This document shows positions 1 through 64,000 of a stretch of 64,000 bases of DNA, in pieces. The stretch covers positions 1 through 64,000 of the forward strand of contig NZ_JADKYX010000002.1 in NCBI RefSeq assembly GCF_016093545.1, in the 5' to 3' direction. The stretch's first letter is position 1, and the number at the start of each line of letters is the position of its first letter. Source of the stretch: Massilia rhizosphaerae (lineage in GTDB: Bacteria > Pseudomonadota > Gammaproteobacteria > Burkholderiales > Burkholderiaceae_D). The notes beneath the pieces were generated by a model, which was not told where the DNA came from, did no database searches, and was given only the letters and a program-made list of their open reading frames with translations. Both the position numbers and the translations under genes were made by a program.

Positions 1-1
1 C

Positions 2-115
2 GCTAAAGGCAAGACCAAGATGGCAGTTATTGGCGCCTGCATGCGCAAACTGGCCCACCTGTGTTTTGGCGTTGTACACACAGGCAGGCCATACGACCCA
101 AATTACGCTATGTGA
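2..115 (+). CDS. IS110-family transposase, C-terminal fragment (cut by window edge)
   Basis: The first codons of the window encode the last 37 residues of a protein beginning AKGKTKMAVIGACMRKL and ending at TGA 113-115. The pattern GA-x-MRKL-x-H-x-x-FGV close to the C-terminus is typical of IS110-family DEDD transposases (Transposase_20 domain), in which the last helix carries a conserved MRKL motif. The start lies outside the window, so I cannot tell whether the gene is intact. IS110 elements lack clear terminal inverted repeats, and I see no element end in the 175 bases that follow. Confidence 0.75.
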   Translation, partial: AKGKTKMAVIGACMRKLAHLCFGVVHTGRPYDPNYAM

Positions 116-190
116 TGCTTGACGGGCGAGACGGTATCTACGATTCACCATGCCGTCGGGCGGGCGTAACAACGGATCGTCCATAATTGC

Positions 191-215
191 GTAGGGTGGG
201 CGCCCCGTGCCCACC
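191..215. repeat. Family B hairpin repeat, short form
   Basis: The repeat starts GTAGGGTGGGC and contains an inverted repeat GGTGGGC (195-201) / GCCCACC (209-215). The same unit, differing by one base in the loop, recurs at 7334-7358, and related forms occur near 37.9, 52.0 and 62.9 kb. It lies between the IS110 tail and the nucleotidase gene. The rest of the 116-292 gap shows no gene. Confidence 0.8.
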
Positions 216-325
216 AAACGCATGCGTTTCGGCGACGTCACGGTGGGGCCGGTCGCCCCGGTGTCACATCGTTGTAATCCCATCAAGATAGAGTGCGCCC
301 CGTTTCCACCACAACGGGATCCATC

Positions 326-2422
326 TTGAAACGCAACCACGTACTTCTCGCGGCCTTGGCCGCCGCCGGCCTGACCGGCTGCGGCGAGCCATCCACGCCC
401 GCCAACGTCATCCCCGAAGGCACGACCGTCACCCTCGCCCTGCTCGAGACCACCGACATCCACTCGAACGTCCTCGGCTACAACTATTATTCGCTCGCCG
501 CCGACCCCACGCTGGGCCTCGACCGCACGGCCACGCTCATCCAGCAGGCGCGCGCCGAGACGCCGAACAACCTGCTGTTCGACGACGGCGACGTCATCCA
601 GGGCACCCTGCTGGCCGACCTGCAGGCCGTCACGTCGCCCGTGAAGTGCAGCGACACGCTCGCCGTGCACAAGGCGATGAACACGCTGAAGTACGACGCG
701 GGCGGCCTGGGGAACCACGAATTCAACTACGGCCTGCCGTTCCTCAGCCAGGTCACGAACACCGACTTCGGCATCCCGGGCGTGTCGAAACCGAGCGGCA
801 CCTGCGGCGGGCCGAACTTCCCGCTCGTGCTGTCGAACGTGACGGCCGTCGCCACCGGCAAGACGATCTATGAACCGTACCGCATCCTGGCGCGCAACTT
901 CACGGCGACGAAGCCGAACGGCGAGACGATGCCCGTCACCGTCAACGTGGGCGTGATGAGCTTCGTGCCGCCGCAGATCCTCGACTGGGACCAGAAGAAC
1001 CTGGCCGGCAAGGTCGCCGTCGGCGGGGCCGTCGAAGCGGCGAAACAGTACGTGCCGGAGATGCGCGGCAAGGGCGCGGACCTCGTCGTCGCGCTGTCGC
1101 ACGGTGGCCTCGACACGGGCGCGTACAGCCCGAAGATGGAAAACCAGAGCTACTACCTGAGCACGACCGGCATCGACGCGCTCCTGATCGGCCACGCCCA
1201 CCTCATCTTCCCGAAGGGGAAAGAAACGGGCGCGCCCGCGCTGGATCCGTCGTTCGCCGCGATCCCGGCAGCGGCCAAGGTCGACGCCGTGAAGGGCTTC
1301 GTCAACGGCGTGCCGACCGTGATGGCGCAAAGCTGGGGCCGGCGCCTCGGCATCATCAAGATGACGCTCGCCTACCAGGGCGGGAAATGGGTCGTGCAGC
1401 CGGCGCAGACGACCGTCGAATCGCGCGGCTTCAAGTACAAGGACGGCACGACCATCGTCGCCGCCGACCCGGCCATCGCGGCCGCCGTGCAGGCCGAGCA
1501 CCAGGCCACGATCGCGTACGCGAAGCAGCCGCTGGGCGTGGCGACGGACTTCGAGATGTCCTCGTATTTCGCGCTCGCCGGCGACGTGTCGGCCATCCAG
1601 CTCGTGAACCAGGCGCAGATCGACTACGTCAAGAACGCCATCGCCACCAGTACGGACGCCGCGCTGTCGAGCTACAAGACTATCCCGGTCATCTCGTGCA
1701 GCGCGCCGTTCAAGGCGGGCCGCAACGGGCCCTCCGACTTCACGGACGTGGCGCCGGGCGCGACGCCGGCCGCACCCGTCGGCCTACAGGTGCGCAACCC
1801 GGGCGACCTTTACCTGTACAGCAACAACAACCTGCAGGCCGTGAAGATCAAGGGATCCGACCTCAAGGCCTGGCTGGAGACGTCCGCGAAGCAGTTCGCA
1901 CGCATCGACCCGGCGGCCACCGGCGAGCAGGACCTCGTCCCGTCGTACGGCACGATCTACAACTACGACGTGTTCTACGCCGAGGGCAACGCGCTGCAGT
2001 ACCAGATCGACGTGACGAAGCCGGTCGGCAGCCGCATCGTCAACCTGACGTACCAGGGCAAGCCGGTGGCGGACACGGACGACTTCATCGTCGCCACCAA
2101 CGACTACCGCGCGGGCGGCGGCGGCAACTTCCCCGGCATCGACGGCAGCAAGACGATCATCAAGTCGCCGGACGCCAACCAGGCCGTCGTCAGCAACTAC
2201 CTGCAGAAGATCGGCGCGGCCACCGGCAAGGTCACGCTCGCGGCCAACGGCGGCGCGCGCAGCTGGACCTTCGTGAAGACGGCGACCGCCGGCCCCGTGA
2301 TCCTGCGCTCGGCGCCGGGTCACCTGCCGCTGGCGCAGGCGGCGGGTCTCGCAAACGTCACGGCCGAGGGCGGGCTGGACGCGAGCGGCTTCGCCAAGTA
2401 CGCGATCGACCTGTCGAAGTAA
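326..2422 (+). CDS. Bifunctional 2',3'-cyclic-nucleotide phosphodiesterase / 5'-nucleotidase lipoprotein (CpdB/UshA type)
   Basis: This is a periplasmic metallophosphoesterase that should release phosphate and nucleosides from extracellular nucleotides. Family motifs run in order: TTDIHSN (first metal ligands), DDGDVIQG, GNHEFNYG, ALSHGGLD and IGHAH, followed by a 5_nucleotid_C domain with YRAGGGGNFPG. Length, about 698 residues, fits the CpdB class. I prefer the TTG start at 326 because it gives MKRNHVLLAALAAAGLTGCG, a clean lipoprotein signal with lipobox LTGC. A GTG at 293 would add 11 residues before this signal. The next lipoprotein gene starts 7 bases downstream, so the two are probably cotranscribed. 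Confidence 0.88.
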   Translation: MKRNHVLLAALAAAGLTGCGEPSTPANVIPEGTTVTLALLETTDIHSNVLGYNYYSLAADPTLGLDRTATLIQQARAETPNNLLFDDGDVIQGTLLADLQAVTSPVKCSDTLAVHKAMNTLKYDAGGLGNHEFNYGLPFLSQVTNTDFGIPGVSKPSGTCGGPNFPLVLSNVTAVATGKTIYEPYRILARNFTATKPNGETMPVTVNVGVMSFVPPQILDWDQKNLAGKVAVGGAVEAAKQYVPEMRGKGADLVVALSHGGLDTGAYSPKMENQSYYLSTTGIDALLIGHAHLIFPKGKETGAPALDPSFAAIPAAAKVDAVKGFVNGVPTVMAQSWGRRLGIIKMTLAYQGGKWVVQPAQTTVESRGFKYKDGTTIVAADPAIAAAVQAEHQATIAYAKQPLGVATDFEMSSYFALAGDVSAIQLVNQAQIDYVKNAIATSTDAALSSYKTIPVISCSAPFKAGRNGPSDFTDVAPGATPAAPVGLQVRNPGDLYLYSNNNLQAVKIKGSDLKAWLETSAKQFARIDPAATGEQDLVPSYGTIYNYDVFYAEGNALQYQIDVTKPVGSRIVNLTYQGKPVADTDDFIVATNDYRAGGGGNFPGIDGSKTIIKSPDANQAVVSNYLQKIGAATGKVTLAANGGARSWTFVKTATAGPVILRSAPGHLPLAQAAGLANVTAEGGLDASGFAKYAIDLSK

Positions 2423-2428
2423 GCCGGC

Positions 2429-3154
2429 ATGATCATCCGTACCATGCGCGCGTGGCTGGCCGCCGCGCTGCTGTCGATCCTCGTCGCCGGCTGCGGACGC
2501 GCGCCGCTGCCGGCCGAGATCGAGGCTGTCTCGATGGACGCGGTCCAGCGCGGCGACGCCGCCGCCGAGCGGCGCCTGCAGGCCTGGGCCGGCGACGGCC
2601 TGCCGGTGGCCGAGCGTGAACTCGCCCTGCTGTACCGCACGCGCCATCGGGACGACCAGGCGCGCGCCTTGTTCATGCGCGCCGCGCGCCAGGGCGACGC
2701 GGAGTCGGCCTGGCAGCTGGGCGAACTGGAACGCGAGCGTTCCCGGGACGACGGCGCCGGCGCGCGCGCCGCGCAGTGGTATCGCCAGGCCGCTCGGCAG
2801 GGCCACGCCAGGGCCGCGCTGGGGCTCGCGCTGCTGCTCAAGAACGGGACCGGCGTCCCGGTCGACAAGGCGGCCGCCGCGCACTGGCTGGGCGTGGCCG
2901 CGCAGGCGGGCGACGCGCATGCGATGTTCCTGCTGTCGAACGCGTATGCGGACGGCGACGGCGTGCCGGCCGACCCACGCCGCGCGCGCGACCTGCTGGA
3001 GCGCGCCGCCGACCACGAGTATCCGGCCGCGATCCAGCAACTGGCGCTCGTCAAGCAGACGGGCGACGCCCTCACGCCCAAGGACGCCGCGGAAGCGGAC
3101 CAGTTGCTAAAAGAAGGGGCGGAACACCGGCGCAGCAACGCGCGCCGGTTCTGA
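2429..3154 (+). CDS. Sel1-repeat (SLR/TPR-like) lipoprotein
   Basis: The 241-residue protein begins with a lipoprotein signal (MIIRTMRAWLAAALLSILVAGC, lipobox LVAGC, Cys22). Alpha-helical Sel1-like repeats follow: repeated A-x-x-W(Y/L)-x-x-A-A-x-x-G-x-x-x-A units at roughly residues 80-200, including GHARAALGLALLLKNGTGV and GDAHAMFLLSNAYADGDGV. Sel1 repeats make superhelical scaffolds for protein-protein contacts; no enzymatic motif is seen. It starts 7 bases after the nucleotidase stop codon, so a link to that enzyme is likely by context, but its partner is unknown. Confidence 0.8.
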   Translation: MIIRTMRAWLAAALLSILVAGCGRAPLPAEIEAVSMDAVQRGDAAAERRLQAWAGDGLPVAERELALLYRTRHRDDQARALFMRAARQGDAESAWQLGELERERSRDDGAGARAAQWYRQAARQGHARAALGLALLLKNGTGVPVDKAAAAHWLGVAAQAGDAHAMFLLSNAYADGDGVPADPRRARDLLERAADHEYPAAIQQLALVKQTGDALTPKDAAEADQLLKEGAEHRRSNARRF

Positions 3155-3275
3155 CCCGCCGCCCGTTCCGGACACTGTTCCGGTGAACTTGTTAGCTTGA
3201 CATCGATCCTACCGTGTGACCGCCATTCTCCAAAGAATGGCAAACTCTGGCAGTTGAGTTTTACGGAGGTATCGA

Positions 3276-4121
3276 ATGCGCGTGGTAAGCTGGAATATTC
3301 ACTGGGGCTGTGGGAGGGACGGGCGCATCCGCATCCACGCAATCATCGATGTGCTGCGCAAGCTGAATCCCGACGTGATCTGCCTGCAGGAAGTGGCGGC
3401 CAACCATCCAGAACTGGACGGGAGCGCCAGCGCGAGCCAGTTCAAGCAGCTCGCCGGCGCGTTCGGCGGGTATCACATGATCGAGCAGGCGCCGAGCGAA
3501 ATCTACCGCAACAACCTGCCGCGCCAGTTCGGCAATATGCTGTTGTCCAAATTCCGCATCACCCAGGCGCAACGTCACATGCTGCCGTGGCCCGTCGATC
3601 CGGAACACCCGGCCGGCATGCCGCGCGGGATGATCGAAACGGTGCTGGAAGCGCCCGGCGGCAAGCTGCGCGTGCTGACGACGCACCTCGAGTACTATTC
3701 GCCGCTGCAGCGCCGCGCGCAGGTGCGCCGCATCCGCGAACTGCACGAGGAAGCGTGCGCCCGCGCCGCCGTCTACCAGCCGGATCCCGCGCTCGAGCCG
3801 CCGTTCCAGCTCGGTTTCCGGCCCGGCACCGCGATCTACTGCGGCGACTTCAATTTCGAACCGGACTCGGACGACTACCGGGCCCTGGTGGCGCCCGCGC
3901 CGGCCGGCACCCTGGGTTTGCTGGATGCGTGGCGCCTGCGCCACGGCGACATGGCGCGCGCCCCGACGGCCGGCCTGCACGGCTTCAAGTGGCCCGAAAA
4001 GCCCGATTGCTACGATTATTTCTTCGTCACGGAAGACCTCGCCGGGCGCGTGGTCGACATGGGCGTGCAGTCCGAGACGTCGGCCTCGGACCACCAGCCC
4101 ATCGTGCTGGACCTGGGCTGA
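3276..4121 (+). CDS. Endonuclease/exonuclease/phosphatase (EEP) family hydrolase
   Basis: The 281-residue protein has all core EEP motifs: SWNIHWG near the N-terminus (Asn), CLQEV (Glu metal ligand), GDFNFEP (Asp/Asn) and ASDHQPIVLDL (catalytic Asp-His) at the C-terminus. The fold is that of ExoIII, DNase I and sphingomyelinase-type Mg-dependent phosphodiesterases. Substrate cannot be told from the motifs. There is no signal peptide, so it should be cytoplasmic. The ATG is preceded by a good ribosome-binding site (ACGGAGG). It stands alone between the Sel1 lipoprotein and the opposite-strand DsbA gene. A second EEP gene lies at 6344-7315. Confidence 0.85.
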   Translation: MRVVSWNIHWGCGRDGRIRIHAIIDVLRKLNPDVICLQEVAANHPELDGSASASQFKQLAGAFGGYHMIEQAPSEIYRNNLPRQFGNMLLSKFRITQAQRHMLPWPVDPEHPAGMPRGMIETVLEAPGGKLRVLTTHLEYYSPLQRRAQVRRIRELHEEACARAAVYQPDPALEPPFQLGFRPGTAIYCGDFNFEPDSDDYRALVAPAPAGTLGLLDAWRLRHGDMARAPTAGLHGFKWPEKPDCYDYFFVTEDLAGRVVDMGVQSETSASDHQPIVLDLG

Positions 4122-4146
4122 ACCGGCCGGGCGCTCATGCGGGCGC

Positions 4147-4827
4147 TTATGCGGCCGGTTCCTCGTCCTGCTCGAGTTCCTCGTCCTGCTGGGCGATCTG
4201 GCGCAGCGCCTGCTCGAACACCTCGGGCGGCTGGCCGCCGGAGATCAGGTGGCGCTGGTTGATCACGATCGCGGGCACCGAGCGGATGCCGGCGCGCTGC
4301 CAGTAATACTCGAGCTGGCGCACCTCGTCGGCATACGCATTCGATTCCAGCACCTGGCGCGCCGCGTCGACGTCGAGGCCGGCCTCACCCGCCATGCGCA
4401 GCAGCACGTCGTGCGCGCCCGGGTTCTCCCCTTGCGTGAAATACGCCTCGAACAGCTTTTCCTTCAGCGCCTGCTGGCGGCCCTGGCCTTCCGCCCAGTG
4501 CAGCAGGCGGTGCGCGTCGAAGGTATTGTAGATGCGGCCGCGTTTGCCCATGTCGAACGTGAAGCCGACGGCCTCGCCGCGCTGGCGGATCATCTCGCGC
4601 GATTGTTCCTGCTGGGCGGGCGTGGCGCCGTATTTCTCGGCGATGTGTTCGGAGATGTCCTGGCCCTCGGGCCCCATCCCGGGGTTCAGCTCGAAAGGCT
4701 GGAAGTGCATGTCGACCGTAATGTCGTCGGACACCCGGTCCAGCGCCTGCTCGAGCGATTTCAGGCCGATCGCGCACCACGGGCACGACACATCCGACAC
4801 GAAATCGATTCTCATCTGCTTGCTCAC
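4147..4827 (-). CDS. DsbA-family oxidoreductase, FrnE type
   Basis: The 226-residue protein belongs to the cytoplasmic DsbA-like FrnE/YwbO group. It carries a thioredoxin-fold redox motif CPWC at residues 15-18 (FVSDVSCPWCAIG), an inserted helical domain, and a cis-Pro loop at RSVPAIVINQRHLISGG. There is no signal peptide, as usual for FrnE proteins, which act on cytosolic disulfides under oxidative stress. The start is GTG at 4827, with GGCGG upstream; ATG at 4815 is an alternative. The C-terminus is an acidic, Gln/Glu-rich tail (QQDEELEQDEEPAA). A family A repeat element begins 17 bases upstream of the start codon. Confidence 0.9.
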   Translation of the reverse strand: MSKQMRIDFVSDVSCPWCAIGLKSLEQALDRVSDDITVDMHFQPFELNPGMGPEGQDISEHIAEKYGATPAQQEQSREMIRQRGEAVGFTFDMGKRGRIYNTFDAHRLLHWAEGQGRQQALKEKLFEAYFTQGENPGAHDVLLRMAGEAGLDVDAARQVLESNAYADEVRQLEYYWQRAGIRSVPAIVINQRHLISGGQPPEVFEQALRQIAQQDEELEQDEEPAA

Positions 4828-4843
4828 TTGTTCACCGCCTTTC

Positions 4844-5071
4844 TAAATTCGGGGTCAGAGCACATTTTCCGCCAAATTCGGGGTCAGAGCACTTTCTGAA
4901 GAAATGTCGCTGCGGTGGCGCCCAACGTGGAATCGCCGGTCGCGCGCGGTGAACCCGGCTGCGGCAAGGCGCGCAACCCGTCATCGCATGGGGTAAGAGT
5001 ACTCGGGAGTCATTGCCACAAAAAGTGCTCTGACCCCGAATTTTGGAAAAAAAATGCTCTGACCCCGAATT
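4844..5071. repeat. Family A composite repeat element, copy 1
   Basis: Four copies of the core AAATTCGGGGTCAGAGCAC are present: 4845-4863 and 4874-4892 in direct orientation (29-bp period), and 5025-5043 and 5055-5071 in inverted orientation (30-bp period). About 130 bp of unrelated-looking sequence separates the pairs. The right end overlaps the plsY stop codon (5070-5072). The layout matches copy 2 at 28259-28474. Paired, inverted REP-like units suggest a BIME-type element mobilised by a REP-associated tyrosine transposase (RAYT). No transposase is present here. The REP/RAYT assignment is inference from layout and the GGGGTCAGAG core. Confidence 0.85.
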
Positions 5072-5714
5072 ATTTTTTGCGGGGGGTGGCTTTGGGGGCG
5101 GTCGTGGCGCCCTTCGATTTGCTGCCGATCCGCGATTCCTTGCCGGCCAGGAGATTGCTGATGTTGCTGCCGTGGCGGTACAGCAGCAAGAGGCTCATCA
5201 CGATGACGGCAAACAGTTTTTCGTCGGCACCGAACAAGAGGCCGTAGTAGAACGGTGCGAAGATCGCCGCCACCAGCGCGGCCAGCGACGAGTAACGGAA
5301 CGCGTAGGCGACGACGAGCCACGTCACCAGCGTCGCCAGGCCGAGCCAGACGTTCAGGCCCAGCAGCACACCCAGCGCCGTCGCGACGCCCTTGCCGCCG
5401 ACGAAGCGGAAGAACACGGGCCACAGGTGCCCCAGGAAGACCGCGATGGCCACCAGGGCCACGCCGCCGTCCTCGACGCCGAACCGCTCGCCGAAGTGGC
5501 TCGCCAGCCACACGGCCAGCCAGCCCTTGGCGCAGTCGCCGGCGAGCGTCGCGATGGCCGCCTTCTTGCTGCCCGAGCGCAGGACATTGGTGGCGCCCGG
5601 GTTCTTCGAGCCGTAGGTGCGCGGGTCGGCCAGGCCGAACAGGTGGCTCGCCACGACGGCGAAGGAAATCGAGCCGATCAGGTAGGCTGCGATGGTGAAC
5701 AGAATTGTGTACAT
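5070..5714 (-). CDS. plsY: Glycerol-3-phosphate acyltransferase PlsY
   Basis: This integral membrane enzyme uses acyl-phosphate (made by PlsX) to acylate glycerol-3-phosphate, the first step of phospholipid synthesis. The 214-residue sequence shows the three PlsY motifs: GSISFAVV at the N-terminus, the phosphate-binding loop [15 protein letters not shown], and [16 protein letters not shown]. It has five or so hydrophobic segments. The C-terminus has a basic tail ([17 protein letters not shown]) longer than in enterobacterial PlsY. The stop codon TAA lies inside the family A repeat, so this element sits directly at the gene end. Confidence 0.95.
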
Positions 5715-5813
5715 GAGTGTCTTTCTTAACCCCTACGGGCTTAATCCCGGCCAGGGATCTGGCGCGCAAGAATATACACCATCGGCCGAGCCCGGCGATA
5801 GTCGGACAAGCCG

Positions 5814-6305
5814 TCAATCCGCCAACGCGCAATGCACGGGCCGGGCTTGCAGCACGTCGACGAGCACGGCAGGCGCGATCCCGACGAGGAAGCCGCGCCG
5901 TCCGCCATTGATATAGATCTTGTCCAGCTGCAGGATGCTCTCCTCGACATACACCGGCATCGCCTTGCGCACGCCGAACGGCGACGTCCCGCCCACCATG
6001 TAGCCGGAATGGCGCTGGGCGACGTCCGGCTTGCACGGCTCGACGGATTTGCACGGGATGGCGCGCGCCAGGTTCTTCGTCGAGACCTTGCAATCGCCAT
6101 GCATCAGCACGATCAGCGGACGCGCCGCCTCGTCCTGCATCACGAGCGTCTTGACGACGGCGTGCTCAGCCACGCCCAGCTCGCGCGCCGACACGGCCGT
6201 GCCGCCATGTTCTTCATACTCATACGGGTGCTCCGAGAAGACGACACCATGCTTGCGCAGGAACTGTGTCGCGGGGGTTTCGGAGATATGCTCTTTCTTG
6301 GCCAT
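5814..6305 (-). CDS. ybaK: Cys-tRNA(Pro)/Cys-tRNA deacylase YbaK/EbsC
   Basis: The 163-residue protein matches the YbaK family over its full length. It has the N-terminal TPATQFLRKHGVVFSEHPYEYEEHGG, a conserved lysine in AVVKTLVMQDE, HGDCKVSTKNLARAI, and GYMVGGTSPFGVRKAMPVYVEES with the substrate loop GGTSPFG. YbaK hydrolyses Cys mischarged on tRNA(Pro) in trans, protecting translation fidelity. It is transcribed divergently from the EEP gene at 6344, with only about 38 bases between the start codons, so their promoters must overlap. Confidence 0.92.
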   Translation of the reverse strand: MAKKEHISETPATQFLRKHGVVFSEHPYEYEEHGGTAVSARELGVAEHAVVKTLVMQDEAARPLIVLMHGDCKVSTKNLARAIPCKSVEPCKPDVAQRHSGYMVGGTSPFGVRKAMPVYVEESILQLDKIYINGGRRGFLVGIAPAVLVDVLQARPVHCALAD

Positions 6306-6343
6306 GCGTGTTACGCTAAATGCAAACGGAGGAGTTGCTTATT

Positions 6344-7315
6344 ATGCAGCAAGAGATTCGCTTTGCCACCTTCAACGTGTGTAACCTCGCGCCGCCGGGC
6401 GCCCAGCTGTACGACAACCTGGAACCGAGCACCCCCGAGGAATACGAAGCGAAGATTGCCTGGACCGCGCACCAGATCGACATGCTCGGCGCCGACGTCA
6501 TCGGTTTCCAGGAAGTGTTCTCCCAGGCCGCGCTGGCCGAGGCGCTGTCGCGCACGCGGCGCTTCCGCGATGCCGTGCACGTCGGCTTCGATCCCGATCC
6601 GGACGCCGAAAAGCTCACGCCCAGCGTCGCCCTCGCCTCGCGCCTGCCGCTGGCGGACGCGCCGCGCCAACTGCCCTATTTCCCACCCGGGATCGCGATG
6701 CCGCCCGGCAACCGCGATCCGGAACGCTTCACGCGCGCCCCGCTGCACACGGCGATCCAGCTGACACCGGATCTCGTCGCCGACGTGGTGGTCGTGCACC
6801 TCAAGTCGCGCCGTCCCGACTACCGCGCGGGCGACACGGGCGACGATCCGCAGCTGTACGCGCTGGCGTCGCTGCGCTCGCTGATCCGGCGCGGCACGGA
6901 GGCGGCCGCGTTGCGCGTGCTGCTGACCGGGATCGGGCACGAGCACCACCGCCCCCGCATCGTGCTGGGCGACTTCAACGACGTGGCCGACGCGGTCACG
7001 ACCGGCATCGTGCTGGGCATCGGCGCACCGAGCGGCGACCGTCTGTATGACGCCTGCCAGTTGCAGGGCCGCCAGGACCTGTTGCGCCACGTCGGATTTT
7101 CCAATGTGCATGATGGGTATCACACGACGATCGACCATATCCTCGTGTCGGCGGAATTCAATCGCGCCTTGCCGGGCGCGCTGGGCGAAGTCGTCGACGT
7201 CGTGTACCTGAACGACCATCTCGACCTCGGGTTGCCGGAGGCGTCCGATCACGGGCAGGTGCTGGCGCGGTTGCGCTTGTTCGAGCGACCCGGGACGCCG
7301 GACGGCGACGGTTGA
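6344..7315 (+). CDS. Endonuclease/exonuclease/phosphatase (EEP) family hydrolase
   Basis: This second EEP-fold protein (323 residues) carries ATFNVCNLAPPG, IGFQEVFS (Glu ligand), LLTGIGHEHHRPRIVLGDFNDVADA (Asp/Asn) and EASDHGQVLARL (Asp-His). It differs from the gene at 3276 in having a longer insert around residues 90-190. ATG 6344 is chosen because GGAGGAG sits 9 bases upstream; an in-frame ATG at 6320 lies upstream of that site and is unlikely. There is no signal peptide. Substrate is unknown. A family B hairpin follows at 7334. Confidence 0.83.
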   Translation: MQQEIRFATFNVCNLAPPGAQLYDNLEPSTPEEYEAKIAWTAHQIDMLGADVIGFQEVFSQAALAEALSRTRRFRDAVHVGFDPDPDAEKLTPSVALASRLPLADAPRQLPYFPPGIAMPPGNRDPERFTRAPLHTAIQLTPDLVADVVVVHLKSRRPDYRAGDTGDDPQLYALASLRSLIRRGTEAAALRVLLTGIGHEHHRPRIVLGDFNDVADAVTTGIVLGIGAPSGDRLYDACQLQGRQDLLRHVGFSNVHDGYHTTIDHILVSAEFNRALPGALGEVVDVVYLNDHLDLGLPEASDHGQVLARLRLFERPGTPDGDG

Positions 7316-7333
7316 ATTTGGTCCGCATGTAAC

Positions 7334-7358
7334 GTAGGGTGGGCGCCCCGCGCCCACC
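7334..7358. repeat. Family B hairpin repeat, short form
   Basis: GTAGGGTGGGC followed by a hairpin GGTGGGC / GCCCACC, nearly identical to 191-215. It lies 18 bases after the stop codon of the EEP gene and may serve as its 3' transcript end. The remaining 220 bases to the efflux adaptor gene show no gene. They contain a GC-rich inverted repeat TCCTG/CAGGA near 7520-7535 that could lie in the adaptor mRNA leader. Confidence 0.8.
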
Positions 7359-7577
7359 ATATGCATCACCAATAACCGTTCGTCCAACCACACGCGCGTC
7401 CGTGCCGGATTTTGCGCAGTTCAGCGTCCCTTTTGCACCGCCCGTCGCATTCCGATAGCGGTTCGTCATCGTCAAACCTACCATGCTTTCATGCGCCGGG
7501 AGCTCCATCCTGCCCCGCAGGACGGAGCACTTGCGCTCCCCTTTTCCGCTCGCGCTTACCACACATAAAGAACAATC

Positions 7578-8792
7578 ATGAAGATCGAGTCCCTGCCCCT
7601 GTCCGCCGAACAGCCCACCCCGCCGCGCCGGCGCACCAAGGTCGTCGCATTGACGCTGCTCGCCGTCGCGCTGGCCGGCGCCGGCGGCTACGCGCTGACG
7701 CACCGCGCCGCGCCGCCCGCGCAGGCGGCCGCGCCGGCAAAGGCGGCAGCGGATCCGGTGCATGAGCTGTCGCCGCGCGACATCGCCCGCGTCGAGGCGC
7801 GGCCGCTGGCCGTCACGCTGCCGGTCACGGGTTCCCTGATGCCGCTGTCGCAAGCCACCGTCAAGTCGAAGGTCTCGGGCATCGTGCTGTCCACCACCGT
7901 GCAGGAAGGCATGGACGTCAAGGCCGGCCAGGTGATCGCGCAACTCGACCCCGCCGAGGCCCGCGCCCGCGTCGCCCAGCAGCGGGCCATGCTCGCCGAC
8001 GCCCAGGCGCGCCTCGCGCTGGCCCGGAAAAACCTGAGCAACAGCGCTTCGCTGCTCAAGCAGAATTTCATCGCGCAGAACGCGTACGACACGTCCGCGA
8101 ACGCCGTCGACCTGGCGCAGGCCGCCGTCGACGCCGCGCGCGCCCAGCTGGACCTGGCGCGCATCGCGCTGGCCGACACGACCATCCACGCGCCGCTGTC
8201 GGGCGTCGTCAGCAAGCGTCTCGCGCAGGCCGGCGAAAAGCTGGCGCCGGACAGCCCCGTGTTCGCGATCGTCGACCTGAAACACCTGACGCTCGACGCG
8301 CAAGTCCCCGCCTCCGACATCCCGCGCATCCGCGTCGGCCAGGACGTGCGGTTCAAGGTCGACGGCTTCGACGGCAAGACCTTCGCGGGCAAGGTCGCGC
8401 GCATCAACCCGGCCACGGAAGCGGGCTCGCGCGCCATGATCGTCTACGTGGACGTGGCGAATCCGGACGGCCTGCTGCGCGCCGGCATGTTCGCCAAGGG
8501 CACCATCGTCACCGAGAAGTCGGCCGCGCATCCGTTGCTGCCGATCGGCGCCGTGCGCCAGGATCACGGCCGCGACGTCGTCTACCGCGTCGACGCCGGC
8601 AAGGTCGTCGTGCAGCCCGTGAAGCTGGGCCTGCGCAACCCCGACGAAGGTCTCGTCGAAGCGCTCGACGGCCTGGACGCCGGCGCGACGGTGCTGGCCG
8701 TGCCGCTGGACGACGTCAAGCCGGGCAGCCGTGTCAAGCTGCCGGATGCGGCCACCGCGAACGCAGGCGCGGCCCCCGCGCGGAAAGGCTGA
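7578..8792 (+). CDS. RND efflux periplasmic adaptor (membrane fusion protein)
   Basis: The 404-residue HlyD/AcrA-type adaptor has an N-terminal membrane anchor at about residues 22-42 (VVALTLLAVALAGAGGYAL). A biotinyl-lipoyl-like half follows (ATVKSKVSGIVLSTTVQEGMDVKAGQVIAQLD), then an alpha-helical hairpin of about residues 125-190 rich in Ala, Gln and Arg. The second lipoyl half (TTIHAPLSGVVSKRLAQAGEKL) and beta-barrel/membrane-proximal domains complete it. It bridges the inner-membrane pump encoded 3 bases downstream to an outer-membrane TolC-type channel, which is not in this window. The substrate is unknown. Confidence 0.92.
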   Translation: MKIESLPLSAEQPTPPRRRTKVVALTLLAVALAGAGGYALTHRAAPPAQAAAPAKAAADPVHELSPRDIARVEARPLAVTLPVTGSLMPLSQATVKSKVSGIVLSTTVQEGMDVKAGQVIAQLDPAEARARVAQQRAMLADAQARLALARKNLSNSASLLKQNFIAQNAYDTSANAVDLAQAAVDAARAQLDLARIALADTTIHAPLSGVVSKRLAQAGEKLAPDSPVFAIVDLKHLTLDAQVPASDIPRIRVGQDVRFKVDGFDGKTFAGKVARINPATEAGSRAMIVYVDVANPDGLLRAGMFAKGTIVTEKSAAHPLLPIGAVRQDHGRDVVYRVDAGKVVVQPVKLGLRNPDEGLVEALDGLDAGATVLAVPLDDVKPGSRVKLPDAATANAGAAPARKG

Positions 8793-8795
8793 GCC

Positions 8796-11700
8796 ATGTG
8801 GATCACCCGCACCAGCATCAAGTATCCCGTCTTCGCCACGATGGTGATGGTCGGCCTGATGGTGCTCGGCCTGTTCGCGTACCGCGGCCTCGGCGTCGAG
8901 AGCATGCCGAACATCGAGATCCCGGCCGTGTTCATCGAGACGCAGTATCCGGGCGCCTCGCCCGCGCAGGTCGAGAACGACGTCACCCGCCCGATCGAGG
9001 AAGCGGCCAACACGGTCGGCGGCATCAAGACCATCCGCAGCACGTCGTGGGAAGGCCGCTCCGGGGTCGGCATCGAATTCCAGCTGACCGTCGACATGAA
9101 CCGCGCCGTGCAGGACCTGCGCGACCGCATCGGCACCGTCCGCGGCGGCTTCCCGCGTGAAGTGAAGGAACCGGTCGTCTACCGCGAGGAAGGCGAGAAC
9201 ACGCAGCCGGTGATCCTGCTGTCGCTGACGTCGCACGAGCGCAGCCTGCGCGACCTGTCGATGCTGACCGACCAGGTGATCGTCAAGCGCCTGCAGGCCG
9301 TGGCCGGCATGGGCCAGATCCGCGTCAACGGCAAGCAGGACCGCCAGGTGCTCGTCGACATCCGCCCGGACCAGCTCAAGAGCCTGGACGTGGGCATCGA
9401 CGAGGTGATGAGCGCCATCGCGGCCACCAACGCTAACCTGCCGGCCGGCCGCATCAGCCGCGGCGCGCGCGAGAACCTCGTGCGCATCGAAGGCAAGATG
9501 AAGGAGGCGGCCGACTTCAAGCGCATCGTCGTCGCCAACCGCACGGGCGGTCCGATCTACCTGGGCCAGGTGGCCGACATCTCGGACGGCGCCGCCGAGG
9601 AACAGTCGATCTCGCGCGTGAACGGCGAGCGCGCCATCACGCTGGAGATCGCGAAGATCCAGGACGCCAACACGGTCCAGGTGGGCAACGGCGTGCGCGC
9701 CGCCATCGACGCGATGAAGGACAGCCTGCCGAAGGACATCCAGTTCCGCATCCTGGACGACAAGGCGAAGAACGTGCAGGGCCAGGTCGACAACGTCAAG
9801 GACACCATCCTGGAAGGCGCGCTGCTGACGATGGTGATCGTGTTCTTCTTCCTGCACTCGTGGCGCAGCACGATCATCACGGGCCTCACCTTGCCGATCT
9901 CGGTGCTGGCCAGCTTCATCGCGATGAAGTGGTTCGGCTTCACGCTGAACTTCCTCACCCTGATGGCGCTGTCGCTGTGCATCGGCCTGTTGATCGACGA
10001 CGCCATCGTCGTGCGCGAAAACATCGTGCGCCACCTCGGCATGGGCAAGAACCACGTGCGCGCCGCGGAAGATGGCACGGGCGAGATCGGCCTCGCCGTG
10101 ATGGCGACGACGTTCGCCATCGTCGCCGTGTTCGTGCCGATCGCGTTCATGAAGGGCATCATCGGCCGCTTCTTCCTGCAGTTCGGGATCACGGTCGCGG
10201 TGGCCGTGCTGGTGTCGCTGTTCGTCAGCTTCACGCTCGACCCGATGCTGTCGTCCGTGTGGCCCGATCCGGTCAAGGACCGCTTCAAGTACCTGCCCTG
10301 GCTGGGCCGCCTGATGGCGCGCATCGAGCACGGCATCGAGTGGCTGCACCACGTGTACGCGAAGGTGCTGGCGCTGGCGCTGGGCTGGCGCAAATCGACC
10401 CTGCTGCTCGCGGTCGTGCTGTTCGTGGGCAGCCTGATGCTGGTGCCGAAGATCGGCGGCGAATTCGTGCCGCAGGTCGACGACGGCTTCATCCAGCTGC
10501 GCCTGAAGACGCCGATCGGCTCCAGCCTCGACTACTCGGACGCCAAGCTGCGCCAGGCCGAGGCCGCGCTGGCCGAGTTCAAGGAAATCGAAAGCGTCTC
10601 GACCATCATCGGCTCGTGGGAAGGCCGCAACTATTCGCAGGTGAACCTCAAGCTGACGGACGTGCACAAGACGCACCGCCGCTCGCAGCAGGAAATGGAG
10701 AAGGTCATCCGCGCGCGCCTGGAAAAGATCGCCGGCGTATCGCTGACGGTCGGCCAGCGCCCCATCTTCATCGCCATCCTCGGCACCGACGAGGCCAAGC
10801 TGGACGCCGTCGCCCACACGCTGATGGACAAGATGCGCAAGATCCGCGGCGTGGCCGACATCGAGTACAGCCAGGAAGGCGCGAACCCGGCGACCATCGT
10901 GAAGATCAACCACGAGCTGGCGTCCGACCTGGGCCTGACCGTGCAGCAGATCGGCACGGCGCTGCGTCCGTTCGTCGCCGGCGACCAGACCAACCGCTGG
11001 CTCGCGCCGGACGGCCAGAACTACGAAGTCAACGTGCAGCTGCCGAAATCGGGCCGCGAAAAGGTGGCCGACCTGGCCGACCTGTCGGTGGCGTCGAGCA
11101 AGCTCGATGCGGCCGGCAACCCGATCATGGTGCCGCTGCGCCAGGTCGTGCAATTCATCCCGTCGACGAGCCCGCAGATGCTCAAGCGCCAGGCCCTGCA
11201 GCGCCGCGTCGCGATCTACGCCGGCCTCGAAGGCCGTCCGCTCGGCGACGTGATGGGCGACGTGAACAAGGCGATGAAGTCGATCGCCCTGCCGGACGGC
11301 GTGCGCTTCGACGTCTCCGGCGACGCCCAGCAGATGGACGAAACGATGGCCGGCTTCGGCGTCGCACTGGGCATCGCCGTGATCTTCATCTACCTCGTGC
11401 TGGCGTCGCAGTTCGGCAGCTTCCTGCAGCCGATCGCGATCATGGTGTCGCTGCCGCTGTCGCTGATCGGCGTGCTCGTCGCGCTGCTCGTCACGAAGAC
11501 GACGCTGAACATCTTCTCGGTGATCGGCATCGTGATGCTGATGGGCCTCGTGACGAAGAACGCGATCCTGCTGGTGGACTTCGCCAACCACGGCCAGCGC
11601 GCGGGACGCAACCAGTTCGATGCGCTGATGGAAGCGGGCCAGGTGCGCCTGCGCCCGATCCTGATGACGACGCTGGCCATGATCTTCGGCATGTTGCCGA

Positions 11701-11906
11701 TGGCGATCGGCATGGGCGAAGGCGGCGAAACGCAGGCGCCGATGGGCCGCGCCGTGATCGGCGGCGTGATCACGTCGACCTTGCTCACGCTGGTCGTCGT
11801 GCCGGTGGCGTACACCTATCTCGACAGCCTGGGCAAGCGGGTGGCCGCGTGGTTCAAGCGCGGGCGCGAGGAAGAGGTGGCGGAGGGCAACGAGCGGGCG
11901 GCGTGA
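8796..11906 (+). CDS. RND-family efflux pump, inner-membrane permease
   Basis: The 1036-residue protein has the standard RND plan: TM1 near residue 13-30, a large periplasmic porter domain, a block of TM helices around residues 335-500, a second porter domain, and terminal TM helices from about 855 to 1010. Conserved features include the GASPAQVENDVTRPIEEA porter segment and the proton-relay helix LSLCIGLLIDDAIVVRENIVRHL with its two aspartates. The repeat GIVMLMGLVTKNAILLVDFAN is found in the second half. It is of the HAE-1/MexF-MdtB type and probably exports hydrophobic toxicants. It is cotranscribed with the adaptor. Confidence 0.94.
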   Translation: MWITRTSIKYPVFATMVMVGLMVLGLFAYRGLGVESMPNIEIPAVFIETQYPGASPAQVENDVTRPIEEAANTVGGIKTIRSTSWEGRSGVGIEFQLTVDMNRAVQDLRDRIGTVRGGFPREVKEPVVYREEGENTQPVILLSLTSHERSLRDLSMLTDQVIVKRLQAVAGMGQIRVNGKQDRQVLVDIRPDQLKSLDVGIDEVMSAIAATNANLPAGRISRGARENLVRIEGKMKEAADFKRIVVANRTGGPIYLGQVADISDGAAEEQSISRVNGERAITLEIAKIQDANTVQVGNGVRAAIDAMKDSLPKDIQFRILDDKAKNVQGQVDNVKDTILEGALLTMVIVFFFLHSWRSTIITGLTLPISVLASFIAMKWFGFTLNFLTLMALSLCIGLLIDDAIVVRENIVRHLGMGKNHVRAAEDGTGEIGLAVMATTFAIVAVFVPIAFMKGIIGRFFLQFGITVAVAVLVSLFVSFTLDPMLSSVWPDPVKDRFKYLPWLGRLMARIEHGIEWLHHVYAKVLALALGWRKSTLLLAVVLFVGSLMLVPKIGGEFVPQVDDGFIQLRLKTPIGSSLDYSDAKLRQAEAALAEFKEIESVSTIIGSWEGRNYSQVNLKLTDVHKTHRRSQQEMEKVIRARLEKIAGVSLTVGQRPIFIAILGTDEAKLDAVAHTLMDKMRKIRGVADIEYSQEGANPATIVKINHELASDLGLTVQQIGTALRPFVAGDQTNRWLAPDGQNYEVNVQLPKSGREKVADLADLSVASSKLDAAGNPIMVPLRQVVQFIPSTSPQMLKRQALQRRVAIYAGLEGRPLGDVMGDVNKAMKSIALPDGVRFDVSGDAQQMDETMAGFGVALGIAVIFIYLVLASQFGSFLQPIAIMVSLPLSLIGVLVALLVTKTTLNIFSVIGIVMLMGLVTKNAILLVDFANHGQRAGRNQFDALMEAGQVRLRPILMTTLAMIFGMLPMAIGMGEGGETQAPMGRAVIGGVITSTLLTLVVVPVAYTYLDSLGKRVAAWFKRGREEEVAEGNERAA

Positions 11907-11912
11907 CGCGGC

Positions 11913-12150
11913 TCATCCCGGAACGAGCGCCTGTTGCACCCGATGGCTGTCGACGTACTGTTCCATGCGCACGATCTTGCCATCCTTTAAGTGGTACAGG
12001 TGCGCGAAGCTCGCTGTCATGGGCTTGCCGGTCTTGCGGTACGTGCCCCGATCTGCTCGAGCCCCACATAGGTGCCCGCGTACGGGAATCCGGCCGCCTC
12101 CGTCCAGTGCGCGTCCGGTGCCAGCGCGGCCTGCAGGTGGCGGGAAACCC
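11913..12150 (-). pseudogene. Remnant of a SnoaL-like / NTF2-fold protein gene
   Basis: Two frames on the minus strand encode pieces of one SnoaL-like (ketosteroid isomerase-related) protein. The upstream piece reads LAPDAHWTEAAGFPYAGTYV. The downstream piece, shifted by one base, reads GTYRKTGKPMTASFAHLYHL and ends EQYVDSHRVQQALVPG at the TGA 11913-11915. In the family a stretch of roughly 35 residues normally lies between these motifs, so there is an internal deletion plus frameshift near 12045-12060. No start codon remains, and the residual 5' end runs into the stop codon of the DsbA-MBL fusion gene. It is not expected to make a working protein. Confidence 0.8.
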
Positions 12151-12152
12151 GT

Positions 12153-13592
12153 TCAGCCCCACTTCATTTCACCCTTGACCACCTTGGCACCGATCTCCAG
12201 TGCCTGGACCATGCCGGCCGCCGGATAGCGCTGCTTCATCGCGGCGATCAGCGCCGCGCTGTCCGCTGCCTTGGCGACCTCTTCCTCGAAGGCCAGCAGG
12301 TAGTCGCGGGTATGGCTGACCGCAGAAACGTCCGGCGCCGCATCGACCGCCATGTGGCCCGGGACCACGACGGCCGGCGCGCGGGCGGCGATCGCCTCGA
12401 GGTTCCCGACCCAGGCGGCACGTGCCTGCGGCGTCGGCGTGTCGGCCGTCCAGACGTGCAGGCCCGCGAAGACCAGCACGCCACCGAATACGGCCTGCAG
12501 CGACGGCACCCAGAGGTAGCGGCGATTTTCCATCCCCTGCGCGGCGACGATCTCGATGCGGTGGCCTTCCAGGTCCAGGGCGTCGCCATCGAAGGCTTCG
12601 GGCATGACGATGTCCGCCAGCGCCTGCGGGCCGTTTTCCTTCAGCTGCGGCCCCCACACGGCCAGCTTCTTCTCGACGTTCGCCTTGATCGCCGCGATCG
12701 TGGCCGATGCCGCGATAACCTTGGCGGCGGGAAAGGCGGCCTTGACGGGTCCCAGGCTGAAGTAATAGTCGGGGTCGCTCTGGCTGATATAGATGGTCGT
12801 CAGCGTCTTGCCCGAGGCCCTGATCGCCTCGACCGCCGCGCGGCCGTCCGGCAGGGAGAAACCGCCGTCGATCAGGACGGCTTCCGTGGCACCGGACAGC
12901 AGCACCGGCGCGCGGAAGAAACCCTGTTCGCCGGCGGGCAGCGCATGCCATTGCAACGGCGCGGCAAGTTGATCCAGGAAATCGCGGGGATCGGGGTAGA
13001 CGGTGCTGGCTTGGAGCAATTCCTGGTGGTCACCGGAATCGAGGACAAAGCTCGGGACGCCGCGCGCACCGAACCGCGACATCATCGTTTGCGCCTCGTC
13101 GATCCGGGACCGGGCGGCCGCGCGCAGCGCGTCGTCGGGTGCCTGGAGCCGTTGCGCAGCCTCGACCAGGTCCAGCGAGTCCAGCACCCGGCGAAGCACG
13201 TCCAGCTGCGTGATGTCGCGCCCTTCGACGTAGCGGGCATGCTGGATCGCCTTCAGCGCGTCCACCTCGCGCCCGGGCGCCGTCAGCCAGACGGCCGTCA
13301 GGGCCAGGGTGGCCGGACCGCTGTCCAACATCTGCCCGCGGTCGCCCAGCACCTGCTCGCGGTAGCTCTGCGAAAAGGGCTGGCCCGTCAGGCGCTCGAT
13401 GCGCTGGTCGTTGGACCACGCGTAGGCCGCGAACGCATCGTCCATCGGACGCGCGCCCGCGTCCTGGAACAAGCCGCTGGGTAAAAGCTTGAGCTGGACC
13501 GCGGCGGACTGCGAGAGCGTGGTCAACGCGGAACCGGCGCCGTAGCACCAGCCGCACAGCGGATCGAAGAGGTAGTACAGCGTACGAGTCAT
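12153..13592 (-). CDS. Fusion protein: DsbA-family thioredoxin domain + metallo-beta-lactamase-fold domain
   Basis: One uninterrupted 479-residue frame joins two proteins usually encoded apart. Residues 1-212 are a DsbA/FrnE-like domain with redox motif CGWC (13-16) and cis-Pro loop GVPSF (179-183). Residues 219-479 are an MBL-fold domain: SGATEAVLIDGGF, IYISQSDPDYYFSL, WVPSLQAVFGGV, VVVPGHM. The canonical HxHxDH zinc motif reads QSDPDY (271-276), so only the Asp is kept, although the later His in PGHM remains. There is no signal peptide. ATG 13592 is chosen because upstream in-frame starts would overlap the divergent LysR gene. The gene is probably controlled by that regulator. Confidence 0.85.
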   Translation of the reverse strand: MTRTLYYLFDPLCGWCYGAGSALTTLSQSAAVQLKLLPSGLFQDAGARPMDDAFAAYAWSNDQRIERLTGQPFSQSYREQVLGDRGQMLDSGPATLALTAVWLTAPGREVDALKAIQHARYVEGRDITQLDVLRRVLDSLDLVEAAQRLQAPDDALRAAARSRIDEAQTMMSRFGARGVPSFVLDSGDHQELLQASTVYPDPRDFLDQLAAPLQWHALPAGEQGFFRAPVLLSGATEAVLIDGGFSLPDGRAAVEAIRASGKTLTTIYISQSDPDYYFSLGPVKAAFPAAKVIAASATIAAIKANVEKKLAVWGPQLKENGPQALADIVMPEAFDGDALDLEGHRIEIVAAQGMENRRYLWVPSLQAVFGGVLVFAGLHVWTADTPTPQARAAWVGNLEAIAARAPAVVVPGHMAVDAAPDVSAVSHTRDYLLAFEEEVAKAADSAALIAAMKQRYPAAGMVQALEIGAKVVKGEMKWG

Positions 13593-13638
13593 GGATGGGA
13601 GCCCCGGATGGATAGGATGAGGGGCATAATAGGGCGCA

Positions 13639-14682
13639 ATGGCCAGAAGACAAACGACGTTCCGGTATACTTTCTGTATGCTAAAAGCGAACAATCATGC
13701 AGCCGCCGGCTCGAATGCCTTCTCGAACCTGAAGCGATTGGCCTACTTTGCCGCTGTGGTCGAGGCCGGCAGCTTCACCGCGGCGGCCGACCGCCTTGGC
13801 GTGACCAAGGCGGTTGTGAGCCAGCAGGTTGCACGGTTGGAACGGGACTTCCAGACGCAATTGCTGACGCGTACCACGCGCCGCGTCACCGCCACCGATG
13901 CCGGGCTGGCGTTCTACCAGCGCTGCGCGTTGATCTTGCGCGAAGCCGGCGATGCGTTCGACGAACTGGCCGACGTGTCCACGGAACCGACGGGCGTCCT
14001 GCGGCTGACCGCGCCGTTCGACTACGGGCTTGCGGCGGTCGTGCCGGCCGTCGTCGAGTTCTCGAAGCTCCACCCAGGGTGCAAGGTCGACGTCATCATG
14101 AGCGACCTGTCGCTCGACCTGCACGGCGGGGGCGTGGAGATGGCGATCCGCGCCGGCTGGCTGGCCGACCCGCAGTTGCAGGCGCGGCAGATCGGCAGCT
14201 TCCGTCAACTGCTGGTCGGCGCACCGGCATGGGCGCGGCGGCTGGACCGCAAACAAGGTCCCGAGCAGATCGCGGACCTGCCTTTCGTCGCCAACTCGGT
14301 CTTGAAGGCGCCCGAGCACTGGACGTTCGCAAACGCTCGGGGCCTGAGCCAGGCGGTGACCGTGGACCCGGCCATCCGCCTGGACGCGACGCTGGCGGTA
14401 CGCGCCGCCGTATGCCTGGGCGCCGGCCTGTCGGTGCTGCCGGACTATGCCGTGGCAACCGAACTCGAGCAGGGCAAGCTCGTCCACCTGCTACCGCAAT
14501 GGACACTGCCGAACGGCGGCATCCACGTGGTCTACCCGGCCGCGCGGTTCCGCTCCGCCAGGGTCAGGCAGTTTGTCGAAGTCTTGACCCAGATTCACCG
14601 GCAATGGGAAGCGCCGCGGGTCGCCAGCCAGGGCCCCAAGGACGACGGACATGCGCCCCCGCGAGCGCGACCCGGTCGATGA
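13639..14682 (+). CDS. LysR-family transcriptional regulator
   Basis: The protein has an N-terminal winged helix-turn-helix (RLAYFAAVVEAGSFTAAADRLGVTKAVVSQQVARLERDF) and a C-terminal periplasmic-binding-like effector domain from about residue 105. This LTTR type usually activates a divergent neighbour, here the DsbA-MBL fusion whose ATG lies 46 bases away. ATG 13639 has AGGG upstream. ATG 13678 would give a protein 13 residues shorter and sits just after a TATACT box (13666-13671), so a leaderless transcript from there is possible. The C-terminus has a Pro/Arg-rich tail. The effector is unknown; redox stress is a guess from the target. Confidence 0.88.
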   Translation: MARRQTTFRYTFCMLKANNHAAAGSNAFSNLKRLAYFAAVVEAGSFTAAADRLGVTKAVVSQQVARLERDFQTQLLTRTTRRVTATDAGLAFYQRCALILREAGDAFDELADVSTEPTGVLRLTAPFDYGLAAVVPAVVEFSKLHPGCKVDVIMSDLSLDLHGGGVEMAIRAGWLADPQLQARQIGSFRQLLVGAPAWARRLDRKQGPEQIADLPFVANSVLKAPEHWTFANARGLSQAVTVDPAIRLDATLAVRAAVCLGAGLSVLPDYAVATELEQGKLVHLLPQWTLPNGGIHVVYPAARFRSARVRQFVEVLTQIHRQWEAPRVASQGPKDDGHAPPRARPGR

Positions 14683-14738
14683 AGCTGTTCGGCCTTGCTT
14701 GAGGTACGAATGAAACGGCGCCGGGCGCCGACAAGCGA

Positions 14739-14918
14739 TCAGGCAGGATGTTCCTGGTGCGTTTCTTCTCCGGAATCCTCGTCCAGCGCAGGCGCGTCCT
14801 CCCCGCCCTCGCCCTTGTGCAACTTCGCTTCCTGCTTCTTGCGCGCCTTTTCTTCGGCCTTGCGCTTCTTCTCCAACTCCCGCTGTCGTTTTTCGTACTG
14901 GAAATTCGTCTTGGCCAT
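14739..14918 (-). CDS. Small highly charged conserved protein (59 aa)
   Basis: The 59-residue protein MAKTNFQYEKRQRELEKKRK... is a predicted charged helix or coiled coil: a basic Lys/Arg/Glu-rich stretch at residues 8-36 followed by an acidic, disordered tail (EGGEDAPALDEDSGEETHQEHPA). The start is supported by a GAGGTGA ribosome-binding site 3 bases upstream. Its function is unknown to me. Proteins of this shape, beginning MAKTNFQYEKRQRE, are as I recall common in Burkholderiales, often near housekeeping genes. The charge pattern suggests RNA or ribosome association, but this is a guess. Confidence 0.7.
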   Translation of the reverse strand: MAKTNFQYEKRQRELEKKRKAEEKARKKQEAKLHKGEGGEDAPALDEDSGEETHQEHPA

Positions 14919-14992
14919 GCTCACCTCGAGACTGTCGTTGGAAAGGTCGTACCGGTCCATTATGGACCAGTCATCCCGCATCGTCTTGAGAA

Positions 14993-15898
14993 TTAACCAC
15001 GCGGGTGGTGTTGCGCGTGCAGGTGCTTCAGGCGCTCGCGCGCGACGTGCGTGTAAATCTGGGTCGTGGAGATGTCGGAATGGCCGAGCAACAACTGCAC
15101 CACGCGGAGATCGGCGCCGTGGTTCAGCAAATGCGTGGCGAACGCGTGACGCAGGGTGTGGGGCGACAGCGGCGCCGTGATGCCCGCCTTCGCCGCATGC
15201 TTCTTGATGACGACCCAGAACATCTGGCGCGTCATCGGGCCGCCGCGGGCCGTCACGAACAGGGCGTCGTCGACCTGGCCGTCGAGGATGATCGCGCGCG
15301 CCTCCTTCATGTAGCGCTCCAGCCAGTATCTCGCCTGTTCGCCGAACGGCACGAGGCGCGTCTTGCTGCCCTTGCCCGTGATGCGCAGCACGCCGTCGTT
15401 CAGGCTCAGTTCGACCAGCTTCAAGGCGACCAGCTCCGACACGCGCAGGCCGCTCGCGTACATCAGTTCGAGCATCGTGCGCTCGCGCAGGCCGAGCGGG
15501 GTCGCCACGTCCGGCGCGGCCAGCAGGGCGTCGACCTGGGCTTCCGTCAGCGTGTGCACGAAGCGCTGCGGCTGTTTCGCCGACGCCATGTTCAAGCACG
15601 GGTCGGCGGCGACGCGGCGGTCGCGCAGCGCCAGCTGGTAAAAACGCTTCAGGACGGACAGGCGGCGGTTGGCCGAACTGGGTTTCGTGTCTTCGTGGCG
15701 CTCGGCGAAATACGCGGCGATGTCCTGCGGCAGGACCGCGTACAGGTCGGGCCGGTCGGGACGCTTGACTTCGAGCCAGCGCGCGAACAGGCGCAAGTCG
15801 CGCCGGTAGGCGTCGAGGGAATTCTTCGCGAGGCCGTGCTCGAGCCAGAGCGCGTCGCAGAACGCGTCGATCAGGGGAAGATTGACTGCTGCTGCCAT
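14993..15898 (-). CDS. xerD: Tyrosine recombinase XerD
   Basis: Site-specific recombinase that, with XerC, resolves chromosome dimers at dif. The 301-residue product has the N-terminal SAM-like core-binding domain (LPLIDAFCDALWLEHGLAKNSLDAYRRDL). The catalytic residues follow in order: Arg in SGLRVSEL, Lys in TGKGSKTR, His-x-x-Arg in SPHTLRHAFATHLL, His in LLGHSDIS and Tyr nucleophile in TQIYTHV. ATG 15898 gives the usual length; the first 28 bases overlap the end of ogt, indicating co-transcription. No phage genes surround it, so this is the housekeeping enzyme rather than an integrase. Confidence 0.93.
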   Translation of the reverse strand: MAAAVNLPLIDAFCDALWLEHGLAKNSLDAYRRDLRLFARWLEVKRPDRPDLYAVLPQDIAAYFAERHEDTKPSSANRRLSVLKRFYQLALRDRRVAADPCLNMASAKQPQRFVHTLTEAQVDALLAAPDVATPLGLRERTMLELMYASGLRVSELVALKLVELSLNDGVLRITGKGSKTRLVPFGEQARYWLERYMKEARAIILDGQVDDALFVTARGGPMTRQMFWVVIKKHAAKAGITAPLSPHTLRHAFATHLLNHGADLRVVQLLLGHSDISTTQIYTHVARERLKHLHAQHHPRG

Positions 15899-16401
15899 GG
15901 CATCTCGAGCGCCAGCGCGCCTTCGTGGCGCAGCAGCCAACGCTTGATCCCGAGCTGGAATCCGTGTTCATCGTCGCTGCTGGAAAAACCGCCCAGGCCC
16001 CCGGACGCCGTCACGCGGTGGCACGGGATCACGAGCGGGAACCAGTTGGCGCCGCACGCCTGGCCGACGGCGCGCGGGGCCGATTCCAGCTGCTTGGCGA
16101 TCTGGCCGTAGGTGCGCACGCTGCCGCGCGGGATCGCGCAGATCGTGTCCCAGACGCGGCGCTGGAACGCGCTGCCGGCCTCTTTCAACGGCAGGTCGAA
16201 ACGGAAATCGGCATCCTCGAAATAGCGCGCCAGTTGCAGGGCGGCCTGCTCGGCGACGGCATCCTGCGCCGATTTTTCCTGGTAATGCGGCGGCAGGTAG
16301 ACCAGTTCGCGCAGCCGTCCGTCTTCGGTCCGGATGCCCATCGCCCCGAACGGCGCCGCGATGATGGCGCTGAAAATCTCGCTGCCTTGTTGTGTGTTCA
16401 T
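15871..16401 (-). CDS. ogt: Methylated-DNA--protein-cysteine S-methyltransferase (Ogt)
   Basis: Suicide DNA repair protein that takes methyl groups from O6-methylguanine and O4-methylthymine onto its active Cys. The 176-residue protein has the AGT core: GSAFQRRVWDTICAIPRGSVRTYGQIAKQL (DNA-binding helix-turn-helix with arginine finger), the active site PCHRV in WFPLVIPCHRVTASGGLGGFSS, and an N-terminal ribonuclease-H-like domain. The ATG at 16401 is used because upstream in-frame codons run through the terminator hairpin at 16451-16480. It overlaps xerD by 28 bases. Confidence 0.94.
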   Translation of the reverse strand: MNTQQGSEIFSAIIAAPFGAMGIRTEDGRLRELVYLPPHYQEKSAQDAVAEQAALQLARYFEDADFRFDLPLKEAGSAFQRRVWDTICAIPRGSVRTYGQIAKQLESAPRAVGQACGANWFPLVIPCHRVTASGGLGGFSSSDDEHGFQLGIKRWLLRHEGALALEMPWQQQSIFP

Positions 16402-16450
16402 CGATGCAGTGTAAGACCGGGCCCGCGCGATCGCAAGTCTTGCTCCGGGC

Positions 16451-16480
16451 AAAAAAAAACGCACCCGTAGGTGCGTTTCC
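16451..16480 (-). terminator. Rho-independent terminator (minus strand)
   Basis: On the minus strand a hairpin AAACGCACC / GGTGCGTTT with a 4-base loop is followed by nine U residues (A-run 16451-16459 on the given strand). It ends a transcript coming from the right, either dctP read-through or a short unit in 16488-16680, before ogt begins. Confidence 0.85.
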
Positions 16481-16696
16481 AATTTGGTCACGTTTTCGGC
16501 TGCCTGGTCATTGCCGGCTGCATCATGTAAAACGTGTGTCTCCTCCTAACTATTTTTCGGTAAAGTTTGTACTTACCGCTTTCTTTTCCCTCTCCCAAAT
16601 CGTATTCGGTTCGCTTTATCGCACCAGGTTGGTGCCAAAAGGTGCCCCATCATAACGCAACCGAATAGGAAAAGCGTAGTTTTTTATATACATTCA

Positions 16697-16736
16697 CGAA
16701 ATATATTTCGGTCATAAGCCCCTATGACATGTCATA
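16697..16736. promoter_or_regulatory. Two perfect palindromes, candidate operators
   Basis: CGAAATATATTTCG (16697-16710) and TATGACATGTCATA (16723-16736) are both perfect 14-bp palindromes. GTCATA (16711-16716) also pairs with TATGAC (16723-16728). They lie 58 bases beyond the dctP stop codon and upstream of the possible small transcript. Their density suggests a protein-binding region; the binder is unknown. Confidence 0.5.
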
Positions 16737-16793
16737 AAACAGTCTACCGCGATGTTTCATTGATTCAAGGCAACTAACAGCCGCGCCGTCATG

Positions 16794-17819
16794 TTACCAG
16801 GCCCTGGCCGTCATCGGCGCGGTCACCCGCGCCGTCGTCCGGTTGATCGCATCGATCAAATCCTTGCCGATCCGCCCTTCCACCTGCTTCTGCACGGGCA
16901 GCAGGACCTGGCGCCACTCGGCCTGTTCCTGCGGCGTCAGCGTATGGATTTTCGTCTTGCCGGTCTTGCGGATCGCTTCCAGCGCGGCGTCGTTGTCGCG
17001 CTGGGCGATGGTTTTTTCGAAGGCCGTCGCCTCGCGCATCGCCTGCTCCAGTTCTTCGCGGATATCGCGCGGCAGACCGTCCCAGAATTTCTTGTTGACG
17101 ATGACGGCGTACCCGAGATAGCCGTGGTTCGACACCGTCACGTACTTCTGCACATCGTGCATCTTTTGCGTGTACATGTTCGACGGCGGATTCTCCGTGC
17201 CGTCCACGATGTGGGCCTGCAGGGCCGGATAGACGTCGGAAAACGCCAGCACCTCGGGAATCGCGCCGAGCGCGCGCATCTGGGCCTCGAGCACCTTGGA
17301 GCCCTGGATACGCATCCTGAGGCCGCGGAAATCCGCCGGCGTGTGCAGCGGCCGGTTGGCCGACATCACCTTGAATCCGTTGTCCCAGTAGGCCAGTCCC
17401 GTGATGCCCTTGGATTCCAGTTTCTGCAACAGGCTCTTGCCGATCGGTCCCTCCGTCACGGCATACAGCGCCGCCTTGGTCGGAAAGACATACGGCAGGT
17501 CGAAGGCCTCGAATTCCTTCACGCCCAGCGGCGCGAACTTGGCCAGCGACGGCGCCAGCATCTGCACGGCGCCCAGTTGCAGGGCTTCCAGCTCTTCCTT
17601 GTCCTTGTACAACTGGCTGTTCGGATAGACTTCGACACGGACCCGGCCGTGGGTCAATTGTTCCGCCAGGACGCGGAACCGTTCGGCCGCCTGGCCCTTC
17701 GGTGTGTCGGGTGCCACGACGTGGCTGAACTTGATGACGATGGGGGGCTGGGCCCGCACGCCGCCGGCGCCAAGGCCGGCCAGAACGGCGAACGCGGCCA
17801 GCAGGGCTTTGATACGCAT
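16794..17819 (-). CDS. dctP: TRAP transporter substrate-binding protein (DctP family)
   Basis: Periplasmic solute-binding protein of a tripartite ATP-independent transporter, probably for C4-dicarboxylates or similar acids. The 341-residue protein has a signal peptide (MRIKALLAAFAVLAGLGAGGVRA) and the DctP signature: KFSHVVAPDTPKGQAAERF, VYPNSQLYKDKEELEALQLGAVQM, LPYVF, LRMRIQGSKVLEAQMRALGA and the substrate Arg region. ATG 17819 is chosen since GAGGAAA lies 5 bases upstream; ATG 17831 is an alternative. No dctQ or dctM membrane genes follow it. It is divergent from a kinase/regulator pair of the DctS/DctR type, which likely controls it. Confidence 0.88.
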   Translation of the reverse strand: MRIKALLAAFAVLAGLGAGGVRAQPPIVIKFSHVVAPDTPKGQAAERFRVLAEQLTHGRVRVEVYPNSQLYKDKEELEALQLGAVQMLAPSLAKFAPLGVKEFEAFDLPYVFPTKAALYAVTEGPIGKSLLQKLESKGITGLAYWDNGFKVMSANRPLHTPADFRGLRMRIQGSKVLEAQMRALGAIPEVLAFSDVYPALQAHIVDGTENPPSNMYTQKMHDVQKYVTVSNHGYLGYAVIVNKKFWDGLPRDIREELEQAMREATAFEKTIAQRDNDAALEAIRKTGKTKIHTLTPQEQAEWRQVLLPVQKQVEGRIGKDLIDAINRTTARVTAPMTARAW

Positions 17820-17890
17820 AGATTTCCTCATGCTGCGGTGTATATTCGGATACCGGCCACCAGTGTGCCCCGTGCGTCACGGCGCCGCTA

Positions 17891-17906
17891 TCGTGGAAAA
17901 CCACGA
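17891..17906. promoter_or_regulatory. Inverted repeat between dctP and dctS, candidate regulator site
   Basis: TCGTGG-AAAA-CCACGA is a perfect 6-bp inverted repeat 20 bases upstream of the dctS start, in the 107-base divergent region shared with dctP. It is placed where DctR binding could control both sides. Identification as a DctR site is inference. Confidence 0.35.
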
Positions 17907-17926
17907 CAGGCGGCCGGTAGTAAAAG

Positions 17927-19936
17927 ATGAAACGTTATCACATGAAAACTTCCTTTACCTTGCCCCGGCCCGTCCCGGAAGGCCCGTGGCGCTGGCTGGT
18001 GCCGGTGTTGCTCGTGCTGCTGTTCCTGCTCGTCCTGCTGTGGCTGCCCTGGCAGGCGCGCCAGATGGAAAGCAACGAGCGCCAGGAGCAATTGATCGCC
18101 GACACCTTGTGGGTCGAGCAGACCTTGCGCTTCGAGCTGGCCCGCAGCGAGGAAGCGCTGGCCGCGCTGGGCGCCGACCTGGCCGTCGACACGCCGCCGC
18201 CGGCCGCCCTGCAGGCGCGCCTGGCGCAGATGTTCAAGAACGGGCACGAACTCCAGCGCATCATCTGGTACGACGCGAACGGCCAGGTCAAGGCGAGCCG
18301 CGGGCTGGAGCTGCCGCCCGAAGGTCTCACGCAATCGTCGCGCGACGCGGCCGCGATGGCGCGCAGCACCCGCCTGGGCCGCTACAGCGAACCGTACGGC
18401 GCGCGTGGCCTCGTGCACGGGCTGATCGACTTCCACCTGCCGCTGTACCACGCCGGCAAATACATGGGCAGCCTCGTCGCCACGTACAACTTGCAAACCT
18501 TGCTGGACGAAAACGTGCCGTGGTGGTTCGCCCAGGACAACGCCCTGTCCCTGCTCGACGGCGACGACCACGTCGTGGCGCAGCGCGCGGCCGGCGGGCC
18601 GGGGCGCGGCGTCTACACGCACAAGCGCGCGCTCGACTTGCCGGGATCGCAGATCGTGCTCGCCACCGACAGCGTCAAGGGCGCGCCCAAGCTGCTGCCG
18701 AACCTGCTGGTGGGTTCCGTGATCGTACTGGCGCTGGGCCTCGTGATCTCGCTCGTCGCGCTGTGGCGCCACATCGCGCGCACGATCGCGGCGGAAAACG
18801 CGCTGCGCCAGCAGATGGCCTTCCGCACGGCGATGGAAGATTCGCTGCTCACGGGCCTGCGCGCGCGCGACCTCGAAGGCCGCGTCACCTACGTCAACCC
18901 GGCGTTCTGCCGCATGGTCGGCCTGCCGCCGGAAGACCTGCTGGGCAAGATGCCGCCGATGCCCTACTGGGCGCCGGAAGCGATGACCGAATACGAAAGC
19001 CGCTTCCGCAAGGTGCTGTCCGGCCAGGTCACGCCGCAATTCGAAACCGTGTTCCAGCGCTCGGACGGCGTGCGCGTGCCCGTGCTCGTGTTCGAGGCGC
19101 CCCTCGTCGACGCCAACGGCCGCCACACCGGCTGGATGAGTTCCATCCTCGACATCACGGACCGCAAGCGCGCCGAGGAACTCAACCGCCAGCAGCAGGA
19201 AAAGCTGGAGACGAGCGCACGCCTGGCGACGATGGGCGAGATCTCGTCGATGCTGGCGCACGAACTGAACCAGCCGCTGGCCGCGATTGCGAGCTACACG
19301 GCGGGCGCGCTGAACGTGCTCGCGCGCGCGGACGGCGACGACGGCGCGCCGGTGGATGCCGGCATGCTCAAGCGCGCGCTGGAACAGGCGAACACGCAGG
19401 CGCGCCGCGCCGGCCAGATCATCCGCAGCGTGCACGAATTCGTCAAGAAGCGCGAGCCGCGCCGCGAAACCGTCGCCATTCCCAACGTCGTCGACGGCAT
19501 CCGCGCCCTCGTCGAACTGCAGGCGCGCCAGAGCTACGTCAGCCTCTCGGTCGACGTCCCGCCCGACCTGCCGCCCGTGCTGGCGGACCGCGTGCTGATC
19601 GAACAGGTGCTGCTGAACCTCACGCGCAACGCGATCGAGGCGATGCAGGCCATCGATCCGGAGCGGCGCGTCCTGCGCATCACCGCGCACACCGGCGAGC
19701 AGGGCGAGGTGGCCGTGTCCGTGATCGACAACGGCCACGGCATCGCGCCGGAAGTGGCCGAGCGCCTGTTCTCGCCGTTCTTTTCGACGAAGGCCGAGGG
19801 CATGGGCATGGGCCTGTCGATCTGCCGCACGGCCATCGAATTCCACGGCGGCACCTTGACCCACGCGGCCAATCCGGGCGGCGGCACCGTCTTCACGTTC
19901 ACCCTGCAGCAGGCCCAGACGGCCCCCGTCGCCTGA
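17927..19936 (+). CDS. dctS: Sensor histidine kinase, DctS type
   Basis: The 669-residue kinase has TM1 at about residues 22-42, a periplasmic sensor domain to about 250, and TM2 near 262-285. A PAS domain (DLEGRVTYVNPAFCRMVGL ... SSILDITDRKRAEE) leads to a HisKA domain with phospho-acceptor His445 in MLAHELNQPLAAIASY and a HATPase domain (LLNLTRNAIEAM, DNGHGI, FSTKAEGMGMGLSI). The combination with a FixJ-like regulator 47 bases downstream and a divergent DctP gene matches DctS of dicarboxylate-sensing systems. A second Met at residue 6 is an alternative start. Confidence 0.9.
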   Translation: MKRYHMKTSFTLPRPVPEGPWRWLVPVLLVLLFLLVLLWLPWQARQMESNERQEQLIADTLWVEQTLRFELARSEEALAALGADLAVDTPPPAALQARLAQMFKNGHELQRIIWYDANGQVKASRGLELPPEGLTQSSRDAAAMARSTRLGRYSEPYGARGLVHGLIDFHLPLYHAGKYMGSLVATYNLQTLLDENVPWWFAQDNALSLLDGDDHVVAQRAAGGPGRGVYTHKRALDLPGSQIVLATDSVKGAPKLLPNLLVGSVIVLALGLVISLVALWRHIARTIAAENALRQQMAFRTAMEDSLLTGLRARDLEGRVTYVNPAFCRMVGLPPEDLLGKMPPMPYWAPEAMTEYESRFRKVLSGQVTPQFETVFQRSDGVRVPVLVFEAPLVDANGRHTGWMSSILDITDRKRAEELNRQQQEKLETSARLATMGEISSMLAHELNQPLAAIASYTAGALNVLARADGDDGAPVDAGMLKRALEQANTQARRAGQIIRSVHEFVKKREPRRETVAIPNVVDGIRALVELQARQSYVSLSVDVPPDLPPVLADRVLIEQVLLNLTRNAIEAMQAIDPERRVLRITAHTGEQGEVAVSVIDNGHGIAPEVAERLFSPFFSTKAEGMGMGLSICRTAIEFHGGTLTHAANPGGGTVFTFTLQQAQTAPVA

Positions 19937-19983
19937 ACCGTGATTTACAATAGGCCAAAAGAATAGAACACCCGGGAGACACC

Positions 19984-20577
19984 ATGCTGCACATCGTCGA
20001 CGACGAAGACGTCATCCGCGACGCCCTCGAATGGCTGGCGCAGTCGCGCGGACTGCCGGCCCGCGGCTACGCGGGCGGCCAGGCGTTTCTCGACGCCCTG
20101 GGCGACCGCTTCGTGGCGGATGCCGCACATGGCGACTGCGTCCTGCTGGACGTGCGCATGCCGGGCATGAACGGCATCGCCGTGTTCGACCAGCTGGTGG
20201 CGCGCGGCCTGCTGGCGCGCCTGCCCGTGATCTTCCTGACCGGCCACGGCGACGTGCCGATGGCCGTCGACTCCCTCAAGCGCGGCGCCTTCGATTTCTT
20301 CGAAAAACCGTTCAACGACAACCAGCTGATGGACCGCGTCGAGGAAGCGCTGGCCGCGTCGCGCAAGGCCGCGTCCAGCGACGCCATCCGCGCCCGCCTG
20401 GCCACGCTGTCGGCGCGCGAACGGGAGGTGCTCGACCTCATCCTGGCCGGCAACATGAACAAGGTCGTCGCCGACAAGCTCGGCATCAGCATGCGTACGG
20501 TCGAAGTGCACCGTGCCCACATTTTCGACAAGATGCAGGTCAAGACGGCCGTCGAGCTGGCCGGGTTGTTGAAGTAA
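19984..20577 (+). CDS. dctR: Response regulator, FixJ/LuxR type (DctR)
   Basis: The 197-residue regulator consists of a receiver domain (acidic pocket DDED at residues 6-9, phospho-acceptor Asp56 in LLDVRMPG, Thr in FLTGHGD, Lys in FEKPF) and a C-terminal LuxR-type helix-turn-helix (LSAREREVLDLILAGNMNKVVADKLGISMRTVEVHRAHIFDKM). It should be phosphorylated by the kinase encoded upstream and activate dctP. R. capsulatus DctR is of the same FixJ-like type, which supports the naming. Confidence 0.9.
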   Translation: MLHIVDDEDVIRDALEWLAQSRGLPARGYAGGQAFLDALGDRFVADAAHGDCVLLDVRMPGMNGIAVFDQLVARGLLARLPVIFLTGHGDVPMAVDSLKRGAFDFFEKPFNDNQLMDRVEEALAASRKAASSDAIRARLATLSAREREVLDLILAGNMNKVVADKLGISMRTVEVHRAHIFDKMQVKTAVELAGLLK

Positions 20578-20690
20578 CACCCGCGCACGGCTGGCCGCGC
20601 GTCCTGTGCCGCGCGGGGTTCGCTTGTAAAATCAACCTGAACATGGAGTGGTCGAACTCACCACGTCGAAAAATTCTTTAGGGAACGCAG

Positions 20691-21071
20691 ATGAGCGAGA
20701 AGACGATAGCCGACAAAATGTTCTTGAGGACCGCGAAATCGATGCTGATCCTGAACGGGAACGTCCACCCCGGCATGGTGTCGCAGATGCCGGCCAACCT
20801 GATCAGGAACGACGCGGACAAGGTGGACGTCGTGCTGCTGTTCGCGATGAACCGCAAGGAACTCGAACAATTCTTCCCCATCGCCAAGGAACGGCTCGGC
20901 GACAAAGGCTCGCTGTGGGTCGCCTACCTGAAGCAGACCGCCTCCAAGGCCACCGACATCAACCGCGACTCGATCAATGCCTATGCCAAGGAAAACGGCA
21001 TCACGGGCGTCGCCATGATCTCGATCGACGGCGACTGGTCGGCGCTGCGCATGAAGCGCATCGAACTCTGA
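20691..21071 (+). CDS. Conserved hypothetical protein, DUF3052-like
   Basis: The 126-residue cytoplasmic protein has an alternating beta-alpha pattern: ADKMFLRTAKSMLILNG, ADKVDVVLLFAMNRKELEQFF, KGSLWVAYLKQ, GITGVAMISIDGDWSALRMKRI. The order and the closing S-x-D-x-x-W-S-A-L-R-x-K motif resemble DUF3052-family proteins, whose function is not established. It has its own leader of 113 bases after dctR, with a TAAAAT box near 20630, so it is probably an independent gene. It ends 3 bases before the stop codon of the convergent queG. Confidence 0.7.
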   Translation: MSEKTIADKMFLRTAKSMLILNGNVHPGMVSQMPANLIRNDADKVDVVLLFAMNRKELEQFFPIAKERLGDKGSLWVAYLKQTASKATDINRDSINAYAKENGITGVAMISIDGDWSALRMKRIEL

Positions 21072-21074
21072 CGC

Positions 21075-22181
21075 TCACACCGCGGCGCCGTGGCGCGCCA
21101 GCGCCCACGCGACGTGCTCGCGCACCAGCGCCGACGGGTGGTCCGCGCGGGCGCGCAAGGCGGCGATGATGGCATCGGCGGCATCGGCGTCGCCGCCGGC
21201 ATTGCCCAGGCCCACGGCCAGGTTGCGCAGCCACCGCTCGTGGCCGATGCGGCGGATCGGGCTGCCTTCCAGGCGGCGGTTGAATTCCTCCTCGCTCCAG
21301 CCGAACAGCTCCACCAGTCCCGCCGCGCCCAGGCCGTTGCGCTCGTCGAAATCCGGCAGGCTCGAGCGCTGCGCGAACTTGTTCCACGGGCAGACCAGCT
21401 GGCAATCGTCGCAGCCGTAGATGCGGTTGCCGATCAGCGGCCGCAAGTCTTCCGGGATCGCGCCCTTGAGCTCGATGGTCAGGTAGGAAATGCAGCGGCG
21501 CGCATCCAGCCGGCCCGGGCCGAGGATGGCGCTCGTCGGGCATGCGTCGATGCAGGCGCTGCACTGGCCGCAGTGGGCGCCACCGGGCGCGTCGACGGGC
21601 AGCGGCAGGTCGACGAGGATCTCGCCGATGAAGAACGTGGAGCCGGCCGTGCGGCTCAGCAGCAAGGTGTGCTTGCCGCGCCAGCCGAGGCCCGCCTTCT
21701 GCGCCAGCGGCAGCTCCATCACGGGCGCGGAATCCGTGAACACGCGGTAGCCGTACTCGCCGACGGCAGCCCGGATGCGCTCCGCGAGCTGCTGCAGGCG
21801 GTTGCGCAACACCTTGTGGTAGTCGCGGCCGCGCGCATAGATCGACACGACGGCCGCCTGCGGATCTTCCTGGCGCAGGCGTTCGCGCGCGCGCCAGTCG
21901 GCCGGGGTCGCCATCGGCAGGTAGTCCATGCGCGCGCTGATCACGCGCACCGTGCCCGGCACCAGCTCGGCCGGGCGGGCGCGCTTCATGCCGTGGCTTG
22001 CCATATAATCCATGTCGCCGTGATGGCCCGCGTCCAGCCAGGCCCGCAGGCCCGCTTCCTGGTCGGCGAGATCGATGTCGGCGATGCGCACGTCGGCAAA
22101 GCCCAGCTCCGCGCCCCATGCCTTGATGGCCTGGGCGAGTGCGGGGAGATCGGGCGTGGCGGGCGACTGGGTGGCGGACAT
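21075..22181 (-). CDS. queG: Epoxyqueuosine reductase QueG
   Basis: The enzyme reduces epoxyqueuosine to queuosine in tRNA, the last step of queuosine synthesis. It is a cobalamin- and iron-sulfur-dependent protein of 368 residues. Visible features include the N-terminal ADVRIADIDL / HGDMDYMASH region, FTDSAPVMELPLAQKAGLGW with the catalytic Asp, and two 4Fe-4S motifs: CGQCSACIDACPTSAI and CDDCQLVCPWNKF. A C-terminal HEAT-like tail closes it. ATG 22181 gives the family length. It is divergent from tsaE, 30 bases apart, an arrangement I recall as common in betaproteobacteria. Confidence 0.95.
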   Translation of the reverse strand: MSATQSPATPDLPALAQAIKAWGAELGFADVRIADIDLADQEAGLRAWLDAGHHGDMDYMASHGMKRARPAELVPGTVRVISARMDYLPMATPADWRARERLRQEDPQAAVVSIYARGRDYHKVLRNRLQQLAERIRAAVGEYGYRVFTDSAPVMELPLAQKAGLGWRGKHTLLLSRTAGSTFFIGEILVDLPLPVDAPGGAHCGQCSACIDACPTSAILGPGRLDARRCISYLTIELKGAIPEDLRPLIGNRIYGCDDCQLVCPWNKFAQRSSLPDFDERNGLGAAGLVELFGWSEEEFNRRLEGSPIRRIGHERWLRNLAVGLGNAGGDADAADAIIAALRARADHPSALVREHVAWALARHGAAV

Positions 22182-22211
22182 GGCGGACCTACAAACCTCA
22201 TATTTTATTCG

Positions 22212-22700
22212 ATGCAGCAGCAAGTGAATGCCTATCTTCCCGACGAATCGGCCACGCAAGCGTTGGGCGCCGCCCTCGCGCGCGCGCTGCGCCCGGGCCT
22301 CGTCATGTATCTCCACGGCGACCTCGGCGCCGGCAAGACGGCGCTCACGCGCGCCCTGCTGCACGCGGCCGGCCACAAGGGCGCCGTCAAGAGCCCGACC
22401 TATACGCTGTCCGAGCCATACCGCATCGACCTGGACGGCCGGCCCGTCAACGTGATCCACTACGATCTGTACCGCATGTCCAGCCCGGAGGAATTCCTCG
22501 ACGCGGGCTTCCGGGAAGATTTCGACGGAAACAACATTTGCATCGTGGAATGGCCGGAAAAAGGCGAGCCGGTGTTGCCGCCGCCCGACGTTAAAGTGTT
22601 GCTTAAGGTCAGCGGACGCGGGCGTGAGGTAGAATTGCAGGCGTTGTCCGACCTGGGCCTGCTATGCCTCGAACGCCTGCACTACCCCCCGACACCCTGA
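22212..22700 (+). CDS. tsaE: tRNA threonylcarbamoyladenosine biosynthesis ATPase TsaE
   Basis: ATPase partner of TsaD/TsaB in making t6A at position 37 of ANN-decoding tRNAs. The 162-residue protein has Walker A GDLGAGKTALTRALL, VKSPTYTLSEPY, HYDLYRM and the Walker B-like IVEWPEKGE. The ATG 22212 gives the standard N-terminus (MQQQVNAYLPDESATQALGAAL). The last 37 bases overlap the start of amiC in another frame, a coupling commonly seen for this gene pair. Confidence 0.95.
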   Translation: MQQQVNAYLPDESATQALGAALARALRPGLVMYLHGDLGAGKTALTRALLHAAGHKGAVKSPTYTLSEPYRIDLDGRPVNVIHYDLYRMSSPEEFLDAGFREDFDGNNICIVEWPEKGEPVLPPPDVKVLLKVSGRGREVELQALSDLGLLCLERLHYPPTP

Positions 22701-24085
22701 TTCCCGGCTCCTTGACGCGACGTACGATCCTGAAGGCCGGCGGCACGCTGCTGCTGTCCGTCATCGCGCCACTGCCGGCATCCGCCGCCCAGATCCTCGC
22801 CGTGCGCGTATGGCCGGCCGACGACTACACCCGCGTCACGCTGGAAAACGACGGCGAACTCAAGACGACGCACTTCATGGTGCCGGACCCGCCGCGCCTC
22901 GTCGTCGACATCGAAGGCCTGGCGCTGAACGAGACGCTGAAAAGCCTCGTCGCGAAGATCGAATCGAACGACCCGTACATCAGGCAGGTGCGCGTGGGCC
23001 AAAACCGGCCGAACGTCGTGCGCCTCGTGTTCGACCTGAAGGAAGAGGTCAAGCCGCAAGTGTTTACGCTGGCGCCCGTCGCCGGCTACCACCACCGCCT
23101 GATCTTCGACCTGTACCCGGTCAAGGAAGTGGACCCGTTGGCCGCCATGATCGCCAAGGAAAACTGGACCACGGAGGCGGCTCCCGTCACCCCGACCCCG
23201 GCCGGGCAACCGGGCGCGCCGGCCGTCGAGCAGGCCGGCCCGGACGCCATCGCCAGGCTGGAAGCGGACGCGGCCCGCGCCGCGGCTTCCCCCGTGCAAC
23301 CGCAGCCGGCGACGCCGCAGCCGGCGACGCCGCAGCCCGCCGCCCATACCAAGGTGACGCCGGGCCAGAAAGTGATGCGCATGGTGACCATCGCCCTCGA
23401 CCCCGGCCACGGCGGCGAAGACCCGGGCGCCACGGGCGCGACGGGCGTGCACGAGAAAGACATCGTGCTGTCGGTGGCGAAGCGCCTGAAGGCCAAGCTG
23501 GAAGGCTTGCCGAACACGCGCGTGATGCTGACGCGCGACGCCGACTTCTTCGTCCCCCTCGGCCAGCGCGTGGAAAAGGCGCGCAAGGTGCAAGCCGACC
23601 TGTTCGTGTCGATCCACGCCGACGCGTTCGTCGAGCGGACGGCGCGCGGCTCGTCCGTCTTCGTGCTGTCGGAAAAAGGCGCCAGCTCGAGCGCGGCGCG
23701 CTGGCTCGCGAACGACCAGAACAAGGCCGACCTGATCGGCGGCGTGAATCTCGACAACCACGACCGGCAGCTCGCGAGCGTGCTGATCGACCTGTCGCAG
23801 ACGGCCCAGATCAACGACAGCATGAAACTCGGCAAGGCCGTGCTGACGGAGATCGGCGGCATCAACCGCCTGCACCGCGGTGTCGTCGAACAGGCCGGCT
23901 TCGCCGTGCTCAAGGCGCCGGACATCCCGTCGATCCTCGTCGAGACGGCGTTCATCTCGAACCCGGAGGAAGAAGCGCGGCTCAAGGACGATGCTTACCA
24001 GAACGAACTGGCCGACGCGATCACGAAAGGCATCAAACGCTACTTCGCGTACAATCCGCCGCTGGCGAAGAGCCGCATGACTTAA
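22664..24085 (+). CDS. amiC: N-acetylmuramoyl-L-alanine amidase AmiC
   Basis: The periplasmic septal amidase cleaves the amide bond between MurNAc and the peptide to separate daughter cells. The 473-residue protein has a Tat signal (LTRRTILKAGGTLLLSVIAPLPASA), an AMIN domain at about residues 40-150 for septum targeting, and a Pro/Ala/Thr linker with PQPAT repeats near 205-225. An Amidase_3 domain follows with Zn ligands in DPGHGGEDPGA, ETAFISNPEEE and the His in FVSIHADA. The Tat signal agrees with known Tat export of AmiC. Confidence 0.95.
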   Translation: MPRTPALPPDTLIPGSLTRRTILKAGGTLLLSVIAPLPASAAQILAVRVWPADDYTRVTLENDGELKTTHFMVPDPPRLVVDIEGLALNETLKSLVAKIESNDPYIRQVRVGQNRPNVVRLVFDLKEEVKPQVFTLAPVAGYHHRLIFDLYPVKEVDPLAAMIAKENWTTEAAPVTPTPAGQPGAPAVEQAGPDAIARLEADAARAAASPVQPQPATPQPATPQPAAHTKVTPGQKVMRMVTIALDPGHGGEDPGATGATGVHEKDIVLSVAKRLKAKLEGLPNTRVMLTRDADFFVPLGQRVEKARKVQADLFVSIHADAFVERTARGSSVFVLSEKGASSSAARWLANDQNKADLIGGVNLDNHDRQLASVLIDLSQTAQINDSMKLGKAVLTEIGGINRLHRGVVEQAGFAVLKAPDIPSILVETAFISNPEEEARLKDDAYQNELADAITKGIKRYFAYNPPLAKSRMT

Positions 24086-24121
24086 CGGACGCCCGCGGGC
24101 GTCCCCCTGAGGAGGATTCTC

Positions 24122-24940
24122 GTGAACGTAACGACCACTCAATTCGGGCAGCTGCCCGCACTGCAACTTCGCGCGCCGGACGGCGCCGAGGCGACCATCA
24201 CTCTGTACGGCGCCCACCTCGTGTCGTGGAAGGCCGTGACCACGGCCGAGGCGCCGGGCCAGGAACGGCTGTTCCTCAGCAGCCTGTCGGCGCTGGACGG
24301 CCGCAAGGCGATCCGCGGCGGCGTCCCCGTCATCTTTCCCCAGTTCGCCGAACGCGGCAACGGCATGCGCCACGGCTTCGCGCGCGTGTCGACCTGGCGC
24401 GTCGTCGACCAGGGCGAAGCGGACGGCGCCGCGTTCGCCGTGCTGGCGCTGAACCAGGCCGACCTGGCCCCCGACGTGGCGGCCGCGTGGCCGTACGCCT
24501 TCGAGCTGGTGCTGCGGGTAGCGGTGCGCGGCGCGCAACTGGACATGGCGCTCGACGTGCGCAACACGGGCGCACAACCGCTTCCCTTCGCGGCCGCGCT
24601 CCACACCTACCACCTCGTCGACGACCTGGACGCCGTGCGCATCGACGGCGTGCAGACGGACACGCTCGCCATCACCGACAAGCTCGACCAGGTGTTCGAA
24701 CGCATCGGCGGCACAATCACGTTCGACACGGGCGCGGACAAGGTGACGCTGGAGCAGACGGGCTTCAACGACGCCGTCGTGTGGAATCCGGGCGCGGCCG
24801 ACGCGGCGGCGCTGCCCGACATGGAAGACGAGGAATACCGCCGCTTCGTCTGCATCGAACCGGCCCTGCTGGAACCGCAGCAACTGGAGCCGGGCGGCAC
24901 CTGGCGCGGGACGTACCGGGCCGTGGTGCAAGCGGCATGA
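24122..24940 (+). CDS. D-hexose-6-phosphate mutarotase (YeaD-like aldose-1-epimerase family)
   Basis: The 272-residue galactose-mutarotase-fold protein should interconvert the alpha and beta anomers of hexose-6-phosphates. Motifs: LYGAHLVSWK, IRGGVPVIFPQFAERG, MRHGFARVSTWRV, ALHTYHLVDDLDAVRIDG and a closing VCIEPALLEPQQLEPGG with the catalytic Glu. Start is GTG with AGGAGGA 7 bases upstream. A strong hairpin follows the gene. It sits between amiC and the mutL region and has no obvious sugar-metabolism neighbour. Confidence 0.9.
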   Translation: MNVTTTQFGQLPALQLRAPDGAEATITLYGAHLVSWKAVTTAEAPGQERLFLSSLSALDGRKAIRGGVPVIFPQFAERGNGMRHGFARVSTWRVVDQGEADGAAFAVLALNQADLAPDVAAAWPYAFELVLRVAVRGAQLDMALDVRNTGAQPLPFAAALHTYHLVDDLDAVRIDGVQTDTLAITDKLDQVFERIGGTITFDTGADKVTLEQTGFNDAVVWNPGAADAAALPDMEDEEYRRFVCIEPALLEPQQLEPGGTWRGTYRAVVQAA

Positions 24941-24945
24941 CGACA

Positions 24946-24968
24946 AAACGCCGGCATTGCCGGCGTTT
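24946..24968. terminator. Hairpin terminator after the mutarotase gene
   Basis: AAACGCCGGC / GCCGGCGTTT forms a perfect 10-bp stem with a 3-base loop, 5 bases after the stop codon. The A-run on the left and short T-run on the right would let it act in both directions. Confidence 0.75.
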
Positions 24969-25045
24969 CAATTTGTAGCAAAAAAGAACGGCAACCTTCC
25001 CGGGCCGGCCTAGACTATAGTCAGGACAGCACACGGGGTGACGCG

Positions 25046-25291
25046 ATGGACACCAACACAACCGGCCGGCTGAAACGCCTGGCACTCGCGCTAGCGGCGG
25101 GCGGCGCCTTGTCGGGCTGCGCCGTCTACGCGCCGCCTTACGGGGCCTACGACGGCCCCTACTATCCTTACGGCTATGGCCCGGCCTATGTCGGGCCGCC
25201 CGTTTCGCTCGACTTCAGCTACCACGATTACGAATACCGCGGCGGGCGCGGGCATGGGCGCGGATGGGGCCACCGCCGCGGCTGGCATTGA
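25046..25291 (+). CDS. Small Gly/Tyr/Pro-rich lipoprotein
   Basis: The 81-residue protein has a lipoprotein signal ending LSGC (Cys about 25). Its mature part is dominated by Tyr, Pro and Gly (VYAPPYGAYDGPYYPYGYGP) and ends in a Gly/Arg/His-rich tail (RGGRGHGRGWGHRRGWH). Such low-complexity surface lipoproteins are frequent and poorly understood; the tail could bind metals or polyanions. It has its own short leader after the terminator of the previous gene and converges with the carbonic anhydrase gene, 12 bases away. Confidence 0.72.
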   Translation: MDTNTTGRLKRLALALAAGGALSGCAVYAPPYGAYDGPYYPYGYGPAYVGPPVSLDFSYHDYEYRGGRGHGRGWGHRRGWH

Positions 25292-25303
25292 CCATACGAG
25301 CGC

Positions 25304-26374
25304 TCAGTTCGACTCCTTGATCATGCGCCCCGCCGTCGGCTGCACCGGGCGCGCATTGAGCGGATACAGGCGCGAGAACAATGCCATCTGCGCCGGCGAC
25401 GCCTGCATCGGCTGCTTGAACACCATCCACAGCACGCCTTCCGTGCACGGCGGTTCCGTCAGCGACCCCATGTAGGTGAAGTAGTCGCGGCGCTCCGGCA
25501 GCGCGTCGGACGGGTCGATCACGATCGACGGCGACACGACGTCATGTTTTTCCAGCGGCAAATTATCCCAAATGGTCTGCATGAGCCGGTGCGGCTGGCC
25601 GCGCTCGAGCAGCACGGCGATGATCGCGACCTTGCCCTCGACACTCCGGTGCACGAGGTGGATCACCATTTCCGTGCCCCTGCCGTTGATCTTTTCCTCG
25701 GACGGGCGATGGAAATGGAATTCCTGCAGCTCGTAGACCGTGTTGCCGACCGTAATAAAATTGCCGCTCCCCACCATCACCCTGATCGTGTGGCCGTCGT
25801 TGACTTCGCTGAACGACGACGGGTGATAGTCGAAACTGATCTGCTCCAGATTGACCTTGATGCCGTCGCGCAAGTCGATGGGCGACTGGCGGTTGCCGGT
25901 GCCGCATTTGGCCCAGTCGACATTGATCTTCGACCAGTTGGCCGGGCCCGTCTCGCCCTCGTACGACCACACGGTGCCGTGCTTGGGCGCGGCGGCGCGG
26001 GCCGCTGCCGCGGCGGCGGCGGCCTCTTCCTGGCGGCGCTTGGCCTCGGCCAGTTTGCGCGCGCGCGCGGCGGCCGCGGCGCGGGCCTGCTGGCGCTCGC
26101 GCAGGGCGGCCAGGCGCTGGGCGATCTTGGCCGACAATGCGACCTCGGCATCTTCCTCGCTGGCTTCCGGGGCGGCGGCCGGGGCGGCCGCCGGTTCGGC
26201 CTTCCGGACGACCGGCTCGGGTTTCTTGGCCGCGGGCGCCAAAGGCACCATGGCCGATGCCGGTCTGGAGACGGAAGCCGCCAATTTGGCTGCCGCGGCG
26301 GCCTCGGGATCGTTCGCGGCGCCGGCGCTCAAGGCGACGCAGCTGCACACGAACAAGGCGATCAGGTTACGCAT
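25304..26374 (-). CDS. Alpha-class carbonic anhydrase with long Ala-rich coiled-coil extension
   Basis: Exported alpha-carbonic anhydrase that interconverts CO2 and bicarbonate in the periplasm. A signal peptide (residues 1-20) is followed by a Pro/Ala segment and a charged helix at about 75-128 (IAQRLAALRERQQARAAAAA). The CA domain covers about 132-350: WSYEGETGPANWSKI, zinc ligands His220 and His222 in QEFHFHRPSEE, His239 in VIHLVH, and the substrate loop SLTEPPCTEGVLW. The roughly 110-residue helical extension is unusual for bacterial alpha-CAs of about 250 residues. It might anchor or oligomerise the enzyme. Confidence 0.9.
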   Translation of the reverse strand: MRNLIALFVCSCVALSAGAANDPEAAAAAKLAASVSRPASAMVPLAPAAKKPEPVVRKAEPAAAPAAAPEASEEDAEVALSAKIAQRLAALRERQQARAAAAARARKLAEAKRRQEEAAAAAAAARAAAPKHGTVWSYEGETGPANWSKINVDWAKCGTGNRQSPIDLRDGIKVNLEQISFDYHPSSFSEVNDGHTIRVMVGSGNFITVGNTVYELQEFHFHRPSEEKINGRGTEMVIHLVHRSVEGKVAIIAVLLERGQPHRLMQTIWDNLPLEKHDVVSPSIVIDPSDALPERRDYFTYMGSLTEPPCTEGVLWMVFKQPMQASPAQMALFSRLYPLNARPVQPTAGRMIKESN

Positions 26375-26472
26375 GGGAATCCAGTACTGTTGCTCTCCCC
26401 TGCCTTATCGGCGTGACCGACAGTAAACTTGAGGCTAGGGAACAATTCCATGCGTCAAGACCCGTAAACGCA

Positions 26473-26497
26473 CAGCGCGCCGTCCTGCGGCGCGCTG
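26473..26497 (-). terminator. Perfect hairpin after the dedA gene, probable transcript end
   Basis: CAGCGCGCCG / CGGCGCGCTG, a 10-bp perfect GC-rich stem with a 5-base loop, lies 22 bases beyond the stop of the minus-strand dedA gene. The U-run is weak, so it may act as a 3' stabiliser rather than a classical terminator. Confidence 0.5.
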
Positions 26498-26518
26498 CGA
26501 ATGCGGCAATCCGTCCGC

Positions 26519-27163
26519 TCAACGGCTCATCATGCGCCGGCCCACCTTGTACAGGCCGCCCAGCGCCAGCGGCACGACGGCTGCCCCGACACCGACCAGC
26601 ACGATCACCGTCAGGTGGTCGCGGACCACGGGGATATTGCCGAAGAAGTAACCGCCGGTCACCAGGGTGACGACCCATGCCGCGGCGCCGGTGACGTTGT
26701 ACATCTGGAAGCGCGCATGGGTCATGTCCGAGACGCCCGCGACGAACGGCGCGAACGTGCGCACGACGGGCACGAAACGGGCGAGGATGATAGTCTTGCC
26801 GCCGTGGTGTTCGAAGAATTCGTGGGTGCGCCGCAACGCGTCCTTGTTCAGCCAGCGGTAGTCGTGCGTGAAGACGCGGTGCCCGATCGCCCCGCCGATG
26901 TAATAGTTGAGGGTATTGCCCGTCACCGCCGCCACGATCAACAAGGTCGTCAGCACCGCATAACTCATCTCGCCGGTGGCGCAGAAGGCGCCTGCGATGA
27001 ACAGGAGCGTGTCACCAGGAAAGAAGAACAGAACCACGAGACCGGTTTCGCAGAATACGATGGCGAACAGCACGGCATAGACATAAACCCCGTATTGCGC
27101 CAGCAGTGTGCCCAGGGTTTTGTCGACATGAAGAATCATGCCGATGAGTTGCATCAGATCCAT
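26519..27163 (-). CDS. DedA family (SNARE-associated/VTT domain) membrane protein
   Basis: The 214-residue inner-membrane protein has the DedA plan: an N-terminal re-entrant segment, F-F-P-G-D-T-L-L-F-I-A-G (residues about 47-60), the signature G-N-x-L-N-Y-Y-I-G, and RFVPVVRTFAPFVAGVSDM with the essential arginines. Four or five hydrophobic stretches are seen. DedA proteins are thought to flip or carry lipid carriers and maintain proton motive force. ATG 27163 gives the family N-terminus. It is divergent from the cyclophilin gene, with a 180-base AT-rich spacer. Confidence 0.92.
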   Translation of the reverse strand: MDLMQLIGMILHVDKTLGTLLAQYGVYVYAVLFAIVFCETGLVVLFFFPGDTLLFIAGAFCATGEMSYAVLTTLLIVAAVTGNTLNYYIGGAIGHRVFTHDYRWLNKDALRRTHEFFEHHGGKTIILARFVPVVRTFAPFVAGVSDMTHARFQMYNVTGAAAWVVTLVTGGYFFGNIPVVRDHLTVIVLVGVGAAVVPLALGGLYKVGRRMMSR

Positions 27164-27343
27164 AATTTTCCTAAACGGTAGCGCCGAATCATACCATCAG
27201 TCCGCCCTCGGAAATCGGTCCCAGGTCATGCCGGCGGCGATTTTTTCTCGATTGGTAAATGGTTTCATTTTCATTATTTCCCATATTACAATCGTCGTCA
27301 CACCCACAATGACCAGGCCGCCACAAGCGGCCAAGGAGACGAC

Positions 27344-28261
27344 GTGAAGCCCTACTGCACCCACCGGCGCACGAGCCTCGTTGCCGCCTGCGCGCTGCTC
27401 GCGGCCGGTGCCGCCGCTGCTCGCGAATTGCCGCCCAAGCCCAGCGTCGCCGACATCGTCAAGGCGTCGAAACCGTCCGACTGGCGCCCCCTCGAACCGG
27501 ACAACACGCTGTACATGGAGTTACCGTCCGGACGCGTCGTCATCGAACTGGCCCCTACTTTCGCGCCGAACCACGTCAGGAACATCAAGGCTCTCGTGCG
27601 CGCCCATTATTTCGACGGCCTGGCCGTCGTGCGCGTGCAGGACAACTGGGTCGTGCAATGGGGCGACCCGAACGAGGACAACGACAAGGCCAGGCCCGTC
27701 ACGGGCGCGCAGAAGACGCTGAAGGCCGAATTCACGGTGCCCATCAAGAATGACACGCACTTCACGCGCCAGCCGGATGTCGACGGCTACGCGCGGGAGG
27801 TCGGCCACTCGAACGGCTTTCCCGTCGGACGCGATCCCAGGACGGGCGAGACGTGGCTGGCGCATTGCTACGGCATGGTCGGCGTGGGCCGCGACATCGA
27901 TGCCGACAGCGGCGGCGGGACGTCGCTGTACGCCGTGATCGGCCCGGCCCGCCACCTCGACCGCAACATCACGGTGGTCGGCCGCGTGATTTCCGGCATG
28001 CCGCAACTAGCCGCCCTGCCGCGCGGCCCGGCGCCGATGGGCTTCTACGACAAGCCGGAGATGAACGTGCCGATCGCATCGATCAAAGTGGCGGCCGACG
28101 TCCCGCCGGACCAGCGCAGCCACTTCGAAGTCATGCGCACGGACGGCGCCACCTACCGGGCCGTCCTCGACGCCCAGCGCAACCGCGGCGGCCCGTGGAC
28201 CAAGGTGGCGGCCGGCCACCTCGACCTGTGCGCCGCGCCAATTCCCGTACGGGAACAATAA
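27344..28261 (+). CDS. Exported cyclophilin-type peptidyl-prolyl cis-trans isomerase
   Basis: The 305-residue protein has a signal peptide (CALLAAGAAAARE) and a cyclophilin core: GRVVIELAPTFAPNHVRNIKALVRAHYFDGLAVVRVQDNWVVQWGDP, GMVGVGRD, TSLYAVIGPARHLDRNITVVGRVISGM. The segment between the first and second core motifs is expanded by about 40 residues compared with PpiA, and the catalytic Arg region reads VVRVQDNW rather than FHRV, so activity may be weak. Start GTG has AGGAG upstream. The stop codon TAA merges with the first unit of the family A repeat copy 2. Confidence 0.85.
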   Translation: MKPYCTHRRTSLVAACALLAAGAAAARELPPKPSVADIVKASKPSDWRPLEPDNTLYMELPSGRVVIELAPTFAPNHVRNIKALVRAHYFDGLAVVRVQDNWVVQWGDPNEDNDKARPVTGAQKTLKAEFTVPIKNDTHFTRQPDVDGYAREVGHSNGFPVGRDPRTGETWLAHCYGMVGVGRDIDADSGGGTSLYAVIGPARHLDRNITVVGRVISGMPQLAALPRGPAPMGFYDKPEMNVPIASIKVAADVPPDQRSHFEVMRTDGATYRAVLDAQRNRGGPWTKVAAGHLDLCAAPIPVREQ

Positions 28262-28474
28262 ATTCGGGGTCAGAGCACTTTTTTCCTTAAATTTGGGGTC
28301 AGAGCACTTTTTCAGGAAATTGCACAGACAGGGAATACGCCGATCAACGATGGCGTTGTAGCGCGCAAATCGCCAACGAACCGGTGGCGGGCGGCGTCAT
28401 CCGCCATCGCGGGAAATTGCTCAAAAATGTGCTCTGACCCCGAATTTCTCGAAATTTGTGCTCTGACCCCGAAT
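28259..28474. repeat. Family A composite repeat element, copy 2
   Basis: Same design as 4844-5071: direct units at 28260-28278 and 28289-28307 (29-bp period; the second has TTTGGGG for TTCGGGG), inverted units at 28429-28447 and 28458-28474 (29-bp period), and about 120 bp between. The left end begins at the stop codon of the cyclophilin gene. The right end stops 44 bases before mutL, so the mutL promoter must lie within or just after it. Confidence 0.85.
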
Positions 28475-28517
28475 GTGCGCTCGTTTCGTGACGCGGGTGC
28501 CGGGCTATAATCGGGGG

Positions 28518-30488
28518 ATGAACGCCCCGGCCCCCACCCACCGTCCCATCCAGCAGCTTCCCGACCAGCTCATCTCGCAGATCGCCGCCGGCGAGGTCGT
28601 CGAGCGGCCGTCGGCCGTGGTGAAGGAGCTGCTGGAAAACGCGCTCGACGCGGGCGCCACGCAGGTCACGATCCGGCTCGAGGAAGGCGGCGTCAAGCGC
28701 ATCGCCATCACCGACAACGGCCGCGGCATCCCGCCCGAGGAGTTGCCGCTCGCGCTGGCGCGCCACGCGACGTCGAAGATCGCGTCGCTGACCGACCTCG
28801 AGAACGTGAACACGCTCGGCTTCCGCGGCGAAGCGCTGGCGTCGATCGCGTCCGTCGCGGCCGTGTGCATCACGTCGCGCACGCCGGGCGCGCCGCACGC
28901 GTGGGAAATCGTCGGCTCGCACCAGGGCACCGTGGCGCCGTCGTCCGGCCAGTTCGGCACGACGATCGACGTGCAGGACCTGTATTTCAACACGCCGGCA
29001 CGCCGCAAATTCCTGAAATCGGAGCAGACCGAATACGGCCACTGCGCCGAGGTCGTGCGCCGCATCGCGCTGGCGCGGCCGGACGTGTCGTTCAGCCTGA
29101 CGCACAACGGCCGCACGATCGACCACTGGAACACGAGCGAGGCGGCCAAGCGCAGCGCGCAGATCCTCGGCGGCGACTTCGCCGAAGCGCGGCTGCATCT
29201 CATTGAGACCGCCGGCCCGCTGCGCCTGCACGGCTACGTCGGCCTGCCGACGGCATCGAAGGCGCGCGCCGACAGCCAGTATTTCTACGTCAACGGCCGC
29301 TTCGTGCGCGACAAGCTGCTCGTCCACGCGGTCAAGGCCGCGTACGAGGACGTGCTGCACGGCGACCGCTTTCCGTCGTACGTGCTGGCGCTCGAACTCG
29401 ACCCGGCGATGGTCGACGTGAACGTGCACCCGTCGAAGATCGAAGTGCGCTTCCGCGACAGTCGCGCCGTCCACCAGTTCGTGTTCCACGCCGTGCAGCG
29501 CGCGCTGGCCCAGACGTCGGCGACGGCGCACGGCAACGCGCCCGCGCCCGTGAGCGCGTCCGACATCACGCCGTCGTCCACCTCGCTGGGCGACACGCCA
29601 GTCTGGCGCCGCCCGCACGAGCAGACGTCGTTCGGATCGCAACTGGCGTCGCCCGCCTGGACGTCCGGCGCCGGCACGGGCGGCGGAGGCGGTGGCGGCG
29701 CGCGCGCCTCGTCGACGTTCTCGCCGTCGCCGTTCGCGCCCGGCAGCCGCTGGGATGCACCGACGGGTGGCGGCGTCCCGCAGCGCACGGACAGCTACGG
29801 CGCGCTGTTCACGGGCGCACCGAAAACGGCGGCGCCGCCCGGCGTGGAGGAAGCCCCGCTGCCGGAAACGACGAAGCCGGCGTCCGACGACGACTTCCCG
29901 CTCGGCTTCGCGCTGGCCCAGCTGCACGGCATCTACGTGCTGGCGCAGAACCGCAAAGGGCTGGTCCTCGTCGACATGCACGCGGCGCACGAACGCATCC
30001 TGTACGAGCAACTGAAGAACGCGCTCGACGCCCAGGCCGGCGGCGAGCAGATGCAGGTCCAGCAGATGCTGATCCCCGTGACCTTCTTCGCCGACGCCGT
30101 CGAAGTGGGCACCGCGCAGGAAGAACAGGAAACGCTCAAGGCCCTCGGCTTCGACATCGCCGCGGTGTCGCCGACGACGCTCGCCGTGCGCGCCGTGCCC
30201 ACGCTGCTGAAGAACGCCGACGCGCAGACGCTCGCGCGCGACGTGCTGCGCGACGTGCGCGAATACGGCGGCTCGCGCGTGCTGATCGAGCGCCGCAACG
30301 AACTGCTCGGCACCCTCGCCTGCCACACGGCCGTGCGCGCGAACCGCATCCTCACGCAGCCCGAGATGAACGCCCTGCTGCGCCAGATGGAAGCGACGGA
30401 ACGCGCGGACCAGTGCAACCATGGCCGCCCGACCTGGGTCCAATTGGAAATCGCCGCCCTCGACAAGCTGTTCCTGCGCGGCCAGTAA
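28518..30488 (+). CDS. mutL: DNA mismatch repair protein MutL
   Basis: The 656-residue GHKL ATPase couples MutS mismatch recognition to strand cutting. The N-terminal ATPase domain shows [36 protein letters not shown] and [10 protein letters not shown]. The transducer domain follows, then a long Gly/Ser/Thr/Pro linker (about residues 350-450, with a Gly run). The C-terminal dimerisation domain carries [18 protein letters not shown] (28506-28511) ends 6 bases before the ATG, so the mRNA may be leaderless or start from an upstream promoter. miaA starts 7 bases downstream. Confidence 0.96.
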
Positions 30489-30495
30489 GAACCAC

Positions 30496-31449
30496 ATGAC
30501 TTCGTACCGCAAACCGCTGGCCGTGGCCATCATGGGCCCGACCGCGTCCGGCAAGACGGCGGCGGCGCTCGCCATCGCGCAAGAACTTCCCGTCGAGATC
30601 ATCTCGGTCGATTCCGCCCTCGTCTACCGCGGCATGGACATCGGCACCGCCAAGCCCAGCGCCGAGGAGCTGGCGAGCGCGCCGCATCACCTGATCGACA
30701 TCATCGACCCGCTCGACGCCTATTCCGTCGCCCAGTTCCGCGCCGACGCGATCCGGCTCGTGGCCGAGATCCAGGCGCGCGGCCGGCTGCCGCTGCTCGT
30801 CGGCGGCACGATGATGTATTTCAAGGGCCTGAACGACGGCCTGGACGACCTGCCCACGGCCGACGCCGGCGTGCGCGCGCGCATCGACGTGGAAGCGGCG
30901 CGCATCGGCTGGCCCGGCATGCACGCGAAGCTGCGCGGCGTCGACCCGGTCACGGCCGAGCGCCTGGCGCCGAACGACGCCCAGCGCATCAACCGCGCGC
31001 TGGAGATTTTCGAACTGGCGGGCAAGCCGATGTCCGCGCTGCTCGCGCGCCGCGACAAGCCGGAACTGCCGTTCGACCTCGTGCCGTTCGCGCTGGAGCC
31101 GAGCGACCGCGCCGTGCTGCACGACCGTATCGCGCTGCGCTTCGACCAGATGCTGGGCCGGCGCGACGACGCGGGCATCGTGGCCGAGGTCGCGGGCCTG
31201 CGCGCGCGCGGCGACCTGCATCCGAACCTGCCCTCGATGCGCTGCGTGGGCTACCGCCAGGCGTGGGAATACCTCGACGGCAGCATCGACCGCACCCGGC
31301 TGCGCGAGACGGGCATCGTCGCCACGCGCCAGCTGGCCAAGCGCCAGCTGACGTGGCTGCGTTCGATGCCGGAGCGGATCGTGATCGATTGCCTCGGGCC
31401 GGACCCGGCGCGGCGCATGCTCGACCATCTGGCCGCGTTGCGGACGTGA
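30496..31449 (+). CDS. miaA: tRNA dimethylallyltransferase MiaA
   Basis: Transfers a dimethylallyl group to A37 of UNN-decoding tRNAs; MiaB, encoded at 49054 in this window, then adds the methylthio group. The 317-residue protein has the P-loop [15 protein letters not shown], the [17 protein letters not shown] substrate motif, [12 protein letters not shown] and [13 protein letters not shown]. It is cotranscribed with mutL (7-base gap), a common gene order in proteobacteria. Confidence 0.96.
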
Positions 31450-31494
31450 CACGATTGGCGTGACGCTGGACACGGCGATCCGGAGCGGGTAGCC

Positions 31495-31523
31495 TTGACA
31501 GTCCCGGGGGCGGACGGCATAAT
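31495..31523 (+). promoter_or_regulatory. Sigma-70 promoter of the tRNA genes
   Basis: TTGACA (31495-31500), a 17-bp spacer and CATAAT (31518-31523) make a near-consensus promoter whose start point should fall about 7 bases on, just before the mature tRNA 5' end at 31536. Confidence 0.85.
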
Positions 31524-31535
31524 GCACCCCGTTCT

Positions 31536-31612
31536 GGTGATATAGCTCAGTTGGTTAGAGCATAGCATTCATAATGCTAGGGTCGGTGGTTCAAGTCCAC
31601 CTATCACCACCA
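31536..31612 (+). tRNA. tRNA-Met (anticodon CAT), copy 1
   Basis: The 77-nt cloverleaf has acceptor stem GGTGATA/TATCACC, D-loop AGCTCAGTTGGTTAGAGC, anticodon stem AGCAT/ATGCT with loop TTCATAA, T-arm GGTGG-TTCAAGT-CCACC and encoded CCA. The anticodon CAT with these features fits elongator Met. A lysidine-modified Ile2 tRNA also has CAT and cannot be excluded without comparing TilS determinants. It is not an initiator, because the first acceptor pair is G-C. Its promoter is at 31495-31523. Confidence 0.93.
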
Positions 31613-31625
31613 CAGAATTCAAGCG

Positions 31626-31664
31626 AAATGGCTTGGCATACAAGGCCGAGCCATTTTGTTTTAG
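31626..31664 (+). terminator. Hairpin terminator between the two tRNA copies
   Basis: AAATGGCT (31626-31633) pairs with AGCCATTT (31649-31656), with further pairing inside, and is followed by a T-rich stretch TGTTTTAG. Transcription from the shared promoter may stop here in part, leaving the second tRNA to read-through or RNA processing. Confidence 0.6.
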
Positions 31665-31685
31665 TGAGAGTTGCAAGGTTTTACC

Positions 31686-31762
31686 GGTGATATAGCTCAG
31701 TTGGTTAGAGCATAGCATTCATAATGCTAGGGTCGGTGGTTCAAGTCCACCTATCACCACCA
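31686..31762 (+). tRNA. tRNA-Met (anticodon CAT), copy 2
   Basis: Every base of the 77-nt gene matches copy 1. No promoter as good as that of copy 1 is seen in the 73-base spacer. A duplicate in tandem with identical body but different spacer flanks suggests a recent duplication or gene conversion that keeps the copies alike. A strong terminator follows. Confidence 0.93.
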
Positions 31763-31767
31763 ATTCG

Positions 31768-31801
31768 AAAGCCGCCGGTTCGCGAGAGCCGGCGGCTTTT
31801 T
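31768..31801 (+). terminator. Strong rho-independent terminator after tRNA copy 2
   Basis: AAAGCCGCCGG / CCGGCGGCTTT, an 11-bp perfect stem with a 10-base loop, followed by a T-run. Confidence 0.9.
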
Positions 31802-31909
31802 CATTGCCGGACGAGGCGGAACCTATCCGGATCGGCAGTACTTGCAGGCAAGCCAACTCGCACACGACCTGCCGGGGGGGGCCGTTCATCGTGGCGCTGC
31901 TGAAATAAT

Positions 31910-32236
31910 TCACTCGCCGCCGACGTCGGCGTCTTCGCCGAGGGCGAACTCGCCGCGCGCGAACGCCGCCAGCACGGCCCGGGCCTGCTGCAGGTGGTCT
32001 TCGGGGACGAGGATGCGCACGCCGCCGAGCGCGGGCGCCAGCAGCAGGTCCGTCTGCACGAGGTGCGCGTCGGCCAGCACGGCCGGGATGCCGGAGGCGG
32101 CGAGGCAGCCCTGCACGAGGCTCGCTTCCAGCGGGATCAGGTAGCGCGCCACCTCGACCAGGTCGCGGCCCGGCAGGCGCGCCTCTTCCGGCGTGCCGGC
32201 CAGCGCGGCGTTCAGCATGTCGCTCGATAGATGCAT
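31910..32236 (-). CDS. DUF2007 family protein (putative signal-transducing domain)
   Basis: The 108-residue soluble protein has the DUF2007 core: LVEVARYLIPLEASLVQGCLAASGIPAVLADAHLVQTDLLLAPALGGVRILVPEDHLQQARAVLAAF. This is an alpha/beta fold with the GI-x-x-x-L-x-D motif, similar in shape to GlnB-like proteins. The ligand and role are not known. The start ATG is at 32236. It is encoded 14 bases downstream of the DUF445 gene on the same strand, so they are probably one transcript. Confidence 0.82.
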   Translation of the reverse strand: MHLSSDMLNAALAGTPEEARLPGRDLVEVARYLIPLEASLVQGCLAASGIPAVLADAHLVQTDLLLAPALGGVRILVPEDHLQQARAVLAAFARGEFALGEDADVGGE

Positions 32237-32250
32237 GACGATCCTCCGTG

Positions 32251-33552
32251 TTACGTCAGCCAGCCCGGCAGGGCGGACAGCAGGTACAGCACGACGCCGA
32301 TCAAGCCCCCCACGATGGTGCCGTTGATGCGGATGTATTGCAAGTCCTTGCCGATGTTGATCTCGACCTGGTGCGACATCTCGCCGCTGTCCCAGTGCTT
32401 CACCGTATCGGCGATGTGGCGCGTCAGGAAGCCCGCGAAGTCGGGCGCCGCGCCGCGCACGGCCAGTTCCAGGTTCTCATTCAGCGCGGCGCGCAGCACC
32501 GGGTCCTCGGCCAAGGTGCGGCCGATCCAGCCGCCGGTGGCGACGATCCGCCGCCGCAACTGTGAATCGGCCTGGTGCAGGTCGGCCTTGATCCAGCCTT
32601 TCAGGTCGCCCCACAACGAACCGATGTAGCCGTTCACGGTGGCGTCGCCGACCAGGTAGCGCTTGATGTCTTCGCCCTTCTCGATGAAGGCGGGATCGCT
32701 CTTGAGCCGTTCGATGAAGTCGTGCGTGAAGACGTCGAAGCGGCGGCGCAGCGGGTGGTCCGGGTCGTCGCTCACGCGCTTGAGGATGCCGGCCGCGAGC
32801 CGCACGGCGACGTCCGCCCCCTTGCGGCCGATGAGTTCCGACGGCAGCATCTTTTCCATGAACGCGTATTCTTCGCGCAGCCAGTCGACGATGCCCTGCG
32901 CGATGACATCCTGCGTCTGCGGGTTCGCGAGCAGGTGCGCCAACTGATCGATGCCCTCATCGAGGATCTGCTGGTGGCGGCCGTCGCGCGTCAGGCTTTC
33001 CAGGATCGTGCCCGCCGTCTGCGACAGGTCGACGCCGGCGATCATGCCGTGCACGGCGCGCCGCACGAAGTTCTGCACGGCCGCGTCCTCGATGACGTCG
33101 AGCGCGAAGCCGGCGACGCGCACCAGGGTATCGCCCAGGCGTTCCGTGTTTTCCGGCGCCGTCAGCCAGTCGGCCACCTTCTGCGCCGGGTCGTGGCGCT
33201 GGATCAGGCGCACGATGGAATCCGTGTCGAGGAATTTGTCGCGCACGAACGCGGCGAGATTGTCCGCGATGCGCTCCTTGTTGGCGGGGATGATCTCCGT
33301 GTGGCGCGACACGAGCGGGATCGGGACGCGCCGGAACAGCGCGACGACGGCGAACCAGTCGGCCAGCGCGCCGACCATCGCGGCCTCGGCAAAGGCCTTC
33401 AGCAGGCCGATCCACCAGCCGCCGGGCCAGCGGGCCGACAGCAGCAGCGCGACGACGAACAGCACGGCGGCGCCGACGAAAAAGCCCAGCGCCAGCCGCT
33501 TCGACTGGCGCAGTTCGCGTTCCTTGGCTGACGAAACAGGCATGGTGTCCAT
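32251..33552 (-). CDS. DUF445 family membrane protein (YjiN-like)
   Basis: The 433-residue protein has a hydrophobic N-terminal segment (LALGFFVGAAVLFVVALLLSARW), a second one at the FAEAAMVGALADWFAVVALF motif typical of DUF445, a long helical cytoplasmic or periplasmic region, and a C-terminal TM (INGTIVGGLIGVVLYLLSAL). DUF445 proteins often carry the ADWFAV-x-ALF signature near the first membrane segment, as here. Function is unknown. ATG 33552 or 33540 are both possible. It starts just beyond the end of the acyl-CoA operon, on the same strand. Confidence 0.87.
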   Translation of the reverse strand: MDTMPVSSAKERELRQSKRLALGFFVGAAVLFVVALLLSARWPGGWWIGLLKAFAEAAMVGALADWFAVVALFRRVPIPLVSRHTEIIPANKERIADNLAAFVRDKFLDTDSIVRLIQRHDPAQKVADWLTAPENTERLGDTLVRVAGFALDVIEDAAVQNFVRRAVHGMIAGVDLSQTAGTILESLTRDGRHQQILDEGIDQLAHLLANPQTQDVIAQGIVDWLREEYAFMEKMLPSELIGRKGADVAVRLAAGILKRVSDDPDHPLRRRFDVFTHDFIERLKSDPAFIEKGEDIKRYLVGDATVNGYIGSLWGDLKGWIKADLHQADSQLRRRIVATGGWIGRTLAEDPVLRAALNENLELAVRGAAPDFAGFLTRHIADTVKHWDSGEMSHQVEINIGKDLQYIRINGTIVGGLIGVVLYLLSALPGWLT

Positions 33553-33571
33553 GCCGCCATCGTAGCCCAGC

Positions 33572-34723
33572 CTAGACGATATTGTCGCGCCGCAGCGTGG
33601 CGATGGCGTCCCGCGGCCAGCCCCAGTCGGCCAGGATGGCCGCGCCGTCCTGCCCCGGCGCCGCCACCGGCCGGGCCGCGCCCGGCGTGCGCGAGAAGCG
33701 CGGCGCCGGCGCCGGCTGGGTCACGCCGTCGACGTCGACGAAGGTGGCGCGCGCCGCGTTGTGCGGATGGCGCGGCGCCTCGTCCATGTCGAGCACGGGC
33801 GCGAAGCATGCGTCCGTCCCCTCCAGCAGCGCGCACCAGGCGTCGCGCGTGCGCGTGGCGAACAGCGCCGCGAACTTGTCCTTCAGTGCCGGCCAGTCGT
33901 CCCGGTCCCATTGCCGCGCGAACGCCGGGTCCGACGCCCCCGTCAGCGCCAGCAGTTGCGCGTAGAACTGCGGTTCGATGGCGCCCACGGCGATGAACCG
34001 TCCGTCCGCGCAGGCATACGTGGCGTAGAACGGCGCACCGCCGTCGAGCAGGTTGGCGCCGCGCGCGGCGGACCACGAACCTTGCGCGCGCAGGCCGGCC
34101 ATCATCGCGCCCAGCAGCGCCGCGCCGTCCGTCATCGCCGCGTCGACGACTTGCCCGCGGCCGGACGTGCGCGCTTCCAGCATGGCGCACACGACGCCGA
34201 ACGCCAGCATCATGCCGCCGCCGCCGAAGTCGCCGACGAGGTTCAGCGGCGGCGGCGGCGGACGGTCGGCGTCGCCCATCGCATGCAACATGCCGGTCAG
34301 CGCCACGTAGTTCAGGTCGTGCCCGGCCGCCTGCGCCAGCGGGCCGCTCTGGCCCCAGCCGGTGACGCGGCCGACCACCAGTTTCGGATTGCGCTCGAAG
34401 CAGGCGTCGGGGCCGAGGCCGAGGCGCTCCATCACGCCGGGCCGGAAGCCTTCGACGAGCGCGTCGGCCTTGGCGACGAGGTCGAGCAGCACCTGGCGCG
34501 CACGTGGGTCTTTCAGATCGAGCGCCAGCGTGCGGCGGCCGCGCGCCATCACGTCGTATTTGGTGCCCAGCACCGGGTAGGGATTCGGCATGGACGGATC
34601 GGCCTTGCGGTCGATCCGGATCACCTCGGCCCCCATATCGGCCAGCATCATCGCGGCGAACGGGCACGGGCCGATGCCGGCCATCTCGATCACGCGCAGC
34701 CCCTTCAAAGGTCCGCTGGTCAT
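33572..34723 (-). CDS. CaiB/BaiF CoA-transferase family III (alpha-methylacyl-CoA racemase-like)
   Basis: The 383-residue protein has the family III motifs: [35 protein letters not shown], the conserved Asp-rich [11 protein letters not shown] segment and [27 protein letters not shown]. The GHDLNY and EPQFY motifs are closest to alpha-methylacyl-CoA racemase (AMACR), which inverts 2-methyl-branched acyl-CoAs. The start codon overlaps the stop of the acyl-CoA dehydrogenase gene by one base (TGATG), so translation is coupled. It is the third gene of a catabolic operon. Confidence 0.88.
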
Positions 34724-35859
34724 CACAGCGACCGGGCGATGATTTCTTTCATGATCTCGTTCGCCCCGCCGTAGATGCGCTGCACGCGCGCATCCAGGTA
34801 CATCTGCGTGATGGGGTATTCGAGCATGTAGCCGTAGCCGCCGAACAGTTGCAGGCAGCGGTCGACGATCTTGCACTGCAAGTCCGTGATCCAGTACTTG
34901 GCCATCGACGCCCGCACCGTGTCCATGCGGCCGGCGACGAGGTCTTCGATGCAGCGGTCGATGAACACGCGCGCCACCGTCGCCTCGGTCTTGCACTCGG
35001 CCAGCACGAAGCGCGTGTTCTGCATGTCGATGAGGGCCTGGCCGAACGCGCGGCGCTCGCGCGCGTGCGCGACCGTGAGCGCCAGCGCGCGCTCGATGCA
35101 GGCGACGCCCGCCACGCCGACGATCGTGCGCTCGTACGGCAGCTCCGTCATCAGCTGGGCGAAGCCGCGGCCTTCGTCGCTTCCCAGCACGTTCTGCAGC
35201 GGGACGATGGCATCGTCGAAGAACAGTTCGCACGTGTCCTGCCCCTTCTGCCCCATCTTCTCGAGGATGCGGCCGACGCGGAAGCCCGGGTTGTTCGCCG
35301 TCTCCAGCAGCATCAGCGAGACGCCCTTGGCGCCCGCGGCCGGATCGGTCTTGGCGACGACGAGGATCAGGTCGGCCAGGTAGCCGTTCGAGATGAAGGT
35401 CTTGGAACCGTTCAGGCGGTAGCCCAGGTCCGTGCGCGCGGCCGTCGTGCGGATGCCCTTGAGGTCCGAGCCGGCGTCCGGCTCGGACATCGCGATGGCC
35501 GCGATCATCTCGCCGCTGGCCAGGCGCGGCAGGTATTTGACCTTCTGCTCTTCCGTGCCGTGGTTCAGCAAGTAATGCGCGACGATCGCGTGCACGTGCA
35601 GGCCGAACGCCGTGTCGCCGGCCAGCGCCAGCTCCTCGAACACGACGGCCTGGTGGGCGAAGGTGCCGCCCGAGCCGCCAACATCGTCGGGGACGTCGGC
35701 GAGCAGCAGGCCGAGCTCTCCGGCCTTGCGCCACAGCGCGCGGTCGACGTGCTGCTGTTCGCGCCAGCGCTGCTGGTGCGGCACGACCTCCGCGGCGACG
35801 AAACGGCGCACGGCGTCGCGGAAGGTGTCCAGTTCGGGCGTCATCCAGGGCGAGGTCAT
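34723..35859 (-). CDS. Acyl-CoA dehydrogenase
   Basis: The 378-residue flavoenzyme catalyses alpha,beta-desaturation of an acyl-CoA and passes electrons to ETF. Visible motifs: [28 protein letters not shown] (FAD and substrate region), [24 protein letters not shown] and [18 protein letters not shown]. The end [41 protein letters not shown] carries the YGGANEI motif with the usual catalytic glutamate region. It lies between the thiolase-like and CoA-transferase genes. Confidence 0.93.
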
Positions 35860-35869
35860 GGCCGCCTCC

Positions 35870-37051
35870 TCACACTTGGTAGAGCGTGACGACGCAGGCG
35901 CCGCCCAGCCCCAGGTTGTGCTGCAGCGCCGTGCGCGCGCCGTCGACCTGGCGCGCGCCGGCGCTGCCGCGCAGCTGGTGCGTCAGCTCGAAGCATTGGG
36001 CGAGACCCGTCGCGCCGAGCGGGTGACCCTTCGACAGCAGGCCGCCGGACGGATTCGTGACGACCTTGCCGCCATACGTGTTGTCGCCGTCGCGGATGAA
36101 CTTGTCGGCGCCGCCTTCCGGGCACAGGCCCAGCGCCTCGTAGGTGATCAACTCGTTGTGCGCGAAGCAGTCGTGCAGTTCGACGACGTCCAGGTCGTCC
36201 GGCCCGATGCCGGCGTGCTCGTAGACCTGGCGTGCCGCGTCCCGGCTCATGTCGTAGCCGACGAGGCGCATCATGTCGTTCGAGTCGAACGTACTCGGAC
36301 GGTCCGTCGTCATCGCCTGCGCGGCGATGTGGACGTCGGCACGCAGGCCGTGCTTCTTCGCGAACGCCTCGGACACCAGCACGGCGGCGGCCGCGCCGCA
36401 GGTGGGCGGACAGGCCATCAGCCGGGTCATCACGCCGGGCCAGATCGCGGGCGCGTCCAGCACGTCCTGGCTGCTCACCTCCTTGCGGAACAGCGCCAGC
36501 GGATTGTTCACCGCATGGCGGCTGGCCTTGGCGCGGATGCGCGCGAACGCCTCCAGCGGCGTGCCGTATTTTTCCATGTGCGCGAGCCCGGCGCCGCCGA
36601 AATAGCGCAGCGCCAGCGGGATCTCGGGTTTGCCGACGAGGCGGTCGGTGACGGCGTCGAAATCGTCGAATGGCGCCGGCCGGTCCGTGAACACGGACGC
36701 CAGCGCGCCGGGGCTCATCTGCTCGAAGCCCAGCACGAGCACGCAGTCGGCCGCTCCGCCCTGCACGGCCTGGCGCGCGAGATAGAGCGCGGTGGAGCCG
36801 GTGGAGCAGTTGTTGTTGACGTTGACGATGGGGATCCCGGTCATGCCGACGCCGTACAACGCTTTCTGGCCGCAGGTGGAATCGCCGTACACGTAGCCGC
36901 AATAGGCCTGTTCGACCTCAATCCAGGCGATGTCGGCATCGTCCAGCGCGGCGCGCGCGGCCTGGGCGCCCATCTCGTGATACGGGGCGCTCGCCCCCGG
37001 CTTGGCGAACGGGATCATCCCGACACCCGTCACATACACTTTGCGGCTCAT
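35870..37051 (-). CDS. Thiolase family protein, SCP-x/lipid-transfer type
   Basis: The 393-residue protein is a thiolase of the non-decarboxylating SCP-x type. Conserved elements are GVGMIPFAKPG, the nucleophile Cys in NNNCSTGSTALYLARQAV, the ELHDCFAHNELITYEALGL loop, and GGLLSKGHPLGATGLAQC with the second-site His. This subfamily cleaves long-chain, branched or sterol-like 3-ketoacyl-CoAs. ATG 37051 has AAGGAG upstream. The gene is divergent from the TetR regulator and begins the operon thiolase / acyl-CoA dehydrogenase / CoA-transferase. Confidence 0.88.
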   Translation of the reverse strand: MSRKVYVTGVGMIPFAKPGASAPYHEMGAQAARAALDDADIAWIEVEQAYCGYVYGDSTCGQKALYGVGMTGIPIVNVNNNCSTGSTALYLARQAVQGGAADCVLVLGFEQMSPGALASVFTDRPAPFDDFDAVTDRLVGKPEIPLALRYFGGAGLAHMEKYGTPLEAFARIRAKASRHAVNNPLALFRKEVSSQDVLDAPAIWPGVMTRLMACPPTCGAAAAVLVSEAFAKKHGLRADVHIAAQAMTTDRPSTFDSNDMMRLVGYDMSRDAARQVYEHAGIGPDDLDVVELHDCFAHNELITYEALGLCPEGGADKFIRDGDNTYGGKVVTNPSGGLLSKGHPLGATGLAQCFELTHQLRGSAGARQVDGARTALQHNLGLGGACVVTLYQV

Positions 37052-37084
37052 CGTCGTCTCCTTGCGTTGTGCCCTGCCATGGAT

Positions 37085-37128
37085 TAGGTCGACCGACCTA
37101 GTCAAGCGATTATAGGTCAGTCGACCTG
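37085..37128. promoter_or_regulatory. Two palindromic operators between the thiolase and TetR genes
   Basis: TAGGTCGACCGACCTA (37085-37100) and TAGGTCAGTCGACCTG (37113-37128) are similar imperfect palindromes, half-site AGGTC / GACCT, whose centres are 28 bp apart. They lie in the 110-base divergent region. This is the standard position for autoregulating TetR repressors; binding by the protein encoded at 37162 is inferred. Confidence 0.75.
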
Positions 37129-37161
37129 TTTTTCAAAGCATGCCGTGCGATAATCCAGGGC

Positions 37162-37797
37162 ATGAAACAAATGCTCGACCAGACCCTGCGCAACAAGTCC
37201 TCCGTCACGACCGAAAAAGGCTGGGAGCGCGTGCACGCGATCCTGCAGGCCGCGCGCCGGCTGCTGGCGACGGACGGTTATGCCGGGCTGTCGATGCGCA
37301 AGGTGGCGGCCGAGGCGGGCATGACGCTGTCGAACGTCCAGCATTATTACCCCAGCCGCGAAGGGCTGCTGGAAGCCGTCCTGCTGACGACGATGGACGA
37401 GTTCCAGGCCAAGATGGACCGCATCTCGGCCGAGATGAGCGACCGCCCGCGCCTGGACCAGTTCCTGTCGACGTCCGACATGTTCCTGGAAGAGATCACC
37501 GATCCCGTCACGCACGCGCTGTTCTTCGAGATCTGGGCGCTGGCCTCGCGCAACGCCTTCGCCTCCAGCCTGATGGACCGCATGCTGGGGCGCGAACGCA
37601 AGACCGTCTACAACCTGATCCGCGGGCTGAATCCGGCCATCTCGGACGAGGAGTACATGCAGCGGGCGATCCTGATGGTGGCGCAGATCGAGGGCCTGAT
37701 GCTGTTCCGCCTGGACCGCGAATCGCGCCGCGAGCAATTCCTGGCGGTGCGGGCGGCGGTGCGCAAGGCATTGCTGAACCTGGCCACCGTGCCGTAA
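37162..37797 (+). CDS. TetR/AcrR-family transcriptional regulator
   Basis: The 211-residue regulator has an N-terminal TetR helix-turn-helix (ILQAARRLLATDGYAGLSMRKVAAEAGMTLSNVQHYYPSREGLLEAVL) and a C-terminal ligand domain of about 140 residues with dimer helices. It is divergent from the acyl-CoA operon and likely represses it until an acyl-CoA or fatty acid ligand binds. A slightly longer N-terminus (MKQMLDQTLRNKSSVTTEKG) precedes the HTH. Confidence 0.9.
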   Translation: MKQMLDQTLRNKSSVTTEKGWERVHAILQAARRLLATDGYAGLSMRKVAAEAGMTLSNVQHYYPSREGLLEAVLLTTMDEFQAKMDRISAEMSDRPRLDQFLSTSDMFLEEITDPVTHALFFEIWALASRNAFASSLMDRMLGRERKTVYNLIRGLNPAISDEEYMQRAILMVAQIEGLMLFRLDRESRREQFLAVRAAVRKALLNLATVP

Positions 37798-37838
37798 CGG
37801 CCGCGCGCCATTTGCCGTGTCGCTTATACTGGCCCGAT

Positions 37839-37959
37839 GTAGGGTGGGCGGCCCTCCGCCCTCGCGAACGCTTGCGTCATGGCGACACGCAGGTGGGCAC
37901 GCTTGGTTCGATTGATGCCCCCGGCATCAATCGCCCCCGACATCAATCGCCCACCCTAC
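37839..37959. repeat. Family B repeat, long form
   Basis: The element begins GTAGGGTGGGC and ends GCCCACCCTAC, an 11-bp perfect terminal inverted repeat about 100 bp apart. Inside are GTGGGCACG (37893-37901) and a hairpin ATTGATGCC / GGCATCAAT. The same plan occurs at 51999-52095. It fills most of the gap between the TetR gene and the antiporter gene. Confidence 0.8.
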
Positions 37960-37984
37960 CCTGGTTCAAGACGAAGGAGCCGCG

Positions 37985-39677
37985 ATGCAGCACGACATCA
38001 GCCTCATCACCACCATCGCCGCCGCCCTCGGTCTCGGCCTCGTGTTCGGCATGCTCGCCGTGCGCCTGCGCCTGCCGGCCCTGGTCGGCTACCTGGCCGC
38101 CGGCGTCGTCATCGGCCCCGCCACGCCCGGCTTCGTCGCCGACGTGCATCTGGCGTCGCAGCTGGCCGAGATCGGGGTGATGCTGCTGATGTTCGGCGTC
38201 GGGCTCCACTTCTCGCTGGACGACTTGCTCGAAGTGAAAGGCATCGCCCTGCCCGGCGCCGTACTGCAGATCGCGGTGGCGACCCTGCTCGGCATGGGCC
38301 TCACGCATCTGTGGGGCTGGGACCTCGGGGCCGGCCTCGTGTTCGGCCTCGCGCTGTCCGTCGCGAGCACGGTGGTGCTGCTGCGCGCGCTGGAAGACCG
38401 CGGCCAGCTCGACTCCCTCAATGGGCGCATCGCCGTCGGCTGGCTCGTCGTGGAAGACCTCGTGACGGTGCTCGTGCTCGTGCTGCTGCCGGCACTCGCG
38501 GGGCCGCTGGGCGGCAAGGGCGAAGGCGGCGGCTCGTTGTGGCCGTCGCTCGGGAAAACGCTGCTGCAGGTCGGCGCCTTCATCGCCTTCATGCTGCTCG
38601 TGGGCCGCAAGCTCTTCCCGTGGTTTCTGTGGCGCGTGGCGAAGACCGGCTCGCGCGAACTGTTCACGCTGGCCGTGATCGCGGCGGCGGTGGGCATCGC
38701 CTACGGCTCGTCGCACCTGTTCGGCGTATCGTTCGCGCTGGGCGCCTTCTTCGCCGGCATGGTGCTGCGCGAGTCGGAGCTGAGCCATCGCGCGGCGCAG
38801 GAGACACTGCCGCTGCGCGACGCATTCTCCGTGCTGTTCTTCGTCTCCGTCGGCATGCTGTTCGATCCGCGCGTGCTGGTCGAGAGCCCGCTGCAAGTGC
38901 TCGGCGTCGTCGCCATCATCCTCGTCGGCAAATCGCTGGCCGGGTTTCTCCTCGTGCTGGCGCTGCGCTATCCGGTCAATACGGCGATCACGGTGTCCGC
39001 GAGCCTCGCGCAGATCGGCGAGTTCTCGTTCATCCTGGCGGCCCTCGGCATCTCGCTCGGCCTGCTGCCGGAGATGGGCCAGAACCTGATCCTCGCCGGC
39101 GCCATCGTCTCGATCGCCGTGAACCCGCTGATGTTCAAGCTGGTCGGCCCGCTGCAAAATCGGGTGCTGTCGGCATCCGAACGCGCCCGCAACATGGCGC
39201 GCTCGCCGGACCCGCTGGCCGAGCTGCCGACGACGGTCACGCACGAGCGCCTGACGGGCCAGGTCGTGCTGGTCGGCTACGGCCGCGTGGGCAAGCGCAT
39301 TGCGCAGGCACTGGACAGCCAGGGCGTCCACTATGTGGTGGCGGAGCAGAACCGCGACATCGTCGACCACCTGCGCCGGCGCGACCAGCCGGCCGTGGCG
39401 GGCAATGCGGCCGAACCGGCCGTGCTGATCCAGGCCCACATCGCGCGCCGCCATGCTCGTGATCGCGACGCCGGACACCTTCCACGTGCGCGCCATGGTC
39501 GACACCGCGAAGACCCTGAATCCCGCCATCCGCTGCGTCGTGCGCACGCACAACGAGGAAGATGCGCGCCTGCTGCGCGCAGAGACGGGCGGCACGGTCC
39601 TCGTGGGCGAGCACGAACTGGCGCGCAGCATGGCGCGCCACGTGCTGGACGGGCTAGCGCTCGCGCAGGCGCACTGA
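37985..39677 (+). pseudogene. Monovalent cation:proton antiporter, CPA2/YbaL type, frameshifted
   Basis: The protein has an N-terminal 12-TM Na+/H+ exchanger domain (about residues 8-385, with GVMLLMFGVGLHFSLDDLL and SVASTVVLLRALEDR) and a TrkA-N Rossmann domain (GQVVLVGYGRVGKRIAQAL). The frame breaks near 39440-39455: after AVLIQAHIAR the sequence continues in the +1 frame as MLVIATPDTFHVRAMVDTAK down to ALAQAH at 39677. Joined, the product is about 564 residues, the normal family length. The shift lies in a GC repeat (gcgcgccgcc), so either a single-base insertion, a two-base deletion or a sequencing error could explain it. If real, the regulatory domain is lost. Confidence 0.82.
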
Positions 39678-40250
39678 TTCCAGCGCGACGACGACGACGG
39701 CGCAGACCATCGTGCCCCTCTCCATGAAGCCCGCGGCCAGCAGCGCGACGGTGAGACCCGCGCAGCGCCGGACGCAATGGCCGCCCAGGCGCGCGCCCAG
39801 CAGCAGCGCCTTGGCGCAAGCGGACGGACCGGTCACGGCGGGCAGCGGATGCGCAGCCCGCCTGCGCCACGCTGCGACATGCCAGACGGCGCCCGCCACG
39901 CCGGCCGCCGCCGCCATCACGGGCATGATCCGCGCCAGCGCGGGCATGGCCAGCAGCGTTTGCGCGACGGCCGCGCCGGCCGCGAACAAAGGCAGGCCGG
40001 ACGCCGCCCAGGCCGCGGCCCAGGCCAACGCGGCCGCCGCCGTGAGCAGCGACGCCCGCCGGCGCCCCGTCCCGGCCAGCGCGGCCCGATAGCGCCGCAA
40101 CGGCGGCACGGCAAGCGGCAGCATCATCGGCACCATCATCGCGGCCCACATCCCGACGAAGCCGGCGGCGGCACCGAACCACGACTGGCCGCACATCGGC
40201 AGCCAGACCGCCGACATACTCCACCCGCCGGGCATCGGGATGCGGCCCAT
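39654..40250 (-). CDS. DUF2182 family membrane protein (putative metal-binding)
   Basis: The 198-residue membrane protein has the DUF2182 signature W-x-x-M-x-x-A-M-M-V-P-M-M-L-P near the N-terminus and four or five hydrophobic segments; it ends in ESVRLRER. DUF2182 proteins are often annotated as predicted metal-binding integral membrane proteins, and their role is not established. Its ATG shares one base with the stop codon of the DUF899 gene (TGATG), so the two are translated together. The 3' end overlaps the end of the antiporter gene on the other strand by 24 bases. Confidence 0.83.
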   Translation of the reverse strand: MGRIPMPGGWSMSAVWLPMCGQSWFGAAAGFVGMWAAMMVPMMLPLAVPPLRRYRAALAGTGRRRASLLTAAAALAWAAAWAASGLPLFAAGAAVAQTLLAMPALARIMPVMAAAAGVAGAVWHVAAWRRRAAHPLPAVTGPSACAKALLLGARLGGHCVRRCAGLTVALLAAGFMERGTMVCAVVVVALESVRLRER

Positions 40251-41044
40251 CACCGCACCGGATACTCGTCGTGCCGCCGCCACCAGATGCCGTTCTCGTT
40301 GCGGCCCAGGGGTGCGCGGTCCAACCACTGGTACATGCTCCACAGCGCATCGAGGCCGCGCGAGTAGGTCGAATACGTGTGATAAACGACGCCGTCCTCC
40401 AGCACGAATGCGCTCATGCCCGGCCGGTCGCGGATATAGGTGGCCAGGTCGGTGCCGGTCGCCGCGGCCTGCAGCTGCGCCGGGCTGGCGCTGTCCTGCA
40501 TCGTCCAGTCCGTCCTGGCGGGCGACTGCATCGGCGGCTCGCGGCGGTAGTTGTATTCGATGCCGCCTTCGCGCTGTTGCGTCTCGTCGAACCAGACGTT
40601 GAAGTCGGCATTGAAATCCGCGCCGGGTTCCGGGTGCGACGTCGCCCACGGGAACGTCCATCCCATGCGCTCCTTGTATGCGCGCAGCCTGGCTTGCGGC
40701 GCGCGCGACACGGCCGTAAGCATCACGTCGTGGTTGGCCAGGTGCGTGGCGATGCCGTTGAAGCCGTCGGCGATCGCCGAGCAGGACGGACAGCCCGCCG
40801 TGTAGTCGGTGCCGAACATGAAGTGGTAGACAAGCAGTTGCGAACGGCCCTGGAACAGGTCGGCCAGCGCCGCGCGGCCGGCCTCGGTATCGAACCGGTA
40901 GTCCTTGTCGATGCGGACCCAGGGCAAGGCCTGCCGCTGGCGCGCCAGCGCGTCGCTGCGGTGCGTGAGTTCGCGTTCCGCCTCCCACAGCGCGAGCCGC
41001 GCGGCCAGCCATTCGTCCCGGGTTCCCGTCTGATGCGTAGTCAT
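40250..41044 (-). CDS. DUF899 family thioredoxin-like protein
   Basis: The 264-residue DUF899 protein has the motifs LVYHFMFGTDYTAGCPSCSAIADGFNGIATHLANHDVMLTAVSRAP and ATSHPEPGADFNADF. The family has a thioredoxin-like fold, with the CPSC pair (at about residues 85-88) in the place of a redox site, so an oxidoreductase role is plausible but not shown. The C-terminus contains DGVVYHTYSTYSRGLDALWSMYQWLD. It is coupled to the DUF2182 gene and divergent from an HTH protein. Confidence 0.88.
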   Translation of the reverse strand: MTTHQTGTRDEWLAARLALWEAERELTHRSDALARQRQALPWVRIDKDYRFDTEAGRAALADLFQGRSQLLVYHFMFGTDYTAGCPSCSAIADGFNGIATHLANHDVMLTAVSRAPQARLRAYKERMGWTFPWATSHPEPGADFNADFNVWFDETQQREGGIEYNYRREPPMQSPARTDWTMQDSASPAQLQAAATGTDLATYIRDRPGMSAFVLEDGVVYHTYSTYSRGLDALWSMYQWLDRAPLGRNENGIWWRRHDEYPVR

Positions 41045-41132
41045 CGTCTTTCCTTTCAGGTGGTTGAAGGTGCGGTGCTATAGTAGGGACGGCACGGCAC
41101 ACGACGGGAGTGACAAGTTTGGCGCGATTCCG

Positions 41133-42353
41133 ATGGACTCGATGATCACGGCAGCCGCCCTGTCGCTGGCGCATGGCGACCCGCTCGGCGCGCTGGACCG
41201 CGTCGCCCTGCGTGACGACGCGCCCGCGCTGGCATTGCGCGGCATCGCGATGGCGCAGCTGGGCGACTTGCCGCGCGCGCGCGTGCTCGTGCGCCGCGCG
41301 GCACGGGCCTTCGGTGCCAGGCACGCCGTCGCGCGCGCGCGCTGCCTGCTCGCCGAGGCCGAAATCGCATTGGCCGCGCGCGACCTCGACGCCTGCGCGG
41401 CGCCGCTCGCCGACGCGCACCGCACGCTGGACGCGCACGGCGACCACGCCAATGCGGCGCACGCCCGCTACCTGGAAGTCCGCCGCCTGCTGCTGATGGG
41501 CCGCCTCGACGATGCCGAACGGCGCCTGGCCGCGCTGGACCCGGCCGGCATGCCGCGCGCCCTGCGCGCCGCGCACGAGTTGACCGCGGCCGGTATCGCG
41601 ATGCGCCGCATGCGCGCGCAGGCGGCGCGCGCGGCGCTCGTCCGCGCGGATGCCCACGCGCGCGCCGCCGGCATCGCCGCGCTGGGCGCCGAAATCGAAT
41701 CGGCGGCGCGCCTGCTCGACGCCCCGGCGGCGCGACTCGTCACGCCGGACGGCCCGCGCGACGTGCTGCTCGACGAGGTCGAGCGGCTGATGACCTCCAC
41801 CGCACTGGTCGTCAATGGCTGCCTGCATACCGTGCACCACCTCGCCACGGAGATCCCGCTGGCCCGGCGGCCGGTCCTGTTCGCACTGCTGCGCACCCTG
41901 GCCGAGGCCTGGCCGCAGGACGCGCCGCGCGACGCGCTGATCCTGGCCGCCTTCCGCATCCGCCATCCCGACGAGACGCACCGCGCCCGCCTGCGCGTCG
42001 AGATGGGCCGTTTGCGCACTGTGCTGCGCGGCGTCGCCGCCGTACGCGCCACGGCGCGCGGCTTCCAGTTGATCCCGCGCGACGGCCACGACGTCGCCGT
42101 GCTCGCCCGCCCCGTCGACGACGACCACGCGTCCGTGCTGGCCCTGCTGGCGGACGGCGAGACGTGGTCCAGCTCCGCGCTCGCGCTGGCGCTGGGCACC
42201 AGCCAGCGCACCATCCAGCGTTCCCTGGAAGCGCTGGCGGCCGCCGGCAAGATCGAGGCGTTCGGCCAGGGCCGTGCGCGCCGCTGGTCGATGCTGCCGC
42301 TGCCCGGCTTCGCGACAAACTTGTTACTCCCGACCTCCCTGGGCGTTCAATAG
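41133..42353 (+). CDS. Helix-turn-helix regulator with N-terminal TPR-like Ala-rich domain
   Basis: The 406-residue protein is made of helical Ala/Arg-rich repeats (about 1-190, TPR/SARP-like) and a middle domain with a winged-helix-like segment (RIRHPDETHRARLRVEMGRLRTVLRG). A C-terminal HTH follows: SSSALALALGTSQRTIQRSLEALAAAGKIEAFGQGRARRW. The closing wing R-A-R-R-W resembles MarR/DeoR HTH wings. I choose ATG 41133; an earlier in-frame ATG at 41064 is possible. It is divergent from DUF899-DUF2182 and is their likely regulator. A beta-propeller gene follows 9 bases after its stop. Confidence 0.72.
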   Translation: MDSMITAAALSLAHGDPLGALDRVALRDDAPALALRGIAMAQLGDLPRARVLVRRAARAFGARHAVARARCLLAEAEIALAARDLDACAAPLADAHRTLDAHGDHANAAHARYLEVRRLLLMGRLDDAERRLAALDPAGMPRALRAAHELTAAGIAMRRMRAQAARAALVRADAHARAAGIAALGAEIESAARLLDAPAARLVTPDGPRDVLLDEVERLMTSTALVVNGCLHTVHHLATEIPLARRPVLFALLRTLAEAWPQDAPRDALILAAFRIRHPDETHRARLRVEMGRLRTVLRGVAAVRATARGFQLIPRDGHDVAVLARPVDDDHASVLALLADGETWSSSALALALGTSQRTIQRSLEALAAAGKIEAFGQGRARRWSMLPLPGFATNLLLPTSLGVQ

Positions 42354-42362
42354 AATGGCCAC

Positions 42363-42992
42363 ATGAAAACGACACCTGCCCACATCGTCCGCGAATACGG
42401 ACCCTTCGACGACAAGCCCGGCGTGCACGGCGTCTCCTTCGACGGCCTGGTCCTCTGGTTCGCCTCCGGCGACCACTTGAATGCGGTCGATCCCGCCAGC
42501 GGCCGGCTGGACCGCTCGCTCGCGGTCCAGGCCCACGCGGGCACGGCCTTCGACGGCCGCTACCTGTACCAGATCGCGGACAGCCGCATCCAGAAGATCG
42601 ACCCGGACACGGGCGCGGTCCTGTCGACCATCCCGACGCCGGAAGGCGGCGGCGCCGGCCTCACCTGGGCCGAAGGCTCGCTGTGGATCGGCCAGCACCG
42701 GGCGCGCAAGATCCATCGTCTCGATCCGGAGACCGGGGCGATCCTGAAGACGATCGAATCGAAGCGCTTCGTCACCGGCGTGACGTGGTTGAACGGCGAA
42801 CTGTGGCACGCCACCTGGGAAAACGAACAGAGCGATTTGCGCCGCGTCGATCCGCACACCGGCGACGTGCTGCAGAGCGTCGAGATGCCGCCCGGCCTCA
42901 TCGTCTCCGGTCTCGAGTCCGACGGCGCGGACCATTTCTTCTGCGGCGGCGGCAACAGCGGCAAGATCCGCGCCGTGCGGCGGCCGGAATAA
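42363..42992 (+). CDS. Beta-propeller protein (Vgb/YncE/glutamine-cyclotransferase-like)
   Basis: The 209-residue protein is built of repeated W/I-x-x-x-D-P-x-T-G-x-x blades (AVDPASGRLDRSL, KIDPDTGAVLSTI, RLDPETGAILKTI, RVDPHTGDVLQSV), typical of Vgb, YncE and glutaminyl-peptide cyclotransferase-like propellers. There is no signal peptide, so it is cytoplasmic. Only four or five blades are visible, fewer than a complete propeller of six or seven. Function is unknown. It is 9 bases downstream of the HTH gene and probably cotranscribed; a minus-strand terminator overlaps its stop codon. Confidence 0.78.
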   Translation: MKTTPAHIVREYGPFDDKPGVHGVSFDGLVLWFASGDHLNAVDPASGRLDRSLAVQAHAGTAFDGRYLYQIADSRIQKIDPDTGAVLSTIPTPEGGGAGLTWAEGSLWIGQHRARKIHRLDPETGAILKTIESKRFVTGVTWLNGELWHATWENEQSDLRRVDPHTGDVLQSVEMPPGLIVSGLESDGADHFFCGGGNSGKIRAVRRPE

Positions 42993-43018
42993 AAAACGGC
43001 GGACATTGCTGTCCGCCG
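42991..43018 (-). terminator. Rho-independent terminator of the FtsH-like gene
   Basis: On the minus strand CGGCGGACA / TGTCCGCCG forms a 9-bp perfect stem with a 4-base loop, followed by a six-U run. It lies 25 bases after the stop codon of the FtsH-like gene, and its tail covers the stop codon of the convergent beta-propeller gene. Confidence 0.88.
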
Positions 43019-43043
43019 CATCGTCGACCACCAATCGTTACGG

Positions 43044-45008
43044 TCAAGCCACCGCAGCCTCTTCCGCGCACAGCTTCAGGCTGGCGTGGCGCGGCGTGCT
43101 CAAGCCGGCCGTCAGCGCTTCCTCGTGCGCTTCGAGCAGGTCGAACACGGCGTCCTTCGACAGCACGTATTGCTCCAGCAGCGTGTCCTTGATCGACACG
43201 ATCACGTCCTTGTAGTCGCGGATCGAATTCAGCGTGTAGTTATAGAGCTCGTCCGACTTCTCCTCGACCTGGCGCAGCGTATGCTCGGCAGAGGCGTCGT
43301 TCTGCAACTGGCTGTAGTCGATCTTGGCGCGCGAATACATCGACAGGCGGCCGACCATCATGTTCAGCATCTTCGTGATCTTTTCGATGTCGTTCTGGCT
43401 GCCCACCGAGATGCCGCGTGCGCCATAAAACAATTCTTCCGCCGCCACGCCGCCGTACAGGCCGATCACGTCGCGCTCCATCTCTTCCAGCGTGCGCAGC
43501 GACATGTCGTCACCGGACTGCAGCACATAACCCAGCGCACCGATCTTGGACACCGCTTCCGTGCTGATCTTCAGCAGATGCGATTTTTCCTTGACCTCGG
43601 CCAAGCTCATGCCGGCGCGCAGGTACGGGTCGATCTGCATGAAGAAGTGACCCAGTTCGTGCACGGCGATGCGTTCGCGCTGCTTGTGCTTCTCGGCCGT
43701 CGTGGCGCGGTCCGTCAAGCCGATCGTGGCGCGCTCGTAGGCGCGGAACAGCAGATCGGTATTGATGATCGTCTTTTCCTGGATCGAGATCATCGATGCG
43801 CGCTCGACCACCGTTTCCAGCAGTGCCGGGCTCAGGTTCTGGGTGATTTCCGCGACCTGGTCCAGGTCGAGGTCGCTCCAATCCACGAGACCTTCCTTCT
43901 TGCGCGACAGGAAGCTGCGCAGGAGTTCGCGGCGCTCGGCCTTGTTCGGCAGGCGGAAATTGATCTTCACGGAGAAGCGGCGCAGCATCGCTTCGTCCAT
44001 CTCCGACGACGCATCATCGAAGTTCGACGCGACGACCCAGATCACGCCCGCGCCCTTGTCGCTCTTGACGCCGTCCAACAGGCCCAGCAGGGTATTCGCC
44101 GTGTCGTCTTCCCATTTCTTTTCGCTGCGGCCGCGCGGCATGAACAGGCTTTGCGCTTCATCCAGGAAGATGATGCAGCGGCCTTTACTGGACGCCTTGC
44201 GGTACAGGGCATTCAGCGCCTTCGAACCGCCGCCCACGTAGCCCGATTCCAGCGCCGAACCGGACGCCTGGATCAGCGGGATGTCGAGGCGCTTGGCCAG
44301 GTAGCCCACCAGCTTCGTCTTGCCCGTACCGGCCGGGCCCGTCAGCATGACGTTGAACGGCTTGTCGATGTTGTGCTCTTTGTACAACTCGCGGTTGCGG
44401 ATCATGTCTTCCAGGTGCAGCACTTCCTGCTTGATGTCATCCATGCCGATCAGGTCGTCCATGCTGCCCTTGAGCTTGTCCGGCGTGATGAGCTGGCTGC
44501 TCATGCCCATGCCCGGGATGCCGAATTTCATGGCGTACAGGATCACGAGCAACACCGTGATGTCGAGCGCGTGGCGCTTGAGGAAGTCGACGACGTCGGC
44601 GCCCACGCCTTCGCCCTCGTCCTGCATGACGGCCTTGTGCGACGCCAGGTAGTCGTCCTTGGCGATGGAATACGGGATTGCGTTCTTGAGCAGGACTTCG
44701 CGCTCCAGCGACAGGTGCGACGTGCTCGGCACCTTCACCACGTGCAGTTGCGGCGCGCCCTTGAACTTGAAGATATAGCGCGGAGAATCGGACAGCGGCT
44801 TCGCGACCAGCAGGTAGTCCAGGCGGTCCTTCTCGGTAGCCAGCTGGGTGATCTCCGAAATGTTCTGCGAGTAGACGACGGGCGACGGATCCTGCGGGAT
44901 ATCTGCCTTGTAGATTGCCCAGCCCGTCAGCACGCCGAGCATTACGGCAGTCAAGATCCGGACATAAACATTCTTAAAGGCAATTTGAATTCGGGCAAAA
45001 TTGGGCAT
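43044..45008 (-). CDS. Divergent FtsH-like membrane AAA+ zinc metalloprotease
   Basis: The 654-residue protein has two TM segments (about 17-34 and 148-163) around a 110-residue extracytoplasmic loop. An AAA+ domain follows: Walker A GPAGTGKT 224-231, Walker B IIFLDE 279-284, second region of homology 326-344 with the arginine finger pair LRR. The M41-like protease domain has HELGH at 450-454 where FtsH has HEAGH, and an Asp in QNDIEKIT where FtsH has its third zinc ligand. The pore-loop FVG motif and the canonical FtsH C-terminus are not recognisable. It is a paralogue, not the housekeeping FtsH, and stands alone. Substrates are unknown. Confidence 0.85.
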   Translation of the reverse strand: MPNFARIQIAFKNVYVRILTAVMLGVLTGWAIYKADIPQDPSPVVYSQNISEITQLATEKDRLDYLLVAKPLSDSPRYIFKFKGAPQLHVVKVPSTSHLSLEREVLLKNAIPYSIAKDDYLASHKAVMQDEGEGVGADVVDFLKRHALDITVLLVILYAMKFGIPGMGMSSQLITPDKLKGSMDDLIGMDDIKQEVLHLEDMIRNRELYKEHNIDKPFNVMLTGPAGTGKTKLVGYLAKRLDIPLIQASGSALESGYVGGGSKALNALYRKASSKGRCIIFLDEAQSLFMPRGRSEKKWEDDTANTLLGLLDGVKSDKGAGVIWVVASNFDDASSEMDEAMLRRFSVKINFRLPNKAERRELLRSFLSRKKEGLVDWSDLDLDQVAEITQNLSPALLETVVERASMISIQEKTIINTDLLFRAYERATIGLTDRATTAEKHKQRERIAVHELGHFFMQIDPYLRAGMSLAEVKEKSHLLKISTEAVSKIGALGYVLQSGDDMSLRTLEEMERDVIGLYGGVAAEELFYGARGISVGSQNDIEKITKMLNMMVGRLSMYSRAKIDYSQLQNDASAEHTLRQVEEKSDELYNYTLNSIRDYKDVIVSIKDTLLEQYVLSKDAVFDLLEAHEEALTAGLSTPRHASLKLCAEEAAVA

Positions 45009-45517
45009 ATCGGTACTCTTACAAAGTTCGAAGGTGCGTGATGCTGCGGATGTTGCTTGCCTTCCGAGGTGCCGAGTGGACGCGAAAGGCGGCGGTGCAG
45101 GGACCGCGGGGTATTCAAACGTGTGCGTTTGATATTGTTTTGATGCCCGAAGGCAATGGGGATATGGAGACTATACTCGCAAAGAAAAGCGACGTGTATA
45201 CCGTGCGCGGAAAAAATTTTGAATCGCAACACGGCTGATCAAAGTGACATCTATTTTCATTGCTCATCTCATACTCCCAATAAATAAATCGCAATAAAAG
45301 CGCTCTCGCCTGGCTTTTTATCAATGGCCAATCGTTTAATTTATTGCGTTTGTTTTATGTAAAAATGATTAACTTTGCCATCCATTTATCATGCTTTAAC
45401 CGCACGTAACGGACGCAATGCACGGCGCATTTTTGCTATGCTGGGATACATCCGCATGGCACCGCTGCCGGCGTCAAGGCGGACGACGTAATCCACAGTC
45501 AGTTGGTTTGATAAGGA
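45009..45517. other. AT-rich intergenic region between the FtsH-like and PEP-CTERM genes
   Basis: No gene is supported in these 509 bases, which are much AT-richer than the rest of the window, above all at 45240-45400. A TATAGT box on the minus strand near 45170 (rc of 45169-45174) may belong to the FtsH-like promoter. CGCAATAAA (45290-45298) and TTTATTGCG (45340-45348) form a perfect 9-bp inverted repeat with a 41-base gap, perhaps a regulator site. Small open frames here lack coding character. Confidence 0.5.
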
Positions 45518-45790
45518 ATGACCGTGAAACGATACGCACTCGCTGCAACGCTTAGTCTCTTGATGAGCGGCGCCGTCCAGGCCGCCGCCATTGACCTCGA
45601 CAATCATCACGCCGCCGTCCGCACGCACGGCGTGGCCGATCTGTCGACGGTAAATCGCAACGAAGTGGTGGCGCCGCCTTCCCCTTCGATGTCCGAACTT
45701 CCGGAACCGGAAGTGTTTGCCATGATGCTGGTCGGCCTGATCCTGATCGGTTATCGGGCCAGCCGCGACAGTAGTGAAAAATTTAAATAA
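45518..45790 (+). CDS. Small PEP-CTERM sorting-signal protein
   Basis: The 90-residue protein has an N-terminal signal peptide (MTVKRYALAATLSLLMSGAVQAAA), a short mature part of about 40 residues, and a C-terminal sorting signal. That signal is the PEP box in SELPEPEVFAMMLVGLILIGY, a hydrophobic segment and a charged tail (RASRDSSEKFK). PEP-CTERM proteins are handled by exosortase/EpsH systems and sent to the surface or biofilm matrix. The exosortase is not in this window. The signal varies slightly from the usual VPEPxTYAMML form. The gene has its own promoter region and terminator. Confidence 0.82.
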   Translation: MTVKRYALAATLSLLMSGAVQAAAIDLDNHHAAVRTHGVADLSTVNRNEVVAPPSPSMSELPEPEVFAMMLVGLILIGYRASRDSSEKFK

Positions 45791-45876
45791 GGAAGGACGG
45801 CGGGGACGAATCGATCGAATCCCGGACTGTTCCGCAAGACGCGGACGGCACGCCATCTCGACGATTCGACCATCCA

Positions 45877-45900
45877 CGGCGCCGCAAGGCGCCGTTTTTT
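45877..45900 (+). terminator. Rho-independent terminator of the PEP-CTERM gene
   Basis: CGGCGCC / GGCGCCG (7-bp perfect stem, loop GCAA, a stable tetraloop) is followed by six T. It lies 86 bases after the stop codon. Confidence 0.9.
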
Positions 45901-45934
45901 AATGTGGGAACGAAACGCCCGGTTTCAAGGGCAA

Positions 45935-46486
45935 TCAAGCGGGCAATTCCTGGCACAGCGCATGCAATTTGCTGAGCGTCGCCCAGTTGCGCGCCGTCGT
46001 CGCGTCGCCCAAGTGCTTGCCCAGCGCCGCGGCGGCCGTGCTGTCGAGGATGCCGCCGGGACACCACACATAGGCGGCCCGCCTGCCCAGCGCCACCGCA
46101 CCGGGATGCCAGTCCTGGTCGCACAAGGCTTCGACGGCTGCGCGCGGATGGGCATTTGCGAGAATGAAGGTCAGCAGGCGCGAATGGTCCGTGGCCTGTT
46201 CCAGCAAGGGGTTGGACGCGATGATGTCGTCCAGCTCGGAGCAATCGAGCACGAGGGTGCGCGAGGCGACACCGAGCTTGAGCACGAGCGCTTCCTCGAT
46301 CTCGGCCGCCACCCGGTCGTACGGCTTGGCAGGGCCGGTGAACACGACGTTCCCGCTATTGAGCAGGCTACGCACATGATCGTAGCCGAGGTCGGCGATC
46401 AGTTTGCGGAGGTCGGCCATGGCGATGCGTTTTGCCCGACCGACGTTCACCCCTCTGAGTAAGGCGATGTAGCGTTGATAAGTCAT
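45935..46486 (-). CDS. DUF1697 family protein
   Basis: The 183-residue protein has the DUF1697 N-terminus YIALLRGVNVG-x-x-(K/R)-I-x-M-A-D-L-R (MTYQRYIALLRGVNVGRAKR), the conserved RSLLNSGNVVFTG, and a C-terminal TARNWATLSKLHAL. The family has a ferredoxin-like repeat structure, common in bacteria, and no known function. ATG 46486 gives the family N-terminus; 15 upstream codons have no support. It is convergent with the PEP-CTERM gene. Confidence 0.88.
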   Translation of the reverse strand: MTYQRYIALLRGVNVGRAKRIAMADLRKLIADLGYDHVRSLLNSGNVVFTGPAKPYDRVAAEIEEALVLKLGVASRTLVLDCSELDDIIASNPLLEQATDHSRLLTFILANAHPRAAVEALCDQDWHPGAVALGRRAAYVWCPGGILDSTAAAALGKHLGDATTARNWATLSKLHALCQELPA

Positions 46487-46656
46487 TCGGGCATGGTACC
46501 GTGCCCGGGCCGGGTGCGGGGCGCCGCGCACTTAAGGGAACATTAAAACGCGAAGGCGCGCACGCGACGGGCTTACAACACCCGGCCTCCCGCCCGCTGA
46601 CGCCCACTTTACCGGGTGGTAATATCAATACATTGCAAAAAACAAAAGAGGTAAGC

Positions 46657-46989
46657 ATGAGCGGTCCTTTCCAGCTGACGCCGCTGGCCGAGACCCGTCC
46701 GGGGATGGTGTTGTCCGACGTCGTACGCGACGACAAGGGAAATGTGTTGCTGGCGCAGGGCGTCGTCCTCACGGAATCCATGCTTGCGTCGCTGGGCCGG
46801 CACGGTATCGAGGTGCTGCCCATCCTCCAGGCGGTCCCGGCCCCGCCGCCGGCGGATCCGGAAGCGATCCAGGCGCGGCTCGATCATTTGTTCCGTCAGC
46901 AAGACCGGGACGACCTCGGCGACTGGGCCACCGGCATCCTGCGCCGCTACGTGGAAGACTACCGCCTGCAGCGCGAGGTGACGCCATGA
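46657..46989 (+). CDS. Small protein translationally coupled to the HDOD gene
   Basis: The 110-residue soluble protein begins MSGPFQLTPLAETRPGMVLSDVVRDDKGNVLLAQGVVLTESMLASLGRHGIEVLPI. The stretch GMVLSDVVRDDKGNVLLAQGVVLTE-x-M-x-x-x-L resembles the domain that precedes many HD-GYP and HDOD domains, a small beta-rich module with G-x-x-L-x-x-G. The rest is a helical tail with a Pro/Ala linker. Its stop overlaps the HDOD start (ATGA), so both are made together and probably bind each other. RBS is GAGGT. Function inferred from context only. Confidence 0.7.
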   Translation: MSGPFQLTPLAETRPGMVLSDVVRDDKGNVLLAQGVVLTESMLASLGRHGIEVLPILQAVPAPPPADPEAIQARLDHLFRQQDRDDLGDWATGILRRYVEDYRLQREVTP

Positions 46990-47828
46990 ACCGCCTGACG
47001 CCCGAACAACTGGCGGCCGGCGTGCAAGACCTGCCTTCGCTGCCCGCCGTCGTCATGGAATTGCTCAGCAGCGTGGAGCAGGACGACATCGACATCTCCG
47101 TGCTGGCGAAAAAGGTGTCGTACGACCAGGCCTTGACGGCAAAAACGCTGCGCCTGGCCAATTCGTCGTCGTACGGCCTGCAGGTGAAGGTCACGACGAT
47201 CCAGCAGGCGATCACCTTTCTCGGCTTCCAGACGACGCGCAACCTGATCACGGCGGCCGCCGTCACGGGTTGCTTTCCGAGCGGACGTTGCGCCGGATTT
47301 CATGACAAGGCGTTCTGGCGCCATTCGATCGCGACGGCCGCCTGCGCACGCGCGCTGGCGCGCCGGATGCGTTTCAACCAGGACATCGCCTTCACGGCCG
47401 GCCTGCTGCACGATATCGGCCGGCTCGTCCTGGTGACGGGCCACCCGGACGCCTACGACCAGGTCGTGGCCTGGCATGGACAGCACGGCGGCGATTGGCT
47501 GGACGCCGAGCGGGCCGTGCTCGGCATCGACCACGTCGACGCCGGGGTCGCGCTCGCGGACCACTGGAATTTCTCGGACACCATGCGCCATGCGATCGCC
47601 TACCACCATGCGCCGGAAACCCACGGCGCTGGATTCCTGGCGGCGATCGTGCATGTGGCAAACAGCATCGTCCACGCGCTCGATCTCGCCGGGGAAGACG
47701 ACGAGCTGGTGCCGCGCGTCTCCAGCGTGGCCTGGGATGCGATGGGGCTGAACGAGGAAGCCTATCTGCACCTGTTCCGCGAAACGGAAGTGCAGTTCGG
47801 CGAGATGGAGGCCATCCTGATGGCTTGA
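46986..47828 (+). CDS. HDOD domain protein
   Basis: The 280-residue protein is an HDOD (HD-related output) domain. The motifs are LPSLPAVVMELLSSVEQDDIDISVLAKKVSYDQALTAKTLRLANSSSYG, ITFLGFQTTRNLI, FWRHSIATAACARALARR and LLHDIGRLVLV. The latter is HD-like (HDIGR), so some metal binding is possible. HDOD proteins sit in signal networks controlling chemotaxis, biofilm and virulence, and mostly lack phosphohydrolase activity. It is coupled to the small N-terminal-like protein upstream. Convergent hairpins separate it from the next gene. Confidence 0.88.
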   Translation: MNRLTPEQLAAGVQDLPSLPAVVMELLSSVEQDDIDISVLAKKVSYDQALTAKTLRLANSSSYGLQVKVTTIQQAITFLGFQTTRNLITAAAVTGCFPSGRCAGFHDKAFWRHSIATAACARALARRMRFNQDIAFTAGLLHDIGRLVLVTGHPDAYDQVVAWHGQHGGDWLDAERAVLGIDHVDAGVALADHWNFSDTMRHAIAYHHAPETHGAGFLAAIVHVANSIVHALDLAGEDDELVPRVSSVAWDAMGLNEEAYLHLFRETEVQFGEMEAILMA

Positions 47829-47867
47829 AACGGGCCGCTCAAGCCCAGGATGGCCGCCGGTGATGAC

Positions 47868-47931
47868 GGCAGCGAAGACCTGCTTCGCTGCCGGGTCTGG
47901 CCGACGGCATGACAGGACCGGCTGTCATGCC
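47868..47931. terminator. Two perfect hairpins between convergent genes
   Basis: GGCAGCGAAG / CTTCGCTGCC (47868-47892, loop ACCTG) and GGCATGACAG / CTGTCATGCC (47906-47931, loop of 6) are both perfect 10-bp stems. They lie between the convergent HDOD and HTH genes. Neither has a long T-run, so they may be factor-dependent termination or RNA-stabilising structures. Confidence 0.6.
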
Positions 47932-47938
47932 CTCGGCA

Positions 47939-48355
47939 TCAGTGCGCATAGTTGCCCGAGGGCTTGGAAGACGCGTCGGTCGATTGCGGTTGTTGGGCCG
48001 ATTGTGCTTGGGGCTGACCTTGTTGCTGTTGCGCAGCCTGCTGAGCAGCTTGTTGTGCGGCTTTTTCCTCGGGCTTCGGGCGGCCTTGGGCATCCGACAG
48101 GCGATATTTGGTCCGGCGGTCGCCCATCAAGTCACGCAGATCGCGGATGCTCATGCCGGTCACTTCGTGCATGCGGATCAGCAGCGAGGCGCCGACAGGC
48201 AGGCGGTGGTGACGGATCTTGCTGATCACCGGAGGAGCGACTTCCAGCATGCGCGACAGCGCTGCATCGTTCTTCAATTGCATCTTGCCGAGCAGAATGT
48301 CCAGCAGATGGTTGGGGTTGTAGCTTTCCTGTGATGACAAAGCGTGATGTGCCAT
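47939..48355 (-). CDS. Helix-turn-helix protein with Gln/Ala-rich tail
   Basis: The 138-residue protein begins with a Cro/C1-like domain: NPNHLLDILLGKMQLKNDAALSRMLEVAPPVISKIRHHRLPVGASLLIRMHEVTGMSIRDLRDLMGD. A basic segment (RRTKYRL) and a low-complexity tail (AAQQAAQQAAQQQQGQPQ) follow. Unlike phage repressors it has no oligomerisation domain. The conserved V-x-P-P-V-I-S-K-I-R-H-x-x-L-x-x-G pattern is one I associate with Burkholderiales regulators of unknown target. The long AT-rich upstream region may be its own target. Confidence 0.78.
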   Translation of the reverse strand: MAHHALSSQESYNPNHLLDILLGKMQLKNDAALSRMLEVAPPVISKIRHHRLPVGASLLIRMHEVTGMSIRDLRDLMGDRRTKYRLSDAQGRPKPEEKAAQQAAQQAAQQQQGQPQAQSAQQPQSTDASSKPSGNYAH

Positions 48356-49053
48356 GATGACCTCGTGAATGGTTAAAATAGTTCTTTTACGAACCGTACT
48401 GAATGACTAAGTTTCGTCAACATAAGTTCCCGGATCGCGTTACCGACTGACCAGGCATCCACCTGACATGCCGGCGACGTGACCGGACCGCGTGCGCTCC
48501 CTTGTCGGAAAACGCGAAAAAACCAATGCAGCATCGGAACCCTGGCCGGGCGCCGCGACCGGATCACGGCCGCCGCTGCGGTTTTTTGCACTTCCCGCTT
48601 CCCACATGCACTTGTTTTTCGGACAAATTATCAAACTCATACGCCGCGTTCACACTCGACCTGAGCACGAAATTCATTGGCCGAAATCAAGCTAACCGTT
48701 GGAAAGCTTGTCACATAGTCATTTCAGCACATGGTGACAAATTGTGGCGCACGCAAGTGTTTTTTTGGACTAATTTTGCAATTGCCGAGCCACACGAACT
48801 GCTTGATTCACAACGAGAAACCAATTCGAGTCGGATCGGCAACTTTAAAGATAACAGCTGGCAAGGAAAATTCAAGATTTAACAATGTAACCGACTGTTT
48901 ATAATTTAACTCACGGAAAGTCTCAATTCCGCGCAGCATGAAGCACCGGCGCGCACGGCCGCACGCACCCGCTTTTCCGGCGCCTATTCCGATTTACGGT
49001 AAACTGAACTTCCACTTGTCAAAGCATCAGCACTAGAGCACTCAGAGCATTCC
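48356..49053. other. Intergenic region upstream of miaB, no gene seen
   Basis: The right part (48580-48960) is AT-rich. It contains a perfect inverted repeat TTGTCAC (48708-48714) / GTGACAA (48734-48740) with a 19-base spacer and a TATAAT box at 48900-48905 whose -35 (ATTTAA region) is poor; that box may start the miaB transcript. Near 48385 on the left side, GTTC-TTTTAC-GAAC is a short inverted repeat in the promoter region of the HTH gene. A 126-codon frame at 48502-48882 has no start signal or recognisable content and is not called. Confidence 0.45.
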
Positions 49054-50427
49054 ATGCAGAAAAAAGTATTCATCAAGACCTTCGGTTGCCAAATGAACGA
49101 GTACGACTCGGACAAGATGGCGGACGTGCTGGGCGCGTCCGATGGGCTCGTACGCACCGACACGCCGGACGATGCCGACGTGATCCTGTTCAACACCTGC
49201 TCCGTGCGCGAAAAAGCACAGGAAAAAGTGTTCTCCGACCTCGGCCGCCTGAAGGAACTCAAGCGCGCCAAGCCCGACCTGATCATCGGCGTGGGCGGTT
49301 GCGTCGCGTCGCAGGAAGGCGAGGCGATCGTCAAGCGCGCGCCGCACGTGGACATGGTGTTCGGCCCGCAGACGCTGCACCGCCTGCCGCAAATGATCCA
49401 GCTGCGCCGCCACACGGGCGCGGCCCAGGTCGACATCAGCTTCCCGGAAATCGAAAAATTCGACCACCTGCCCCCGGCCAAGGTCGAAGGTCCGGTGGCC
49501 TATGTGTCGATCATGGAAGGCTGCAGCAAATATTGCAGCTACTGCGTGGTGCCGTACACGCGCGGCGAGGAAGTCTCGCGCCGCTTCGAGGACGTGCTGA
49601 CGGAAGTCGCCGGCCTGGCCGCGCAGGGCGTCAAGGAAATCACGCTCTTGGGGCAGAACGTGAACGCCTACCGCGGCGCGATGGCGTCGGGCGAAGGTGA
49701 GCCGCAATTCGCCGACTTTGCCCTGCTGCTGGAATACGTGGCCGAGATCCCGGGCATCGAGCGCCTGCGCTTCGTCACGAGCCACCCGAAGGAATTCACG
49801 CAGCGCCTGATCGACGCGTACGCGAAGATCCCGCAGCTGGTCAACCACCTGTACCTGCCGGTGCAGCACGGTTCCGACCGCATCCTGCAGGCGATGAAGC
49901 GCGGCTACACGGGCCTGGAATACAAATCGATCATCCGCCGCATCAAGGCGGTACGACCAAGCATCTCGATCTCGTCCGACTTCATCGTCGGCTTCCCGGG
50001 CGAGACGGACGCCGATTTCGAAGCGATGATGAAGCTCATCGACGACGTCGGCTTCGACAACAGCTTCTCCTTCATCTTCAGCAAGCGCCCGGGCACGCCG
50101 GCCGCCAACCTGGAGGACGACACCCCGCACGAGGTCAAGCTCGCGCGCCTGCAGCGGTTGCAGGCACAAATCGACGCCAACACCCGCAAGACCAGCGCCG
50201 CCATGGTCGGCACCGTGCAGCGCATCCTGGTCGAGGGCCCGTCCAAGAAAGGCGGGGGCGAACTCCAGGGTCGCACCGAGAACAACCGCGTCGTCAACTT
50301 CTTCCCGGGCGCTGCGGGCGAGACGCTCGTCGGCCAACTGGTCGACGTGCGCATCACCGAAAGCCTGGATTACACCCTGCGCGGCGACCTGGTCGCCAGC
50401 CTTGATACGATTGCCAAAGCCAGTTGA
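49054..50427 (+). CDS. miaB: tRNA-2-methylthio-N6-dimethylallyladenosine synthase MiaB
   Basis: Radical SAM enzyme that converts i6A37 to ms2i6A37 in tRNA, acting after MiaA (30496). The 457-residue protein has the UPF0004 N-terminal domain with three Cys of the auxiliary cluster ([33 protein letters not shown]). The radical SAM Cys triad is [20 protein letters not shown], and the TRAM domain is at the C-terminus. It leads the conserved miaB-phoH-ybeY run. Confidence 0.96.
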
Positions 50428-51524
50428 AAACGCCCACCCAGCCTTCGTACTTCATTCCCGAGCCGCTCGATAACACGCGGCTCGCCCACCTCTGCGGACC
50501 GCTGGACGAGAACCTGCGCCAGATCTCGGCCGCGCTCGACGTAACCATCTTCCGGCGCGGCGAGAAATTCATCGTCAGCGGGACCAACGCCGAGCGCGCC
50601 GTCGAACTGCTCGAGCGCTTCTATGCCGTGGCCGACAAGGTCGTGCCGATCGAGGAAGTGCAGCTGGCGCTCGTCGAACAGCGCGCCGGCCTGAAACCCA
50701 AGGCACCGGACACCGAGCCGCCGAAGGAACCCGGCGCGTCGGTCACGGAGGAAGCCGACAAGGGCACTGATGCGGCAGATGACGACGAGGGCCTCGTCAG
50801 CCCGATGCTCAAGACACGCCGCCACGACCTGCGCGGACGCACGCCGCACCAGATCCGGTATTTGAAGGCCGTGCTGGAACACGACATCAGCTTCGGCATC
50901 GGCCCGGCCGGCACCGGCAAGACCTACCTGGCCGTCGCCTGCGCCGTCGACGCCCTCGAACGCGACGCCGTCAAGCGCATCATCCTGACGCGTCCCGCCG
51001 TGGAAGCGGGCGAACGCCTGGGCTTCCTGCCCGGCGACTTCGCGCAGAAGGTCGACCCTTACCTGCGCCCGCTGTACGACGCGCTGTACGACCTGCTCGG
51101 CTTCGACCGTACGCAGAAGCTGTTCGAGAAGCAGGTGATCGAGATCGCGCCGCTCGCGTTCATGCGCGGCCGCACGCTGAACCACGCGTTCGTGATCCTG
51201 GACGAAGCCCAGAACACGACGGTCGAACAGATGAAGATGTTCCTGACCCGGATCGGCTTCGGCAGCAAGGCCGTCGTCACGGGCGACGTCACCCAGGTCG
51301 ACCTGCACAAGACGCAGCGGAGCGGCCTGGTCGACGCCATGCACGTATTGAAGGACGTGCGCGGCATCGCCTTCACCCAATTCTCCAGCGCGGACGTCGT
51401 GCGCCACCCGATGGTGGCGCGCATCGTCGACGCCTACGAGAAGGCCGCGTCGATGCAGGAACTCGGCGCACTCCCGGGAACTTTGAATAAACCAGCCACC
51501 CGCCATGTCCGCAAAAAAGCATAA
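50424..51524 (+). CDS. phoH: PhoH family protein (YbeZ)
   Basis: The 366-residue ATPase has the PhoH domain: [34 protein letters not shown] (P-loop GPAGTGKT), [30 protein letters not shown], and the Walker B motif [11 protein letters not shown]. The N-terminal 150 residues include a KH-like or helical segment, and it likely works with YbeY in RNA handling. It begins with TTG that overlaps the MiaB stop codon; its last 20 bases overlap ybeY. Three genes in a row overlap, so they are strictly cotranslated. Confidence 0.93.
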
Positions 51525-51978
51525 CCTCGAACTGGACGTCCAGTACCCCGACACCCGCCTGGAGGCGTCCATCACGCCCGAGATGGTCGAGCGCTGGGTG
51601 CAGGCCTCCCTCCTCGGCCCGGCCGAGCTGGCGATCCGCTTCGTCGACGCCGAGGAAGGCCAGACCCTGAATCGCGAGTACCGCGGCAAGGACTACGCCA
51701 CCAACGTGCTCACCTTCGCCTACAACGAGGGCGCGGAAATCGCCGACGACGAACCGACGCAGGCCGACATCGTCCTGTGCACGGACGTCCTGCAGCGCGA
51801 GGCCGACGAGCAAAAGAAGACGGTCGAGGAGCACACGGCGCACCTCGTCGTGCACGGCGTGCTGCACGCCCAGGGCTTCGACCACGAATCCGACGAGGAA
51901 GCGGAAGAGATGGAACAGCTCGAGCGCGACATCATGGAAGTGCTCGGGTATCCGGATCCGTACGCGGACAACGAATAG
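51505..51978 (+). CDS. ybeY: Endoribonuclease YbeY (rRNA maturation factor)
   Basis: The zinc-dependent RNase matures the 3' end of 16S rRNA. The 157-residue protein has LAIRFVDAEEGQTLNREYRGKDYATNVLTFAY and the signature H-G-x-L-H-x-x-G-y-D-H (HLVVHGVLHAQGFDHESDEE), whose three His bind zinc. It overlaps the PhoH gene by 20 bases. The next gene of the conserved order, corC, is displaced 2.9 kb downstream by the opposite-strand molybdoenzyme pair. Confidence 0.95.
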   Translation: MSAKKHNLELDVQYPDTRLEASITPEMVERWVQASLLGPAELAIRFVDAEEGQTLNREYRGKDYATNVLTFAYNEGAEIADDEPTQADIVLCTDVLQREADEQKKTVEEHTAHLVVHGVLHAQGFDHESDEEAEEMEQLERDIMEVLGYPDPYADNE

Positions 51979-51998
51979 ATGGGATCAATGTCGTGGAC

Positions 51999-52095
51999 GT
52001 AGGGTGGGCGGCCTCCGCCCACCTTTGCACGCGTATCGGGTGCGCATGGTGGGCACGTTTCATTTGAGGCCCCCGGCCTCAAATGCCCACCCTAC
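51999..52095. repeat. Family B repeat, long form, ending in the stop codon of the oxidoreductase gene
   Basis: Begins GTAGGGTGGGC (51999-52009) and ends GCCCACCCTAC (52085-52095), a perfect 11-bp terminal inverted repeat. An internal GTGGGCACG and hairpin CATTTGAGGC / GCCTCAAATG are also shared in plan with 37839-37959. The final CTA (52092-52094) is the reverse complement of the TAG stop codon of the minus-strand gene, so the repeat abuts that gene exactly. It marks the left border of the segment that splits ybeY from corC. Confidence 0.82.
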
Positions 52096-54338
52096 GTGAT
52101 CGGCAACTTGCGAATCCGCTTGCCCGTCGCCGCGAATACCGCGTTCGCCAGCGCCGGCGCGATGCCCGCCGTCCCCGGCTCGCCGATCCCGCCCGGATCG
52201 TCGTGGCTGTCGACGATATAGACCTCGATGGCGGGCGATTCCGGCATGCGCATCACGCGGTAGTCGGAAAAATTCGTCTGCTGCACCCGCCCCTTCTCGA
52301 CCGTCACCTCGTCCCACAGCGCCGCGCTGGCGCCGAACACGATGCCGCCTTCCATCTGCGCGACGATGGTGTCCGGGTTGACGTTCTGGCCGCAGTCCAC
52401 CGCGCACACGACGCGGTGTACGCGCACGTCGCCGCTTGGCCCCACCGACACTTCCGCCACCTGCGCCAGGTAGCTGCCGAAGGCGAATTGCGTCGAGACG
52501 CCGCGCCCGACCTTGCGCCCCGCAATCGGCTTCAACGGCTTGCCCCAGCCGGCCTTCTCGGCCGCCAGGTTCAGCACGGCCAGCGTGCGCGGCGATTTCT
52601 GCAGCAGCGAACGGCGGAACGCGACGGGGTCGGTCTTGCTCGCATACGCCAGCTCGTCGATGAAGCTCTCGACGACGAACACATTGTGCGTCGGGCCGAC
52701 GCCGCGCCAGAACGCGGTGGGCATCGCCGGCGGCTCGTGGCGCACGTATTCGACGCGCATGGCGGGAATCGCGTACTGGATGTCGGCCGCCGCCTCCACC
52801 GCATCCGGATCGACGCCGTTCTTGACCATGGCCGGGGCGAAGCGCGCCATGATCGACGATCCCGTCACGCGGTGGAACCAGGCCACGGGCATGCCCTTGT
52901 CGTCGATGCGCGCCGACATGCGGTCGACGTAGTAGGGCCGGTACATGTCGTGCTGGATGTCTTCCTCGCGGGTCCAGATGATCTTGATCGGGCCCTTGGC
53001 CTGCTTGGCGAATTCCACCGCCTGGATCACGTTGTCGACTTCGAGCCGGCGGCCGAAGCCGCCGCCGATATAGTGGTTGTGCACGCGGACCTTCTCGAGC
53101 GGCAGCCCGGTGATCTTCGCGGCCGCGCCCTGCGCCAGCGCCGGCACCTGGGTGCCGACCCAGATGTCGCAGCCGTCGGGCTTCAGGTCGACCGTGCAGT
53201 TCATCGGTTCCATCGTCGCGTGCGCGAGGAACGGCACCTCGTAGACGACGTCGATGCGCCGGCCCGGACCGGCGTCCAGCGCCTTGAGCGCGTCGCCCTT
53301 GTCGGTGGCGACGGCGCCCGTGTTCTGCGACACCTTCATCATGTCCGCGACGATGCCGGCCAGGCTGACGTTGGCGTTGGGGCCGTCGTCGAAGCGCGGC
53401 GCGGCAGCGGCGAGGCCCTGCTTCGCGGCCCAGAAATGGTCGGCCACGACGGCCACGGCGCCCTCGATGCGCAGCACCTGGCGCACGCCCTTCACGGCCA
53501 GCGCCTTCTGCTCGTCGACGGCCGTCACCTTGCCGCCCAGGACGGGCGACGCCATCACGGCCGCGATGCCCATATTGGTCAGGCGCGTGTCGATGCCGAA
53601 CTGCGCGGACCCGTCGACCTTGGCGGGAGAATCCAGCCGCTTGACCGGCCTGCCGATCAGCGTGAACTGGGATGCGTCCTTGAGCTTGACGTCGGCCGGA
53701 AACTTCAGCTGCGATGCCGCGTCCACGACGTCGCCGAAGTGAGCCGACCGGTTCGACGCCTCGTGGCGGATCGTCCCGGCCACGACCCGCAAGTCGCCCG
53801 GATCCACGTTCCAGTTTTTCGCCGCCGCCTGCACGAGCACCGTGCGGACCTTGGCGCCCGCCTCGCGCAGCGGCTTGAAGGTGGAGCGGATCGACGTCGA
53901 ACCGCCCGTCACCTGGCCGCCCAGCAGCGCGTCGGCGTACAGCGAATTGTTCGCCGGCGCCTGCTCCAGCTTCACTTTCGACAGATCGGCGCCCAGTTCC
54001 TCGGCCAGCAGCATCGGCAGCGAGGTAAAGGTGCCCTGCCCCATCTCGACCTTGTGGATGATGAGGGTGACGAGGCTGTCGCGGTCGATGCGGATGAAGG
54101 CGTCGTGCGCCAATCCCGGCGCCTCGTTGGTCATGGCGGTCGAGGCCTGGCCGACGGCCTGTTCAGACGGCGGTTCCTTGCGGTCGCCGGACGGCGCCTT
54201 GCCCTGCTTCTGGCAGCCGAACAGCGAAAAGCCGAACAGCAGGCTGCCGCCCCCGGCGGCGCCGGTTTTCAGCAGTTGGCGGCGCTTGTCCGATACCGGC
54301 TCCGTCGTGATCCGATCCATGTCGTCGGTCCCTTTCAT
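52092..54338 (-). CDS. Molybdopterin-binding aldehyde/xanthine-type dehydrogenase, large subunit (IorB-like)
   Basis: The 748-residue protein belongs to the xanthine-dehydrogenase family, isoquinoline 1-oxidoreductase beta type. A Tat signal ([24 protein letters not shown]) precedes the molybdopterin domains: [74 protein letters not shown] and [28 protein letters not shown]. It should sit in the periplasm or membrane. A second in-frame ATG at 54320 has AAGGGA upstream. Its first codon overlaps the stop of the 2Fe-2S subunit. Substrate is unknown. Confidence 0.9.
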
Positions 54339-54790
54339 GCCTGCCCCGACGCGATCTTGATCGCCTTGCGGATGCGGTTATAAGTCCCACAGCGGCAGAT
54401 ATTGCCGGCCATGGCGCTGTCGATGGCGGCGTCGCCCGGCTTCGGGGTCGCGTGCAGCAGCGCGGTGGCGGACATGATCTGGCCCGACTGGCAGTAGCCG
54501 CACTGGACGACGTCGATCTTGCGCCACGCCGCCTGCACCTTCGCGCCGACCGGATCGTTGCCGATGGCCTCGATGGTCGTGATCTTCTTGCCGGACGCGG
54601 CCGACACGGGCGTCACGCACGAGCGGATGGCCTGGCCGTCCAGGTGCACGGTGCAGGCGCCGCACAGGCCGACGCCGCAGCCGAACTTGGTGCCGGTCAG
54701 GCCGAGCACGTCGCGGATGGCCCACAACAGGGGCATGTCGTCGGGGATGTCGAAATCGGAGGTGGTGCCGTTGACGTTCAAGGCGGGCAT
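54335..54790 (-). CDS. 2Fe-2S subunit of molybdenum hydroxylase (IorA-like)
   Basis: The 151-residue small subunit has two [2Fe-2S] sites. The plant-type N-terminal ferredoxin site is [18 protein letters not shown] plus a Cys in [12 protein letters not shown]. The C-terminal helical site is [23 protein letters not shown] and [15 protein letters not shown]. It passes electrons from the molybdopterin subunit. ATG 54790 has a good GGAAAGGA site. It is transcribed toward the large subunit with an ATGA overlap. No third, FAD-binding subunit is present, as in the IorAB type, which uses a cytochrome c acceptor. Confidence 0.92.
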
Positions 54791-54908
54791 GAGGATTCCT
54801 TTCCGTAGCGTACTGTCAACTATAGGACGAAGACCATGGGCAATGTCGCACGCCTGCCTGGGTCCGGTGCTGCATAAAAATCAGGCATTGCGGCTTTTGG
54901 TGTATCCT

Positions 54909-55820
54909 ATGGCCCATCGCAACAACGGCTTCACGCCAACTATGCCCGAGCACCCTGCTGACGTCCGTTCGGACGTTAAAACCCACCGGTCGCTGTTCGA
55001 ACGATTGACTGCACTGATTTCCCCCGAGCCCGAAAACCGCGCAGAGCTGCTCGAAGTGCTGCACGACGCCCACGAACGCAACCTGATCGACGCCGACGCT
55101 CTCTCCATGATCGAGGGCGTGTTCCAGGTGTCCGATCTGTCGGTGCGCGACATCATGGTCCCGCGCTCGCAGATGGACGTGATCGACATCACGAAGCCCA
55201 TCGAGGAATGGCTGCCGGTCGTGCTGGAAACGGCGCACTCGCGCTTTCCCGCCATCGAGGGCGAGCGCGACAAGGTGGTCGGCATCCTGCTGGCCAAGGA
55301 CCTGCTGCGCTACTATGCGGAAGAATCGTTCGACGTGCGCGACATGCTGCGTCCGGCGATCTTCATCCCGGAATCGAAGCGCCTGAACGTGTTGCTGCGC
55401 GATTTCCGCGCGAATCACAACCACATGGCCATCGTCGTCGACGAATACAGCGGCGTGGCCGGCCTGATCACCATCGAGGACGTGCTGGAGCAGATCGTCG
55501 GCGACATCGAGGACGAGTACGACTTCGACGAGGAAGAGGACAACATCCTCTCCATCAAGGAAGGCCAGCACGGCCCGCGCTGGCGCGTGAAGGCGCTGAC
55601 GGAAATCGAGCAGTTCAACGAAGAGATCGGCGTCGACCTGCCCGAGGACGACGTCGACACCATCGGCGGCCTCGTCGCCAGCCACCTGGGCCGCATGCCG
55701 CACAAGGGCGAGGTGTTCGACCTCGACAACCTGCGCTTCGAAGTGCTGCGCGCCGACGCGCGCCAGATCCACGTCCTGCTGGTCGAAAAACTCCCGGCCG
55801 CCGACGACGACCACGATTGA
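54909..55820 (+). CDS. corC: HlyC/CorC family protein (CorC, CBS-domain)
   Basis: The 303-residue cytoplasmic protein has two CBS domains (VRDIMVPRSQMDVIDITKPIEEW and VVDEYSGVAGLITIEDVLEQIVGDIEDEYD) and a CorC_HlyC C-terminal domain. The region VRDIMVPRS is the family start motif. CorC is linked to Mg/Co homeostasis and stress resistance. I choose ATG 54909; ATG 54942 is 11 codons shorter. It is the continuation of the miaB-phoH-ybeY run and precedes lnt. Confidence 0.93.
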   Translation: MAHRNNGFTPTMPEHPADVRSDVKTHRSLFERLTALISPEPENRAELLEVLHDAHERNLIDADALSMIEGVFQVSDLSVRDIMVPRSQMDVIDITKPIEEWLPVVLETAHSRFPAIEGERDKVVGILLAKDLLRYYAEESFDVRDMLRPAIFIPESKRLNVLLRDFRANHNHMAIVVDEYSGVAGLITIEDVLEQIVGDIEDEYDFDEEEDNILSIKEGQHGPRWRVKALTEIEQFNEEIGVDLPEDDVDTIGGLVASHLGRMPHKGEVFDLDNLRFEVLRADARQIHVLLVEKLPAADDDHD

Positions 55821-55833
55821 CGCAGGTCCCGCA

Positions 55834-57411
55834 TTGCTCGACTCCAGCCTGAACCTGCGGCGCCGCCGCAAGCCCGCCGTGGCGCCCGACCCCGCGCTGC
55901 GCGGCACGCGGCCGAGCATGGCCGGCCTCCTCGTCGCCGCGCTGGCCGGCTTTGCGACCCTGTTCTCGTTCGAGCCGTTCGGCTGGTGGCCGATCCAGTT
56001 CCTGGCGCTCGCCTACCTGTTCTACCAGGTCGGCATGGGCAGTTCGACCCGCCGCGCCGTGTTCCTCGGCTGGGCGTTCGGCTTCGGCTGGTCGGTGGCG
56101 GGCATGCACTGGTTGTACATCGCGTTGAACCGCTTCGGTGGCCTGCCGGCCGTGCTGTCCGCCATCGCCATCGCGCTGCTGGGCCTCTATATGGGCCTGT
56201 TCGGCGCGTGCGCGGCCGGCATGGCCGCATGGCTGAGAAAGCGCTGGTCGCTGCCCGTTCCCGCCTTCCTGCTGCTCGTCTTCCCCGCCTGCTGGGGCGT
56301 GTCGGAATGGATGCGCGGCTGGGTGTTCACCGGTTTTCCGTGGGCCGCATCCGGCTATGCGCACGTGGCGGCGCCGCTTGGCGGCTTCGCCCCGATCCTC
56401 GGCGTGTACGGCATCGGCATACTGGCCGCCGTGTGCTCCGCCTGCATCGTGATGCTGACCCAGCGCGGCAAGCTGCCCGCGGTCGGCCTGTTCGCCGCAT
56501 TGCTGCTCGCGGGCTGGGGCCTGAAGCACGTCGCATGGACCGAACCGGCCGGCAAGCCGCTCACCGTGCGCCTGCTGCAGGGGAACATCCGCCAGGACGA
56601 GAAGTTCGACGCCGCGCACCTGGGCGAGATCCTCGTGCGCTACCGCGACATGATGACGGCCGCGCCGGCCGACCTGATCGCCGCGCCGGAGACGGCGATC
56701 CCGGTATTCCCGAACCAGCTGCCGCCCGGCTATCTGCAGACGTTCCGCGACTACGCCGCCCGCACGGGCAGCGCGTTCATGTTCGGCATCCCGCTGGCCG
56801 ACAGCATGACGGTGTACGCGAACAGCGTGGCCGGCATCGGCCCGCAGGGACAGTCGTACCGCTACGACAAGCAGCACCTCGTGCCGTTCGGCGAATTCAT
56901 CCCGACCGGCTTTCGCTGGTTCACGGACCTGATGCAGATCCCCCTGAGCGATTTCACGCGCGGCCCGGACGTGCAGGCGCCGTTCGCCGTGAAGGACCAG
57001 CGCGTGCTGCCCAACGTCTGCTACGAGGACGTGTTCGGCGAAGAGATCGCGAAGAACCTGCGTGCCGAGGCACAGCCGGCCACCGTGCTGCTGAACGTGT
57101 CGAACCTGGCCTGGTACGGCGAATCGGTCGCGATCCCGCAGCACCTGCAGATCTCGCGCATGCGCACCCTGGAGACGGGCCGCCCGATGCTGCGCGCGAC
57201 GAACGACGGCGCCACCGCCGTCATCGACGGCCGCGGCAACGTCACCGCCCTGCTCCCGTTCTACCGCCAGGGCACGCTGGCGGCGACGGTGCAGGGCATG
57301 ACCGGCAGCACGCCGTACATCCGCTTCGGCAACCTGCTGTTCCTCGCGCTGGGTGCCCTGCTGCTGGGCGGCGCCTGGTTGGCTGGACGGCGACGCCAGA
57401 CAACCGGATAA
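55834..57411 (+). CDS. lnt: Apolipoprotein N-acyltransferase Lnt
   Basis: The enzyme adds the third acyl chain to the N-terminal Cys of lipoproteins in the inner membrane. The 525-residue protein has several N-terminal membrane helices and a nitrilase-like periplasmic domain. The catalytic Glu lies in LIAAPETAIPVFP, the Lys in DKQHLVPFGEFIP and the nucleophile Cys in VLPNVCYEDVFG. The start is TTG at 55834; the first ATG (55918) would cut into the first membrane segment. It supports the several lipoproteins found in this window. Confidence 0.94.
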   Translation: MLDSSLNLRRRRKPAVAPDPALRGTRPSMAGLLVAALAGFATLFSFEPFGWWPIQFLALAYLFYQVGMGSSTRRAVFLGWAFGFGWSVAGMHWLYIALNRFGGLPAVLSAIAIALLGLYMGLFGACAAGMAAWLRKRWSLPVPAFLLLVFPACWGVSEWMRGWVFTGFPWAASGYAHVAAPLGGFAPILGVYGIGILAAVCSACIVMLTQRGKLPAVGLFAALLLAGWGLKHVAWTEPAGKPLTVRLLQGNIRQDEKFDAAHLGEILVRYRDMMTAAPADLIAAPETAIPVFPNQLPPGYLQTFRDYAARTGSAFMFGIPLADSMTVYANSVAGIGPQGQSYRYDKQHLVPFGEFIPTGFRWFTDLMQIPLSDFTRGPDVQAPFAVKDQRVLPNVCYEDVFGEEIAKNLRAEAQPATVLLNVSNLAWYGESVAIPQHLQISRMRTLETGRPMLRATNDGATAVIDGRGNVTALLPFYRQGTLAATVQGMTGSTPYIRFGNLLFLALGALLLGGAWLAGRRRQTTG

Positions 57412-57514
57412 AATAGCGAGCGATTCACTTCAAGCCAACTGGTAAAACCCGCTAGAATTGGTGTTTTAGCAAACCCACCGTGTTCGCGCCCCGTGCGCGC
57501 GAAGCCTACACAAG

Positions 57515-58429
57515 ATGCTCACATTCCAACAAATCATCCTGACTCTGCAAACCTACTGGGACAAGCAGGGTTGCGCCCTGCTCCAGCCGTACGACATGGA
57601 AGTCGGCGCGGGCACCTTCCACACCGGCACCTTCCTGCGCGCGATCGGACCGGAACCCTGGCGCGCCGCCTACGTGCAGCCGTCGCGCCGCCCGAAGGAT
57701 GGCCGCTATGGCGAGAACCCGAACCGCCTGCAGCACTATTACCAGTACCAGGTCGTGCTGAAGCCGGCGCCGGAAAACATCCTGGACCTGTATCTCGGTT
57801 CGCTGGAAGCGCTGGGCCTGGACCTGAAAAAGAACGACGTGCGCTTCGTCGAGGACGATTGGGAAAGCCCGACGCTGGGCGCCTGGGGCCTCGGCTGGGA
57901 AGTCTGGCTGAACGGCATGGAAGTCACCCAGTTCACCTACTTCCAGCAGGTCGGCGGCCTCGATTGCAAGCCGGTCCTGGGCGAGATCACGTACGGCATC
58001 GAGCGCCTGGCCATGTATCTGCAGGGCGTCGAGAGCATCTACGACATCGTGTGGACCGAGTGGGAAGAGAACGGTATTAAAAAGACGCTGTCGTACGGCG
58101 ACGTCTTCCACCAGAACGAGGTCGAGCAGTCGACCTACAACTTCGACCACTCGAACACGGACCTGCTGTTCCAGGCCTTCAATAACCACGAGAGCGAAGC
58201 CAAGCGCCTGATCGAACTGGAACTCACGCTGCCGGCGTACGAGCAGATCATGAAGGCGTCGCACAGCTTCAACCTGCTGGATGCGCGCGGCGCGATCTCC
58301 GTCACCGAGCGCGCCGCCTACATCGGCCGCGTGCGCACCTTGTCGCGCCTCATCGCCCAGGCCTACTACGATTCGCGCGAGAAGCTGGGCTTCCCGATGC
58401 TGCCGAAGACCGAACAAGCCGCCGCCTGA
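57515..58429 (+). CDS. glyQ: Glycine--tRNA ligase alpha subunit
   Basis: The class II synthetase subunit of the alpha2beta2 GlyRS carries the catalytic core. The 304-residue protein starts [49 protein letters not shown] and contains [32 protein letters not shown] (motif 2 type) and [22 protein letters not shown]. It is 25 bases from glyS. A TAGAAT box at 57453-57458 with a poor -35 might be its own promoter after lnt. Confidence 0.97.
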
Positions 58430-58454
58430 GCCCAGAACAGAATAGAACGACACC

Positions 58455-60551
58455 ATGAATCAAACACTACTCGTCGAACTGCAGACCGAAGAACTGCCGC
58501 CGAAGGCGCTCGCGAAACTGGGCGCCGCTTTCGCCGCCGGCATCGCGAACGGCCTGAAAGCCCGTGACTTCCTGAACGCCGACAGCGTCGTCGCCACCTA
58601 CGCCACCCCGCGCCGCCTGGCCGTCTCCATCACCAACGTGCGCGCCACGTCGGCCGACAAGACCATCCGCGAAAAAGTGCTGCCGCTGTCAGTCGCCCTC
58701 GACAAGGACGGCAACCCGACCGCGCCGCTGGCCAAGAAACTGGCGGCCCTCGGCTTCCCCGACCTGAAGGTCAGCGACCTGGAACGCGCCCAGGACGGCA
58801 AGGCCGAAAGCTTCTTCTACACGTACACGGCGCCGGGCAGCGTCCTCGCCGACGGCCTGCAGCCGGTGCTGGAAGAGACCGTCGCCAAGCTGCCGATCCC
58901 CAAGGTGATGAGCTACCAGCGTCCGGACGGCGCGACCGTGCAGTTCGTGCGCCCCGTGCACTCGCTGCTGGCGCTGCACGGCGACACCATCGTGCCGCTG
59001 TCGCTGCTGGGCCTGACGGCCGGCCGCAGCACGCTCGGCCACCGCTTCCTGTCGAACGGCCATCCGTTCGACATCCCGCACGCCGACGTCTACAACGAAC
59101 TGCTGAAGGTGTTCGGCAAGGTCGTCGCCTCGGCCTCCGAGCGCAAGGAATCGATCCGCAGCCAGCTGCTGGCAAAGGCCGGCGCCGACCAGGTCCTGAT
59201 GCCGGAAGCGCTGCTGGACGAAGTCACGGCCCTCGTCGAATGGCCCGTCGTCTACGAATGCCGGTTCGAGGACGCCTTCCTGGCCGTGCCGCAGGAATGC
59301 CTGATCCTGACGATGCAGACGAACCAGAAGTACTTCGCGCTGACGGATTCGAACGGCAAGTTGCGCTCGCGCTTCCTGATCGTCTCCAACCTCGCGACCG
59401 ACGACCCGTCCGCCATCATCGATGGCAACGAGCGCGTCGTGCGTCCGCGCCTGTCGGACGCCAAGTTCTTCTTCGAACAGGACAAGAAGAAGTCGCTGGA
59501 ATCGCGCCTGCCGCTGCTGGCGAACGTCGTCTACCACAACAAGCTGGGCACGCAGGCCGAACGCACGCAGCGCGTCACGCGCCTGGCCGGCGCCATCGCC
59601 CGCCGCCTCGGCTACGACATGCTGCTGGCCGAACGCGGCGCGCAGCTCGCGAAGGCCGACCTGCTGACCGACATGGTCGGCGAGTTCCCGGAACTGCAGG
59701 GCATCATGGGCACGTACTACGCCCGCAACGACGGCGAGCACGAGGAAGTGGCCCTGGCCGCGTCCGAACACTACCAGCCGCGCTTCTCGGGCGACGCGCT
59801 GCCGTCGACGAACACCGGCCTCGCCGTCGCGCTGGCCGACAAGCTGGAAACGCTGGTGGGCATCTGGTCGATCGGCCTGCAACCGACCGGCGAGAAGGAC
59901 CCGTTCGCGCTGCGCCGCCACGCGCTGGGCGTGATGCGCATGCTGGTCGAAAAGCGCCTGCCGCTCGCGCTGTCCGACCTCCTGCAAGATGCCGCCGGCG
60001 TGTTCGCCACCATGCCGACGTTCAAGGACCCGACGGCGGAAGTAACGGCCTTCATGCTGGACCGCCTGCGCGGCCTGCTGCGCGACCGCGGCTTCGCGCC
60101 GAACGAAGTGGAAGCCGTGCTGGCGCAGAACCCGGACCGCGTGGACGACGTCGTGCAGCGCCTCGAGGCCGTGCAGGCGTTCGCCGCGCTGCCGGAGAGC
60201 GCGTCGCTGGCCGCCGCCAACAAGCGCATCTCGAACATCCTCAAGAAGAACGAGGAAGCACTGGCGCAGGCGGGATCGGTCGATCCCGCGCTGCTGCAGG
60301 ACGCCGCCGAAAAGGCGCTGTACGCGAGCGTGCAGCGCGTGCAGCCGGCCGTCGACGCGGCCTTCGAGCGCGGCGACTTCGCGGGCACCCTGAAGACGCT
60401 GGCCCAGCTGCGCGACGACGTCGACGCGTTCTTCAACGACGTGATGGTGATGGCCGACGACGTCGCCTTGCGCAACAACCGCCTGGCCCTGCTGTCCATC
60501 CTGCACCGCATGATGAACCGCGTGGCCGACATCTCGAAGCTCGCGGCATAA
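58455..60551 (+). CDS. glyS: Glycine--tRNA ligase beta subunit
   Basis: The 698-residue beta subunit supplies tRNA binding for GlyRS. It starts [22 protein letters not shown], contains FARPAH-like [23 protein letters not shown] and [32 protein letters not shown], and ends with a C-terminal HD-like and anticodon-binding region. Length is standard. It is cotranscribed with glyQ, and gmhB follows 12 bases later. Confidence 0.97.
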
Positions 60552-60563
60552 GCGGAACGAAGC

Positions 60564-61127
60564 ATGAAGCTGATCATCCTCGACCGGGACGGGGTCATCA
60601 ACCATGACTCCCCCGAATTCATCAAGTCGCCCGCCGAATGGATCCCGATTCCGGGGTCGCTGGAGGCGATCGCGCGCCTGAATCAGGCGGGCTACCGCGT
60701 CGTCATCGCGTCGAACCAGTCGGGCATCGCGCGCGAGCTGTTCGACATCGCGACCCTGAACGCGATCCACCAGAAACTGCACGCGAGCGCCCAGCAGGTG
60801 GGCGCGGACATCGACGCGATCTTCTTTTGCCCGCATGCGGCGGTCGACAACTGCGACTGCCGCAAGCCCAAGGCCGGGATGTTCGAGGAGATCAGCAAGC
60901 GCTTCAAGATCAGCCTGAAGGGCGTGCCGACCGTCGGCGATTCGCTGCGCGACCTGCAGGCCGGCTTCATCTGCGGCTGCGTGCCCTACCTGGTCCTGAC
61001 CGGCAAGGGCGAGAAGACCTACGAGACGGGCGGCCTGCCGCCCGGCACCCAGGTCTTCCCCGACCTCGCGTCCATGGTCGACGCCTTCCTCAAGGCCGCG
61101 CCCGCGCCGGCGCCCGCCGGCGCATGA
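60564..61127 (+). CDS. gmhB: D-glycero-beta-D-manno-heptose-1,7-bisphosphate 7-phosphatase GmhB
   Basis: HAD-family phosphatase of the ADP-heptose pathway for LPS inner core. The 187-residue protein has LDRDGVINHDSPEFI (nucleophile and acid Asp), VIASNQSGIARELFD, a zinc loop FFCPHAAVDNCDCRKPKAGMF with the Cys/His ligands, and VGDSLRDLQAG. Its stop codon overlaps the plsC start (ATGA). Together with waaA at the end of the window it adds LPS genes to this region. Confidence 0.94.
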   Translation: MKLIILDRDGVINHDSPEFIKSPAEWIPIPGSLEAIARLNQAGYRVVIASNQSGIARELFDIATLNAIHQKLHASAQQVGADIDAIFFCPHAAVDNCDCRKPKAGMFEEISKRFKISLKGVPTVGDSLRDLQAGFICGCVPYLVLTGKGEKTYETGGLPPGTQVFPDLASMVDAFLKAAPAPAPAGA

Positions 61128-61927
61128 CCGCCACCACCACCACCCGAGCCACCACCACAGCCACCCAAGCCACGGAGACCACGCCTTTGCGTACCGCCGC
61201 CCTGTTCCTGCGTTCCCTGCTCTTCACGATCGTCATGACCGTCGCCACCGTCGTCTGGGCCTGCGTCTGCTTCCTGGCGGCGCCGTTCCCGTACAAGACG
61301 CGCTTCTGGGTCACGTCGCGCTGGAACGTCTTCATCATCTGGTGCGCCCGCGTCATCTGCGGCATCCGCTACCAGGTGAAGGGTTACGAGAACCTGCCGG
61401 ACCATCCGGTGATCCTGCTGTCGAAGCACCAGTCGGCATGGGAGACCATCTTCATGCTGCCGAACATGAAGCGGCCGCTCGTCTACGTCTTCAAGAAGGA
61501 AATCCTGTACATTCCCTTCTTCGGCTGGGGCATGGCGCTGCTGCGCATGATTCCGATCGACCGCAGCAAGGGCAAGCGCGCGTTCGCGCACGTCGTCAGG
61601 ATCGGCAAGGCGCGCCTGGCGGACGGCCAGTCGATCATCATGTTCCCCGAAGGGACGCGCATCCCCGTGGGCCAGAAAGGACAGTACAAAAGCGGCGGTA
61701 CGCGCCTGGCGATAGAAACACGTGCCATGGTCGTGCCGATCGCGCATAATTCAGGTGAGTGCTGGCCCAAGAACTCGTTCATCAAGCGGCCGGGCCTCAT
61801 CACCGTTTCGATCGGCACGCCGATATCGCCGGAAAACCACACTGCCGACAGCCTGATGCAAGAGGTCGAAAATTGGATAGAATCGGAAATGCGCGTCATT
61901 TCGCCCCACGCCTATTCAGGTACTTGA
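61124..61927 (+). CDS. plsC: 1-acyl-sn-glycerol-3-phosphate acyltransferase (PlsC)
   Basis: Makes phosphatidic acid by acylating lysophosphatidic acid, the step after PlsY. The 267-residue protein has a Thr-rich N-terminus (TTTTRATTTATQATETT), two membrane segments (about 25-55), the acyltransferase motif KHQSAWETIF (HX4E variant of HX4D), IPIDRSKGKRAF, and the phosphate-binding FPEGTRIPVGQ. The start overlaps the gmhB stop by an ATGA. The Thr repeat at the N-terminus may be a codon-repeat oddity. Confidence 0.92.
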   Translation: MTATTTTRATTTATQATETTPLRTAALFLRSLLFTIVMTVATVVWACVCFLAAPFPYKTRFWVTSRWNVFIIWCARVICGIRYQVKGYENLPDHPVILLSKHQSAWETIFMLPNMKRPLVYVFKKEILYIPFFGWGMALLRMIPIDRSKGKRAFAHVVRIGKARLADGQSIIMFPEGTRIPVGQKGQYKSGGTRLAIETRAMVVPIAHNSGECWPKNSFIKRPGLITVSIGTPISPENHTADSLMQEVENWIESEMRVISPHAYSGT

Positions 61928-61971
61928 ACGAATTGGGCGCGCAGACCAAAGCACCATCGAAGCCGCCCACC

Positions 61972-62883
61972 ATGACCTCCCCCAAGACCGACGCGAGCCA
62001 GCTGGAGCTGTTTGCCCAGGAACTCGCCGCGACGCTCGATCCACCTCCCGCGCCGGCGGCCAAGCCCACGCCGCCGGCCCCGCTGTTCAAGGCACCGCCG
62101 GTGCCGACCCGCACCTTACCCATCCCGCCCATCGGCCCGAACGATCCGCCGCTGCGGCGCATCCAGCTCGGATCGCACACCGTGCACTACGTGCTGCGCC
62201 GCTCCGCGCGCCGCTCGCACGGCTTCATGGTGTGCGACGACGGCCTGTTCGTGACGTCGCCGAACCGCGCGCCGCTGGACGACATCGAACGCGCCATCCG
62301 CGCCAAGCAGCGCTGGATCCTCACCAAGCTGTTCGAGCGGGGCGAGCGCCGCGCCCAGCGCGCCGAACGCGCACCCGTGGAATGGGTCGACGGCGCGCAA
62401 CTGCCCTACCTGGGCAACGACGTCGTGCTGCGCCTGGAGCCGGCCGCGCGCAGCCACTGCGTCTACGATGCCGACACGCGCACGCTGCGCCTGGGCGTGA
62501 CGCCGGGACTGGAGACCTGGCAGATCCGCGAGCGCGTGAAGCTGTGGTTCCAGGACGAGGCCAGGCGCCTGTTCGGCGAACGCCTCGACCTGTACGCCCC
62601 GCACGTGGGCGTGACGTACCGCTCGTGCGCGATTTCGTCGGCCGGCACGCGCTGGGGTTCGTGCACGGTGGCGGGGAATATCCGCCTGAACTGGAAGCTG
62701 GTGCACTATCCGCTCGCGCTGCTCGATTACGTGGTCGTGCACGAACTGGCGCACCTGCGCGAGATGAACCACAGCCCCGCGTTCTGGGCCGTCGTCGGCG
62801 AGGTGTTTCCGGATTACGAGGGTGCCAAGGCGGCGCTCAAGAAGCGGTCGGTGGAGATGCCGATCCTCTTCCCTGACGAGTAA
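61972..62883 (+). CDS. SprT/YgjP-type M48-like metalloprotease
   Basis: The 303-residue protein has a Pro/Ala-rich N-terminal extension (about 1-60) followed by a YgjP-like metallopeptidase domain: RRSARRSHGFMVCDDGLFVTSPNRAPLDDIERAI, SSAGTRWGSCTVAGNIRLNWKLVHYPLALLDYVVVHELAHLREMNHSPAFW. HELAH binds zinc, with the second His group in NHS-x-x-FW. Function is not established. The ATG lacks a good RBS; a TTG at 61924, overlapping the plsC stop, would give 16 more residues. Confidence 0.88.
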   Translation: MTSPKTDASQLELFAQELAATLDPPPAPAAKPTPPAPLFKAPPVPTRTLPIPPIGPNDPPLRRIQLGSHTVHYVLRRSARRSHGFMVCDDGLFVTSPNRAPLDDIERAIRAKQRWILTKLFERGERRAQRAERAPVEWVDGAQLPYLGNDVVLRLEPAARSHCVYDADTRTLRLGVTPGLETWQIRERVKLWFQDEARRLFGERLDLYAPHVGVTYRSCAISSAGTRWGSCTVAGNIRLNWKLVHYPLALLDYVVVHELAHLREMNHSPAFWAVVGEVFPDYEGAKAALKKRSVEMPILFPDE

Positions 62884-62895
62884 TCGGGACGCGAT

Positions 62896-62959
62896 GGTGG
62901 GCACGGGGTGCCCACCCTACGATATGCGATCGCCGTAGGGTGGACTCCCCGAGCCCACC
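62896..62959. repeat. Family B short repeats as an inverted pair
   Basis: Two hairpin units face each other. One is GGTGGGC ... GCCCACCCTAC at 62896-62920 (the reverse complement of the 191-215 form); the other is GTAGGGTGGAC ... GCCCACC at 62935-62959. A 14-base spacer separates them. They occupy nearly the whole 89-base gap between two convergent genes. Confidence 0.8.
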
Positions 62960-62972
62960 AAACGTCAAAAAT

Positions 62973-63527
62973 TTACGAGGCGCGGAACTGGAGCTCGCCC
63001 GCCGCGCGCGCCTCGACGATGCCCCGCATCGCGCTGACTTCATCCTTGTTCAGGCAGCGGAACGGAATGGGCAAGGTGCCGCGCTTGAGGATCATCATGA
63101 AGCCGCTCGAATACATGCGGATGCGCTGCACGTCGTCCCAGCCGATCAGGCTCACGCCCGTGTCGCTGGTGCGCACGATGCCGTGCTGGTCGATCTGGAA
63201 TTCGTAGGTGCGCTTCCCGCGCCGCAGCAGCACGAAGTTCGCGGCCGCCGCCAGCGTGCTTTTCAGGCGCAGATAAACCGCCATCGGCCAGCGGATGTGC
63301 CGCCGGCGGATCAAATAGCCGCCGTGCTCCCACATGAAGCGCACGTATTCGGCGAACGAATAGCGCACCCAGAAATGCAGGCTGTAACGCTCCGCCGGTG
63401 GATGCACGACCGGGATCGTGGCCGCCGGCATCGCGTCGGCGCCTAGATCCTCGGTGTCCGGCTGGTCCAGAAGCGCGGCCCCGCCATCCACGTTGCCGGC
63501 CGCTCGCGAGCGATTTGACCACAACAT
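62973..63527 (-). CDS. YcxB-like family protein
   Basis: The 184-residue protein has a short N-terminal region and a C-terminal YcxB-like domain: GKRTYEFQIDQHGIVRTSDTGVSLIGWDDVQRIRMYSSGFMMILKRGTLPIPFRCLNKDEVSAMRGIV. The W-x-D-V-x-x-I pattern is characteristic. The middle segment (SFAEYVRFMWEHGGYL, then YLRLKSTLAAAANFVLLRRG) has two weakly hydrophobic stretches that could be membrane-associated. ATG 63527 has AAGGGG 7 bases upstream; ATG 63533 is next. It is encoded after waaA on the same strand, with about 46 bases between them. Confidence 0.75.
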   Translation of the reverse strand: MLWSNRSRAAGNVDGGAALLDQPDTEDLGADAMPAATIPVVHPPAERYSLHFWVRYSFAEYVRFMWEHGGYLIRRRHIRWPMAVYLRLKSTLAAAANFVLLRRGKRTYEFQIDQHGIVRTSDTGVSLIGWDDVQRIRMYSSGFMMILKRGTLPIPFRCLNKDEVSAMRGIVEARAAGELQFRAS

Positions 63528-63573
63528 GTGCATCCCCTTTTCATTTTCTAAGTAAAGAGAATGGTAGCAAAAG

Positions 63574-64000
63574 CTAGGCGATAATTTGTTGCAAGAGTTC
63601 AACAGTGCGCACTGTTGCGCCCCGGTGGCGGGCGGCGAAAGCCAGGGCCTGGGCGCCCATGGCGGTCCGGCGGCCGTCATCATCGAGCAGGCCGGCGGCG
63701 GCGCGCAGCAAGGCCGGCGCATCGGACACGCGCAGCGCGGCGCCGGCGGCGACGGCTTCCTCGGTCGCCTGCAGGAAGTTGAAGGTGTGTGCGCCCACGA
63801 GCACCGGCTTGGCCAGCGCGCACGCTTCGATCAGGTTCTGCCCGCCCAGCGGCAGCAGGCTGCCGCCGATGAAGGCGCAATCGCAGGCCGCGTAATAGGC
63901 GAACATCTCGCCCATCGAATCGCCCAGCAGCACGTCGGCGTCCACCCGTTCGGGCAGCGCCGACCTGCGCGCCAGCGCGAGGCCGCGTTCCCCGACCATG
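63574..64000 (-). CDS. waaA: 3-deoxy-D-manno-octulosonic acid transferase WaaA, C-terminal part (cut by window edge)
   Basis: The last 142 residues of a GT-B glycosyltransferase that adds Kdo residues to lipid A are present; the start is beyond the window. The conserved segment DSMGEMFAYYAACDCAFIGGSLLPLGGQNLIEACALAKPVLVGAHTFNF is diagnostic for KdtA/WaaA, with GGSLLPLGGQNLIE as the nucleotide-sugar binding loop. It ends at TAG 63574. Confidence 0.93.
   Translation of the reverse strand, partial: MVGERGLALARRSALPERVDADVLLGDSMGEMFAYYAACDCAFIGGSLLPLGGQNLIEACALAKPVLVGAHTFNFLQATEEAVAAGAALRVSDAPALLRAAAGLLDDDGRRTAMGAQALAFAARHRGATVRTVELLQQIIA

Follow-up and report, generated by a model that had tools for sequence, protein, structure and literature searches.

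According to parts of PMC3116915, the REPINs of Pseudomonas fluorescens SBW25 are short and extragenic, with conserved ends in inverted orientation and a centre that is less well conserved, and they are linked to a RAYT gene flanked by the same repeats. By definition each REP repeat has a GT[AG]G foot and contains a palindrome (PMC6006769, in part), and sections of PMC3116915, PMC6006769 and PMC8266576 treat REPINs and RAYTs as single-stranded hairpins and their processors. As to what benefit a REPIN/RAYT system could bring its host, part of PMC8049555 sees little evidence. In E. coli the BIME-2/REP gyrase sites are intergenic REP-type repeats at which the bound protein wraps ~130 bp whose composition varies rhythmically every 10.75 bp (PMC6379681, in part). 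Lac repressor loops, formed between paired sites, have their optimum near 133 and 144 bp, with 11 bp per turn in vivo (PMC8501960, in part).

The elements described here share the general layout of the SBW25 REPINs and, like them, are linked to a RAYT flanked by their own repeats. Unlike in SBW25, each end consists of two cores in tandem, the core has neither GT[AG]G nor its own hairpin, the centre is quantised in length (at least six classes) and phased in A/T content, and the copies lie at gene 3′ ends. They are intergenic like BIME-2 but differ from it in core and architecture, the likeness to gyrase sites being one of size and A/T rhythm only. Their paired sites recall the Lac loops, whereas these are dispersed repeats at gene 3′ ends with a putative binder. 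Within the genus, plain ACCGGGGTCAGAGCC doublets have a related core and occupy the site of element 2 (below) in five relatives, and the same syntenic site bears a RAYT allele of their own; they differ in having single cores, many exact doublets 39 or 53 bp apart and no long phased centre. In the open-licence literature, the matches listed for GGGGTCAG-type 10-mers include no bacterial-repeat paper by title, and those listed for 'RAYT' with 'helical' are unrelated by title; 'REP-associated' together with 'helical phasing' has no match, and Massilia with repetitive extragenic palindromic has none on genome repeats by title.

Elements with doubled arms

The window, the whole 64,000-nucleotide stretch of Massilia rhizosphaerae DNA that was analysed, contains two elements built of paired cores, as a preliminary description had proposed. 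All 8 cores are found at its places (8 matches with at most 3 mismatches; mean 0.01 and largest count 1 in 100 shuffles). Centre length is taken between the inner 17-base cores, and d is the core-to-core distance.

4845..4863, plus strand: element 1, left outer core, exact match
4874..4892, plus strand: element 1, left inner core, 29 bp on, exact match
4892..5025, no strand: element 1, centre of the parsed element, 134 bp, d = 151
5025..5043, minus strand: element 1, right inner core, exact match
5054..5072, minus strand: element 1, right outer core, 2 mismatches
28260..28278, plus strand: element 2, left outer core, core match
28289..28307, plus strand: element 2, left inner core, 1 mismatch
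28307..28429, no strand: element 2, centre of the parsed element, 123 bp, d = 140
28429..28447, minus strand: element 2, right inner core, exact match
28458..28476, minus strand: element 2, right outer core, 1 mismatch

The cores are conserved and the two centres mutually unrelated, as described earlier, except for a short box beside each arm. In element 1 this conserved box takes up ~18-28 bp at each end of the centre and the remainder has no likeness to other copies; the right outer core runs 2 bp into the 3′ end of the gene called on the minus strand to its right. Element 2 belongs to the commonest length class, and its left outer core begins in overlap with TAA, the stop codon of the gene called upstream. 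A putative mutL, so named by its sequence, follows, with its start at 28518.

Genome-wide there are 228 exact 15-base cores (control, 0), and the pairing recurs in 60 short copies sharing one plan: two tandem cores, a centre and two inverted cores. This is a defined architecture and not scatter, as the preliminary description held, since of 62 elements parsed, 60 are short and have paired cores in both arms; the other two are L005 (unpaired) and L031 (the RAYT copy, d = 818). The set for this genome (G000) was taken from the first 100 of the 228 exact-core places and all 95 pairs, with later-contig copies entering only through two exact tandem cores, and the parser yielded no element for L067, L095, L119 and L134. 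The proposed 29-bp period is present in both arms of both window elements and is not universal: arm spacing across the 60 copies is 29 (28) or 19 bp, one turn apart, the shorter being found in 35/120 arms.

The core AAATTCGGGGTCAGAGCAC has no GT[AG]G and no predicted fold as a single core, and so falls outside the REP definition. The earlier term REP-like holds for the framing of a RAYT by the same cores and fails for the core itself. In predicted folds of the 60 elements, right-arm partners are found for a mean of 0.82 of the bases in the left arm, as in a REPIN whose two inverted repeats can form a hairpin, the doubled arms being the departure. The elements are a RAYT-linked, REPIN-like family with non-canonical cores; linkage and architecture alike are direct observations. 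With genes called by a simple script, 30/84 3′ junctions lie -3 to 4 bp from a called stop codon. A polarity of the two element ends is only suggested, neither end being classable in 13 of 34 asymmetric elements.

The linked RAYT gene

Four Y1_Tnp matches occur in the genome and none lies inside the window, as had been noted. One of them (C12:269237-269935), on the same contig as the window and outside it, is the RAYT framed by the same core that the preliminary description proposed looking for. This gene, in copy L031, has paired cores on both sides, the flanking by dispersed repeats that marks a RAYT. It scores 50.5 bits against Pfam Y1_Tnp (cut-off 23), in keeping with a Y1 HUH domain. Residues H60, H62 and Y120, invariant across 22 aligned sequences, are taken to be the HuH (H60 and H62) and Tyr motifs. 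The roles of these motifs are as given in part of PMC6006769.

The AlphaFold model (mean pLDDT 87.4) has as its best PDB match 4er8, a REP-associated tyrosine transposase (E 8e-7, TM 0.75 by target), and the protein as modelled has the fold of the RAYT/TnpA-REP family. A PDB search by sequence gave no match. The protein falls below the NCBIfam NF047646 cut-off (66.2 bits vs 80) and, judged by its sequence, may be a divergent member or belong to another subclass. A second RAYT homologue, at 62%, is found in G057.

Centre length and composition within and between genomes

The length and composition of the centres were missed by the preliminary description. Core-to-core distances of the 60 elements in this genome cluster at a period of ~11 bp (R = 0.71, the highest R among 2000 smoothed resamples being 0.41), and the 33 elements outside the main length class alone give R = 0.63 with the phase unchanged. 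The lengths fall into six or more evenly stepped classes, whose centres are unrelated. Nine other genomes (76 elements) give R = 0.57 at 11.0 bp with a phase of 8.0 mod 11, matching this genome; these elements come from 80 spans, of which 24 were adjusted by eye for an inexact inner core and 4 were dropped, those of G057 being drawn only from among the matches listed. Among single genomes, G004 is less tightly phased (R 0.45, n=22) and G012 does not reach significance (R 0.38, n=13). It is new here that centres unrelated in sequence are yet quantised in length at ~11 bp, with a phase common to other genomes, and this quantisation is observed directly.

Equally direct, and also new, is an oscillation of A/T content locked to the arms. 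Centre positions 33-62 oscillate with a period of ~10 bp in phase with the arms; 0/3000 null trials reached as high a value, both in G000 (n=60) and in G015 and G023 together (n=52), while in G018 plus G057 the phasing is not significant (p=0.058). The peaks are identical when measured from either arm and across three length classes. The best-fit period of 9.8-10.4 bp, from only 30 positions, is slightly below the length period.

Two other properties of the centre were considered and rejected. Shared sequence is limited, once 28 bp are trimmed from each end, to 8 weak pair matches (E<=0.01) among the 60 centres. A hairpin is not indicated, the mid-centres being no more folded than the control (mean z -0.16 vs -0.20); whole centres including the boxes have a mean fold z of -0.66, with 15% below -2.

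Elements stay at orthologous 3′ gene ends although their centres are saturated. Between G000 and G015 orthologues the cores are 96.6-97.2% identical, whereas similarity between the mid-centres does not exceed that of shuffled ones. Cores ~97% identical at orthologous 3′ gene ends despite saturated centres are new here, and this core constraint is again a direct observation. Length changes between orthologues lean to whole turns (p ~0.02; exceptions 16, 18 and -25), and the flanking spacers of the same pairs have no such bias. Length is kept in 28/46 centres vs 14/37 flanking spacers, counts that pool the non-independent G015 and G023 comparisons; a spurious item at L052 (d=61) was dropped from the length and identity comparisons. 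The one-turn switch between 29 and 19 bp is seen in 13/53 orthologous arms.

In G018, which bears another RAYT allele, there are many fewer copies and 6/17 mapped copies are retained, a loss that is directly observed and new here. The figure comes from those 17 G015 loci that have both flanks and lie on anchorable contigs, the 6 retained loci having been fetched because their exact cores are kept and the other 11 being windows placed by synteny. Phased copies persist in G018 and in G022, where no RAYT with the family's cores was seen. The interval that corresponds at locus 1 contains, in four relatives, a GC-rich stem with an A-run.

Readings of the helical register and of mobility

It is somewhat probable that both arms are bound by a protein that keeps them on the same face of double-stranded DNA, with the centre looped or wrapped. 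Each copy would be a pair of inverted putative binding arms, two cores apiece, around a non-coding centre, acting as double-stranded DNA at gene 3′ ends. A protein, for which RAYT, gyrase or another are candidates, would bind the arms and fix them to one helix face, and the centre would be bent into a short loop or wrap. Arms held on a fixed face would leave the centre free in sequence and bound in length to a helical register of ~11 bp per turn, with A/T-rich steps recurring about once per turn. The register in this and nine other genomes, the phased A/T content, core conservation, whole-turn changes between orthologues, the one-turn step in arm spacing and the unfolded mid-centre all favour these held arms, as do E. 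coli loops of 133-144 bp with 11 bp per turn in vivo (PMC8501960, in part). Counting against them are the action of RAYTs on single strands in vitro (PMC8266576, in part), the ability of the arms to pair mutually as a REPIN hairpin, the weaker phasing in G004 and G012, the changes that are not whole turns, the mismatch of the A/T period and the result for G018 plus G057. The pattern suggests that the elements work as protein-held folded DNA and not as simple selfish hairpins. A complex that loops or wraps the centre would then exist, and selection would act on resident copies.

A register serving mobility, in which the transposase synapses the arms on double-stranded DNA, only phased lengths move and residents have no function, predicts much the same pattern as a functional site. 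It draws on the RAYT framed by the same arms, the presence and absence of copies at the same sites between species and the scarcity of copies beside the other allele of G018. It seems unlikely, given residents that keep cores and register while their centres diverge to saturation, phased copies in G018 and G022, and RAYT relatives known as single-strand enzymes (PMC8266576, in part). In a special form of the held-arm model, DNA gyrase would wrap a centre positioned by the arms, as at BIME-2, and relax positive supercoils at gene 3′ ends. In E. coli, gyrase targets include BIME-2 REPs, and the gyrase motif is 130 bp long with a GC content that varies at a period of 10.75 bp (PMC6379681, in part); by analogy the centres here may qualify, being of like size and A/T rhythm and placed at 3′ ends. 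That motif, however, is symmetric about the cleavage site, whereas the A/T phase here follows the arms, so that one added turn moves the midpoint by half a turn; as nothing links gyrase to RAYT here either, this form is quite unlikely.

Ordinary selfish REPINs, moving as single-stranded hairpins with an unconstrained loop and with length classes as founder relics, would account for inverted ends able to pair and for a RAYT with the same flanking repeats, and REPINs elsewhere prefer 71- and 110-bp spacings (PMC3116915, in part). At least six evenly stepped classes with unrelated centres, an A/T phase locked to both arms and lengths better kept than flanking spacers over saturating divergence make this account highly improbable. 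A terminator or mRNA-stabilising hairpin acting in RNA would suit the junctions close to stop codons and the stem with A-run at locus 1, but it gives no reason for an 11-bp step or for phased A/T in a loop, and the mid-centre has no extra fold; it is scarcely credible.

Spacer length and composition that follow the turn of double-stranded DNA, at sites kept across species, point to a looped or wrapped complex. Tentatively, and with some doubt, the RAYT-repeat system may maintain dozens of double-stranded, protein-wrapped or looped 3′-end sites through helical register and not centre sequence. If so, these sites, bound by RAYT itself or by gyrase, would supply the advantage to the host that has been looked for in a REPIN/RAYT system, a question that helical phasing makes testable.

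RAYT may mobilise or bind the elements. Of the mobilisation put forward earlier, what stands is movement as judged from presence and absence between species; there is no target duplication above chance (junction repeats mean 0.72 vs 0.92 for mispaired flanks), and many copies have long resided at orthologous sites. A MITE of a DDE transposon was rejected for the same want of target-site duplication. One G015 copy (L115) sits between two copies of a ~60-bp stretch that G018 has once.

Architecture and genomic setting of the elements

The window holds two elements of the 15-base core family:

4845-5072: element 1, two direct cores, centre, two inverted cores, 29-bp period within each arm
28260-28476: element 2, two direct cores, centre, two inverted cores, 29-bp period within each arm

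All eight cores listed in the preliminary description were found at their positions, and both copies show the plan it proposed, a direct pair, a centre and an inverted pair with a 29-bp period. The 7.0-Mb M. rhizosphaerae genome (G000) contains 228 copies of the 15-mer TTCGGGGTCAGAGCA (reversed control, 0), which form 95 tandem pairs. From 61 sources 62 elements were parsed; 60 of them are short and have a core pair in each arm, bearing out the claim of a defined architecture. The 29-bp period is the commonest spacing in the 120 arms of these 60 (76 arms) and is not universal, the others being 19 (35), 28 (7), 30 (1) or 33 bp (1). The 19/19 combination was found in none of the 60 elements (chance about 0.005 given the frequency of 19). 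In a related genome, locus L131 (G023:C13:45967-46073) has a left arm enlarged to several irregularly spaced direct cores.

According to a simple gene caller, the 62 elements occupy 24 convergent, 35 co-directional, 2 divergent and 1 unresolved intergenic settings. Co-directional elements lie closer to the 3′ end in 32 of 35 cases, and a stop codon falls within -3 to 4 bp at 30 of 84 three-prime junctions. In the related genome G015, one element (L115) sits between two copies of a terminator-like stretch of about 60 bp that is single in G018 (L336).

Length register and composition of the centre

Apart from the roughly 28 bp adjoining each arm, the centres in G000 are unrelated in sequence, and with this boundary the earlier claim of unrelated centres holds. 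Their lengths, taken as the distance between inner cores, cluster near 119, 129, 140, 151, 161 and 173 bp. The strength of phasing (R) is 0.71 at 11.05 bp, compared with a maximum of 0.41 in 2000 smoothed resamples; the 33 elements outside 136-145 bp, taken alone, give R=0.63 with the phase unchanged. The 76 elements from nine other genomes show R=0.57 at 11.0 bp and a phase of 8.0 mod 11 (8.0-8.2 in G000). Phasing is weaker in G004 (n=22, R 0.45), and weaker and not significant in G012 (n=13, R 0.38). An A/T oscillation runs through centre positions 33-62. A genome-wide bias of about 11 bp is known in bacteria (PMC4132750, in the part available). Against a null that leaves the order of composition within each centre intact except for rotation and randomises phase, 0/3000 nulls were as high for G000 (n=60) and 0/3000 for G015 and G023 (n=52), with p=0.058 for G018 and G057 (n=18). 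The best-fit period, drawn from only about three cycles, is 9.8-10.3 bp over the three genome sets; fits to the two sides in G000 give 10.3-10.4 bp. Peaks at about 41, 51 and 62 are the same from both arms and across three length classes.

Orthologous copies with 300-bp flanks (28 G000-G015, 18 G000-G023 and 14 G015-G023 pairs; flank identity 90-94%) show what is kept. Between G000 and G015 the cores are 96.6% (inner) and 97.2% (outer) identical, the arm spacers 61%, and the mid-centres 64.5% versus 63.1% with a shuffled partner. The mid-centres of G015 and G023 are still alignable (69.5% versus 62.3%), and the alignments show that these copies were inherited vertically, with a net change of 10 bp in one case. 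Centre length differs by at most 3 bp in 31 of 47 non-redundant pairs; the changes in the other 16 fall preferentially at multiples of about 11 (p about 0.02; p=0.045 for the 14 changes below 30 bp), with off-register changes including 16, 18 and -25. In the same pairs, length is kept within 3 bp in 28/46 centres versus 14/37 flanking intergenic stretches, and the length changes of the latter show no phasing. Thirteen of 53 orthologous arms measure 29 bp in G015 and 19 in G000, about one turn less.

Helical register is absent from a single-stranded DNA or RNA loop. The quantised length, arm-phased composition, 10-bp arm steps and free sequence together fit a double-stranded element that is fixed at its two arms and looped or wrapped. 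Candidate proteins are RAYT (REP-associated tyrosine transposase), gyrase and others. It seems rather unlikely that the register matters only for movement. In E. coli, the optimum lengths of repression loops are near 133 and 144 bp, with 11 bp per turn (PMC8501960, in the text available), and the gyrase motif spans 130 bp with a 10.75-bp composition rhythm (excerpted text of PMC6379681). No report of phasing of this kind was found among the open-licence papers listed for REP/REPIN/RAYT, helical phasing, gyrase and Massilia repeats.

RAYT linkage and relation to REPINs

The genome contains four Y1_Tnp matches. The best (233 aa, C12:269237-269935) lies on the window's contig about 205 kb past the window, flanked left by a 29-spaced and right by a 19-spaced core pair; a RAYT flanked by the same core, proposed as a check, thus exists outside the window. 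It scores 50.5 bits with Pfam Y1_Tnp and 66.2 bits with the NCBIfam REP transposase model, under the cut-off of 80. Residues H60, H62 and Y120 are invariant among 22 relatives, and the best structural match of the predicted model (mean pLDDT 87.4) is REP transposase 4er8. Telluria and Massilia records hold its nearest named relatives. Some RAYT alleles with the same core type (L141, L143, L144, L147) end in a GRPR/GRPK tail resembling an AT-hook; the tail was not seen in the G000, G004 and G012 RAYTs, and ACCGG alleles are shorter and lack it. A second RAYT type (about 40-45% identity to the G000 type; L160, L161, L163, L165, L169) is adjoined by tandem AATTAGGGTCAGAGTCGAATT-type cores 43 bp apart.

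The family shares its RAYT linkage and inverted ends with REPINs, which supports in part the earlier inference of REP-like, RAYT-driven mobilisation; it departs from them in its core, which lacks GT[AG]G (cf. the available text of PMC6006769). Unlike REPINs, the elements also have doubled arms and centres in length register; the commonest REPIN spacings are 71 and 110 bp (PMC3116915, in the part available). No REP-like sequences are reported for RAYT subclasses 2.1 and 2.3 in the accessible text of PMC6006769.

RAYT alleles and the fate of copies

The RAYT locus is syntenic, with flanks 87-91% identical between G000 and G017, G022 and G027, whose RAYT aligns at 67-70% with that of G000 and is framed by ACCGGGGTCAGAGCC cores; the G018 RAYT is also of this type. 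A single chromosomal site thus carries two alleles with differing core types (L140 in G000; L149, L152, L153 and L155 in G027, G018, G022 and G017). Exact tandem pairs of the TTCGGGGTCAGAGCA family number 95 in G000, 37 in G004, 49 in G015 and 58 in G023, and 0 in G017, 8 in G018, 4 in G022 and 0 in G027. G052 is a counter-example, with the G000-type allele yet only 4 pairs; G057 and G051 have 19 and 7, and no RAYT with these cores was seen there.

Of 17 G015 loci with both flanks mapped in G018, the element is kept at 6 and the site is empty at 4; plain doublets (single-core inverted repeats of another core type) stand at 2, a different inverted repeat at 2, a fragment of plain type plus an insert of about 1.5 kb at 2, and a left arm interrupted or joined by an insertion at 1. 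By comparison, a G000 orthologue exists for 28 of the 33 G015 elements that were parsed. These patterns hint, though they do not prove, that copies persist only with the help of the cognate RAYT. Phasing is nevertheless retained by the copies that survive in G018, G022, G026, G051 and G057 (n=33, R 0.76). In G017, G018 and G022 a related core, ACCGGGGTCAGAGCCCG, is common as plain inverted doublets, spaced 39 or 53 bp start to start.

Thirty loci, out of 62 genomes, were compared at each window site. Element 1 is present in G023, G004 and G012 and absent from G015, G018, G026 and G052, where a GC-rich stem and A-run occupy the interval. The element 2 site carries an element of the same type in G057 and a plain doublet with CCGGGGTCAG-type cores in G015, G017, G018, G022 and G023; in G012 (L271) the element is nested in the loop of such a doublet, which indicates the order of insertion. 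The stem and A-run in the element 1 interval (window 4845-5072) of L283, L284, L287 and L288 resemble an intrinsic terminator.
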